From the NCBI GenBank assembly GCA_021292105.1, contig CM037865.1, forward strand, positions 66,724,630-66,788,629: 64,000 nt of DNA, read 5' to 3'. The notes below the pieces were generated by a model. The model was not told the origin of the DNA. It worked only from the letters and a program-made list of their open reading frames with translations, and ran no database searches. The translations under genes were made by a program, and so were the position numbers. Origin of the DNA: Anadara kagoshimensis. Its lineage: Eukaryota; Mollusca; Bivalvia; Arcoida; Arcidae. Shown one piece after another: positions 1-64,000 of the stretch. Position 1 is the first letter of the stretch; each line of letters starts with the position of its first letter.

Positions 1-90
1 GCAATTCTGGACACAGAGACATCAAATTTATCAACAATACTGTGATGACGGCCATAAAACTTTTTGAGGGCCTTGATAAGCCTACCATTT
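1..90 (-). repeat. R1 dispersed repeat, cut by the window edge
   Basis: The reverse complement shows GGCTTATCAAGGCCCTCAAA, GTTTTATGGCCGTCATCACA and TTGATGTCTCTGTGTCCAG, matching the 5' half of R1. How far it extends to the right is unclear. Confidence 0.65.
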
Positions 91-508
91 TTCTGGTCCG
101 GACACCAACAACCACTAGAGTTCGAAAAAGTCACACAGGAGCAACCTCTCGGGCACTGATGTATACACTGGCCAACAGCAGGGTTTACGACTTTAAAATA
201 AGATATAAATATGTTAAATACATTGTGTAATCTATTATAACGCTGTATTACTAACATACGTAACAATATTTATACAAGTTACTCTACAACTGAGGAATCG
301 GGAATATGTTTTAGATAAATTAACCATATATATATACTACATATATTATGTTTAACATTTCAGATGCATTTTTGTTGCTCGGTTTTCTTTTAAAGCTACA
401 CACAATTGCTGTTTATAATTTTATACTCTCAAACAGGGAACATCAGTCTTTATACCAATTTCATATACTCAGTCTTTTTCTACTGGCCATATTAGTGGCA
501 GTTACTGT

Positions 509-3044
509 TCATTCCACTGTTTTTCTGTCTTTGTAGATAGAGATCTGAGCATATACCTTTCTATTGATTTTAAGTGCCATATTAGCCATGTTATTGACAT
601 AACTTTCTTCGAATGAAGCATTGTCTCTATAATTTTGAAACTTAACTTTACATGTACTTAACAACAATAACAGAAGTACACTACATAATGTTGCAAGACA
701 TAGTATTATGTTGTTTGCTACGTCCGCCTCTAAGTGTAACCAGCCGTGGTATGGTGGTTTACATTGGTAGGAAGAGGTTGAAAACAAACCTTGCGAAATA
801 TCTTTTATCAATTTTGGCGCCAAATCTGTCCAGAGAGTTTCACGTGACAAAAACATCCGGTTCCTTACTGTAAGAGGTATTTCAAGATCGATGTATGCTT
901 CTGTGTCTCTGTTGTATGCTGGCCAATGTTGTAGAGAAGAACCTACTTTTGGTTTGTTTGGGTCGCTAAAATAGATAAAAAAGAATTATTTAAAAACCCC
1001 TCTTTCTCTTACTATTATATGACAGCAACAACTTAAATGCACTAATTTGAAAAACAATTTTGAAGACCGGTGATGAATTTCGCTTTTAAAGACGTGCCAG
1101 ATTTATTTATAATGTTTGAATTTTAAATTATAAATTTTGTCAACAAATGATTGTCGTATTCTGATAACAGGTAAGCGAAAGCACATGTAAATGAAAAAAT
1201 GTACACGGGAAGATTTTTAGGAGGTAATAATATTAATTTTCTTATTTTTCTTATGTAACATTGGAAAAAGAAATTCGTGCTAAGTTAGCAAAAAAAAAAT
1301 AACTTATTCTGTTGATAGTACAATAAATAATATTTGAATATTAAACTAAGTTAAGGCATGGAATACGTTCTTATCTATTATAGCTTTAAAAACTATTCTG
1401 TTAACTTTCCCCTTTTTATATACACGTAATTATTACATAATGTGCATACCCTGTTTTTGCAAAATTAGTCCAGTATGTCATTATCGCAGACGACAGTTCA
1501 ATCTCCTCTGGTGTTTTATTATCGATATACCCAAAGCCCTGTACCATTTCGACCGGGAATCCAAAAACATAAGGCAATTCATCCCCGTGGTTGGCCCCAA
1601 TAAGCCACTGTGGTCTGTCGTGGTTAAAGGAAGAGAGATGTGAAAATCTGAAGAGATAGGTATTATTGTTGCCATGACTCAGCAGATTATGGTCCATAAC
1701 TGTGAATGTGGCCGGCATTGCAAAGTTAATGTCTGTCGAAATATCTTGCGCCATATGGGAGTGTTTATATTCGTCGTGTGGATGATCCTGTGTTGAATAT
1801 ACGTAATTAAATGCGTCTCGTAGGACATCAGATCTTAGATTGTATTGGTCATGGATGACAACTGGCATGAACGATTTTTGAAGAACGTCACTTCCGCTTT
1901 CATTTGTTGCCTTAACAACACTTTCAATGAAGGGGATGTAAGAAAATTGTGCTATAAATCCACCATCCCCGCTAGATACTCCGACCATAATATCTATCTC
2001 TGAAAACATCTCTGTTCTATTTTTAGGTATTGAAAGGGGGTTCCTAAGACTATTTGGTGGAAATTGCTCGATAAAGTCACCATCTGCAAACGGAACCCAT
2101 TCTGCTCGAAACAAGGTTTCAATCGTTGTCCCTACTTTTGAGTATTGTACAATGTCCTCGTATGACCTGTTTCTAAGACAAGCAATCATATCATAAGCAG
2201 TTAGTATGGAGCAATTCATTTTAGTAGCAAAACGCTTTGTCAGTTCTATAGCCTTTTCTTTCTTCACATACGCCCATGCAGACATCGGTGACCCGCTTTG
2301 GGATATAACCCTTTTTATTAATCCTTTGTTACCAGGATTCATTGAATGAAAAATTACACTTGATGCTCCTGCTGAATTTCCAAAAAGTGTTATCTTATTA
2401 GGGTCACCTCCAAAATAGCCAATATTTTCATGGACCCACTTAATAGCAAGATGTTGGTCCCAGAGTCCATTGTTGCCCGGAGCATTGTTATCACCAGTTG
2501 TTAAAAATCCGAGTGCCCCCAGTCGGTAGTTTAGCGTCACAACAATGACGTCTTTGAAACCGGAAATGATGTCACCAGAGTACATACTTGACTGTCCAAT
2601 TAAATACGCTCCTCCATGGATCCAAATCATTACTGGATAGGAAAAACTAGAAATATTCGGGTGCATACCGTCGTTGTCTTTGAATGGTACAAAGATGTTT
2701 AAAAATAAGCAATCTTCGTCGAATATAGTTGGACCTGGTATCCATGTTGAGCTCAAAAACGCATTTTGTGGACATCCAGGTCCCAGTTCTGATGCGTTAA
2801 ATGGAAGCTGAAAGTTGGGATAACGACGAGGCTTACTAAACCGCAAATCTCCGACTGGGGGGAGGGCATAAGGTATACCCAAAAAATTCAGCACCCCTGC
2901 AGAAGATCCATTAAAAGATGCCTTTGACGTATGTCCGATGATATCACCGACCTTTGTGGTAACCGTGTATTCCTTTTTTGCACTTACCAATTGAAATACA
3001 CAGAAACTAATGAAATACAAAATTAATTTAACCTTAGTACCCAT
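509..3044 (-). CDS. Membrane-anchored cholinesterase-like carboxylesterase (type B), 2 exons
   Basis: Exons 3044-1450 and 965-509 join in frame (donor GTATGC, acceptor TTTTAG) to give 683 aa. I chose the ATG at 3044 because it opens directly into a signal peptide (residues 1-21). An in-frame ATG at 3128 would bury that signal behind 28 residues. The alpha/beta-hydrolase fold of the carboxylesterase/cholinesterase family is clear: the EDCLFLNIF block at about 110-118, the oxyanion HGGAY at 143-147, nucleophile Ser224 in GNSAG, and His486 in GANHGDE. The acidic member appears to be Asp360 (SSGDGG), where acetylcholinesterases have Glu. Exon 2 supplies the DPNKP/HWPAYN region, then one hydrophobic helix (NNIILCLATLCSVLLLLLL) and a short basic tail, so the protein should be a type I ectoenzyme. 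The complete Ser/Asp/His set argues for an active esterase rather than a neuroligin-like adhesion protein. The substrate is unknown. Confidence 0.9.
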
Positions 3045-3128
3045 TTTAAATTTGTCGTAGTAGTGTGGGAATATTTTTGTTGTTAGTTGACAGAGATAAC
3101 GATTGAATTTCCAATGACCTCTCAACAT

Positions 3129-4089
3129 ATCAGAGATATTTGTGACCTTGGGTTGTCACTTATATGTATGTTTTAAGACAAATAAATATATGTTTATTAT
3201 GAACATTTAATTGGTTTTATATTAATTTGTTATTGCATGTTTATTTCAAACTTTAATCTTATCTTCAAAATTTCGGTACAGGGCGTATCTAATTTTAGAA
3301 TAAACACAAGATAAAACATTGTAACCTCTTAAGTATTGAGTTTGAGACAATACACATGTGCAGATCTGGTGACAACAATATGCATTCTCTTTCTGGGCTT
3401 TTTACGATCGCTAGTTTGTATCTCAAAGACATGTATATGAACATTGGCGAAAGAAGCCAGTCGGTCTTAACCGAGGCTAAAGCAGTCAACATTGCATGAT
3501 GGTACTTCTAATTAATTTGGAGTACAGGTCAAGGTAATATATCGTAACTTAATACGATTGGTGCTCGTTTATTCAAGTTCGTTTGATAAGTAAAATGCAA
3601 AAGAAGGTTTTTTCGAACTGTTATAAATTTATACCACAAAAAGACAGATGTGGGAAATTTAGATCTAAAATATTTAGTTAATGGGAATTACCACCATTAG
3701 CTCAACAATTCATTATGCTTTTAATAGTTACGTGATATAATGAGCGTTTGGTCCACGGCACACGTAATGACACAAATAACTCCCCGTATATAACAATAAA
3801 TGAAATGATGTGCGCATATCGTTGCTTGCCCAACCTGGTATAATATAAGTCAATGACCTTGAACTCAGCATCCTTGTTTGATAAACCTTAAATTAAATTT
3901 CTTGTTAAAGTAATTGAAAACACATTTCACAGAAAAAGTACTTTATTTTGTAGTATCAAATCCCGTGAATTAAAACGGATTTTACTTTAGTGTGTAAATT
4001 TATAACATATGATGTGATCAGGAAACATCAAGTAAAACATTTTTCTTGACTTTTAATGTTGGTACACTTATATTGAAATAGTCTCCAAG
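3129..4089. other. Intergenic spacer between divergent genes
   Basis: AT-rich spacer between the start of the esterase gene (-) and the first GM2A-like gene (+). It presumably contains both promoters. I see no RNA gene, recognised repeat or convincing TATA box here. Confidence 0.5.
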
Positions 4090-6239
4090 ATGTTTTTCGG
4101 TGTTTTCAAAACGTTACTTTTTGTGTCTGTTCTCTGTGGATGTTTCGGTTATCAAAGATTCACATATTTTAATTGCAGTAAGTATAATGTTTGTTTTATT
4201 TTAAATTACAGTTAATTTTAACAATAGTCGACAAAGTTTTCAATAACTAACATGGTTTTTAGTTCATATTTAACATTGTAACCATGTTCCAAAGACGATG
4301 TTTTAATGGTACATACATTATCAACCCGTAGTTATTCTCCCAAATCACGACAATCAGACAGTTTAAATTCTATTACTTATTAACACAAAAATGAAATCTA
4401 GATTGTTCCTGATAACATTCGTGGAATAGTTGAACGTTTGGTCTGGATACTGGAAATGTATACAAACCCTTCTATTATATCGCTACAAGTATGCCTCATA
4501 CCGTCATATTAAATCTCGGTACTTAAGTGGTCTAAAGCGCCGGCTTACAAAGGACAGCGCCTCAAATTGCCTAGACTAGAATCCCACTCAATCTGATCAA
4601 ACTGAGAAAGTTTGTCAGTTCTCTGTCGTAGGTTAGTGGTTTCTGTAAACTTCACTATCCCTGAACTAACCGCCTCGATATAAAGCGAATTTGGTTTGGA
4701 CGTAAACCTTTTACTATATTCTACTGCCTTCCGTTCTAACTAATAAGCTGTTCATCTAAAATCGGTAGTTCTATAAAAATTGTATCAGGGTTTTGATAAT
4801 TAATGTGTTTATGCATATAAAAGTGGTTTCAAAATGTTGGTCCAAGCGCCGCTGGGCTACAAAAATTAACACGGAAATAATATGTAGTGCCTTACGCTCT
4901 TTTCGGGGTCTTGATTTCTTTGAGTGCAAGACACTTATCTGCAATATAGTACCATTTCATGGATATATTGTTTATATACCTTCTTTACAGATAGTGGGCG
5001 TAACGATGCTATTATCGTAAACAGTGCCAGTGTTAGTCCGTACCCTGTTGAAATGCCGGGTACCTTGACTGCAGCGATCGAGTTCCAGGTGATGCGGAAC
5101 ATGACAGAAGGAATCAAACTTGGAGTACAGATAACACGGACCATATCATTGTGGGGTGGTTATTACCAGACACACTTGGAGATCCCCTGCTACTCCATGA
5201 TAGGAAGCTGGTAAGATATACCGATTATGCTAATTTGTGTTTCAATTTAAAAGTGCACTAATATACAAATGCATTTTTAGTATTTTCTTTTATAAAACTA
5301 GCGCGTATGTGTTTAAAATTATTGAAATAAACTTTTTATATCTGACTGACTTGTATCGTCTCATCTTTTCGCTCTTCGAATTTACAAGGCACAGAAGCAG
5401 CATTTTAGTTCCAAATAATGAAAAAAGTCAAACGTAAACCTGCAAATCATGTATTTAATTATATTTCATTTTTCTACTACTTTTAAAGATAAGTTTCACA
5501 AATTTATTTATTTACATTTAAGTGAATATGATTTATGTGGACTTCTGGATCAAGCCTTTAAGAGAACCGGAACAACAAACTGTCCATGGCAACTTACAAA
5601 CAGTAACATCGGTTGTACTTGTCCAATCCTTGCTGGTACTTATACTCTTCAGCATTCACAGTTTAGAATTCCGACTGCAACGGGAATGTGGTCTTGGCTT
5701 GTAGTGGTAAGTGTTCTTTTGAAAAACAAAACATGAAATGTGACAGTGATGGTGATCCCCTGGCACCACTTTAATTAGAATTAACCACAATCATACCGAT
5801 GCATACCTTTGTAATTAAGCGTTTTAAGATTTCGTGGTCGATTGGTTATTTGGATTGAAATAATTCGATACATGTAATTTGGAATTATGGGAATAATTTT
5901 TTGAGTAATAACTATGATTGAAGTAACGAAAATATTCAAACAAGCCAGGATAAGTTAAAGGGTTTGACTAGTGTTCTCAACATATGCATTTGACGGTTGG
6001 CATATGCATTTTTAAGATTTGTGTCCCTTTTTTATTTAAAAGTTACATTAATGAGCATTGAAAAATGTTTTTACCGTTTTAAATCTTAAGTTTATACTTT
6101 TATTTTGCAGGGTGACTATCAAATCAGATTTACACTTACGGATACAACCAACAACCAGCAGATCGGATGTTATCAGTATGGTCTTACAATACAAAACCCA
6201 TACTGTACAGGGTTTCTGTGTAATATTATGAGAAGATAA
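4090..6239 (+). CDS. GM2-activator-like secreted lipid-transfer protein 1, 4 exons
   Basis: Exons 4090-4177, 4991-5210, 5523-5706 and 6111-6239 give 206 aa, with intron phases 1, 2 and 0. A signal peptide spans about residues 1-20. The mature part matches ganglioside GM2 activator (ML-fold, MD-2-related lipid recognition). The family's eight cysteines are all visible: C29, C96 and C103 (PCYSMIGSC), C108 (YDLC), C123, C134 and C136 (GCTCP), and C184 (IGCY). The signature AGTYTL lies at 140-145. A sequon (N66-M-T) sits in the beta-sheet region. Two extra cysteines, C196 and C201 (PYCTGFLC), extend the C terminus beyond the usual family end. In vertebrates the activator lifts GM2 from membranes for hexosaminidase A; the ligand of this invertebrate copy is unknown. 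It is the first of four tandem relatives. Confidence 0.9.
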
Positions 6240-6280
6240 TAGACTAAAGAAGGTTGTCTGTGTCCTTGTATTTTATAGAT

Positions 6281-6286
6281 AATAAA
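6281..6286 (+). promoter_or_regulatory. Poly(A) signal of GM2A-like gene 1
   Basis: Canonical AATAAA 42 bp after the stop codon of the upstream gene. Confidence 0.6.
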
Positions 6287-6513
6287 ATAATCATAATACT
6301 GTTTATGAACCTTTATCAGTTTTATAGTTTAAAGATCAAAAGGTCACGACTTACAGCTTGATCAGTTCCAACTTTATAATTCGTTCATATATTTATTTAA
6401 GAAGTACATTATACTTTCATATTTACAATAGTACACATTTTTCGTCAGTATGAAGTGATTTCTCGATAACATCGTCACTTGCTTTTATTTGGTCGTAACA
6501 TATTGATCGCATT

Positions 6514-6732
6514 TTGTGTGAAGTTATGCTTCAATACAACTTACAAAAACACATTCCAAGAAGCAGACGTGGGTTAATTAAGCTGGTGGATTCAATGGGA
6601 TTGAAAAGTCTAGTTGAAAATCCCGAATATGAACCCCCTCCTTTTGAAGCTAGCGCTGAGAGAACAGACGTTGATGTCGGCTACGTGTCAATGATCAATC
6701 GTTTAGTTATGTCATTAGACGCAGTTTCTTAG
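6514..6732 (+). CDS. Unrecognised small ORF (72 aa), possibly an exon
   Basis: An open frame with protein-like composition (basic start, then SMGLKSLVENPEYEPPPFEA, ending in TAG), lying 275 bp after GM2A-like gene 1. It matches no family I know. A weak acceptor-like TGTGAAG precedes the ATG, so it could be the last exon of an unseen gene or a pseudogene fragment, or it could be chance. It is listed only because its composition is less biased than that of nearby frames. Confidence 0.2.
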   Translation: MCEVMLQYNLQKHIPRSRRGLIKLVDSMGLKSLVENPEYEPPPFEASAERTDVDVGYVSMINRLVMSLDAVS

Positions 6733-6934
6733 TATCCTATTTTTTTGTATTAGAAAATAGCAAATTAACATTGGTCACAAAACATGACTTACATACTTAT
6801 TGTCATATTGGATGTAAAAGGTGGAATTAGAAGTCAATGTTAGTTAGCATCGATGAGAAATATTTGTTTTTGCACTCAGCTGTTCTGTCAAAAACAAACA
6901 TACCAATCCATACTCAAACCAAAATCCCAAAACA

Positions 6935-7060
6935 AAGTAAAAAGTTCGTAGCTGGCAAATTAGTTAAACACATGAACTTTAACCAGGGAAGTGAGACTTG
7001 GTACTCAGGTAGGCACTTCCTGTTTAGCTAGCTTCACCCGACACCCGTTTAATCAAAATA
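6935..7060 (-). repeat. R1 dispersed repeat, inverted
   Basis: Reverse orientation: CATGAACTTTAACCAGGGAA, GTGAGACTTGGTACTC, GGCACTTCCTGTTTAGCTAG, CTTCACCCGACACCCG. Confidence 0.7.
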
Positions 7061-9057
7061 TCTATGATAAACATCAGTCGGTGGCAGGTGAGATTGATTC
7101 CCATATGTAAACCAATCACACGTATGCGATTTAGTCTATACTTCTATATTGTGTGAATTTCAATATAATATGTGATAATTATAACCATGACATCACTTAA
7201 ATTTAAATTAAGTTCACAATTTTATTTACCACATATACAGGTACAATAAATATGCAAACAAGTATGTTTTCAAATTTTGAGTTTAACAGAAACAGATTTG
7301 ATGAGCGTTTACAGTGCCGCATGTTATGACCACTTGACACCAATTGTAGAGATATTTTGGTAGTTTTTGAGGGAATTAATCAGGTCCAAAGCAGAATAAT
7401 TTAAATATGTCGGTTTTGCTTCTTTCATTCATGTGGCCTGATGTGGCGTGATCTGATTGTAACTCCTTAATATAATATAGTCTTGACATACATATGTATA
7501 TCTTATCAGTGACTTTGAACCTAATAACATTCTTATTGCCCGACATAATTCCAACAGTACGCTTGTAGAAAGTCAGTCAAATTAAGATTGATAGCGTTCA
7601 CATTTTTCAAAATTCTGAAGCGACAAACTCAAATAGGCGATTTTATTGCCAGTTATGTTATTATTTCAATGAATGGTTTTAGCTTACTACATAAATAGCC
7701 CATAACCTATGAGCGCAATGTTTTATTAACCAGTTTTTCTCCTGAATATACCTTTAGTTTTAGGTAGCAAACCGTCCCAAAAACAAGATAGAGAGAAATT
7801 CAGATCCAATTGCATATTTTCACCTATTCTTTACAATGAATCTGATAAAATGATGTATAACGGGTAATAAAAGCAGTATATAACAAGTAGTCAAGGTCAC
7901 TTTTTATCATAAGAATATAAACATTAATTATCATCGGGAAATGCAAATACAGTGTTTGAACCTCCGAATCCAAGCACTCTATATAATAAACTACAAACAA
8001 ACTAACTACATATCAGGCTACGGTCTGGATCAGGATCTGAAAAATATCGGGATCCAAAAATTACAAAGTAAAACCAGTTTTGTGTGCTTAAATTTTAAGA
8101 TCGTTCTATATCTACCAGTATGTACAACCCACTTTCATTTCCATTAGATTTAAAATACTTTGCATAACATTTGCACACAAATAAAAAATCGGCGAAACAT
8201 TACAAAAAGGAATTCTACGTAAAATTGGCAATATGAAATAAACAAGGTACTATCTCAATAAAGCTCTATAATCTAAAAGGTGACGACATAAAACACAAAC
8301 TAGCAAGCTTTAATTTAATTTTAGTATTTTTGTATAACCATAACCATCCCTTATTTTGAACGTTTGAAAATCTATTTTTACGACTGTCAAACTTAACAGT
8401 GATAAGTATGCATCTTTAATAAAACGTAATGCATTTTAAATAGAAAAATATAACATCGTAAACTAACAAGATAGAGGCAGTTCTAATCTTAAATCATTGC
8501 ATAATTACTAAGAGTGCTTGCACCGCACCGATGTAAAAAAAATCTTAAAAGACAGGACCCCGACCGGGTCTAGCCAAGACTCGAAAATAAGTATCAATGA
8601 CTTTTATATTTACCATCGTGCCACATGATCAAACGTTTGTGCGAAACGATATAAAAAATTACATCCCAAATTCCCAGATGCATCTATTTCATTTTTAAGT
8701 CATTTTTTTTATTCAATCATTATACCAAAATTTACATAAATGTATTAGCAATCGCTGATTTTCTTTTTACAAAAACATATTGACAAAAATAATCCTTACA
8801 TTTCAGCTGTCAACCGCTCGTCAAGTCGCGCAAGTTAGAAAACTTTTTTGCGATGACTGTGTAGAAGGCGGGGCTGAACCCTTTGACGGAATGTGTGACA
8901 TGAAGAAGGCGTAGATAACGCTCTGAAGGGATCAATGGCGCTAAGCCGCTCACTGGTAGAACCAGCGGTTGACAAATAAAAACCAGTATTGTAATAACAT
9001 AATTGTCCTGTTGCAAATTCTGAGAAGAAATATCAAATATTAATATTGTAAATGTAT

Positions 9058-9115
9058 TGTCATATGCTACTTTTGAATGTATTATTTCATAAAAAGTCAA
9101 AAGTAACACATGACA
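9058..9115. mobile_element. 58-bp hairpin element
   Basis: TTGTCATATGCTACTTTTGA and TCAAAAGTAACACATGACA form arms around TTTCATAAAAAG. It is a relative of 43565-43623. Confidence 0.65.
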
Positions 9116-9781
9116 TAAATATAAAAAATAACTTTCAAGATTTTGCAAGTGGCAATTCCAACATAAATTGTGAATATTTTGTTTATAACCCAACGTATTT
9201 CTCGTTTTAAAATAACTATAATATGTAAAACCCCGTGTCTTTGAAAGAAAAATCTTGCTTACAAGTATTTGTGGATATTCCCGCCAAAACAGTCTAAATT
9301 CCTGCCAAATAAATTTAAAAAATAGTAATAATAAAATGCACCATGTTTTTTACATATTGCAAATTTCAATTTCTTTCAGTCTTTCAATGCTTGAATTGAC
9401 GGATCGCCGGCCACGCACACAATGTTTTGACAAAGGACCGGCATGCATGCTTGAATTACACGCAAAAAATGAAAACTCCGAATCGTGGCGTTAATGACGT
9501 CACTGACACTAGTACGTCATTAGTTGCCGTGACGTCGACACTGCTTTGGTACCTGTGATGGCGAAACATAATAGGCATGGCCGGCGAAACGTTTATTCAA
9601 TAGACATAATTATACTGAATGAGAACCGTAAATGCATGCACTAATACCTAGACCTAGAATCTAGATTATTAAGATCGCGATAAGTTTAAAATCTGCAATA
9701 ATCGAGGTTACACATGCTTGAGATCGACAGCTGTCCCGAAATCAAGACGCACTTTCTACAGCCAGAATTCAGTTCGACTCC

Positions 9782-12245
9782 ATGTCAACCATGTTGAAGT
9801 ACGTCATTTTAATGCTTTGTGCCATATCTGGGTGCCTTTGTTCTATTAGATTCAGGTACTCCGACTGCAGTAAGTAAATTAATATATATTCCTTGCGAAA
9901 ACGGTAGCACACAACGTTAGTAATAATACAAATACATATTTGATAACATTTGCTTATGTCAAATGGCGTCCATATGTGTTTTATGATTTATCTGCTTCAG
10001 AGTAATTTCAGATTTTAAAAGTCTGACCCTGGCGTTTTAACACTGTTATCTAAACCCGTACTCATACGCTCGGAGAATAAACTGAAAAACTTAACAGAGC
10101 TAGGAAAATAGATCCCTAATGAGACCGAATCCTAGATCAACATAATGAATGTTCTGTATAAGAAAAAATGTTTCTATGCCTGACATTTCTAGTTGAACAT
10201 CAAACTTATTAAACTTAATTTTTACGAGTTTTTACGAGATATGCTTGCGAGAAGGTTAAAATTTTGTGGAGATGAGGATTATACTGTCAGCAATGTTCAC
10301 GGATTGCCTGTGAAAGCGGAGATGTCTTAACAAGAAAAACGTATAAGTGAAAGATAATGAAACTAAAGAATGTATCTATATGATACTTTTATACAGCCAG
10401 CAGAGTTAGTACAAATAGTAATGAATGGCCAATGGAAAAGGGCATAAGTTTATTTTTTTATGTTTCCCAGACGAATGTCAAAAACGTTTATATATAAATA
10501 TGTGTTTAGATGTTATGAAATACATATTAAATACATTTTTTTTACAGACACTATTCAAAAATAACTAAAATTAAAATTAATTGTGCGCTTTTTTGCTTCT
10601 TATTCGTGTTAGATAAAAAACAAAATATTGTGAATGAAGAAATATGTATTGCATCATATCCTGTACAAAACAGCACGGCACAGAAAGGTTTAAACAGAAA
10701 ACATGTCCAAAAATTTTCTCATTATCGACTTTTGACATGAACCAATAAACCAGAAAACATTACACTTGAAGTGAAGCATCCATTGATGCATACCGGCACT
10801 CATTTTCCCAAGAGCAACAATATACTGGAACCAGTTGCCGAATGGGGTTGTAGATGCACCAGATCTAGACAGATCGCAGCCACTGAAGCACTATAAACAA
10901 CCAGTAATCTGTATATAGTGCATATACTCGTTTGTTTATTTGTTTTTACTGCCCACCAGAGACTCCACACTGCACACACGTACAGTTTTTCTCTTGATGT
11001 GATTTCTGCTTGCGGATGTTATCAAGTACCAAAGTTGAATTTAAAATAAAAGACTTGTTCACTTCTAGCATACATATAATAGGCTGATGATAACACTTTC
11101 GTTATACAAACATTTTCTAAAGGAAATGTAAATCCATTGAATGTACAAATAAGACGTTCCAGAAAATGTCTAATGAGTTAAAATCATTAAACCACTTGCT
11201 TATAATCTCCGGTTTAATTTAAGATGTAGATATAAACGGCCACAAGACTAACACTGCATACAATACAACATGCTTATGCTAATCATTTTACAGGGCAGGT
11301 ATTTCAAATATTCTAAAACAACCGTCTATATTAGTTGAAAACAATGGTACATTAATTTTTTTTAATTTCGATATTTCAGACGACAGAACAATAGAAGTCG
11401 GTCATGTTGACGCAGCTCACCTAAACCCATACCCTGTAGTAATCCCTGGTAAACTGACCGTCAATGGACAGGCACATCTCTACCACAATGTTACCGCTAA
11501 CACAGAGTTACATGTCAAGATCAAGCGTCATGTTCCAATTTTAGGATACACCACAATACCATGTGTGTCTAATGTAGGAACTTGGTAAGTTTTTGTGTTT
11601 TATGTCATCATTTTATTATTTTTAATAAATTAAGACAAAAAGTAACCGGAGTTTAAAGGGGAGTTACTCCACATATCTGATTTCTCATTAACTTTTGCTC
11701 TAAACGCCTAGATGTATTTTAATATAAGGCGTCCGATTTGATTCATAAGAGGTTTTTGAAATGTGAATAACTAATTAAACCTATATAGCTTAAGATCTGT
11801 GGTTATCATACAGAAACATTATGTCCTTTGATACCATTAACACCAGGAAAATATGCATCTGAACTGTTAATGAGTGGTTAATTGTTTGTTGTCGATATAG
11901 GGAACAGAATAATTCTAACCGTTTCAGCATTTTCTCTTTAAAGAGTATCACGTACTTGATTAATCAATTGGCATTTCGCATAATTTCAGTTTCAGTACCC
12001 AATGTTCACATTATAATGGGGTTCGCCGCCGTACCACGTGATCAAAACCTCTTAACATTTTGGAAAACGTCAACGTTACAAATTCCCGGAATAACGTCGT
12101 TTTTACGGGAAAGCGTCATATTGTGCGATTCCATGTCCATTGGAAACAAGCGTTTCACAGACACGCTAGAAGGTATCACGTGCAGCGACGAACCCTATTA
12201 ATATCAGTTAAGATATTACATCTATTAAATAACAAAAAAGTATAA

Positions 12246-12290
<45 letters not shown>

Positions 12291-13908
12291 GGTCGTTGCC
12301 AAGAACATGTTTATTAATTATCATTTTCTGTTTTCTTGTTTTACTTTTACTGAAGACTCGTCTTAATTATTTATTGTCAGTAACTATGATCTGTGTAAAC
12401 TACTGAGTGATACATTTGTTGTGAATGGTGTAACAACATGTCCCCCACAGCTTACTGACAACAATATTCCATGTACATGTCCAATAATGGCTGGAACATA
12501 CAACCTTCATCCATCCGTGTTCGAAATCCCACAACTGGCAGGAATATGGACATTGTTTGCATCAGTAAGTAAATACAGTACATACCTGTCGACAGTTCAA
12601 GACTAGGCTTACGAATTAGCGCCATTTAGCGGCTCGTCTCGGCCCTTAGCTAGATAGATGAACTGTGACAGCTTTTCGGTAGTTGATATATATATATATA
12701 TTGGCAGCTAGCTATCCATATTTCTGCCACTCGGCAGCCGAGCTTTGAACCTTTCCGTTAGCTCAGTGTTAAACTATCGACAGGTCTGTACTGTAGTTTT
12801 ATGTGAAATCGCGGATTAAATACGGACGAAAAAAGGTGATAGCCAAATGGCATGCTTCAACAAAAAACAACATACTGTATAATATAGATGTCTGCGCAGG
12901 AGTTATTCTTCCGTTCTTTTCTGCTTTTTACCCCCCCCCCCCCCCCCCCCCCGCTTAAAAAGTGGGGGGTATATAGTGAAAGGGGTGTCCGTCCTTCCGT
13001 TACAGCTTAGGGTACCTATCTCTTATCCGCAACACCTCCTAAACCCTTCAATGGATTTTCATGAAACTTTCACACAATCGTTGTGATATAATGTAGATGT
13101 GCAACTCCTATTTAAAAATTTGATCCGATGGATTTTTTGGAGGGGGTATTTTTTGTGAGCTTGTGGCTTACAGTTTTTCTAGTTTACTCTAATTTCGTGT
13201 AGATTTACAAGATTTTTTGGTATTGGATGTATTAACAACTTTATTATCTCAATAATCCCTAATTATTAAAAAATCATTTAAACGAACAAAAATATATTCT
13301 TAATCCATATGGAAGTAACTGTCAGACTATGTAAATATACCTGCATTGACGCCCGTCTTCAATATAAGCACGTAGAACTTTTGGTTCTTTGTACGTACTT
13401 AGATAGCAAATATTCTGTAAATTGTAAATTTATGAATACCGAGGTAAATGGTTTTTCGTGCCAAAACGTTAGAACATATTCTTTGAAAATACTTTCATTA
13501 ACTCCAAAAGGAAACGGCACGGTGGAAAATAGCCATAATAATATTTGTGAATTTAAGCATAAAACCCAATTGTCTCTCGCAATCATTGACTCATTTCGCA
13601 CATGGCGGTTGTAACTAGCTACATGGAAGGTAGATATCTTTCTAGGGCACACGGCCTCACTTCCCTAGTGGAAGTTCACTTTTGTAACTTATTTTGCCAT
13701 TTTCAATTTTATGTGATTTTAAGATAGAAGTGCGTGTTTGTGTATGATTATGAATTCGTGTGTATTTATCTATTTTCTTTTATTACAGGGAGATTACCAT
13801 GTACATGCTACTGTTCTTGAAAATGGCGTACAAACCGGATGTTACGATCTTGAGTTTACATTGGACCACGCATGTTCCGGTTTTTCTTGTATTTTTGGTA
13901 AAAAGTAG
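9782..13908 (+). CDS. GM2-activator-like secreted lipid-transfer protein 2, 4 exons
   Basis: Exons 9782-9869, 11380-11584, 12381-12564 and 13789-13908 give 198 aa with the same phases (1, 2, 0) as the other three copies. A second in-frame ATG at 9791 is equally possible; 9782 makes exon 1 the same 88 nt as in gene 1. A signal peptide covers about 1-21. The GM2A cysteines are C29, C91 and C98 (PCVSNVGTC), C103 (YDLC), C118, C129 and C131 (PCTCP), and C177 (TGCY). The extra C-terminal pair, C188 and C193 (ACSGFSC), corresponds to that of gene 1, and the sequon N66-V-T lies at the same residue. These two shared traits group genes 1 and 2 as one subfamily. Intron 2 carries a TG tract 90 bp before exon 3. 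Intron 3 contains a terminal-inverted-repeat MITE, a poly-C run and an R1 copy. Confidence 0.9.
12248..12290 (+). repeat. (TG)n microsatellite
   Basis: About 21 TG units in intron 2 of GM2A-like gene 2, ending about 90 bp before the exon 3 acceptor. Intronic TG tracts near acceptors can affect splicing in other animals; no effect is demonstrated here. Confidence 0.95.
12584..12785. mobile_element. MITE with ACCTGTCGA terminal inverted repeats
   Basis: A ~200-bp element starting 20 bp after exon 3 of GM2A-like gene 2. The left end (ACCTGTCGACAGTTCAAGAC) is mirrored by the right end (TTAAACTATCGACAGGT), and both run on into a TTACG/CGTTAG block. Related copies lie at about 30270-30455 and 37170-37286. 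It has no coding capacity. Confidence 0.7.
12931..12952. repeat. Poly-C/poly-G homopolymer
   Basis: A run of 22 C followed by GCTTAAAAAGTGGGGGG, in intron 3 of GM2A-like gene 2. Its length is prone to sequencing error. Confidence 0.9.
13612..13700 (+). repeat. R1 dispersed repeat, partial (intron 3 of GM2A-like gene 2)
   Basis: Contains the R1 hairpin core CACTTCCCTAGTGGAAGTTC preceded by the GGCACACGGCCT block. It begins near TAACTAGCTACATGGAAGG, the degraded form of the usual TAGCTAGCTAAACAGGAAG. Confidence 0.7.
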
Positions 13909-13921
13909 TGTCATGGTGACC

Positions 13922-13927
13922 AATAAA
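13922..13927 (+). promoter_or_regulatory. Poly(A) signal of GM2A-like gene 2
   Basis: AATAAA 14 bp after the stop codon; a second AATAAA follows near 14005. Confidence 0.6.
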
Positions 13928-14069
13928 CTGTTTTTTGTAACTGAGTTGTCTTTATTGATGAATTGTGGTGACTTTTTTTTTCTTAACTTCCTTTCAAGTG
14001 TTGCAATAAACCTGTATTTCCTGCTTATGGTGTATTTTGTTCACAATTCATACGCTATGGTAGAACTTG

Positions 14070-14325
14070 TTCCCACTATAAGAACTGTATACAACGAAGC
14101 AAGGTGCTCACAAATACATTTTGGACGTATGGACTTGCAAGCCAAGGCTGATCGAGACCTCAAAATGTTTTATGACCGTCATCCCCAAAATCATGTCTCT
14201 ATGTCCAAAATTACCCTGGACATATTTGACATCCCATAGTTCCATATTCTTTTCATTCTCAATGTTGATTATATACGTGACGGGTGCAGCTAGCTGAACA
14301 TGAGGTACTTGCCCAAGCTCCGAAC
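14070..14325 (+). repeat. R1 dispersed repeat, 5' portion
   Basis: Matches the longer R1 copy at 61085-61440 from the ACGAAGCAAG start, through AAAATGTTTTATGACCGTCAT and GACATATTTGACATCCCATAG, to GGGTGCAGCTAGCTGAACAT, then diverges before the hairpin core. Confidence 0.7.
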
Positions 14326-16179
14326 AGCGGCCAACATTCGTATCTCTTTTATGACCGCTGCAGACAGCCCTTCGGAACATTTCTGAAGTTTAGATTGCGG
14401 TACTATTTTCACAGATCAATACGCGATACCCTGTGTACATTCGATACAAAATGGCGGCGCCCTGTAAGGTCGTCTTCAAATTTATCCGGAGCCAAATTGC
14501 AGAGAAAGTAAACAGTTTCTTAACTTTTCTAGCAGTTTGCCATTATCCCAACCCGTCTATTATATAATCCATATGATATTAATGTAGCATTGCAGATAGA
14601 AACAACAAATAGCTTAACGGAGAGAATCGCTACATAATTTTGTCTTATGCCAGTTACGGTGCATCTGAAATTTTATCAGAAATAACCAAAAAATAAGAAA
14701 TAGAGGCGAAACCCAATATACTGTTAACCAAATTTATATCTTCAATTAATTTAGACATTTCGATAACTGATCCAACAGTTTATTTTACCTTTTTCCCTTG
14801 GACGATAAATACTCATCAGGGACTAAAAAAATAAATAATTTTTGAATTGAAGCTTTAACCCGCTTAGGGTCACCGAAAGAGTGAGTTAAGTAATGATAAA
14901 CGTCCCAGTCAAGAATATTTCACTTATATCGAGACGTCGCCAGCTATAGGCGAAAGTGCAGAAATTTTGCCTGTGCGTTGCGCCGATGGCATTATACAGC
15001 AGGGTTCTTTAGGGAGCCAAGCCCACCGTGACACGGGCCCTCGTTTCTTTTAAGTTCCCATCTGAAAGAACCGTGACTCATTTTGTAATGCTGAGTGCTT
15101 TCGAAAGTCACTACTCACTTTCAAGTCATTTTGTGGTCTAGGCAGTCACGTTATATAATACACTAGCATACAGATTACGTACACACCTCTGCTCTCTTGG
15201 TAATCCCATTTTTCTGTATTGATGGTTTTCCCTAGAGGAACTGCAGTTTTCCCTACCATTCCAGAACTTGTTGTCTCAATATAAGTGAAAACATCTTGAC
15301 TGGGATGTAATTTACTCTATTACTCCACTGTAACAACACTGGTGCTGATATGCTATATGGCATTTTAAAACATTTGCATATAAATTGAACTCACAGGTTG
15401 CTGATGTTGTAATGTTGTATTAAGTTGCATGGGCATTTTTTCTGCTATTTGCAAACAAAGCAAGTTTATTTTTGTCTAAGGATTAATCTAAGAACAAGTT
15501 CAAGCATGTGGAGATGTGTAAGACTGCAAGTGTATGTTATGATCTGCCTTGTGCTAGTACACACTCAGGGAAACTTTAAATAAGGTGCTAGATCACAGTC
15601 AGGACACCACAGACAAGCATTCCACTCCCCTAGTCACATTATCCTGACAACAGGTTGACCAGTCAATACTCTGTTCTCTTAATATCGAGCACCATTAAGA
15701 AAGCAGATACAATTTTGATAGTCCTATGTATGACATGACCAGGGTTCAAATCCACAACCTCCCTTTCTCAAGACGGACACTGCCACTGAACCACTGAAGT
15801 GATCATAGATTGTGGTGACTGAAACTAGGTCATTTTTAAATTCAAAACTTCTTGCTGTACTCTTTGTTGATTAAAGGCGAGTCATCAACTAACAGGTTAA
15901 CTTGGCGTCAGCGTACTGTTACATTAATAAATGACATCACAGAACAGTTGGGCTTGTAGTAAACATAAGTGATGTTTTATATATATTTTTGTTTACTTTC
16001 ATCAAGCTTTTTATCCATGTTGTACAAAGGTTTTAAACAAGACTTGCAGATCCAATATTGATGCATTGGCACCAGGGTGCACAAGTCAAATTGCAATTCC
16101 ATATTTTATAAGATGTAAGATTCACATCCAAAATAAATAAAAGTCCATAGCCCATAATTTCATCAAAATCACTGAACCA

Positions 16180-16360
16180 GAATGAAACTCAAATTTTATA
16201 TGTAACTCATGATGGTAGACTCGCATACCAAATATACATTCAATATCTGCAGTAATTAGAAGTCCAGAAAACTGAATTAAACTCAAACTTTATCTGTTAC
16301 TGATGATGGTAAACTCACATACCAAATATAAGTTTAATATCTGCAATGTTCAATCTAGTA
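16180..16360 (+). repeat. Two-copy ~88-bp direct repeat
   Basis: The block AACTCAAA(C/T)TTTATATGT..ACTCATGATGGTA, followed by CATACCAAATATA and AATATCTGCA, occurs twice about 90 bp apart. It is part of a larger diverged repeat tract that runs on to about 16740. Confidence 0.6.
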
Positions 16361-17289
16361 ATGTTATTGTTGGGGTCATCCTGGTCCAGGTCTTTAAAAA
16401 CAAGGGTCATATTTTAAAAATAAAATTGGGTCAACATTATAACATACTTGGTGTAAAGATCAGTATAGTCAAAGAAAATGAAAACAAAGAAAGAGGTTAA
16501 AGTGGATTAATTGAAATCTCACCTAAAACTAAAAAGATGGACCAGAGTTGGCCCAACAAGAGCATTTTTGTAGAACAAAGTTATTTTAGGGCTAATGGCA
16601 CAAGGGTCCCTTCTAGATTGTGCACTGTATTTGCCAGCAATTAGAAAAGTCCAGAAAGCTGCCATTTCAAAGAAATTTTCTAAGTCAACAGCCCATAATT
16701 TCATCAAAAAGAGGCCCATCTTTCATGCTCACCTGAGGCCGAGTACATATCCCATGCAGAGGTTCAATGGTCAATGACATTAACTGAAGAGAATTCCTAT
16801 GTGCCTATACAAAAAGTTTACAGTTTTTGAGATAATTAACCTTTCTGTCTTCGTTTTGCATCTATGACCTTGACCTTTGAACTTATGACCTTCATTCATA
16901 CATGTATATCAAAATGATTGTTGTGCAAATGCCTACAATATTCTAATATCCATGTCTATACAAAAAGTTTATAGTTTTTAAGATATAATGACAAATACAT
17001 TATTAGGAAATTTCCCTTTTTTTCCCATTTTGGCCCCTACAGCTACAATTTGTGCAAATCTGAAACCAGGTGTCCTAAGTATGTTTTACATGAAATATCT
17101 AAGCTATACCTCTTTTAAGTTCAGAGGAGATGGTTTTTAAAGATTTTTACAATTTTACCCTTTTAATAGGGCATCCAGGGGACACAATTGCTTTATTTGT
17201 GCAAATCTGAAAGTCCCTCACTTAGACATCATTACTGCCAAATATCATCCAATTTGGCTCAGTAGTTTTGGAGGAGTTGATTGAAATGT

Positions 17290-17365
17290 GAAAAGTTTAC
17301 ACACAATGCACGACGGACGAAGATACATGGCAATAGCTCATCTGAGCCACAGATGAGCTAAAAAT
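17290..17365 (+). repeat. Inverted AGCTCATCTG/CAGATGAGCT repeat end
   Basis: A short hairpin, AGCTCATCTGAGCCACAGATGAGCT, preceded by ACGACGGACGAAG. In bivalves, sequences of this style mark the ends of dispersed non-autonomous elements (recalled, not checked). The upstream tract from about 16500 is probably the body of the same element. Confidence 0.4.
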
Positions 17366-17464
17366 TACCTTTAGATGGGTCACACCTGTTGTACACATTT
17401 TAAGTGTGAAATCTTATTTGTAAAAAAGTCAAAAAGTTATAAAAACATTCATTAAAAGATGAAA

Positions 17465-17745
17465 TTTAGATCACAGTGACCTACTTCAATACTTCATACC
17501 TTTAAGCTCTAAAAGTTATATACAGATACAATGTATGAGGGCATTAAAGGAAAACTCATTCAACCATGACAAAGTAAGTCACTGTGACCTATTATCATAC
17601 TCCATGTGTTACAACTCCAACAATTATACATACCAACCAAATTTAAACTGTCTTACTCTATGATCAAAATTCATAAAGCTTAAAGAAACAGACAGACATG
17701 AAAGATTGGTCACAGTGACCTACTTTCTTACTTCATACATTACAG
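17465..17745 (+). repeat. Three diverged ~120-bp direct repeats
   Basis: The motif CA(C)AGTGACCTACTT..TACTTCATAC recurs near 17472, 17580 and 17710, each time followed by a TTACAACTC/TTACAGCC-like stretch. It looks like an old short tandem array. A poly-C run follows at about 17746. Confidence 0.5.
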
Positions 17746-18796
17746 CCCCCCCCCCCCTCCCTGGGGCCTTGGTGGCCTGTAACCACCTAAGTTTTAACCC
17801 AGGACATATCCATAGTGTGCAGAACAGTCTAGTGTGAGGGTTTATCAGTTCACTTGTCCATAATTTCTGAACCTGCTGTCTCAATATAACTAAAAAATTC
17901 TTGACAGGAGTGTAACATACCATTCAAATAAATAAACCTTACAACTGCAATAGTTATACATGCAAACATTTGTGAAGTTATCAGTTCCCATATCCACTAA
18001 TAGTTTGTCTTTACAAGCATATTCAACACCTGAATTATGCTAAACACAAAAAAGACTTAGGGAATGAAATGACATTTCATCAATAATTCTATGGTGAAAG
18101 TTACTGCATCCCATATTATGATCAACAATTTTACATTGCACATAGCCAAACCACTGAAACCAGTAATTTCCATTTGAATTAAAATGAACATGCTTTTCAA
18201 ATAATTTTAATTTGAGTGGGGATTCTGTATATCTTAACTAAGTGTGGGATTTTTATAACAGCAGTCTCAAGACCATTTTTCAGGATTTTCATATCTGGAT
18301 TTATGCACAGTGCATGTATCAGGCAAAAGTAACTGGTCTTGCACTCTGTGTTCAAACCCATAACCAATTTACAGAGAAAATGCCCTGCCTAAGGAACTAC
18401 TGTACTATCTCTAGTGGTAATTTCATGCAAAATATTACCAGGTGTATGTTTTACTTCCACAGCTAAGTTTTATTCATTTTATATACTGTTCAAATACCAC
18501 AAGTGTTCAGACATCATCATGTAATAAAACATGTACACAGTATATAAATACCATGAAAAGTTGACACATGTTTACATCTTTATGCACAAGTACATGTATG
18601 TACCAATAAGGGTGCATTTTATGTAATGTACATACTGACATACCAAAAAAGTCTGTAATACATGTTGTAGATATTAACTGTCCAGTATAAGTCTACATAA
18701 AAATGGCTGGCAAGCCTATGTAAAAACTGATGGTCATTACAGATTAAGTATACCTTGGCTTTGACAAACCAGTTAAGTCTACAAGTATGTGTACAA

Positions 18797-19670
18797 TTTA
18801 GCATTGGATGGCCATTGTAAGTCTACACAGATGTTGATGGGCCAGTATGAATACAACATAGCTTTTAAAGGCCATTGTAAGTCTTCACAGATGTGGAGGG
18901 GCCAGTATGAATACAGCATAGCTTTGAATAGCCATTGTAAGTCTATGCAGATGTTGAGTGGCAAGTTTGAATACAGCATAGATTTGAAAGGCCATTGTAA
19001 GTCTACACAGATGTTGACGGGCCAGTATGAATACAGCATAACTTTGAATAGCCATTGTAAGTCTATGCAGATGTTGACGGGCCAGTATGAATACAGCATA
19101 GCTTTGAAAGGCCATTTTTGGCCTACACAGCTGTTGACAGGCCTGTATGAATACAGCATAGATTTGAATGGCCATTATAAGTCTACACAGAAGTTGACGG
19201 GCCAGTATGAATACAGCATAGTTTTCAAAGGCCATTGTAAGCCTACACAGATGTTGACGGGCCAGTATGAATACAGCATAGCTTTTAAAGGCCATTGTGA
19301 GCCTACACAGATGTTGATGGGCCAGTATGAATACAGCATAGCTTTTAAAGGCCATTGTAAACCTACACAGATGTTGACGGGCCAGTATGAATTCAGCATA
19401 GCTTTTAAAGGCCATTGTGAGCCTACACAGATGTTGACGGGCTAGTATGAATACAGCATAGCTTTGAATAGTTATTGTAAGACTATGCAGATGTTGGCAG
19501 GCCAGTATGAATACAGTATAACTTTGAATGGCCAGTATAAATACAGCACAGCTTTGAAAGGCCATTGTAAGTCTACACAGATGTTGACGGGCCAGTATGA
19601 ATACAGCATAGCTTTGAATAGCCATTGTAAGTCTATGCAGATGTTGATGAGCCAGTATGAATACAGCAGA
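18797..19670 (+). repeat. 60-bp minisatellite, ~14 units
   Basis: The unit is GCCAGTATGAATACAGCATA, then GCTTTGAAAG, then GCCATTGTAAGTCTACACAG, then ATGTTGACGG, and it repeats in exact 60-bp register. The exception is near 19501-19560, where two first-half 30-mers stand side by side. Units differ by a few substitutions. Because 60 is a multiple of 3, frames on both strands stay open for 218 and 246 codons (18789-19445 on plus, 18885-19625 on minus). These frames lack a signal sequence or recognisable domain and are best read as by-products of the array. Confidence 0.95.
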
Positions 19671-20504
19671 TGATCCATAGGGACCAGATTCATTATAAAA
19701 TTTTTAAAAAAAAATATCTATAATATATACTATGGATATTTTTTTATTTTAATTCTGTAATGAATCCGTCCTCCATTAGACAAAACATCAAGTTTTGTAG
19801 GAAATATAAATTTATTTTACAAATAAAAAGTCTTTTAAATCCCCTTCAGTTCCATGAACCGATGGCAATTTAATGGAGGGAGCACATTGATAGTCCAATG
19901 GGACTGGGTTGCAAGATATAGCAGGCTCATAGAGGATAGACCGAACCCCACGGCCCCATATCGATACGATAAAAGGTGCGTTGACTACAGTAATAATTCG
20001 GTCTACGTAAGGAGTGCAACAAATACCGTGGCAGTTGTATAAACTATAAATACCATATAAAACATGCATTATTGAAAGGCCATACTCGTTCATTATCCAA
20101 CAGGAAGATTAGATTTCTCCATTTTCATTTATTGTCTGTAGGTGTTCCGATTTCAAGGCGAATTTGTTCAGCGCACTACTTGATGGCATCCATTATATAG
20201 CAGTTTCTTTTGCAGTTTAGTTTCGCATTTCACTATTTCACTGCATTTGCGGAAGAAAAAATAATCCCTTTAAAACATAACCAATTTCATACAATTCAAA
20301 TCACTAAATAGAATTTTTGGTGTTCATTAAAATTCGAAGGTTAAAAGAACCCGAAAAAATTATCAATTGCGTAAGATACAGAAATAGTAAACTTTTTGCA
20401 ATAATTGGTAACGAGACATTTCCCGAAATTTCAAGATTCTTGAAATTTGGTCGAGGGCTGTCTGCAGCGTCTACCTCGCGACATACGGAGCTAGGAGGTG
20501 GGCG

Positions 20505-20630
20505 CTGTTTCGGAGCTTGGTACTTGCCCTGCCGGAACAAACAGTCTTACTTACCTGGTGGAAGATCACGTGTGTTACTTTGTTATGTGATTTGGACATG
20601 CATTGGTATGTTTGTTTTTTTAAACACAAT
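20505..20630 (+). repeat. R1 dispersed repeat, 3' portion
   Basis: Has a degraded hairpin core (TTACCTGGTGGAAGATCACG) and the downstream R1 block TTTGGACATGCATTGGTATG, then TTTGTTTTTT. Confidence 0.65.
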
Positions 20631-21374
20631 GTAGATTATGTAGGGCCAATATAAATAACATTATGAGGTATTTGTTTTCGCAAATTTGGTAATTTCATAA
20701 ACTAAAGGAGGGTTAAACTAGAGCAGCAATCCTGCTTAAGAGTTGATGAACTTCAGTAAATGCATATTAATTTCTGTCACCGCCGTTTTTGACTCCCTGC
20801 CAAGGTAGAAGCTAGTAGTACATAAGGGTCATTAAGTTATCGTAAGTTAAAGAATCATACGATTTTCCAAACATCTCTAGTAGTTAACCCACTTATCTGG
20901 GAAGATAATTGTGAATTCCTGACCAAATAATTGATAATGTCTTATAAAATAAAATTAAAATAGAATAAGGAAATCAATTTTACAAGCCTCTGTTCTCAGT
21001 ATAAAGGTGCATTAATTAACATAACTGTCATATGTTGATTTTAAGTACTCATTGTGCCTCACCGAATGCAAACTAAGCGTTGTGTAAAAATATGTTTATT
21101 TAAGTAAAAAGGTTTGAACTAAACGGATACAAATTAGATAATTCCAAATGCTTATCATCCCTGGTTTTTATATATTGGAGATGCCCATTTAAGATGTCCC
21201 TACAAATCGTAAATATACACAATACTAGAAAGTGCATTTGATAATAAATATTATGTGTCCTTAGGCCTTGGCGGTTAGGGGAATAGCTAGTGAATAAAAA
21301 TTACTGTAGTTGTCTTAATGTCTAAACGATTTTCTTAATTAGAAATAAAAATGCAATAAATTCTCACATATTTA

Positions 21375-21540
21375 CGGGTGTAGCTAGTTAAACAGGAAGT
21401 GCTTACCTTTTCGGAGCACCTGGTCTCACTTCCCTGGTGGAAGTTCACTTGTGTAACCTAACTTGTCAGTTCGAAAGTTTTACTTTGCTTCTGGATTGTG
21501 GTTCGGACATGAATTAGTATGTTTGTTTTTTATTTAAAGC
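21375..21540 (+). repeat. R1 dispersed repeat
   Basis: Well-preserved 3' two-thirds: GGGTGTAGCTAGTTAAACAG, GAAGTGCTTACC, GGAGCACCTGG, hairpin core CACTTCCCTGGTGGAAGTTC, then CATGAATTAGTATGTTTG. Confidence 0.8.
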
Positions 21541-22769
21541 TCAGAAAGCATCTGCCCTAACGTAACATATGGTATATACGACACAACGATGCAGAAAAAA
21601 AACTTACCTCGTCTTCCATTTTTTTAGTGGCATGCCTGAAATGATTCATGTATTTAGTTGTATTGAAGACGCCGCACTGACTGACTTGATGAATATCTCC
21701 AATCAAACCAGAAATGTTATGCAATATGGTTTACATTATCAGCTGTAATCTTGGTCCATCACAACTTTTTTCAGAACGTCTTTTTTATTATATGTATTCA
21801 TTGCATTTTCTCATTAAATGGGTAAGTATGTTTAACGTCGTTCTTTGGTGCCGCGAGTAGATTGAGACACTGATATAACGATTTTGTTTTACGCTTTGTG
21901 AAGTTTTTATTTGAACAAAGTTAACTGAACAGCATTGGGTTTTTATTGTTTAATTAGTATAATGTCTGTACAATTTATATCAAGAATCAATTCTAATATT
22001 GAATGTATAATATTCACTCCGCTAATATTTCTAAACCCCTCTATCCAGCGTCACTTACTCCGAGTTGACAATGCGTATGCTCATAGTTATGTTGCAGGAT
22101 GAAATACAGATATAAGTTGCAACATATAAGATGTACATGTATTTATTTTCAATACGAGGCAATTATAAACATCTGAAAGCCAGTTTAGTCTAGTCATTCG
22201 GACTTGTGTCAGACTAAAATGATTTAGAAGTTGTTCGTAAATATGATAAAAATACAATCAAACTCAACTTAGAATCGTTTCCTGATCGGTATTTTTTACA
22301 TAGTACATAAGACATACGGGACATCAATTTTCAATCAATACTTTGGAAGTTAAGTTGGTTTCACTTTTTATGGACTATTTCTAATGCGTCAAAATGTTAA
22401 ATATTGTTTAAATATATAGCAAATTTCAAACTAAAAAAATTTGTTCTTGAAAATATAGTTGCCAAGTTCACGCCACAACGAACCTGACACAAAATAAGTT
22501 ATAACTATAAGGCAGATTACCAGATATTGAAAATCTTTAAATTGTAAATGGAACTTGAAATAACGAAGATACAAGAAGGACGGCAAACCTTTATTCGACG
22601 ATGAATGAAAAAGAAATGAATAGAATATTTACAAACATTGCATTTAATTAATCAAAATGAAAGTGACGGAAGACGCGAAATAATGTTTTAGCAAAGTTCA
22701 AGTACAAGCTAACCGAAAAGGGAAAATGCCGGATATCGCCAAAGGTAACCAAACTAATGTTTTTTAGGA

Positions 22770-24234
22770 AAAAAATCGATTTGAGGTTTGAAAAGCCTAG
22801 AAAAAGTAAAATTGGACACATAGTTATTGGGGACTTTTTTACAACACCATGATGCAGTAGAATGTAAAGACAGTAATAATTTCATAAGGCAAGTGTTAAT
22901 CCGGAGTCTTAAAAAGCATGTCAGTATTCAAAAAGTTTAACGAGTGTAAAGAAATATCAGTTCCAAAATCTGAGAAACTTAGACATTAAATACCTTTACT
23001 ACGTTCGGTATCAAGACAACTCATATTCAGAACAACTCGTACCCATACGAAGACAACTCGTGCCCATGCGTTTTCTTCGTAACCAACCCGAAACAATTCG
23101 TTCCCAAGAAACAAAATAAAGAACATTAACATATTTTTTTAAATCTAAACTATACACATTTTTTATCTTCGAATTAATTTTATCGAATTTTTCCCCCCTT
23201 TTTGGTATTGCTGGAAAACATTTTTTAATTCCATATTTAATTAGATATTAAACATGACAAAAACGGACGTTAATTTTCTTTAAATTGCTTTTCTGGGTAC
23301 GAATCGTCTCGGTTTTGGTCTGAGTTTTCTTTGGTACGAGTTTATCTTGGGTACGAGTTGCCTTGGCATGGGTATGAGTTGTACAGAAAACCTACATTTC
23401 ACTTGTTACTACTTTAACTTCACCAATATGTTTATTTAATTTGTTGCTTTGTGTGCATTTTAAAGTGAATGGTGTTAAGTAAACATTTGTAATGTTTCTA
23501 TTTGCTACAAAAAATATCTTTTAATTTTTTGTTGAAACTACTCTGGTCGGTTTTTTTTATTTATTTTTTTGGGGGGGGGGTATTTTTACTTCAATATGTT
23601 CAAAGTGTATATTCTGCATATCCAACATTATAATACATATTTGTTATGTTTTCTTAATATGAATTTATTTTGCAACATTAGACGACCGTCGTTTCGGAGA
23701 GAAATTACTCACCAGTAGTACAATGGCAGTTCTAGACGACAACTAGCAGTGACAATTGTATAGATTACATATGTTCAGGTGTGGTTCTTGTCTAAACCAT
23801 ATCATTATTAATGCCACATTTTTCAGAACCATTCTTCTTTGTAGTGTGACATACTTGTTCTTTTAGTTCAAGGTTTCAACATAACACAAAACATACCTGA
23901 ACTAATAAGTGTGAAATAGGGCATAACGTCTTAGGAAATTAAATCCAAAAACATTTCATAAAAGGTTAAAACGAAGCCTAGAGTAAAAATGGACACATAG
24001 TCATTGAGGACTTTTTTATTATTTCGAACATTTACCACAAAATGGCGAAGTGCAATGTGAAGACGGTGCTGATTTCAGTGATAATGCATGTGTTAACTCC
24101 TAGTTTTAAAAAAATATTTTCAGCATTCAAGAAGTTTAACGAGTGTAAAAATATCAATTTCTAAATCTCAGAATCTTGACTTGAACATTAAATACCATAA
24201 GTACATTCCAATTCTTAGTACTTGATCTACACCA

Positions 24235-24268
<34 letters not shown>

Positions 24269-24845
24269 TTGCCTTGTGTGTATTTTAAGGTGAATGATGT
24301 TAAGTAAACATTTTGCCACAAATACCTTTTAATTTCTTGTTGGACTTAATTTGTGGGTTTGTATTTTTTGTTTGAACTTTTTTCACTCCGATAAGTTAAA
24401 AGTGTATATTCTGCAATCTAACATTAATTAATTCATGTTTCCCCGAGGATATCACAAACTCAATAGGTAATAATTGTGTAGAGTAAAAATAGAAACATAG
24501 TTATTGACGACTTTTTGCTTATTTCCAAAATTTACAACATCACGATAAAGCTGAGTGTCAAGACAGTGCTGATTTAAGTGAGAATGTATTGTCCACCTCG
24601 AGTTTAACAAGCTTGTCAATATTCATGATGTCAAAAATTTCAGTTTTGAAATCTCAGAATTTTGACATGGACGTTAAATGTTATTGCATTCTACATAATT
24701 AAACATTTTTCTGAACAAATTCCCTTTGTACAGTGACATACTTGTTCGTTTAGTTCAAGGTTTAAATTCTATAAATTTAACACAACACCAAACAGACCTG
24801 AGCTTGTTAATGTGAAAAAGGGCAGGTGTCGTACTATCGTACTAG
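22770..24845 (+). repeat. Old tandem duplication, three diverged units
   Basis: Three units share blocks in the same order. Block a, starting A(C/A)ACATAGTTATTG..GACTTTTT, is at 22816, 23992 and 24492. Block b, TTGTTGC(T/C)TTGTGTG, is at 23440 and 24265. Block c, GTGACATACTTGTTC.TTTAGTTCAAGGTTT, is at 23848 and 24738. Units 2 and 3 are shortened. A 30-T homopolymer (24238-24267) lies at the a/b junction of unit 2. No coding frame is conserved between units. Confidence 0.7.
23005..23390. mobile_element. MITE with AACTCGTACCC subterminal repeats, nested in unit 1
   Basis: The left arm carries repeated ACAACTCGTACCCATACGAA-type motifs. The right arm carries the reverse complement (GGTACGAGTT, GGGTACGAGTTGCC, GGGTATGAGTTGT). 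The element sits exactly where the repeat unit around it is interrupted relative to unit 2, so it inserted after the duplication. Confidence 0.65.
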
Positions 24846-25226
24846 CCAGACCAAAGTTATAGATCATGGCCGGGTTTTGACTATTATTGACGATTACTAA
24901 ATTTCTTACGTCTTCTATTAAAATGCATCTCTCCTATTTTATATTAAAAATTTATTTAAAATTTAAAAATTAATAAAAGCTTATTCAAACTTATTTAGAA
25001 ATAAAAATAAAGTATACTAAAAACAATTTTTTATAAAAAATATTCTTACAAAATATACTCGCCCATAGCAAGTACAAGATGCATCAAACAAAATGTATTG
25101 ATTACTGATGCATGTTTGCCATATAGTACAAAAAAACGCATCCGTGCACCTGTTCAGAGTAGCACAATGATTTAGCAACACATAACGTGAAATACCTAAA
25201 CATCCTCAAATTAAAAGATATATATA

Positions 25227-25230
<4 letters not shown>

Positions 25231-25268
<38 letters not shown>
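25231..25268. repeat. (AT)n microsatellite
   Basis: About 19 AT units, roughly 235 bp before the start codon of GM2A-like gene 3. Confidence 0.9.
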
Positions 25269-25270
<2 letters not shown>

Positions 25271-25503
25271 TGTAAATCATTGCTGATTCTTTTTAAATGA
25301 CGTCATAACCTTTCTATCATTGAAGAATATGAAATATTGAACTTTAAACAAAGTAAGCATCGTACGATGTATGGCGCGTTTTGTCACGGTAATGGTCCTA
25401 TCTGATCACACCTTCAGATAACTTATCAGTGACTTTTACTTTTGAACTTCCAAACTTCGCCACTTTAAAAGTGTCCATCTGAAATACCAGAAAGAACAGA
25501 AAC

Positions 25504-27479
25504 ATGGCTCTTTTCTGTGTGTTGTTTGCCGTTGTACTTACACAAGCCTCAGCTTTTTTATCTTCACCTAAACTTAAATTTACCAGTTGTTTAAGTAAGT
25601 ATGCTTTTGGTAATTATAGAAGTTACCAATTAATACAATGACGTCAATTTTTTAAAAATTTATGTTCCTTTTCTTACTAAATGGTTTTTATTAAATCTTT
25701 TCTTTTTAAAAAAATCATATTTCCGATTTTATTATTTTTCTATTATTCTCGTTTATGATGTACAATTTAAATTGAATATACGAAAAATGTAAGTTTTACA
25801 AAGATAATATATATTTCTAAAGAAACAAGTATAATATCATAATTTAAATCGTTACATAATCAAGCTAACACGAAGATATGGCAAGTTAAAAAATCCAACT
25901 TGCTTACAAAATTACGTCAAAAATGCATAAATTGAAATAACATAATATACTCGTAACTCTGCAAAAGTTTAATTCAATTTTTAATATCATTATTTGATAA
26001 AAATATAGACAATAATTAATTTTATTCTCCACCGTTTGTTTTCAAAATATCGATTTTGAACAATAATTGTTTTTTTTTTAAATGTATCAAACTATATTCT
26101 CTAATTCTGTTTGAGTACGAGCCCCGTCCCGTGATCGTTTCAAAAGATAGACGTCATTGAGACGTTTTACCTCATCTCGTAAAGATTGCATTTTAAAAAA
26201 TACGTTTTCAAACAGCAATATAAAAGGCGGTCCTCGGAAAAAAACTACTCTAAAACCAGTAACAAAGACTGTAAACCCGCATAAAGATGGGCTAGAAAAA
26301 ATGTCAACAAAATAAACCTTTGTATTTGTCAACATATGAATAATTGGAAGGTAATACTGTTACTTTTCACTTAATTTTTACAGACGACCGAAATCTATTT
26401 TACCCAAAACCGCTTCTTATATATATAATTATATGAACTAAGTTTGGTTTGAGGCACAACAACATAAAACATCCTTTAATAAAATAAATTGATTTTCATT
26501 ATGGTAGTAAAACTCTTTGTGTTTTGCAGAACAAACCACGTTTTGAAACACCTTTTTTGTTAACGAGTGTCACCATTTAACGAAACATATGTGAATTTTA
26601 ATTCTGAATATATATATATTGAAAAATCGGTTATTTATCACAATTGAAGCATTAAACAGTGTGAGTTTAGAATAGGTTGTATGTTCTACACCAATCACAA
26701 AAAAAAAAGTTTTGATGAAATTTCAATTTGCATCTGCCCTTCATGCGGGAATGTCTATTATGTTTTTGGTTTATACTAGAATGTCTAATGAACAACGACA
26801 TAATATATAATTGACTTAGGAGTTAGTATAGGCAAACAAAATTAATCTGTCCCCTTAACCTTTCATTACGGATATTCATAAAGGATGATCAACCTATAGC
26901 TAATACATAGACTGTTATGATTTGCCGAATATATACACAGTACACGTCAGTGTTTAATATCTCTTTAATGATAAATATTTAAATTAAAGGTCAGACTGAT
27001 TACTCAATGTTGTTTTTCTATACATAAGCACTTAACACCTAAAGTCATCGTTATCTTTAATGAACATAATAAGCAAGACTTGCAAATAAATACGATAATG
27101 ATGAACATGCTTTTGAAATTCCTCAAAAACTAAGGTATACTCCTTCATGCAAAGTATTTCCTTACCTAAATTTTATAAAATATATTTTGGTCCCTTGGCT
27201 ATCTTTTCAACATATTGAAAACAATTTTACATTCATAATTTTGGCCCAAGCACTACTGATGAGGAATTGTATTCTGAAACGACCGTATAGTGCTGTAAAT
27301 TAAAACTGGTATTATATATATTTGCTACGATGTATGTCATAATTAAAATTCAATACTAAGATAAAAAAAACTCTATACGTAAAGCATTTAGTTTGTTATA
27401 TGTACAACATTTATTTTGTTGCATCAAATGGTGATCTTGTTACTAATGATGATGATGATGGTGGTGGTGGTGGCGGTGG

Positions 27480-27544
<65 letters not shown>

Positions 27545-29598
27545 CACTTTTACCTGAATATAAAAAGTAATTTAACATTTCAGGTGCAACTGAACATAGA
27601 ACTGAATATGCGTCGATAGATCATGTATCACTGAGCCCAGATCCCGTAGTGTTACCAGGAGATTTAACAGTTGGTGGACACATCCAAGTAAACAAAGACG
27701 TAAATAGCCATGGCCTAAAAATGAACGTCAACATTTACAAAGTTTTACTCGGACAGCAAACAAGAGTGCCATGTGTTTCAAATGTTGGTAGTTGGTAAGT
27801 ACAAAGTGTTTATTCGAAGAAAAAAAGTTGCGAAGGTCACGTGCTAAGGCTTATTGTCATTTGTATATTAATTTTAAGTTTTGGAAAATTATTTTGATGG
27901 GTCTGTGAAACATTACGTAGAGTTATATTTTCAGCAATTTTTCAACTTCCCCATTGAAATAATATGATTTATTTAAAATGTTCCATAGCCGTAAATATCC
28001 TATAATTTTCAAACACACGGATGTCTTTGGTTGAAGCTATAGACGCATGATAAGCACTAGTCTATGGGCACATGTTAATGCAAAAGGAATTCTAAACATG
28101 CTAAATTTGCGTTATTTCCTTATTAGCTAACTGTTGTATTACTAGTATACAATTTGTATAATCATCACAACTGTATTACAAACGTAATGACTTCAATGAC
28201 TTCAATTATTCTATGTAACAACAATATACCTGCTTCTTCTACTTTTGTTGTATTTACGCTATGTTGCTGACTACGGGAACTTTGTAAGATGAAGGAAGTT
28301 ACTGGTTAATGAAATGTTGACGTAGGGATATGGCAGGCCTAGGCTTACCAAAGTCAAAAAAAATATGGCCATCACAATTTTGATCATAAAGATGATGTCT
28401 CTTTTTTCAAAATTTCTATATTCCGTTCATTCCCGATTTTTATTACACATGTGGCAGGTGTAACTAGCTAAATGCATACCCGTCTGGATCACCCAGTCGC
28501 ACGTCCCTGGTGGAAGTTCACGTGTTAAACCTAGTTTGGCATCTTCAAAGTTTTCACTTTGCTTTGGGGTTTTGTTTGAACATTAGTTAGTATGTTTGTT
28601 TAGATTATATATTAATTTAATTTATTAATCATTCAGCACGTATGACCTCTGTGATTTAATTGGTTATACAAACGGAAGTAATATACACGACTGCGATACG
28701 ACAGAACTGGTTGGTCTTGGTTTGCCATGTAAATGTCCAATTACCGCCGGATCCTACACTTTACCGCCACATTTATTCAACGTACCAAAGATTGATGGTT
28801 TATGGTCATTTTTAGCATCGGTAAGTAAAAAGACGTGTAGCCTTCTGTTTTAGAGGGCAATGAAACAACAGAATATTATATAAAAAGTGCCCTTGGTTGA
28901 GGAAAATATGGACCGGGATTGTCTCCCCTAGGGAACATCTCAAAAGTTTTCAAGGGAAAACAATCCTCTATATTTCCCTCAACCAAGGGCTCAATTTACT
29001 TTATTATACCGAAAAAGTCTGAAAATTCTCTTTTTAAATGCATTAAATTGCATAAAATAGTTTAGGCGCCTTTAATCATAAATGAGGGGGTATAATAACT
29101 CGGCAGTTCCCGTGATTTTACGTGTCTAGCGGTGAGCATTGCAATATTCCATGGCAATGCAAGCATTGTGAATTTTTTCATACCACGTGATTAAAAATCG
29201 GCAAATGAAAGTTTAAGAATTTTTGGTGAGGTAAAATATTATTATTTATTCTCCGAGCTTTGTAATTTCCTTTTGTCACATTTGTATGAAGATTTATTAT
29301 TGGCATTATCTTAAATCTTCGTTAGCAGTAACTAGCAAATACAAATTTCCAATAATGAACACAAAAAAATTATTTTCTTTGTATTCCAAATACGGAATGA
29401 CATCAGTGAATGTAATTACTCTTGTACGTTTTTCAACAATTTAACCAACAGTTATTGCTACGATAATTATTATTTTTTCAGGGTTCATATCATGTACATG
29501 TGGAATTCATCGATTCCAATGCCGGAAATCTCAGAGTAGCCTGTTTTGATATCGACGTTTCCATGACGAACAAAAACCAAGGATTTCTATTTGGTTAA
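25504..29598 (+). CDS. GM2-activator-like secreted lipid-transfer protein 3, 4 exons
   Basis: Exons 25504-25594, 27584-27794, 28637-28820 and 29482-29598 give 200 aa, with phases 1, 2 and 0. A signal peptide covers about residues 1-17 (VLTQASA). This gene and gene 4 are closest to the vertebrate pattern: the SLSPDPVVLPGDLTVGG stretch parallels the LEPDPIVVPGNVT region of human GM2A, and the first-strand cysteine is C29. The remaining cysteines occur as PCVSNVGSC, YDLC, HDC, LPCKCP and ACFD, giving all eight. The C terminus ends soon after the last one and lacks the extra pair found in genes 1 and 2. Intron 1 contains a long GAT tract 40 bp before the exon 2 acceptor, and intron 2 contains an R1 copy. 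The ligand is unknown. Confidence 0.9.
27444..27543 (+). repeat. (GAT)n/(GGT)n microsatellite next to an acceptor
   Basis: About 100 bp of GAT triplets with a short GGT interruption, ending 40 bp before exon 2 of GM2A-like gene 3, which is the zone of the branch point and polypyrimidine tract. The frame reading poly-Met across it is an artefact. Confidence 0.95.
28330..28605 (+). repeat. R1 dispersed repeat (intron 2 of GM2A-like gene 3)
   Basis: A long copy running from GGCTTACCAAAG through GTGTAACTAGCTAAATGC, the core CGTCCCTGGTGGAAGTTCAC and TTTGCTTTGGGGTTTTG to TTAGTATGTTTGTTT. It ends about 30 bp before exon 3. Confidence 0.8.
28880..28995. mobile_element. Imperfect palindromic MITE (intron 3 of GM2A-like gene 3)
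   Basis: GCCCTTGGTTGAGG at 28889-28902 is matched by CCTCAACCAAGGGC at 28977-28990, with partial pairing inward. It is flanked on the right by TTTATTATACC, a flank shared with the palindrome at 30504-30642. Confidence 0.65.
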
Positions 29599-29599
29599 T

Positions 29600-31460
29600 T
29601 GTTCAATTGTTTATTTGTCGTTTGCAGTAAAAGTAATTAAGAAATAGATTTGTTTTTATTTATTTAGAGAATTAAATTAACGAAGCAGGTAAATCGTGGT
29701 AAATACAAGAATACAAAACCCACACATGTACTATGCTACCACTTGTAATGTCTTGTATATAATAACTTTTTTCATTGAATGTAGAATCAAATTATTGGGA
29801 TTTTCGTCGCGTTATTCTAAAAATTGGACACATTCCCAGTGGAAATTTTTTTATAAAAATGTTATTTTTGATCGCATCCAAGCATGTGAATTAACATGAC
29901 GAAATTTAAGATTTGTAGCCTACTTTTGAGGTAACGTATCTTTTGTTTGGTTTTACAAACGACCATTTTCGATGATGCAAAAAGTCAAATAATAGCAGGT
30001 TCCTAAATTTAATCACTTGCACAACGTAAAAGTCAGAGAAGTCCGAAAAAGTATTGTCAAAAATAATACAACATATCTGACTTCTCGGTTGCTTTTGGTA
30101 TTTCTAAAGCGTTAGTAGTTGAATATATTTGTAATTTGAAGTTGAAAAACATGCACTTGGCTATAATTAATGAAATCAGAAACAAAACAAAAACGAACGA
30201 AGAATACAAATACAAAACATGATTATAAACAAAGACCAATGGTAATAGATACCGGCACTGGTTTCATAAAAAGAACAGTCCTGTCGAATTAGTGCCAGAT
30301 CGATCGTTTAACTTGACCCTTCGTTAGCTGTATCTCGACAGCTTTCCAACAGCTTTTTATCTTTTTATGTCTATTTTGCCATCTATAACTTGGTCTGTCG
30401 ATATCAAAGCTTTTGGCTCATTTTAGTTAGCTTATTGTTAAACTTTCTACAGGTTTTTATATTATCACTGTTGATGCATATTGTATAAATGGTATATTAT
30501 ACATTTATTGCCTTTGTGTGAGGGAGATATGAACATTTGTTCACCCGCAACGAGTCATATTTCCCGAGAGCGAAGCCCGAGGGAAATGTGACTTGTTAAG
30601 GGTGAACAAATGTTCATATCTCCCTCACACAAAGGCAATAAATTGTTTATTATACCGAAAGATAACCATGACAATAAGAAAGAAAGAAAGAAAGAAAATA
30701 TTTTAAAAAAGACAGTCTGAAAACATCAATCCTTCGCCGATTCATTGTTTTTTCTCCTATCGGAACTCATCGGAGGCAAACGCTAGAACGTCAAGACCGA
30801 TTCTTCATCGATGACGTCATACCATTGTAACGTCACGGTGTGTTCCGAAGAGGTGGGATATGATGTTTTCAGAGGGATACACGATGTTTTCTCCACCCTG
30901 ATCACATGATCCAACGATCCAATCAAATTACAGATAGCATCGTATTTTTCTAATGAGGTATAATAATTACTATTAACAACCTTCACCTAAATTCCTCCAA
31001 GGGTAAAGGAAACCATTTGATTTTGAATTATCAATTAGTTCCCGTTAGCTTTAAATGCATTCAGTTTCAACAAGGTTTAAATTAAGCGTTAATCAAAGTG
31101 GCTACGTGATTGTATAGATTTAAACTGGGTTTCAAGAGATATATCAAAATCCTATCATTATTTGAAATGACATGGAGTGCCGTAGACCAACGCTGACATG
31201 CCCGATATGGAGGCAAGTGGAAGCAAATGGTGCATGGAAATGATGTATATGTAACAAAGTCGGGATAAATAACATTATTTGTACATGATAACCTCTATTA
31301 TATATTTTAATTATTTCTAATTACGATGGACTATTTCTATCATGCATCGTAATGATATGTTTATGGTGTTATGTAATGTGAATTGTTCCATCTGCCGATA
31401 TCAAATTCGGAACTATTTTTATCGAACTTTCACACTTCAGTTTTAGACGTGTAAAGAAAT
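29600..31460. other. Intergenic region with palindromic elements
   Basis: Spacer between GM2A-like genes 3 and 4. It contains a degraded ACCTGTCGA-type MITE (about 30270-30455), a near-perfect 139-bp palindrome, an AAAG run near 30680 and, to about 31000, a GC-richer tract that may be the rest of a larger element. No gene was recognised. Confidence 0.5.
30504..30642. mobile_element. 139-bp near-perfect palindrome
   Basis: The 43-bp arms at 30504-30546 and 30600-30642 are exact reverse complements by direct comparison. The 53 bp between them are themselves an imperfect palindrome (CGAGTCATATTTCCC against GGGAAATGTGACTTG). The right flank is TTTATTATACC. It looks like a non-autonomous palindromic element and would form a strong hairpin. 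Confidence 0.85.
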
Positions 31461-34400
31461 ATGGTTATTTTCTGTTTCTTGTTTGTCGTGGTATTGACAC
31501 AAGTGTCAGCATTCTTATTTCCAATCAAGCTTCCTGCGCAAACTACACCAACAAAACTAAAGTTTACCAACTGTTTAAGTACGTATGAGTTTGATTTTTT
31601 AAAAAATGTTAAAATAATACACTGTCATCAACACACATATGTTTACATATGTATTTATGTATCATCGTTCCAGATGGTATGGTCGTTCGATGCTATACTG
31701 TATATATACCGCATACGGCTTTAGGTATTCGAAAGTATCCTGCATGTGATGTGCTTTCATTTGTATTTGAGACACAAAGGGTTTTACTGCACTATAAAAC
31801 ATTTGACAAAAAAATTTTACTCTGTGTAGTAAACAAAAAAATGAAAGTGCCCAAGACCTTATCCGTCACAAGGGAAAAATCTTGATATTTTAAGAGCAGC
31901 AACCCCTTCATTGGTTATTATACACATGTACATATTACTTTTGCAATTTCGCAATTTACATGGTTTTTTATACAACTATAATAACCTTTGAAAAATAAAT
32001 TAAATATACTATTGTCTAAATTTGCTGCTAGTTATTTTGATCCTTTTTCAACCCCTTGAAAATAAGTTTGGTTTCACAATTTTAGTCCAAGTTCTACCGA
32101 TGGAGAATTGTATTCCGAAACGACCGTCGATTAGTACTGTAAAATCAACATAAATTTAATACGTAATATGTAAACAACATTTTTTTATATAATTGGGTTG
32201 GGACAACAAATCTTTCATGTATGAAACTTGCTATTCCGTTACATATTGTCATGTTCATCATTTTTGCAATGTCTTCCTTTAATTTAACTCTTAATATTTT
32301 AAAGTAATTAGCTAATAGTTCAATTGATATTTATGAAATAAATGGATATTGCCATCCTGTTTATTTTTAACATAAAATAACAATACAATTAAATGGCTTA
32401 CATAATCAAACACAAAGCACTAATCCATCTCTTATAAATCACAATATCAAAGCAAAGTCAAGACTGAATTTCAATATCGATTCTGTTAAAGAGTTTGCAA
32501 AACGTTTGGATAAATTTAAAGATGTGATCCTATCCTACTGTGTAAAGGTTGTAAGATTTTGTATCAAAACAATGATTGTAAAACAAAACGGTCTATGAGT
32601 ACTAAACCGTCTTCAGTAGTCAGGAATCCAGACATTTCGACAATCCTCACAGGCATACGTAACAAGTATGTTGTTGTCCCATATGATATATCATTCTCAT
32701 TTGTAAGAGATTCTACCTTGAATGACTTGTTAACGAGCATGGTTTAGATAGTATATCGGATTACCCTAAATATACCCGATCTAATATTACCAAAGATAAA
32801 GTTATTTCCAGTCATTGGGGAGTTATTGAGTCTTTTGGTATCAATCGTAACGAGGAAGAATGTGTATTGGGTTCTCAAATTTCACGAACATCCATACAAG
32901 GAAAGTTATAAAGCAGGTTTCTCTCAATGTACTTCTAATAAAAAAACAAACACTAATCTATGTCCGAATCACACTCCGAAAGCAAAGTATAAAATTTTGA
33001 AACTGACAGGTAGGTTACAAACGTGAACTTCCACCAGGGAAGTGAGGCCAGGTGCTCCGGAAGGGTAAGCACCTCATGTTTAGCTTGCTACAACCGTCAC
33101 GTTTGTAATCAAAATTGTGTGAAAGAAACATAGAACTATGGGACGTCAAATATATTCAGGGAAATCCTGGACACAGAGACATCAAACTTATCAACAATAT
33201 TGTGAAATGAATTAAAACTACAGATAGGAACGATTAGACTGGACAAACTAGGTTGTAGAGAAGTTGCCGTGCAATACAAAGAGGATATTGCATGAGTGTT
33301 TATGTAATATTGAATTTATTAAACGAGTTGAATAACTTTTATTCAACGAGCCTTGGCGAGTTGCATAAACATTATTCAACGAGGTTAATTAATTCAATAT
33401 TACATAAACACTCATGCAAGATTCTATTTATTATATAATCCCATAAAAACAGGTTTTTCGCAGATTTAAAACTTGTTTTCTCATTATAAGAAAACAGCTG
33501 ATTGACCGAAACACAACAAGTTCACGTAACTGTACAAGCGCCAAAAGTATTCCTGCTGAAATATTAAAAGTAAACAATAGTCTGTCCGCAGGATACAGAA
33601 ACAAAACAAACATTTTCAATTTAAATACAATGTATCTTCTTTTTAAAAGAAAAGTACAAAATTATCAGCTTAATTTAGAATCAACATACACATCCAAATG
33701 AAACAAACAATTGTGAACTAGGGCAATTGTGTGACGTCATATCGTGTGCATTTTGGGAATTTTGGAAATGTCAACAACCTAGCTTGACAAGGATTTACAG
33801 ACACGTGTTACTCGGAATCGCTATCCATTATTATTCTGGCCCGTTTTTAGAAACTGGTGATTTGTTTTGATTAATGTAGATTTGAATGTTTCCTCCGGTG
33901 GCTGGTCCTGCAAAAATGTGGAATCCGCTTTGTAAATGCATTGCTGTTGATTATTGAATGATGACTGTTGCAAAAGCGCAAAGCTTTGAAATCATTGAGG
34001 CTGTACCAGATGAGTGTGTGGATTTAATCTAGTTTGTGCTGGCTGTCCATGGAATATTCTGGAAATTTCTTTGTGTTGATCGGTATTTATCTGGGAGTAA
34101 TTGTTAATGGATATTACGGAGACCAGATTTGCATTATTTGATTTGTAGGAATGCTATTGTCATTTAGTTTTTGCACCAGGTATTACCTTACACTATGATT
34201 TGACAAGTGCTTGTCAGTCTCAATACCGGCACCTTTAATGGCTCTTTTCATTATGGAGTTAAGCTTATTTACTACTTGAACAATGTCTCCATTAAAGAAG
34301 GTGAGTTTTTAGTTGATGTTGCAATGTATAATGGATCTGTAGGTTTACAGTACGATGTAGGACGACTCAAAGAATAAAATTCATAAGCATGGATTGGACA

Positions 34401-37400
34401 TCTATTTTTATTTTCCAAATTTACCCACAATTTCGGTTTAATAACCCTTATATTTCTTGGATTTTCTCCTGTTCTGGTTTTCGTTTGACGTTCTTCAAAT
34501 TCTAAATATACAAGGCCATTCGGCTCTTGTTTTAAAGTTATATCTAACCAACACATGGCACGGTGTTCAGTAGCACCACGAAGACCAAAACAAACTGTGT
34601 TATAGAACCACAGTGTTTGTAATACACAATATGGTGTTCCAGTATCGAACTGACCAGTTTGCCATAGGATTTCAATTTCATCATCGGTGACTGCATCGCC
34701 GTGATGTGACAAATTTCCTTTACCATCGGGCTTCAATTGTTTTTCTTTGTATTTGATTACCTCCCGGACTTGTGCATAAAGGGGACTAGTAACAATGAGG
34801 TATGGGCTATTGACGTTTCAGTTGCCGGTCAAAATTGGCCATCATGGATCTAAGACTAGTTCGTTCATATTCTGACCCATCAGTTTTGCGATGAAGAATC
34901 TGCATAATATTGGTGAAAGTTGCTCTGGTGGAATATCCTGAATATTTCTAGTTTCATCGATTGTTTTACAGTATGTTTGGACTATTTTAAGATCTGACAT
35001 CGTTTTAGAAAAAGTGTTTTGTTTTATTGGTGTAGATTAAAGTACTAAATATCTTTTTCATATAATATATTATTTGTTTTAGATTGTAATTGATATATTT
35101 GTATTTCATTGTAAATACTGTAAAAGAGGAAACATTAGTGAGGAAGAAATATTCGCGATTTTCACGGTGACATATTACTTCCCAGAGAAAATTATTTATT
35201 TTCCTTGGTTCACTTTCTCTTTACTCGGAACCGTGACATTTTCTTACCGTGAAAAAGTTCAAAAGGCCAAAACCGCGAAATTTCATTAAAGTTTCCAAGG
35301 CTACCGCTAATGTTTCTTACAGTATGGAAATATTCTAACGAACATTAAGCTTTTGATCATGTATAAATTCTCACAATCGCAGTTTCTACCCAGAAGTAAA
35401 ATGTTGAATAAAAACGCCCTGTTAACGAAGTAAACAGTTAAATGCACGACCAATTGCATGGTTTGCATGTTTTGCAAATGAAGTGTACGTCATCGGACCT
35501 TGTTTTGTATCCAACCCCTTTAAAGCTAATATCAACAGACGAGCAAAGCTTTTAGTCAATTTACCAATTTATGCCTAGATTGTGCAGAAAAAACTAACAA
35601 CCATAATCACAACATGTAAAGCAAAATTACATATACATTTTGCTGTATTTAGAAATAAAAGAATTGTTTTCTGTAGGTGCAGCTGAACGTACAACTCAAT
35701 ATGCCTCAATCGACAATATATCATTGGAACCAGATCCTGTAAAGTTACCTGGTAATTTAACAGTGGGGGGACATATCCAGATAAACAAAGATATCACCAG
35801 TCATGGCCTTAAAATGAACGTAGAAATAGACAAAATTCTACTTGGAATCAAAACAAAGATGCCATGTGTTTCCAAAGTTGGTAGTTGGTATGTATATAGT
35901 TTATTCAAAAACCCAGCGTCGACAATTTTCAAAACGTTAGTCAGGGTATAGTTTTTCATTTTTCTAAGACAAATATTTTATAACTTGTATCATCACGATA
36001 TATATGGTCGGTAAAATTTAATTAATATGCAGGCACGTGTTCTTAACACCTTTGCAACTACGGTTGCTAAATATGTAAACATCATCATTTATTCTTGCAA
36101 AAGACATTTATGGAATATTTTGAACAAAACAAAATTGAGCATTATATAAATAGACTATGTCAATTATAGAACAATCCACCATTGACGTGGCGGATGCAGC
36201 TAGTTAAACAGGAAGTGCTTATCCTTCCAGAGCACCAAGTCTCATTTCCCTGGAAGAAGCTCACGTATTGAACTGAATTACAGCCATCTATTTGATTATC
36301 CAATAAAGTAATTTATTCAGTGTCCAAATCACTGTTTATGGCGGTGATTTACACTTTATTTCCATAGAAATACAATGTTTGATATAGTTCACATACTTGT
36401 GCCTAGTCGTAATTCAAAACTTGTATGCGCATCCGAGATTGTCAAAAAGTATTTCTGTAGAAGGGAAAATGTTGGCGCTATGGGAATTTTACATGTTGTT
36501 AATGGCAATGTTTACACTGGAAGTGGTGTTATTGGTGACATTTTACACCATATGCACAACAGAATTTTCAACATGTTAAATCACCATAACGCATACAGAC
36601 TTCCTGTTACGACTAGGTACAAGTAAATGAAAAATCGATTATTTTAATTTCTATATAAATAAAGCGTAATTCACTGTCACAGTAGTTCAAACAGTAGGGT
36701 TTTAAATAACCGATGTTAGCTATATATGTTTGTGTCCATTTTAGTTCGTACGATTTCTGTGATTTGATTGGTTACTCTGACGGAAATAGTACACACGATT
36801 GTGATAGATCGGAGCTGGCTGGACTTCATTTGCCGTGTAAATGTCCAATCACCGCCGGATCTTACACTTTACCGCCACATTTATTCAGCGTACCAAAGAT
36901 TGATGGTGTATGGTCCTGGTTAGCGTCGGTAAGTCTATAATATTCCCTTTTCCAATTTTTCTTCATTTTTCATTTAAAGACCAAAAAAACGTTTAATTTA
37001 CAGATTTGACTCATTGTTTAAATTTGGGTATCTAACATATCTTTTTAATTTTTTAAGAAAATAAAATCGAATCTAGTGTGACTTTATCGATTGATCATGA
37101 TCAAAAATTGTTTCTTTACAATAGCTATCTCCTTGTAGTCACGAAATCTTGATACTAAGCTACAGTACAAACCTGTCGAATGTTTATCACTAGGCTAACG
37201 AATGGTCACTGGTACCGATATCATGGTCACGAGACATCCTAGCTCTGGCGCATTTTCGTTAGCTCAGTGTTAAACTTTCGACAGTTACACTAGTGTATGT
37301 ATTGTATAATTAACGAATACAAACCGTGATAGAATACAGTGACTGTATATTACATATTCTTTACCTAAATGAGCACCCGACCTAACTTCCCTGGTGGAAG

Positions 37401-37864
37401 TTAGCGTGTTTAACCTAATTTGTCAGTTTTAAAGTTTTTACTGGTGTGGATAAGTATGTTTGTTTCAAAATACTATATGTAATTATGTTTTCATTACGTT
37501 GTTTTACGCTGATCAATGTATTCGCGTTGTTTTATTTTTTGCGGTCTAGAACCCGGAACAAATTACCCAGGTATGAAGATTATATTTTGTTGCGGTGTGA
37601 TTTTCGCGGAAACGCATTCATTTCGCGAATATATCGACCGAGAGATATAGTCGTTGTAAATATGACTTGCAATTTTTAATCATAATCCTAACTATTTTAA
37701 TTTGTTTTGGAAATTTCAACAAATTATTTTTTGTAATTTTCCAGGGCGATTACCATGTTCACGTGGAACTTATTGACACCAATGCTAGAAATCTCAAAGC
37801 AGGCTGTTTTGATATCGACCTTTCCTTGACAAACACCAAACCCTCGGGATTCTTTTTTAACTAA
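31461..37864 (+). CDS. GM2-activator-like secreted lipid-transfer protein 4, 4 exons
   Basis: Exons 31461-31578, 35677-35887, 36745-36928 and 37745-37864 give 210 aa (phases 1, 2, 0). Exons 2 and 3 have the same lengths as in gene 3 (211 and 184 nt), and the proteins are close throughout. A signal peptide covers about 1-17, followed by a 10-residue insertion (LPAQTTPTK region) relative to gene 3. The motif SLEPDPVKLPGNLTVGG carries the NLT sequon at the place where human GM2A has its N-glycan. All eight family cysteines are present (first C38; PCVSKVGSC, YDFC, HDC, LPCKCP, GCFD), with no extra C-terminal pair. Intron 1 is 4.1 kb against 2.0 kb in gene 3, swollen by a Penelope-like fragment, an R1 copy, a palindromic MITE and a Crypton relic. 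Confidence 0.9.
32400..33012 (+). pseudogene. Degraded Penelope-like reverse transcriptase fragment
   Basis: Several broken frames in intron 1 of GM2A-like gene 4 together resemble the N-terminal reverse transcriptase region of Penelope-like elements. One frame reads ILTGIRNKYVVVPYDISF, like the family's region around VVVPADKA. The next reads VISSHWGVIESFGINRNEEE, and after a frame change YWVLKFHEHPYK appears, against the family's YWIPKLHKNPYK. At least one frameshift and one stop interrupt it, and the catalytic domain downstream is missing. The assignment rests on remembered family motifs. Confidence 0.5.
33013..33215 (-). repeat. R1 dispersed repeat, inverted
   Basis: Reverse-orientation copy: GTGAACTTCCACCAGGGAAG core, GTGCTCCGG, AAGCACCTCATGTTTAGC, then TGGGACGTCAAATATATTCA and the CACAGAGACATCAAACTTAT end that is also seen at the left edge of the window. 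Confidence 0.8.
33288..33419. mobile_element. Palindromic MITE with exact 29-bp arms
   Basis: 33288-33316 and 33391-33419 are exact reverse complements (TTGCATGAGTGTTTATG and so on). The interior is partly self-complementary. The right flank again has a TTTATTATA-type sequence. It lies in intron 1 of GM2A-like gene 4. Confidence 0.8.
33850..35000 (-). pseudogene. Crypton-type tyrosine recombinase relic (DUF3504/KIAA1958-like)
   Basis: Minus-strand frames give the family's order of motifs: an N-terminal MSDLKIVQTYCKTIDETRN segment, then after a frameshift SLRSMMANFDRQLKR, then the longest piece at 34736-34272 (154 codons; LKPDGKGNLSHHGDAVTDDE, LWFYNTVCFGLRGATEHRAM, RCPIHAYEFY). Beyond its stop, KLNSIMKRAIKGAG, SNHSVR and YLVQKLNDNSIPTNQIMQI follow across further stops and a frameshift. 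The Arg in RGATEH and the His/Arg of NHSVR correspond to catalytic positions of Crypton-derived recombinases. Several lesions show it is dead. It lies antisense in intron 1 of GM2A-like gene 4. Confidence 0.75.
36185..36290 (+). repeat. R1 dispersed repeat (intron 2 of GM2A-like gene 4)
   Basis: GGATGCAGCTAGTTAAACAG, GAAGTGCTTATCC, CAGAGCACCAAG and a degraded core TTTCCCTGGAAGAAGCTCAC. Confidence 0.7.
37170..37286. mobile_element. MITE with ACCTGTCGA terminal inverted repeats (short copy)
   Basis: The left end ACCTGTCGAATGTTTATCAC is mirrored by TTAAACTTTCGACAG at the right, in intron 3 of GM2A-like gene 4. It is a shortened relative of the element at 12584. Confidence 0.65.
37368..37470 (+). 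repeat. R1 dispersed repeat, 3' portion (intron 3 of GM2A-like gene 4)
   Basis: GAGCACCCGACCTAACTTCC, TGGTGGAAGTTAGCG, TTTAACCTAATTTGTCAG and GATAAGTATGTTTGTTT. Confidence 0.7.
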
Positions 37865-37884
37865 GTATCTTGCATTTTGCAGTA

Positions 37885-37890
37885 AATAAA
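37885..37890 (+). promoter_or_regulatory. Poly(A) signal of GM2A-like gene 4
   Basis: AATAAA 21 bp after the stop codon. Confidence 0.6.
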
Positions 37891-39313
37891 AAAATCAATT
37901 ATTGAGAGATTTATTTTTATTAAATCAAAATAGTGAACCAATGCAGCAAATCTAAACGTTGTAACACCCTCTGAAGTGTTGTGCGGAACTATTATTATTT
38001 GGTATTTAAAAATAGATTTTTTTTAATTATTATTACAATGTAATATTATTCTTACTTTTCTATCTTTTAGACGCTTCTTTCCAACCCTAAAATCGGGTAT
38101 GAATTATTTCACTATTATTGGGAAGAATGTTCACATTTTCTTGTGGTTTTCAAAGAAATCTATTGCATATCAAACATGGGGAACAAAATAGCCACCCGAA
38201 AAAGGGGGTGTAACTCTTGCATTACAAAAACAGTCAAAAAAACTAAACATACTTCCACGCCAAAATACAACGAAACATTGAAAACACTTTGTATTTATGT
38301 AATAAAAATTGACAGCAAAATTGGGTCTTATTCAAGAAAAAAAATGCTGCATTACGGAAATCGATGTTCAAAATGTTTACGATTTCGCTATTTACCAACA
38401 TTTAGACCGACTAATTCAATTTTAACTTAAAATGCAAACCGCAAAACAGATGGGTTGATTTATATTACCCAACAATCTTATAATTAGACCTTACATAAAA
38501 ATAAGAAACTGTTGTAGATTAAGACCACATCAAGAAATGGCCACATCATCAGTTGAAATAACAGACCAGTTAACACGTATTACGTGAATGAATTCCATCA
38601 CGACATAGATTATCATTAACCTATCTATTTATTAAGTCATTAATTTGCCTTTCATATTAGACATGCAATTGTCTGTAAACGGTTTTTCTATGAAAATAAT
38701 TTCCGAAAATGTCCATCCAAGTGCCATATGTGAATGTAGTTTTTGATTAAAATTTAAAAGATGGTATATGACACAATTATAATTTCAGAAAAAAATTCAA
38801 CTTAGACTTTTTACACTCGACCATCGGGTATCTAATATACCATATTTTGCTTCTCTCAGAATATCAAGACTGCTTATGCCTGAATAAGGCTTTTCAAATT
38901 AGAGTTTTCAATAGTGAGAAAACTTCAAATTATGCAATAATTATATTTAACAGAATTAAAAACTATACGACTGCTAAATTATCTTGCTGTTTGTGAACAG
39001 TTGCAAGAATCTTCAAGCAATGTAAAACTCTAAAGTAACAATGTTAAAATGTTCTAATTTAATTAGATCGATTTCTAAAATAAAAGCTTAGTATCTGAAC
39101 AGTCTTAGAAATCTGATACCTCCACGTACATGTATGTCTTTATGCGTCATTCCGTTTACGCTATTCATGATTCCGAGGTAAAGCAACGATTTTAACCTTG
39201 GTCATCAATAATTTTACCTTCCAATGTTTCAAATTGGGTCTGATAATGACATGAAGTATATGATCACACTACTTCAGTTACTACTACTGAAAACTGTGAA
39301 GGTTGTTTCTTTA
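37891..39313. other. Intergenic region between convergent genes
   Basis: Spacer between the end of GM2A-like gene 4 (+) and the end of the receptor-like gene (-). It holds a fragment of the GGTATATGACA MITE family (about 38740-38772). A 95-codon frame at 38143-38430 is lysine-rich, unrecognised and not supported as a gene. Confidence 0.5.
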
Positions 39314-39315
39314 TT
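39310..39315 (-). promoter_or_regulatory. Poly(A) signal overlapping the stop codon
   Basis: On the minus strand the stop codon reads TAATAAAG, so an AATAAA starts at the second base of the stop. If used, the 3' UTR would be only a few tens of bases; a later signal may be used instead. Confidence 0.4.
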
Positions 39316-42300
39316 ATACGTCAATCTCCGCGTCTGTAGCCCCAGCTAAATATAAAACATCAAAATCAAACATGTCAAAAGTACTACATGTATTATCTTC
39401 TCTTTGATTTGCCGTCTCTTCTTGTATAATGTTTTCCTGTGTTGTACAAGTCTCTGGTAAAACAACCGAGATATTTCTACTTGAGCACAATTGTGGATCG
39501 TCGAAATCTGTCAAATCAAAGGAAATATAACCCCCACTGTCCCTCTCTGGAACAATGGATTCTTTTGAAGTTCTAGTCTCGGCGGAAACGGAAAGTACAC
39601 TTCCACTAGGGCACATGCGTGGAATGTCATGTTTGTGAACGTCTGCCGTCACAATACGACAACTCATGAATCTTTGAGTCCTATCAAATGGTTGTTTCTT
39701 TCTATATGGTAAAGTACTGTAGCGCATTTTTCCATCGACCGTTGTTTTGATAAATTCGAAATCAGTATCCAATTTCAGTATTTTTTCCAGTGTTTGTAAT
39801 TTTTTGGAACTTTTCGGTGCTTCGTGATTTACAGATTCTTCGATCGATAATGCCACATTTGTATGTCCAGAAAGAGAACTGTTGGATGCTGAGCCTGTTG
39901 GTTTGGGCTTACAGTATAATTGTTTGCGCCTGAAATATATCAAGTAATAGTATATGATAAACTATAAAATAATATAAGAAACTAACATTTTGAAGTGAAG
40001 AGCATTTCGTTTCATTCTATATCAAGACTACATTTATTTTACGGAACTGTCGGAGATTACAGTGCAGCTGTATTCCCTTGTACATGGCAAGCAAATAGTG
40101 AATAAAAATAACAGTACTAAAATAGCATTAAAAACAAATCGCTATTGGCTAAATGTCACCGTATCAGGCCTCGTCAAAAGCATACACAGCTATCGATGTC
40201 ACCTTCAAATACTTCTGAATAGAACGGAAAACATATTTAAGTTTATGTTGATTTTTTGCAAATTGAATTAGTGAAACCTCTTATTATTAGAAAAAGATTC
40301 TTAAAAGTGTTTATGCGTCAGAGGTCACCGTAGAATCTTCAATACACATTTATGTATATATCATAGTAAGCAACTAGACACCGCTAGCATCAGCATTGTA
40401 TACATAATACAAATACAAATACTTTATTGTACAAATACACCCTCTAGGGGCCGTGTACAGTCAATACAAGTATAATAGTTACATATACATACAAATAAGA
40501 ACACAAACAGTTAATGGCATTTTAAGATATTTTGTCTAAGTGAGAAACAATTATGTACAAATCTTGCAATAAGGGCAGAGTGTCTTTCAGGGGGATTGAA
40601 CATGAATGTAGATAGTTCAGAGAAGTTAAATTTTAAGATGTCTGGGAAGACATGAGATAAAATAGTAAATATGTTTTTTCGGTAGGCGGCATATGCCGAA
40701 CAGGATAATAAGAGATGAAGCTCATCTTCTATATGATCCCCTGTGCACAACTTGCATGTGCGTTCTAAAATTGGTAAACCTTTATACCTCCCGCGCTCTA
40801 TCTCGAGATCATGTGCGCTGAGTCTTAATTTAGTAAATGATGTGCGATGGGAATTATTTCTAATAGCCAAGTATGGCGCGTATTCCATGCAGGGATTGAA
40901 CTTATAATATGTTCTAAGTTTATTTGATTTAGTGTGTGCATCCGAAGTTTGTACTGTGTACTGTTGTAAGAATTCTGTTTTAAGTGCTTTTTCGATTGTC
41001 ACATTTTGGACTGTGTGGCTATCTATGTTTAGTTTCTTTTGAAGAGTATTAATTTTGAAATAAGTAGATAGTTTATTATTTATTTGAGAGATTGATAAGT
41101 CCTCCAGATATGCTTTATGTATCAGTCTATGACTATCTGAGTTAACTAGTCTGTTCCAATAGTTAATAGTATTTATAAATATATTTAACGAGAGAGGATA
41201 TGTACCAAGTTCTGCCAGGGGGCCGACATTGGAGCATTTCCTAGGTAGCTGTAGGATCGATTTACAGATTTTTACCAAGGTTTCATCACAGACATTGTTA
41301 TTCCAATTTTGAAATATATTATCGTTCCCTATATTGCAGATTTGAGTGCCCCATACCTCCGAGGCATACAGAATTATTGGTTTAATAATTGAATTTAACG
41401 TTTTAACTAGTGTGCTAACAGAGAGATAATCAGATGTACTTAGTTTATGTTTTAAATTATACCATGCGCGCAGTCCTTTAGTTCTTAGAAGTAAAACCCC
41501 CTCTTTAAAATTTCCATTGGAAGAGAAAACTAGACCAAGATAAGTATATGATTTTACAATTTCCATCTCTTCCTTACCAAACTTGAATTTAAATTTTAAT
41601 GCAGAGTTAAATGAAGTTCCAAAGGCAATTATTTTGCTTTTACCAGTATTAATAGTCAACTTCCAATCATTGCAATATTGATTTAGGGCATTTATATTTT
41701 GCTGCAGACCAGAACTTGTTGTTGAAAATATTACCAAATCATCAGCAAATAATAAATGTGATACATATGAGTCTGAGAGTTTCGGTGTGTATTGATTTAG
41801 GGTAAAGTAGGAACCTATATCATTTAGAAATAAATTAAAGAGTGTTGGGCTGCATGGGCAGCCTTGTTTTACTCCTACATTTGATTGAATTTTTTCTGAT
41901 AGACCAGATTTGGTTTTAACTGCGTATGTTACATTACTGTACATGCTCTTAATAAGCGAATAAATTTTACCATTGATACCATATCTATGAAGTTTAAACA
42001 AAAGACCTTCTCTCCAGACTCTGTCAAATGCTTTGGAAAAATCAACAAAAAATGCAAAGAGTTTTTTCTTAGCACACTTGTATTTGTTTATTAGAGTTTT
42101 CAATATGAACATGTTATCAACAGTTCGATGGTCTTTACGGAAACCACATACGTGTTAACATGCGTAAATGTATTTTCTAACAAGTGATTATTCATGCTTG
42201 AAGAAGGTAAAATAAATATATTTGTGGTAAAACAACACATCTATGCGTTGCCCTTGAATCGACACATGGTCTACAAATAACATTTGTAGATTTTTTTTTT

Positions 42301-43690
42301 CATTTTTACCACAAACATTTTACAAAATTCTACACATGTCAACTACCCCGACAGTGGTATATAGTGAAATACCTAACTTACAGGACTTTCTTCTCATCGC
42401 TACTTCGGTAGTTAAATTTGCCACGTTTCTTATGGTTACTCGGAAAAGGCCCCAGGTATATTGTGAACAAGAGAATAGCTGAACTTACCAGTAGTATACA
42501 AAATACCCAACAAACATCAGGAAAATAAAAAACACTCCAACTATACAACATATGATGCCGAATACCGCACCTAAAATAAAAAAAACACTAATTCATTCAA
42601 TAAACGTGTTTATTAGACTATCACATATAAAACAGCGTCCACTGTTCACAAATATATCGGTCCATATTTAAAATACAATCCTAACACCAAAGTAAACACT
42701 TTGAAAACTGGCAAATTAATTAGTTAAACAGGCAAACGTTCAAAAGGGAATCCAGGTCGGGTGCTCCAGAAGGTAAGCACTTGCTGTCTACGTAGCTGAG
42801 AAGAAAGACATGAAACTATGATACGCCAAATATAACCTAGATAATTTTGGATACAAAAGCACCATACTTGTGATGATTATCTTCAAACTTTTGAGGGCCG
42901 TGATAAGCATTGGCTGGGATTAATATGTTACAAAGTTTATTTATCTCCTTATCAAACTGAAATCAGTTGAATCAAGAGTACTAGTATATTTACGTGTTTA
43001 TAAATATGATGTTTTTTATTTATTGAACGTTAAATTTTAAATAAAATAAACATGAAATACATACACAAAACGCACGAACTCAGACCCTCCCTACAATACA
43101 ATTACCTGATGACAATGTCCCTTTCACTCCATGTTCTGACGTCTTGGAACTAAAACATCGAAGACTAAGCACCGAGTTGCCATACATAGCTATAACAAAT
43201 TTAAAAAAAACAACATTTTTGAAGAAATCATAAAATTTTAAGGCAAAATTGCCAAGGTTTGGATTTTGAATAATTTTAAAGCTTTTCCGAGAAATACGTG
43301 ATCATGTTACCTATTTCGACAACTAATTTGTAAGCTTTATTGCGTTGCTCAACAATTCCAGTTACAGGACTTTCTTACCTTCTCCCTTGTAAAATGGACC
43401 TTGATGGCCGAATTTAAATACCAGCTGGTGGATAACAATGCCTATTATAGCCTATGGCTAATCCCGCTTGTGTAGATCCTAGTGCACGTTTATTTCTCAA
43501 TTAGCTTGCAGAATGTCAGTGGTTTTCTCTGGGTTTTCCAGTTTTCTTAATAATCTGTCTTAATTGTCATGTGCTACTTTTGACTTATATTATTTCATAA
43601 AAATTCAAAAGTAGCACATGACAAATCTAAGAAGTGATCGCCTAGATAGAAGTGGAAGAATTTTGACTCGGGCGTTAAACTCCATCACCC

Positions 43691-43737
<47 letters not shown>

Positions 43738-46700
43738 TGGACAATACAAACACAAAGTGTTTGTGTACGTTGCGTCAAGTAAATTGTCACCTAGAAATGT
43801 TTCATATGTTAAATTACTTTTTAAAGGCACAACTCCAAATGTCTTAAAAAGCAATTTGTCAAAGTTACACATCGCAAAAGCTCCTGTTATAATTATTTTG
43901 AGAATTGGTTAAATTTCAATGCATGTATCTCACTAAGGAAGCTGTTTATAATAAAGCTAACTATAAAAAGTATAATTACATTCCACCTTCATCCAGAACC
44001 CAGCTGGTTTACCGGGCATGTAGACAGGTTCATATGTTGTATCTCTTCTGCTGAAATAGTCCAAGGTTACTGATTGTCCACTTAAGTGATTTAGGTGTGT
44101 TGTATACATCACATTTCTGGCAATGTCGTGTGACCATCCTGAAATATACATGTATCATAATTATATGTTCTGTTTCTCACTATGCAAATTTGTAATATGT
44201 TTCATAATTAAACTGACTAAGTTGTCTGGTACCCTACAAGGTGCAAGTGAGTGCTTTACAGGACAATACCAACACAATCGGTAGTGAAATTGTTTAGATA
44301 GTCGAAAGAAACAGATATAAGCTTACGCACATACAATGTACTGATGATGATTGTACACTGACACAAGACCAAATAAACGATCGCCATTCACACATACATA
44401 CTAAAGAAAATCAATCGGACTTGATACTACTGTCACTTTGTTTGGTACCAGAGATGTCAAAATTGTAGAGTTGAAATACGTTTGTGGGACCCTAACCACG
44501 ACCATCTTTCTTCTCTGACAGTAAGTTAGTCATACGGAAGAACCTGCTAGTATTCGAGCACATATTTACCTCTGTCATCAGCACATATTTACCTCTGTCA
44601 TCAGCGGTTAACCGAAGACTCCACATGGACGTTGCTGTAGGGTTTATCATAATGACTGTTAGCTTGACTTCATCCGGGTACCTCGTACTTATCTCGCAGC
44701 TGCAGCTCTCGTGTTGTTCGTTTACCGGACGTGGAAAGTTTGGACTGACAATGTGTCCCTCACCTTGTGTCTCTAAATTCTTATTTTGACAAATATTTTG
44801 CATACTGGTGACTATAAAATAAAATTGATAATATTTACATAAATTTAACTGAAATAATAATATGTTTAATCCTGCTACTTGACATAAAGAGTCTCTGACT
44901 TTAATTAGTAATCGAATAAAACCAAAGTACATATATTACTAGAAAGGGCATACACGATGGGTGGAATTTTAGTAAAACCAGTAAATAATAGGTACAATGC
45001 CATATATCATTTTTTGAATGTATTTAATAATTAAATTTAAAAAATGGTATATGACAATAGTATAAAACTACATGTGGTTGTTGGACTATCTGACAACAAG
45101 AACAAGCCCCCTTGTTATAAATCGTGTATTGCTTATGTCTATTGCAATACCTGGAAAAAATACCTAAATATATGAGACAAAGGTGTAAACAAAAAGGAGC
45201 ACCCGACCTCACTTTCCTTATGGAAGTTCATGTGTGTAACCTAATTTGTCAGTTTAAAAGTTTTATTTTTTGCTTTAGGGATGTGATTTGGACATGTTTA
45301 CACCACAACGTATTTCACAGAACATCTACAGAATACAAAACACATGTACATTTACTACAATTATTTTTGTCTTAATTTTCACCTGTAAAACATTGGTAGG
45401 TTATCTGTACTGTCTCTGATGTTGATGTCTGACGACAATTTCCATACACATGGTCATAATTTCTCAGTAGTTCCTTCCAAAACGTAAACCCGGCTATCTG
45501 CTTACCATTAAACTCTATATCAGTATGGTTAACAAACACGTGACAGTAAGGATTGTAGTCCGGTTGAAAACAGGTACTGTCCGAGTTGACGCCAAATTCT
45601 GTTATGATGGTCTTCCGTATGTAAATGATTTCTCCTGGATTGCATTCGATGATAAATGGGATGTCAACTCGGCCACATTTAGTGTGCACAATACCTTTAA
45701 AAGTAGACAATCGTTGCATTACCATTACATATTAATTTCAAACCATATATATACAATGTATAACACTGTGTAACACTATGGACAGTTTATTATGTAAGTT
45801 TTTATTAGAAATTTACTTCTGGTAAGTTAATATAAAATTTTCAATGCTCATAAATGCACTCCATACGGTATCATCTGGATGCTGCCAGCCTTGGAACTAA
45901 ACAGAATTGCAATATATAAGCAAAAAAGGAAACTTAATGACCATGTCCCAACTCTAAAATCATTCAGTCAATCTAGCTTTTAAATCTAAATGATTTTGTT
46001 AGTTTTCAAGACATTCACGAATTTAAGGTGTCATTTTAAAGACCATTCTCAGCTTATTGCATCTGTCACTATATACCATTTTTTTTTAATTTAACACAAA
46101 ATACATTCAAAAATGGGTATTGTCAAATTGTCATATAAAATTTCTTGAATGTATTTTATGATTAAATTCAAAAAATGGTTTATGACACATCCATATTCTT
46201 ATGTTGTTGAGACTTTGCGATATAATTAAACATAATCAAAAGTTGCCAGATTTAAGTTAAAAATGATTTTGAAACAAGAGTCGGTGGCTTTTGCAATAAA
46301 GAACATCGTTTTTATTTTGTAGGGATGGCAAATCGTTCAAAAAAGTGTTACAGGTATATTAAAACTTTTTTAAAAATAACTCATGGCATGATACATTTTC
46401 TGTTCACTCTACAAATTGACAGCATATACAATTTTATTTTTTCTGCATTGCATTTGACCTCGTTGCATACTTTAACACTTTACATTAATATCACTAGATT
46501 GGTGTTAAAATTTCACTTTTAATTTAGTCCACAAAACTAGTAAAACTTAATAGCATTGTGGTTTGCTATTCTTAAAATTTAACATTCAATGCATGAAAAA
46601 ATGGTATATGACAAAACCTTCACTCAATACTAACCAGAAGATGAGTTGTTTATATCCAAAATATTTGGATGATATAGAGATACGTGTAAAATCATGTGTA

Positions 46701-47163
46701 CAAACAATGAGAGTTAAAGTTAAAGTCTGTCCCGAACCATTAAAGCCCATCAGGCCGGAGCTTATCCCGGTTTCTGTGGCGTTAAGCGACTGAGAGTACA
46801 AGACTCTCCCCTGAATGGGACGCCGGTCCATCGCAGGGTTAACCCCCAGCATTTTGCTGGTACTCATTTATTTTTCACCTGAGTGAAATTTCACAACGTG
46901 AAATTAAGTGTCTTGCTCAAGGACACAACACATCGCCCGGTCCAGGGATCGAACCCACGACCTTCGAATCATGAGTCCAACGCCTTAACCACTAGGCCAC
47001 GCGCTTCCACTACAAATAATAAGAGAATTGTCTTAAAAGCAGAAGATGTGAGGAAGAAAAACACGATACCTGTGTCAGCTCTGAATCCAGATACATAATC
47101 CATCAAAAATGTTAGACATGTTAATCCTAAAATTGTTCTAACAAAATGTAACTTAAACTCCAT
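39314..47163 (-). CDS. Type I membrane protein with SUEL-lectin-like and CUB-like ectodomain, 7 exons
   Basis: Exons 47163-47070, 45694-45383, 44811-44593, 44138-43980, 43189-43106, 42570-42489 and 39929-39314 join without a break to 521 aa. The first five introns are phase 1, the last phase 2. Residues 1 to about 26 are a signal peptide. Exon 2 (32-136) has six cysteines (C38, C49, C73, C82, C118, C133) with ECNPGEIIYIRK, a late NGK and a closing ITYQC, like galactose-binding SUEL-type lectin domains but diverged. Exons 3 and 4 (about 143-260) start C, GHIVSPNFPRP, SCSCEI, as CUB-like domains do. One helix at about 291-316 (AVFGIICCIVGVFFIFLMFV) crosses the membrane. The tail (318-521) is Ser/Thr/Asp-rich, has a YSTL at 387-390 and contains an internal duplication. 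It may be a surface receptor or adhesion protein. The domain names are tentative; the gene model is much firmer. Confidence 0.85.
40398..42156 (-). mobile_element. 5'-truncated LINE (non-LTR retrotransposon) with open RT frame
   Basis: A frame of at least 533 codons (42112-40511, open a little further to about 42155) encodes a reverse transcriptase: DFSKAFDRVW (motif A), GVKQGCPCSPTLFNLFLND (motif B), catalytic LFADDLVIF, then YTYLG. Near the end, CKLC..DHIEDELHLLLSC resembles the cysteine-rich end found in several LINE clades. The frame begins inside the RT (GFRKDHRTVDN), so the endonuclease and ORF1 are lost. After the stop comes about 110 bp of 3' UTR ending in AATAAAGTATTTGTATTTGT, a short repeat tail. 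It lies in the last intron of the receptor-like gene, in the same orientation. The absence of stops suggests a fairly recent insertion. Clade not assigned. Confidence 0.85.
42714..42915 (-). repeat. R1 dispersed repeat, inverted (intron 5 of the receptor-like gene)
   Basis: Reverse orientation: AATTAGTTAAACAGGC, a degraded core, GGGTGCTCCAG, AAGCACTTGCTG, then ATGATACGCCAAATATAACC and TTTTGAGGGCCGTGATAAGC. Confidence 0.65.
43565..43623. mobile_element. 59-bp hairpin element with exact 19-bp arms
   Basis: TGTCATGTGCTACTTTTGA (43565-43583) and its exact reverse complement (43605-43623) flank a 21-bp loop. A close relative with two or three mismatches lies at 9058-9115. It is too small to be autonomous. 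Confidence 0.75.
43693..43735. repeat. (TG)n microsatellite
   Basis: About 21 TG units in the intron between exons 4 and 5 of the receptor-like gene. It explains the poly-CV and poly-HT frames on both strands. Confidence 0.95.
44557..44602 (-). repeat. 23-bp tandem duplication spanning a splice donor
   Basis: The unit AGCACATATTTACCTCTGTC (plus ATC) occurs twice, at 44557-44579 and 44580-44602. It contains the donor of exon 3 of the receptor-like gene (GACAGAG|GTAAAT on the minus strand), so two identical donors lie 23 bp apart. Only the upstream one (exon ending at 44593) keeps phase 1 and joins in frame to exon 4. Confidence 0.9.
45006..45056. mobile_element. Fragment of the GGTATATGACA palindromic MITE
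   Basis: ATATATCATTTTTTGAATGT mirrored by AAATTTAAAAAATGGTATATGACA. Same family as the elements at 46063-46187 and 50366-50491. Confidence 0.6.
45195..45300 (+). repeat. R1 dispersed repeat, 3' portion (intron 2 of the receptor-like gene)
   Basis: GAGCACCCGACCTCACTTTC, a degraded core CTTATGGAAGTTCATG, TGTAACCTAATTTGTCAG, then TGTGATTTGGACATG. Confidence 0.7.
46063..46187. mobile_element. Palindromic MITE (GGTATATGACA family)
   Basis: The left end TGTCACTATATACCATTTTT mirrors the right end AAAAAATGGTTTATGACA. ATACATTCAAAAA and TTTTTGAAT-like blocks pair inside. It lies in intron 1 of the receptor-like gene. Confidence 0.6.
46745..47010 (-). mobile_element. tRNA-derived SINE
   Basis: The minus strand begins TGGAAGCGCGTGGCCTAGTG with a tRNA-like A box, then a CAT anticodon-like loop and B box GGGTTCGATCCC. 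A non-tRNA body follows (GTGTTGTGTCCTTGAGCAAG, then ATTTCACTCAGGTGAAAAAT) and a 3' end near TTTAACTTTAACTCTC. The arms do not form a proper acceptor stem, so it is a SINE, not a tRNA gene. It sits about 60 bp inside intron 1 of the receptor-like gene, in the same orientation. Confidence 0.8.
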
Positions 47164-50100
47164 GTTAAATAGTATTGACGGATCTCATCTCATGTAGTGT
47201 GCGTGCTTTTGAAGGTTCTTAAACTCTGACTCAATAATCATTATTGCAATAAAATAAACATCGTAGTTTTATTGTATCATGGCTGAGGGTATGTACATGT
47301 ATATCTTTATACATAGGGGATGTTCGCGCTGTTAATAATGATAAACTGTCCTGGTTAAGTATATAATTAAAGTTTAAATACAAGTTCATTGATTTAATGA
47401 CATCCGCTCTGATTAAATTTCGCCTGATTTATTGTTTTATTCTACCCCCATTTTATCACCATCTGTTGTGATACGTGACATATTTGTGGGGGAGGGGGTA
47501 GATAAAAGTTTTCAAGATAACGGTAAAACTCCTTACCTATTAAATTGTATGTAAGTAATTGGAAAAATTATTATTCACAGAATGGATTCTGTCATTTTTA
47601 AGTTTTTCAATCGAAATTAAGAAGGAATACTTTCTAAGATGACTTAAATTTGGCACTTTTAATATTTTATTCCGAGAACTATAAATATATTATTTACATT
47701 TTCGAGCACAGTAAATGGTTGTTAGAATTTTTTGATCACACAATTGTTACAGATATGACCTTATTTGGTTTCCTTTTTCAGACAAAGAATTACTAGTACT
47801 TGGCTATTTTGGTAAAGGGACACATGACACTAAGCATTAAACAGAAGTGTGAAAAAATAATAAACACAATATAATCATATATGAATATTTTATCGTAAAT
47901 ATGAACGCGCTTGCTTTGTGTTTTGTATTAAAATTTACATGGTTTTATTTTTTGTTGCATTTGTATATTGCTTTTTCTGTCTGAAACTCGGTTCTGTTCT
48001 AATGTATGGTGTTTTCAAGTTATAGAGGTATAATTGGAATGCACAACGGTTGATGAATGCGCTAGATTTGAGAATATGTTTTGCAGAAGATCAATTAATG
48101 CGCTGATGTTGGCGTTTTAGCATACCTACCTAAAGGCATATTATCAGACATGTAGTAGATACAACAAATCGCACTAGGTTGCTTTTTTCGATAATTTGCG
48201 TGTGTGATTTTGACTTTACACCTCAGTAACTTGTCGACAATGTTCAACGGTTCAGCATCTTGCGCGTGTGTTTGTGTACATTTACATGTTTACCATCTGC
48301 ACACGGCAAAGCCACTGTTATTGTTGTCGTAAGCATAACAATAAATGACTAACTCACTGAGTCTGTGATATGATTCCCATACGTAACAGAAAATATGTGT
48401 TTGATTTAGTCACCTTGTCCCCACCGGTCCATTGTTATTATAGGTTTAAATTCATTTATTTAACTTCGATTTAATCTTTCCCCATTAGTTTGGAATGAAT
48501 TTAACAGCATGGTCATATTTATCCGAATGGAAACTCATTTAACCATATTAATTATATAAAGCCCCAAGATATTGGTCCAGAATGCTATATTGTATCAATG
48601 CTTTTAATTGGCGGATTTTGTCACGATGGAAGTTGACAGCTATTGTCTAAAATCAAAAACTGTAAATGGTTTGGATCACAATTTAACACACTGTCGTCCG
48701 CCGGATTCGTAATCGATCTTATCACGACGTTATCTCGTCACTGCAAATGTAGCTAAGCTGATATATGACAAGATAGTATTCTTTGAAATGCTACAAATCC
48801 AGTTTCATCGACAACAAAAAATTCCTTAAACAGTAAAACCACGCCTATTACATGATGGATATACAAAACAAGATCACCATTTTAATGATAATGTTATCGT
48901 TATCTTGTCCGGCCTGTCCGTGCGACATATTTATAATAGCCCCTGTCCATGCTGTGTGTGTCCAGAACTGCAGGATCAGTGTCATCACTGACCAAAGCGT
49001 CACATGTTATGTCTTAACAATTAGATGACAGGTCACAAACAATTTTTCTATCTTTTAAATAACCATAAATTGACGGTTTTATACCACTAAGCCTTGTATT
49101 ACGTGTTCAAACATCTGGCGGGTATTTGTAACAAATAGCCAGGGATTACTGATACACATCAACAGAACATTTAAACACAAAATAACTGTCATACAAAATA
49201 AATACTGATTGTAACTTTACTTTCCATACAGAATAATAACAGGGAAATTAAAAGCTGTCATTTATCTGTTTTGCCATTCTGACCCGTTTTAATTTTTTTT
49301 AACATGAGCTGCGATGCCCATTTTTCAAAAAACAATATTTATTTATTTATTTTTATTTACATGTATTGATTTATTATAAAATATTTTCAAGTTTTATATT
49401 TATGGACTTGATAAGTACGTCTGAAAATCCGAAATGCTGCACGTGTTACGTGCTGACTTTTATTTGTTACGGCATATTCGATTCATGGCTGCATTGGCTG
49501 AATTTCTTGAATTTGTTACAACGTATTTAAATTTCAATTTTATAAGTTTCAGTGGTATGATTTGTGTTTAGTTTGTGTCTTGTTACAATTCAATACATTT
49601 TAGGTTGCTGTCGCAATTGCCGTAGCTGTCTTTGGAGAGATTGAAAACGATCAAGGTTTATAAAAAATATTATTATTCCCTATAGCTGGTAAATGTTCAA
49701 AACTTTTCCCCCGTGTGTTTATTTAGAATTAATCTTAACTTTTTCACATTTAAAACTTGATATTTACTTTTTACAATATCGCGCAAGGAATTCATGAAAC
49801 AGGAAATGTTTTAACAAGTAAAATTACAAAATATATTATCTCCGTCACAATCTGATGAAAGTCGCCGGCAATTCCGTACCGAAAAGGAAAAGTATCCGTT
49901 CATTTTTAAGTGTGAAAAGAAAAACCAGATGAAAATTTACGATAATGTTTAATTATAATTTTCATAGATAACGGTAAAGTAACCCAACATCAAAGTACTC
50001 AGAGAACTCGTGCTTGATCAGATAATCGTGATAATCCTCATTAGTGTTTATAAACTTAACTATCGACTGTATCAAAGTAACTTACACGGCGAAAAAATCA

Positions 50101-50365
50101 CTTCATTAGTCGTGAATTAAACCCCAGGGTGTCCGAACCCGCGACGGTTTTGCCCGCTGGACTATTTTTTTGTAACAACTTAAGTGTGATGTCTTTACAC
50201 CTTGTAAATGACTTTATGATCTCAATCATTCTCGCTATTATGACCCTTTAGGGACAATTTTGTCCGGAAGTTACAGTTTCCGACTTGATTCCGGAATTTT
50301 TATTTATTTATTTATTTTTTATTTATCTATCTATTTATTTATTCTGTATTTTTAATTAAAATTAC

Positions 50366-50491
50366 GCATTGTCGTATACCACTTTTTGAATTTAATCATA
50401 AAATACGATCAAAAAGTCGTTATTGTCATATACTTGTACCACTTTTTCAATGTATTTTATGATTAAATTCAAAAAGTGGTATATGTATGAC
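50366..50491. mobile_element. Palindromic MITE (GGTATATGACA family)
   Basis: GTCGTATACCACTTTTTGAA on the left is mirrored by TTCAAAAAGTGGTATATG on the right, with a second inner inverted copy of ATACCACTTTTT and TTTATGATT between. Confidence 0.7.
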
Positions 50492-50616
50492 AGTATTATG
50501 CATACCCATTTCCTCTTCCTTCAAAGTAACAACTAATTAGATTGAAAAAATAAGGTTGTATTCAAATTGGTTTAGTTCTTTCAGTTTTCATCAAAACTGT
50601 TCAAGAAACAAGATAT

Positions 50617-50619
<3 letters not shown>

Positions 50620-50692
<73 letters not shown>

Positions 50693-50696
50693 CTCT
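50620..50696. repeat. (CT)n(CTAT)n compound microsatellite
   Basis: About 27 CT units followed by six CTAT units. Confidence 0.95.
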
Positions 50697-51589
50697 CTCA
50701 TACATGTATGTGCATTTTTATAACAATAATATGGTCGCACTTTATAATTTTAAGCATGAATATTGGAAATCACCATAAAAATAATAAAATATGATGTGAA
50801 TACACAAAGAAGGGCCTAATTGTTATGGATAATTATATAGATTGCCATTGTGTATCTTTCAATGTAGTGTCTTTATTGTTTTATATGGTTAAACAGATTC
50901 CAATGATTTTATTTGTTTCCGTTTTGTCTACTATTTATTTCTATATCTTGATATCTATTGCCATTGTCAATATCAATAATGTTACTTCCAGTTTATGTAG
51001 CTGTTAGACTGATGATGTCTATTCCACCTTTTACTCGTTCTCAAACAGCAGTTCGCTTCTTGAAAGTCTGGTATTTTTGTATGTATATTTTATGAAAAAG
51101 GTACATGTACACAATGTATATTTTAACATTTCAGGATGTTTTCATATGCAGCCATTTTGCAATATAACGCTGACACCCACTGTGTATAGGAACAAACAGC
51201 TGTTTAATTTCGCTTTTTGAAAAGCTTTTCGAAATGTTAAAGAGTCACGGTTCCTAGGCAAGAAAGATTTATAAAAGTATAAGATCTAAATTGTGCCATG
51301 ACTGTTTGTTGAAGACAAAGAATTTTGTCACACGCTGTTGTAAAACGTCATATTACTGACATGTATAGTTTTTCATTAAAATGCAATTGAACTGAATACT
51401 TTATGTTCAACAAACGTAAGTTGAGTACATGTAATTTGAATTTGTAAATATTATCACTTAACGAAAACCCGGTGGATTCCTTACTTGTTAGAAAATATCT
51501 TCATACCATTTCTTTGGTTTTAAGAAAATTTTAATTTTTAAAAATATCATCCCGGCAACGCTAGGTAAGATTTGAAAATATGTACACTT

Positions 51590-52009
51590 GGAGGCATGTA
51601 GAATTTGGTCCAGTTGTAAAAGTGTCTGTATAGACACTATAAAAATTACTTGAACAACCTGTTTGCATAAAAGAACTTTGTCACATTTAATGGTTAAAAC
51701 ACATTACTGTATTTCAAGTGACTCTTTTATTCAATTTTTTTCTTAGCATATATAGATTGCAATTGAAGTAATATTTTTATTGTCAAAACCACCAGTTTTA
51801 GAAATTAAAACATATGAAAGTGTGAACTTGACACGGGTGACCCTTGGGGTTGAATTTAAAATTTAACAAATTGTAAATATGTCTACGTAGGGCCATGCCG
51901 GGGGTACTTTGTGTTTTTGTTAAAAATAAATAAATTTTCTAAAAATGTGTTAACATGCCACGAGTAATTTGAATTTTAACAAATTGAAAATATGTACACT
52001 TGCAGGCAT

Positions 52010-52050
<41 letters not shown>
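51590..52050 (-). repeat. GA-linked repeat, inverted copy
   Basis: Read on the minus strand: a GA tract (CT at 52011-52050), CATGCCTGCAAGTGTACATA, CAATTTGTTAAAATTCAAAT, GGGTCACCCGTGTCAAGTTC, AATTTCTAAAACTGGTGG, GTTGTTCAAGTAATTTTTA-like and ACAGACACTTTTACAACTG. By eye it is closely similar over about 450 bp to the plus-strand copy at 55190-55640. Confidence 0.8.
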
Positions 52051-52053
<3 letters not shown>

Positions 52054-53128
52054 GAACGTTTCAAAAGCCTTTAAGCATTCCGAAATTTGAAATATAAAAA
52101 TAAGCGGTATTGCAGAATGCTTATACTTGTGTATATCATGATTTTTGTTCTAAATAAGATCGAACCGGCATCGATCGTGTTTCTTTTGTAATGATTATGA
52201 AAATTACTATTGTAAGAAGAATGTTTGATTATGCAATGCTATTATAAAATCATTGTAAGGTTAAAGAAATCGTCATTATCATTGTCGTCGTCGTCGTTTT
52301 CATCGTCATCGTCTGCAAATATACATATTTTCAATTTGAAGAACTCAAAATAGAACTTAAGGACCAGACTCTGTAATCTAAAACAGAGATGTTAGATATA
52401 AATTCCTGGTATTCCTATGTCTGGACATTTAATTATTTGTTAAATTTCAAATCCAAACCAAGAGGTCACCCATGTCAAGTTCACGGGTGTCTTTGTCTTA
52501 CCGTTCCCAAAACTGATGTTTTTTACAAGAAAGATATCACTATCAATCTATATCCGATACATGCAAGAAATATAAGGATTATTTAACCCATCTTAACGTC
52601 AATATTTGACATCGTGACAAAGTTCTTTCTAGTCGAACATGTTGCTTAATGTAAACACACCATTTTTTGTTACAGTTGCTTTCCCGAATATGTTTACTAA
52701 TATTTTCGATATTCTTATATTTTCTTTTTTTTTCTCTTAGCCGTGACAACAACATGTTTGGATTCTCATAAAAGTATTAAATATGTCAGAATTAAAAATA
52801 GGTAGGACATTTAATTTACGAAAGAGTAAAAAATGTTAAAAAGAACCCGGGGTAAAGAATAGATGCCGAGGATTATGTCTGACATCACTATATGAATCAC
52901 TAAAACCTTAAATATATACTGTTCAAGTGCAAATAAACTTGTTGCTAAACATTTTATTTTACCAGATGTAATTTCAATTTTCACTTCAAATATAGGAATG
53001 TTGAAATGGTTGCATTTTGGTTGACTGTTGTAACGTATCGCTTGGTCAACTTCGATCGCATGTTTGTGTCTGTTGCTGGATAATCTTATGAACCCCCTTC
53101 AGTGGTGTGGATGAAATAAAATGAACGA

Positions 53129-53134
<6 letters not shown>

Positions 53135-53186
<52 letters not shown>

Positions 53187-54341
53187 ATGCCTCCAAGTGT
53201 ACATATTTTTCAATTTGTAAAAATTCAATATCAACCTCGGGGTCACTCGTGTCATCTTAACACATTTTGTTTCAAAATTAAAAAAGTTTTCTTAAAAAAC
53301 ATACAGCTACCTCTGGCATGATACCCGTGTTTGCAATTTGTTAAAATCAAATTCAACCCCAGGGATGACCCGTGTCAAGTTAACACGTTCTTAACTTTTA
53401 ATTTCTAAAACTAGTGTCTATACAATAACAATTTTAATTCTATATTGCAATTTGTAAACAGGAAAAACTGAATTAATATCATGGGTTAATGTATGAGGAA
53501 TTTCTTTAATTTAGCAATTATTTTTTGGTATTGGTATTTTTTATTTCATCTTCCAAATAATTTCACAAAAATATTTCACATTTAGATGCTACATAGTATT
53601 GTTAATGACATACAAAATTTAGCAATTATTTATTTTCAATGCGAAATGAGTTTAGGTGATAAAAAAATTCCAATTGTTAGCATCAAATAAAATCATGTAC
53701 ATGTATTGCTTTTGAAAAAAAACTTTACCAGTAGATAATTCAAAGTTTAAAATTAGGTATACATAGTCTTCTTGCAACATCTATTTGTCAATAAGCAATC
53801 ACCCACCCCTCCAACAGGACAAACATACCTATAAATACAGACACACAGAAGGGATTTTAGACAACAACGGACTCCAGTTTCACAATTATTCTTTGATAAA
53901 GATTTTTCTTATCTTAAATCTGACAACTTTTAACAATATTTTATAGTACATGTACTACAAATTAAGTGTTACACAAATTAAAATATAGATGTAATAAGCT
54001 TAGCATGATTTTCAAAATGACTTCTTAAAGTCATGAATACCTGAAAACTAACAAAATTATACACATTTCAAATACCAAAAATCTTTGTTCAGCAATAATT
54101 GTGAAACTGTGATCTGGTGTGTTTGGTGCAATTGTGCACGAAGATTCAGACCAACTACACAAGTGAAAGAATCTTGATATGGACGTAAAACTCCAATACT
54201 CCACTCCACTACACTCCACTGTGTAACGATTATTTACACTGACAAACATGTAATGTTGAGAAAAGGAGAGGAAGACAAAGTATGCCTGCGAGTGTTTATA
54301 TTTTCAATTTGTTAAAATTCAAATTTAAACTCCGAGAGAAA

Positions 54342-54379
<38 letters not shown>

Positions 54380-55640
54380 CATGCCTGCAAGTGTACATAT
54401 TTTTCAAATTGTTAAAATTCAATTTCAACCTCGGGGTCACTCGTATCATGTTAACACTTTTTTCAAAATTAAAAAAGTTTTCTTATAAAACATACATTTA
54501 CCCCTGGCATGATACCCGTGTTTGCAATTTGTTAAAATCAAAATTCAACCCCAGGGATGACCCGTGTCAAGTTCACACGTTCTGGACTTTCGATTTCTAA
54601 AACTAGTGTTGATACAATAACAATTGTACTTCAATATTGCAATTTATAACCAAGAACATTTGAATTAATATCATGGGTAAATACATAAAGAATTTCTTTT
54701 TATTTAGCAAATATTTATTTTCCAAAGATAATGAAAATATGAAAATACACTTTGTTAAACATGAAATAAAATCGTATTTATAATACTTTTTAACCAAATA
54801 AACTTTAGAAATGGAAACAATTCTTTTTTTAAAACGGTGTTATATGCTCTGTAAAATTAGCACATACGAATACAACCTAAAATGGAAACAAGTACCAAAA
54901 ACACAGATATACGGAAGGCGATCTGGTTTCCCGGTGCATTTGTTTACGAAGATTTAGATCAACTACATGTATATCTGTTTAACACAACACGAATAAAAAC
55001 CAAAACGTTAAACTGCTGAAGCAACACCCACAATATTGAGAAATGATTTTATGCACAAACGATACTGTAACAGTTTATGGTAAATCTGAATTATCACAAA
55101 CGTGTAATGATAAATGCATGCTGCTTTAAATGGCAACATTTTGTCATGTAAGAGAGAGGGGGACGGGGAAGAGAAAGCCATGAATGGAGTGAGTCAAAGT
55201 AGAGAGAGAGAGAGAGAGAGAGAGATTATGCCTGCAAGTGTACATATTTTCAATTTGTTAAAATTCAAATTTAACCTCTGGTTAACTCGTGGCATGGTAA
55301 CACATTTTTAAAAGATTTATTTATTTTTTAACAAAAATACAGATACCCCCGGCATCGTCGTACGCAGACATATTTACAATTTGTTAAATTTTAAATTTAA
55401 CCTCAAGGGTCACCCGTGTCAAGTTCACACTTTAACGTGTTTTAATTTCTAAAACTGATGGATTTGACAATAAAAATATTACTTCAATTGCAATCTATAT
55501 CTGCTAAGTAAAAAAAACTCGAATTAATGTCACTGGGGATGCAATAATATGTTTTAGCAATAGTATGTGACAAAGTTTCTTTTATGCAAACTGGTTGTTC
55601 AAGTTACAAATTTTATACAGACACTTTTACAACTGTAGCA
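53135..55640 (+). repeat. Array of three GA-linked repeats
   Basis: GA tracts at 53135-53185, 54345-54377 and 55201-55226 are each followed by ATGCCT(C/G)CAAGTGTACATAT, ATTTGTTAAAATTCAAATTT-type sequence, a GGGTCACCCGTGTCAAGTT-type block and AATTTCTAAAACT. Between the first two units lies a foldback element (about 53868-54118, TTTCACAATTATT arms) of the family seen at 58891-59142. A partial copy without a GA tract is at about 52440-52580. Confidence 0.75.
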
Positions 55641-55959
55641 TTGGATGAATAACTTAAGCAAATCATGCTAAAACACATAAAAATTATCAATAAAGTAAAT
55701 ATGAATTTGAAAAAAAAGATAAACAAAATTATAGAAACATTCAGATGAAGAGCATGTGCATCTCAGTAGTCAATGGATATTATACAATACACACGTGCAG
55801 ATGCACACGCGCACATGATGAACTATTTTTTATAACATAAAAAAACCTAGCAAAATTGTAAATTTAACATGCCGTACAGTATATAATGTTTCTTATAAGA
55901 AATACGTTATTTAATCAGACAATATCAAGAAGCCTGTAAATTGCATCACCAACATATAC

Positions 55960-56004
<45 letters not shown>
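55960..56004 (+). repeat. (TAA)n microsatellite
   Basis: About 14 TAA units, roughly 1 kb before the Olig-like gene A start codon. Confidence 0.95.
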
Positions 56005-56892
56005 TTTCTTTACTATATGTTGTCGTTTTCACGGAGTTTAACATTCCAAACAACGCATCGTATATTTCAGTTTTTCAATAACCCTATCATTTTGAAGTTT
56101 TTGTCCATTTCAAACTGAGACAATGTTACAGCATTAAACGTTGCCAACTTAAACACATTTTGGAGAAAATTGTATCAACGTTCATGTAATTTTCTGGCAC
56201 AATTAAAACATGCATTTATCGGTAAAATTTCACATTGGTTCATATTAACAGAAATAGTGCAATTTGATTTGATTTTAAACGGCGACAGAAACAAATACAC
56301 AATAACAAATACAACACGAACATTACAATGACAATTACAACTGTCGTGTGCCCATTTTTAAAAATTAATATTTTCATCTGCATTTAACACTGAAAAACAA
56401 ATCTTGATTTGCAAGAACTGAAAAAAATTAGAAATTTTTTCACCAAACAATAATAAAAATTCATATATGGTATTGATAAATGTGGGAGTTTTAGAAGAAT
56501 GAATATTTCGAAACTATTTCAGCTGTACCTTTTAAAAATATTTTCTCGAACATATCTCTTGATAAATTTAGATTCAATTTATTCACCATGAATTTGTCAA
56601 ACAAAGCAAAAGAAACAAAAGAAATAAAGGCAAATGATAATAACAAAAGAAAAATATGAAAAAAATACAATAATAAAATTTAAGCGAAATTTGAATACTT
56701 TCACGTGTTTATTTATTTATTTATTTATTTATTTTATTAAATTCACCAAATATCAAATAATATTATCAGTAAGAATATTCACACCAAGAAATAGATAAAA
56801 CGCCCTGGGGTAAGGATTATCACTCTTTTGTTAAAAATTAAAAAATCCGTTAGCAGGGCACGCCCCCTCGGTAATCGACCGGAAGAACTCTT

Positions 56893-56936
56893 GACCAATA
56901 CAAAGGCGAGACCCATCAGATGGTCATTTATAAGGG
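56893..56936 (+). promoter_or_regulatory. Probable core promoter of Olig-like gene A
   Basis: A CCAAT box (56895-56899), an E-box CAGATG (56917-56922) and a TATA-like TTTATAAGG (56927-56934) occur in order over 40 bp, about 130 bp before the ATG. The E-box is of the type bound by Olig/NeuroD-like bHLH factors, so autoregulation is possible; this is inference. Confidence 0.55.
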
Positions 56937-57057
56937 GTTGGAACCCGATGATCTTCAGTAAGCTTTGAGCTAACTAAAGCATCAAGCAGTCAAATTGGTA
57001 TTGCACCATCTACATTGTTGGATTATTAAGTCTTTGAGTGTAAAACAACAAGTCATA

Positions 57058-58149
57058 ATGGCAGATCAGGACATGTACATTAATGTTGATGTAATTGAAT
57101 CTGAGAACAATGATAGTGGAAATGTGTCGGACTTAGAATTATCTTACGAAGCCTGGAATGTGTCTCCAAATTCTAAGATCAGCCCAGGAGAGTACCGCTC
57201 AAAATCACGCATTCCAGATGACATCAGGCTGCGTATCAACAGCAGAGAGCGAGAACGTATGCACAGTTTGAATGCAGCATTGGATGGATTAAGAGAAGTG
57301 ATTCCGTATTCTAAAGGACCGTCTGTTAAGAAACTGTCTAAAATGTCGACATTATTGTTGGCAAGGAACTATATATTGATGTTACAAAAATCTATGGAAG
57401 AAATGAAACAGTTAGTACATGACTTATCAGCAAATAATTCCAGAGTGGCTTCAGGTGCTAGTTTGAAATCTGATATTTCTGGACATTCTTACACAGGTGC
57501 TAGTTTGAAATCGGACATTTCTGGACATTCTTACACAGGTGCTAGTTTGAAATCGGACATTTCTGGACTTTCTTACATAGGTGCTAGTTCGAAATCATCT
57601 GAAATTGCTGGACACCCATATTCTGGTCTAAGTTTGAAAACGGACACTAGCGGACACTCTTACTCGCCTTACTCTAGCTATTCCGGTCATCGTTACTCTC
57701 CATACAAGGTGCCTCGTGCACACTATGTTGAGTCATTACCGTCTCCACTGGCAACAACCACAGTTCCGGATGTTCGAGTTCCACCATTGCCACTTGTCGA
57801 CAGGACCAACACAACGATTGCTAATGATGTACAACTTCCGGAAAACAGATTACCAACAAGATCAATGGATATAAAGAGCACAGGTATTCCTGCTGGTGTT
57901 CCACTTTTGGAAAACGTGTCACCTCATAAGCCATTGGTTGATAGAACAAACACAACCACTAGTGCGCCATTGAAGTTTTCGATGTCATCAATTTTGGAGG
58001 ATTCCGGGCCATTAACGACTTCAACACCAGATAAACCACAAGTGCCACCATATGTAGATATCTGTTCACGTTCTTCTATTGGACATTTGTGCACGTGTTT
58101 TCAGTGTCGGAGACCAGGTGTTCCAGCATCAAACTGGAAATTGTTTTAA
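57058..58149 (+). CDS. Olig-family bHLH transcription factor A (intronless)
   Basis: A single exon encoding 363 aa. The ATG at 57058 is the first in frame, has a strong context (A at -3, G at +4) and starts the MAD sequence shared with gene B. The bHLH spans about 56-110: basic part [16 protein letters not shown] with the E-box-contacting Glu64, helix 1 [12 protein letters not shown], and helix 2 [20 protein letters not shown]. The INSRER.RMH..N and DGLR..IPY wording matches Olig1/2/3 better than Beta3/Bhlhe22. After the domain comes a cassette of five 14-15-residue repeats ([14 protein letters not shown], about 133-203), the first three nearly identical at DNA level (57454-57579), then Pro/Ser/Thr-rich sequence with two VDRTNTT motifs. 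The C terminus has [13 protein letters not shown] and CTCFQC, both conserved in gene B. Expected to be a nuclear regulator of neural or glial fate; its role here is unknown. Confidence 0.92.
57454..57666 (+). repeat. 42-bp in-frame coding repeat in Olig-like gene A
   Basis: Three 42-bp units (57454-57579) encode [10 protein letters not shown](H/L)SY(T/I), followed by two diverged units ([29 protein letters not shown]). Gene B lacks this block, so the repeat expanded after the duplication or was lost in B. Confidence 0.9.
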
Positions 58150-58890
58150 TTTTAAAAATGGACACATCCGGACTTTTCAGAAATATCGCCTCGACAAATT
58201 GACCACATTGATGCAACAAAGTAAAAATTAAATTGATTTAGTATTGTGCTAAAATTGTGTATTTCGATATATTAGACTATGCATTATTTCGTCACACTAT
58301 GGATAGTAGTATTTCAACTTGTGCGAAGGTTTAAATATGACAGAACAAAAATGTGTTTAAACTTTCAATTTGACTAAAATCTATATTTTTACAAAATACA
58401 AGACGCGGTGATATTTAATTGGACTTTATCACGGATGGACCATTATAATTATTATTGTGATATATTTGAGTGTTGTGACTATCATATTTTTTCTTTCTTT
58501 CTCGTCTTTCTATCTTTCATTTCTTTAATGTGTAAATAATGTAAAAATTGTAAATTTGAAGAGTATACATATTTTATTTATAAGATTGACGACCATACAT
58601 AAAACGATATCAATATAATCTATGTTTTCTTGCTTTTGTTTTTATTTTTCACAACAACATATTGATAATTTTCTGAAATAATAAATTGAGATCTCGTTTA
58701 TTATTTCAAAAATGTTAGAATTTCACGTGACATCCATTGGACTACATATTCACTTCCCATTTACTGAAAAATAAATGAGAATTGACCCATAAGTTAAGAT
58801 TATTTAACTTATATCGAGACGCTATCTGAAGGTGTTACAGAAAGTTTATGTATAGTTATGCATGCGCGTAGCAAGGAGTTTGCTAACAAC

Positions 58891-59142
58891 TGTTCCGGTT
58901 TCACAGTCATTCATTAGCTAAGATTTTCCTTAACATAAATTTAGCCAATTTTGGTAATTTCGTTTTGGAACTATTGATGGATATTTTTGTAAAAACTAAA
59001 TGCAAATGTTTTAATCTAGAAGTGATCTTAAAAATGACACCTTAACTTCCTGAAATTATCAAATTGATAAAGATTTGATTTTTTTGCCAGATTTAAGTTA
59101 AAGAAAATCTTGGCTAATGAATGATTGTGAAACCGGAACATA
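58891..59142. mobile_element. Foldback MITE with ~52-bp inverted arms
   Basis: TGTTCCGGTTTCACAGTCAT at the left and ATGATTGTGAAACCGGAACA at the right. The arms continue for about 52 bp with a few mismatches (TCATTAGCTAAGATTTTCC against its mirror). A related element is at about 53868-54118. The flanking CTTATATCGAGACG (58812) also occurs near 14930. Confidence 0.7.
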
Positions 59143-59701
59143 TTTCCGTTAAAACTTCAAGGTGCAAGTTTGGCGGGATTTTGAAATGGATCTTCATTTT
59201 ATCTTCGAAAATGACTTTCTTCTGTGAAAGAAGAACGCGTCAACTGACACTTGAAATGTATGAAATATAGAAGCGACCGGAAAAGTGCACAAAATGCGTT
59301 TCAGTTGTCCAAAGCTTAGTTAGCTTATCATGTTTATTAAAAGTATTTGCTAATTATATAAGTATAAAAGAGAAAAACTGAAAACTTGGCAACAGCTAAT
59401 TCAACAAAGACACCTAAATAATAGATACAGTCAAACAAGACGATACAGAGGGAAGGTCAAACGCATGAAGGAACAACTGATTATAAAATACTCTCGACTT
59501 TGGACGAACGTATACATTACAATCAGTAGTAACTACTTTGAGCTAATAAAGTACCATTCAAGATTCCCATTTCACTTATATCTAGGCGGTCATTTCTGTG
59601 ATTGAGGAGGGAACCGAAGTACCCGCCGGCTAGCGAACTCACGAACTTTCTCGCACTAGAATCTGCCCGAGTGAGAGTTGAACCTAGGCAATGAGAGTCG
59701 T

Positions 59702-59780
59702 TGGAAGCGCGTGGCCTAGTGGTTAAGGCGTTGGACTCATGATTCGAAGGTCGTGGGTTCGATCCCTGGACCGGGCGATG
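59702..59780 (+). mobile_element. SINE head only (tRNA-like part)
   Basis: Nearly identical to the first ~79 bases of the SINE at 46745-47010 (TGGAAGCGCGTGGCCTAGTG to GACCGGGCGATG), then it stops abruptly. It has A and B boxes and a CAT loop, but the ends do not pair as an acceptor stem, so a functional tRNA-Met is unlikely. Confidence 0.7.
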
Positions 59781-61084
59781 AGCTAATATATCTTATGACA
59801 ACTAGATCCACGCCGTAGTCAAGGAACTCAAATCTTCATTCAAAATGAAGTTGTATAGTGATATTGAGTACTTAGACCGTTCGTTATTTTGTGGTCTCTC
59901 AGTCCAGGGTTTGATTACCCGTTTAGATGGTCAAACACGTTGAAACACCCCCGTTAAATCAAAATCACTACTTCCGTTTTGATATAAAATAACGATGATA
60001 CATTTTCATACAAAAATGTTGACTGAAAAAGGTATTAAGTTAACTAAGGATTATTCTACTTATATCTAGACACCATCAGCTTGATTCAATCTATCCAACC
60101 CATACTCCAACACCTAAATCAATCAATGTTGGTCCTGACCTTGTTCCTAACAAGCATTCACGATAAACCCGGTTACGGCAGCTATGAATGCCACTTTGTA
60201 TGGCGAATGATTAGCAAAAGAACAGTCACTATGCCTATTTCCAACATTTGGTAAGAGGATCCTATATTTCAAGTGTTTGAATCGACCACGTCCAACATTT
60301 ACTTACAAAGACAAACATAAAGGAGCCAAATGATCTAAACTGTTTAAATTCCACTCACAACAGATCATGAGCGAGAATGAATTACCGGAAGGTCGATGGT
60401 TTCCTCTTCGTGCACCCCCCATCCCTGAACCAATCGCCTTGTTGTAAGTGAAATAATTATAACAGGGACGTAAAACGTAGTTACTTCACTCCACTGAATA
60501 GTTATGCTATTTTTTCTATTGCTGCAATAACTGCGTCCTGGAAGACCAAGAAACATTACAATTTTTCATGCATTTTATAAATGCACTTGGACCAATGGCT
60601 ATATTGCAATTACACCGGACCAAGAAACATATTTATCTAGACGTCACTTCGCTCGGCGAAACGACAGAAGCGTCAAATGCTGAACAAACAGCAAGACTTT
60701 CACTGAACTGTGTGTGCAGAGTGTCTTGCAAAGAAACCATGACTAACTTCTAACTTAGCTCTATGGCGATGGATGAAACTCAAGTAATAGAAGAGATTAA
60801 GTTAATCTCCGATTAACTTCCATCGAATTTGTCACAAGTACTTGTTTCAGAAATATATCTACACCCATAATGTGATATCTAATGTCAGAAATAAGTGTTC
60901 ATGATTGGTGAGCATGTAATAGCAGTAACAAAGTTTATGTGACAAAAAGCACCAAAATCTCTTGATCCATACACTTTTGTCAAGATAAACAAAACCATGC
61001 ATCTGCTTTCTACAAGCAAACTGATTTGCATACATGTATCATTTATAGCATATGAGTAGGAAGAATAGTTTGCTATTCCCATTA

Positions 61085-61440
61085 CGGGTACTTTTTACAA
61101 CGAAGCAAGCTGCTTACAAATAAACTGTTGACGCAAACATACTGCAGACATGGGCTTACCAAGGCCCTCAAAAAGTTTTATGGCTGTCATCACAATATTA
61201 TAAGATATCTATCCAAAATACCATGGATATATTTGACTTCCCATAGCGCATGTTCCTTTTATTCAAAATTTTGATTACACAAGTGGCGGGTGTAGCTAGC
61301 TAAACAGGAGGTGCTTACTCTTCCGGAGCACTCTGGAGCACACGGTCCCATTTACCTGATGGAAGTAAATTGCAAGCTTTAAACATTTTACTTTGCTTTG
61401 GGAGTTTGGTTTGAACATGAATTGGTATGCTTGTTTTTGA
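61085..61440 (+). repeat. R1 dispersed repeat, longest copy in the window
   Basis: About 355 bp: ACAACGAAGCAAGCTGCTTA, GGGCTTACCAAGGCCCTCAA, TTTTATGGCTGTCATCACAA, ATATTTGACTTCCCATAGCG, GGGTGTAGCTAGCTAAACAG, GAGGTGCTTACTCTTCCGGA, a degraded core, TTTGCTTTGGGAGTTTGG, GAACATGAATTGGTATGC. No terminal inverted repeats and no coding frame are visible. It is the reference for the other copies. Confidence 0.8.
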
Positions 61441-62638
61441 TTGCTACAACTAAATCTGCTGCAGATACCAATAGTCTGTAACCGTATGATTTAGCAGTCT
61501 TTCAGGAAACCATACGTCGACATACTCATATATTCCTTAAATGTGTATATACAGAACACCATTCCATGCGCAAGCAAGACTTGAAACTAAAGAAAAACGC
61601 ATGAAAAGCAAAGTGTAATACCTAACCAAATTTGTGGTAATAAAACTTATTTCATTGTAATAACGCAGCTCCTTGAGGGTTATCACTTGAAATCAAGATG
61701 GGGTCTGGTTTTTTATGTTATAGTTCTTTAATTTCGTGAACGAAATATTTAAAAATAAAAATACGATATGGAAACGTCATGTTTTAACATTTCGTTCAAA
61801 AAATTTAAAAGTTATGACAATAAACAAAACGATTATTATTGCAACAGGCATATACCAAAAGTATAAAATTCTGCAACTTCTCTTATAGCTAATGACGTCT
61901 CGATATAAGTAAAATAAACAAGTCTTAAAATTAAAAAATAAAACATTGAGCGCCGGAACATTTGAACAAATGTGTGGTTTTCGGCGAATTTTATCATCTT
62001 CAAGATTTCCAGAAACAAATGAAATATTCAATAATAAATATTTCTATAGACTGTCGAAGTTTTTTAGAAAAAAGTCCGAATCAGAATATTTTGGCATGTT
62101 TGACGTCAAATTAGTCTACTGATTTCTATGCACATACATATATCTCTAGTTTAGTTCGCGGAGAATTCTTCATTTTTTTTACCGAGCAACGTACACGTAA
62201 AACAAAACAATAACGACAGAGTACAACATAAAGTTTTATATTTGTAAAAAATAGATAACTATATATATATCTAACTGTTATACAAAATAAAACGTATATC
62301 ATGTATCATCTATATAAAAATATATAAACAATATAAAAATAGAGAGGGAAAATAACAATATAAGAATAGAGAGGAAAAAGAGACAAGAAAAGTACAAATG
62401 TGAAAGTGAAAGAAAAAAGTACAGATGATGAAACAATTAAAGCTATGGTACATTTTACACAACATCTTTTTATCACGTAGTTCGCCGCAGTAATATTGCC
62501 ATGTCACAAGTTTTTAATAATCTGAAAGAAATATTCAAGTGATAAGAAAATGTCCATTTCATAACACGCAGAACTTGATTGTCAATGACCAAAATTATGA
62601 AATATCTTACTATATACCCATTCTCCTACACATACTAG

Positions 62639-63409
62639 TTAATATTTCCACAATTCCTGTTTTTGTGACGTACCCATGTGACAATCAAAACACGCACAAA
62701 ATTGTCCCGGAGAAGAGTGTGTTTTATTGTCCAAAAATATCGGCACTTGCAATTTGGTAGGCGTTGATGTTACGGGTCCCGAATCCTCTAAAATTGATGA
62801 CATTGAAAACTTATGCGGAGTAGTTTTAAGAACACTGGTTGTATTTGTTTTGTCTGTCAACGGGACATGTGGAATTCTTACATCATGTCCAACAGCCGTG
62901 TTAAGTGGTTCTGTATAAGTCACATACGATGGTACTTTATAAGGTGAATACCTCTGTGGAGAAAAGCCAGAACTCGGAGTATGGTAAGTAAAACCCGATG
63001 ATGTCACGCCTCCAATTAACAAACCTCCTGGTTTATTACGCGCTGATAAATCCTGAACAAGTTTCCTCATCTCTTCCAGAGATTTGCTTAACATGACAAT
63101 GTAATTCCTCGCTAATAGTAAAGTAGACATCTTTGATAGCTTTTTAACTGTTGGTCCGTGAGAATAAGGAATCACTTGTCTAAGTCCATCTAACGCAGCA
63201 TTAAGGTCGTGCATACGTTCTCGCTCCCTGCTGTTGATACGCAGTCGAATATCCTCTGATAGGCGAGATTTGTAGCGGTACTCTCCGGTATCTTCACCCC
63301 TAGGACTCAATGAGGTGTTCATGGTACTAGAGACATTCAAGTCTGAAATATTGCCACTATCATCAACATCAGCTTCTATGGAATCGACACAAATTTCTCT
63401 ATCTGCCAT
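62639..63409 (-). CDS. Olig-family bHLH transcription factor B (intronless)
   Basis: A single exon encoding 256 aa. The ATG at 63409 has an ACCATGG context and is the first in frame. The bHLH at about 54-108 ([52 protein letters not shown]) is nearly identical to gene A and matches the Olig subfamily, including the MHDLN that gene A changed to MHSLN. Shared flanks include the acidic N terminus with DDSGN.SDL, SPYKVP at about 155, DVR.P..PL.D.TNTT at about 176, [13 protein letters not shown] at 200 and a terminal CACFDC. It lacks gene A's 14-residue repeats, which accounts for much of the 107-residue length difference. Genes A and B face each other tail to tail and are 4.5 kb apart. Confidence 0.92.
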
Positions 63410-64000
63410 GGTTATCAGAATTAAAAACAAAGCAAGCAATATTTCTAAAACGTTTTTCGCAATAACACTTTCAAAGAGTCCAGAAAAAAGGTGTTCGAAG
63501 TAACGACTTAAATTCCAGCAATGTCCCTGAATGGTACCAGAAAGGCGCTAAAACCAATGCAACTGTTTGGTTCAGATGCGGTGAAATTCCAACAGTACAA
63601 GCTTGCAATTGATGGTGGAAAAGCAATTAATGATAAACTGATTTGATTTTGAAATTTGCTCAAACTTTACTCTCTTTTAAGCACTAACTCGAATATGATT
63701 GGTTGTAAATCCCTTGGTCAATTACCCGGTAGGACAACCCATTTGAATACAGAATTTTAATCCTCGCAGATCTTGAAGATAACCATCGGACCCAGAGGGC
63801 CATTTCATACGCCTCATCTTGACATGACAACAAAATTACCGCTAATGTTTACTTAACTACGATCCTTTCTTAACGGAATAGAAAGAAATATGGCGAAGAA
63901 TATTGAAAATTGTTAAAGTTATTGGAAAGAAAAATATAACTTGAATCTCTACTTAAAGAAGGGTTAAATACTACTGTCGGATTTGATCTGTCGTACAATA
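63410..64000. other. Upstream region of Olig-like gene B
   Basis: Presumed promoter side of the minus-strand gene. A CCAAT on the minus strand (63698-63702) is visible but no clear TATA box. No repeat or other gene was recognised. Confidence 0.4.

Follow-up and report, generated by a model that had tools for sequence, protein, structure and literature searches.

A tandem cluster of four GM2 activator-like genes and its inverted second copy in the bivalve Anadara kagoshimensis

Four GM2A-like genes share one gene structure

The window (the whole stretch of 64,000 nucleotides of Anadara kagoshimensis DNA analyzed here, C9:66724630-66788629) contains four complete GM2 activator (GM2A)-like genes on the plus strand. 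They span positions 4090-37864, and splice-consistent models give each of them four exons, as follows.

4090..6239, + strand, GM2A-like gene 1: exons 4090-4177, 4991-5210, 5523-5706, and 6111-6239; 206 aa
9782..13908, + strand, GM2A-like gene 2: exons 9782-9869, 11380-11584, 12381-12564, and 13789-13908; 198 aa
25504..29598, + strand, GM2A-like gene 3: exons 25504-25594, 27584-27794, 28637-28820, and 29482-29598; 200 aa
31461..37864, + strand, GM2A-like gene 4: exons 31461-31578, 35677-35887, 36745-36928, and 37745-37864; 210 aa

All 12 introns have GT-AG borders, the intron phases are 1, 2, and 0 in every gene, and exon 3 is 184 nt long in all four. The exon-level open frames (exons 2, 3, and 4) match each other at four places in the window, with E values down to ~4e-37, and by eye we found a poly-A-like signal 3' of every stop codon (AATAAA in genes 1, 2, and 4 and ATTAAA in gene 3). 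Exon 1 of genes 1 and 2 was identified with a pattern that required Cys as the last whole codon; genes 3 and 4 were missed by this pattern, and their first exons were recovered with a looser one. A hydrophobic N terminus served as a selection filter in the choice of exon 1, and hydrophobicity was the sole criterion for the putative signal peptides. An earlier, sequence-only reading of this DNA had described a four-gene, same-strand cluster with a common structure bounded by positions 4090 and 37864. The gene models reproduce both the structure, in four genes out of four, and the exact bounds, confirming at the level of predicted genes that the tandem cluster of four GM2A-like genes is real.

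The window holds several other features. A 579-aa open frame on the minus strand (1416-3155) encodes almost all of a carboxylesterase domain (PF00135, 2e-128), and its PDB neighbors are neuroligins and cholesterol esterase. At 18799-19668 lies a 60-bp minisatellite of ~14 units. Both of its strands are open in several frames, and its Pfam matches were weak, with no passing stretch among them. Two facing bHLH open frames (56974-58149, +, and 62639-63547, -) are 50 to 60% identical over their aligning parts, and the first of them contains a 42-bp tandem repeat (57452-57596). Two tRNA-like matches (46938-47001, -, and 59710-59773, +), both at 30.3 bits and just above the Rfam cut-off, lie in repeated sequence and probably represent a tRNA-derived SINE.

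The predicted products resemble the GM2 activator

Most of what is known about GM2A comes from human GM2 gangliosidosis, and its eight cysteines pair into four disulphides. We found the ML domain (Pfam PF02221) in all four window proteins at 39.9 to 56.4 bits (cut-off, 22.7), with E values of 5.4e-13, 6.7e-10, 3.3e-14, and 5.2e-15 for genes 1 to 4, respectively. PDB searches with gene 2 and with gene 3 each returned four sequences, all of them GM2 activator (top E values of 7.7e-19 and 5.4e-20, respectively). A profile of the four proteins matched four GM2A sequences in the PDB at 3.8e-28 to 3.8e-24, and the next matches were a phosphatidylglycerol/phosphatidylinositol (PG/PI) transfer protein (6r4m, 0.087) and an unrelated chain (0.93); none of these six matches up to E 10 was named MD-2, NPC2, or Der p 2.

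In alignment with 1g13, all eight GM2A cysteines are present in each of the four products, as had been proposed from the letters, with the cysteine matching human C94 lying one alignment column off in genes 3 and 4. An extra C-terminal cysteine pair, C-x-G-F-x-C, is common to genes 1 and 2. The tryptophan of the human SWLTTGN motif is kept only in genes 1 and 4 and is replaced by Leu in gene 2 and Phe in gene 3; another tryptophan, two places before this position, is found in all four proteins. The absence of the SWLTTGN tryptophan from genes 2 and 3 implies that the loop facing the membrane or lipid is conserved only in part. A glycosylation motif occurs at the place of human PGNVT in gene 4 only, and genes 1 to 3 have the motif elsewhere.

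The window proteins are like vertebrate GM2A (PDB 1g13, 1pu5, and 2agc) in their ML domain, eight cysteines, and similar length, and they are 24.5 to 32.5% identical to the human and mouse chains. They differ from vertebrate GM2A in the loss of the SWLTTGN tryptophan from two products and in being encoded by four tandem genes, two of which have the added C-terminal cysteine pair. The ML domain, the PDB profile matches, and the eight cysteines support the assignment of all four predicted products to the GM2A family.

The array contains old and more recent duplicates

At the amino acid level, genes 3 and 4 are 72.0% identical, genes 1 and 2 are 38.9% identical, and the other four pairs range from 28.7 to 34.4%. 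Genes 3 and 4 have a dN/dS of 0.215 at a dS of 0.77, showing purifying selection between them; silent sites are saturated in the other five pairs. In a maximum-likelihood tree that took in GM2A proteins only, and so has no bearing on family membership, genes 3 and 4 grouped together with a support of 100, and genes 1 and 2 stood apart from genes 3/4 and the vertebrate proteins with weak support (79). The array would have grown through old duplications, giving rise to gene 1, gene 2, and the 3/4 lineage, and then through a later one that produced genes 3 and 4.

A second, inverted copy of the cluster lies on the same contig

We searched the genome (1115223567 bases in 36 contigs) with exon 3 of gene 3 and with exon 3 of gene 1. 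Each query found the same eight places, counts that are lower bounds: four in the window and, on the minus strand, another four at C9 71.306-71.332 Mb. Beyond these eight, the searches of the 1.1-Gb genome yielded no credible copy, again as a lower bound; the genome-wide queries were exons of genes 1 and 3, and more distant relatives may have escaped them. A ninth match, on C7 (E 0.5), was attributed to chance, and the motif is absent from the fetched sequence. Using tblastn with exons 2 to 4 of genes 1 to 3 over 124 kb plus 180 kb around the second copy, we found only the eight genes, and the other matches there (E 0.02 to 1) were judged to be chance.

The Pfam ML model also marked seven other exon-sized places in the genome (L001-L007), which belong to the same Pfam family (PF02221) as the window genes. 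We rejected them as GM2A-like, as none resembles window exons 2 to 4 of genes 1 to 3 (best E, 0.27); from a reading of the motif, they may be NPC2-like. Four of them (L001-L004) lie within ~50 kb at C2 45.835-45.886 Mb, and a related pair (L005 and L007) lies 1 Mb apart on C13. A pattern search of viral contigs gave 31 matches, none of which was a relative.

The second cluster is inverted and lies ~4.5 Mb away, within a copied stretch at C9 71.257-71.409 Mb, and the similarity takes in the whole window.

1..64000, no strand assigned, whole window in a stretch with an inverted copy: 49988 of 64000 bases in collinear matches of at least 400 bp

The collinear stretch is at least 124 kb long (C9 66.665-66.789 Mb, at and before the window), and we saw no end of the similarity. 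Collinear matches of at least 400 bp cover 102531 of the 124000 fetched bases; within them, 79189 bases are 91 to 98% identical, 22 kb are lower, and 1.4 kb are above 98%. Among the 15 matches of at least 2.5 kb, 13 are 91 to 97.2% identical and the other two are 87.4 and 74.8% identical. Large insertions are present on both sides between the two copies. Window positions 40406-42146, which are missing from the second copy and overlap nearly all of a reverse-transcriptase open reading frame (40511-42154, -, PF00078), look like an insertion that occurred after the copies parted.

The second copy of gene 1 is identical to the window copy at 204 of 206 aa (dS, 0.071; dN/dS, 0.06), that of gene 2 at 187 of 198 aa (dS, 0.102; dN/dS, 0.24), that of gene 3 at 168 of 169 aa over exons 2 to 4 (dS, 0.027; dN/dS, 0.10), and that of gene 4 at 188 of 209 aa (dS, 0.165; dN/dS, 0.31). 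The later introns of gene 2 have low identity between the copies (67 to 92%). In exon 1 of the second-copy gene 3 (C9:71317070-71317159), a one-base deletion breaks the frame; either this copy is a pseudogene or the assembly contains an error here.

Gene 4 lies in a block that is unusually divergent between the two copies.

31234..38583, no strand assigned, gene 4 block: matched pieces 74 to 83% identical, compared with C9 71.300-71.312 Mb

Among the pieces listed, at most five per intron, the gene 4 introns were 68 to 78% alike in eight of the nine aligned pieces, and the remaining piece, of 49 bp, was 92% alike. Just downstream of gene 4, identity is 98.0% in the piece at 38898-40406 and 98.8% in that at 42146-43496. 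In the maximum-likelihood tree, the window and second-copy forms of gene 4 group with a support of only 56. We considered gene conversion of exon 2 from gene 3 into the second-copy gene 4. At 19 sites in this exon, just one gene 4 form agrees with gene 3, the second copy at 10 and the window copy at 9, a result that is suggestive at most; 9 of the 10 second-copy agreements fall at 147-183.

There is an even chance that the assembly has retained an alternative haplotype as the inverted second cluster, such that the haploid genome would have four of these genes, not eight. Collinearity over most of the fetched sequence, chiefly at 91 to 98% identity and broken by large insertions and deletions, is how divergent haplotypes look, and similarity without a visible end points the same way. 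However, the 304 kb fetched around both copies contain no N gap, and the dS of gene 4, with introns that are mostly 68 to 78% alike, is far for alleles. In addition, a 1.2-kb probe taken from between the two arms (C9 68.8 Mb) had no long second copy among the 40 of 114 candidates scored. This result argues against a mirror through that point, but it comes from a single probe that could lie in an insertion. At 68.0 Mb, a 374-bp repeat dominated the matches of another probe, which was uninformative for this reason (40 of 1716 candidates scored). We regard the balance as even between alternative haplotypes with old divergent blocks and a real inverted duplication partly homogenized by conversion.

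GM2A-like genes of other animals and possible roles of the cluster

As far as the available text of the papers cited goes, bivalves with expanded GM2A-like gene families and with differently regulated paralogues have already been described, and the window cluster is a fairly ordinary example. The GM2A-like proteins form expanded families in both Pinna nobilis and P. rudis, and one table row, which we take to be that of P. rudis, gives 6 (PMC13093298). Two GM2A-like paralogues in Mytilus underwent opposite and very large Q-PCR changes, which the authors connect with a build-up of lipid in lysosomes (PMC3094310), and in Mytilus fed with toxin, GM2A-like transcripts changed in both directions (PMC4203926). 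By these descriptions, the Pinna and Mytilus genes are multicopy, as in the window. GM2A-like occurrences are also recorded in abalone (PMC9327721) and in Aplysia ageing (PMC8195618). Among the titles and abstracts listed for GM2A in the open-licence literature, none dealt with mollusc GM2A-like genes in a tandem array or with a gene structure common to them. What is new here is the second, inverted copy of the cluster within a long collinear stretch.

Several of these accounts, in the portions available, bear on what the proteins might do. GM2A is among the highest transcripts of the Mytilisepta digestive gland, at 5163 TPM (PMC5549309), and a GM2A-like protein occurs in the octopus salivary gland (PMC7693380), consistent with secreted lipid carriers that would help the digestive gland to digest food outside its cells and take up lipids, with no glycosidase as partner. 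The Mytilisepta authors, however, assign the gene to lysosomal functions, and we consider this digestive role unlikely. LPS and PGN induce GM2A in the Manila clam (Ruditapes) hepatopancreas (PMC7430831), and GM2A marks a hemocyte cluster in Biomphalaria (PMC9484523), as might be expected of immune proteins that bind microbial lipids, somewhat like MD-2. HEXB rises with GM2A in the same clam experiment, however, which also fits lysosomal activation, and the six PDB profile matches up to E 10 include no MD-2 chain; an immune role seems to us decidedly unlikely. Finally, the proteins might carry chemical signals, as has been proposed for some arthropod ML proteins. In mites, ML proteins that contain a GM2A domain are counted among the chemosensory lipid carriers (PMC6773775), and a GM2A-like protein was found in Biomphalaria-conditioned water (PMC9589101), but the available text of the mite paper, which covers eight genes of the NPC2 or GM2A-domain type, reports neither tandem duplication nor positive selection, and we think such a role highly improbable.

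The sequence-only reading had taken the cluster as a local expansion of secreted lipid-binding proteins with new ligands or roles such as lipid uptake, immunity, or chemosensing. This interpretation holds in part. The gene models, the Pfam ML matches, and the PDB profile bear out the GM2A family and the tandem duplication; of the suggested roles, digestion and immunity draw indirect support from other molluscs, and chemosensing is a matter of analogy, solely with arthropod ML proteins.

Discussion

The available part of one review states that no gangliosides have been reported in invertebrates, and aminoethylphosphonate glycolipids are described in molluscs. Together, these points imply that GM2 is probably not the ligand of the window proteins; if invertebrates lack gangliosides, this would be a further difference from vertebrate GM2A, and by this analogy we regard GM2 as an unlikely natural ligand. 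With GM2 set aside, the most economical reading is a cofactor for the extraction of other glycolipids that bear hexosamine. We therefore favor, with a probability of about 0.5, the interpretation that the tandem GM2A-family genes encode lysosomal or secreted glycolipid-extracting cofactors among which the work is divided.

The observed gene structure and family relationship speak for this interpretation: the only credible PDB profile matches are GM2A, the eight cysteines are present in all four proteins, frames and splice sites are intact, and genes 3 and 4 are under purifying selection (dN/dS, 0.215). From other molluscs, the high digestive-gland transcript of Mytilisepta, the opposite expression of the two Mytilus paralogues, and the induction of both GM2A and HEXB by LPS and PGN in the Manila clam also speak for it. 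We count against it the retention of the SWLTTGN tryptophan in genes 1 and 4 only. For secretion, ligand, enzyme partner, and expression, we infer the following. Each product would be a small ML-domain protein that probably goes to lysosomes or is secreted. It would lift a glycolipid from the membrane into its own hydrophobic cup and offer it there to a soluble glycosidase, for which a beta-hexosaminidase is the likeliest candidate. The cargo would probably be neutral or phosphono-glycosphingolipids of the animal itself, or lipids from its food, and not GM2, and the gene copies have probably shared out the work according to tissue or inducer.

A more elaborate proposal combines these ideas with the history of the locus. 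In a ganglioside-free animal, members of the GM2A family would have become specialized extractors of phosphono- or other invertebrate glycolipids, and the array would have been doubled as an inverted pair. At gene 4, two forms that separated long ago would persist between flanks that are much more alike, and exon 2 of one form may have been replaced in part by gene 3 sequence; the locus would in this way hold more than one ligand specificity. We put this forward as a long shot.

The inverted cluster is a warning about gene counts, in that the eight genes of the assembly may be four genes plus an alternative haplotype. The compact array of intact copies would allow a direct test of what GM2A-type proteins carry without GM2 and of whether the copies divide the work.
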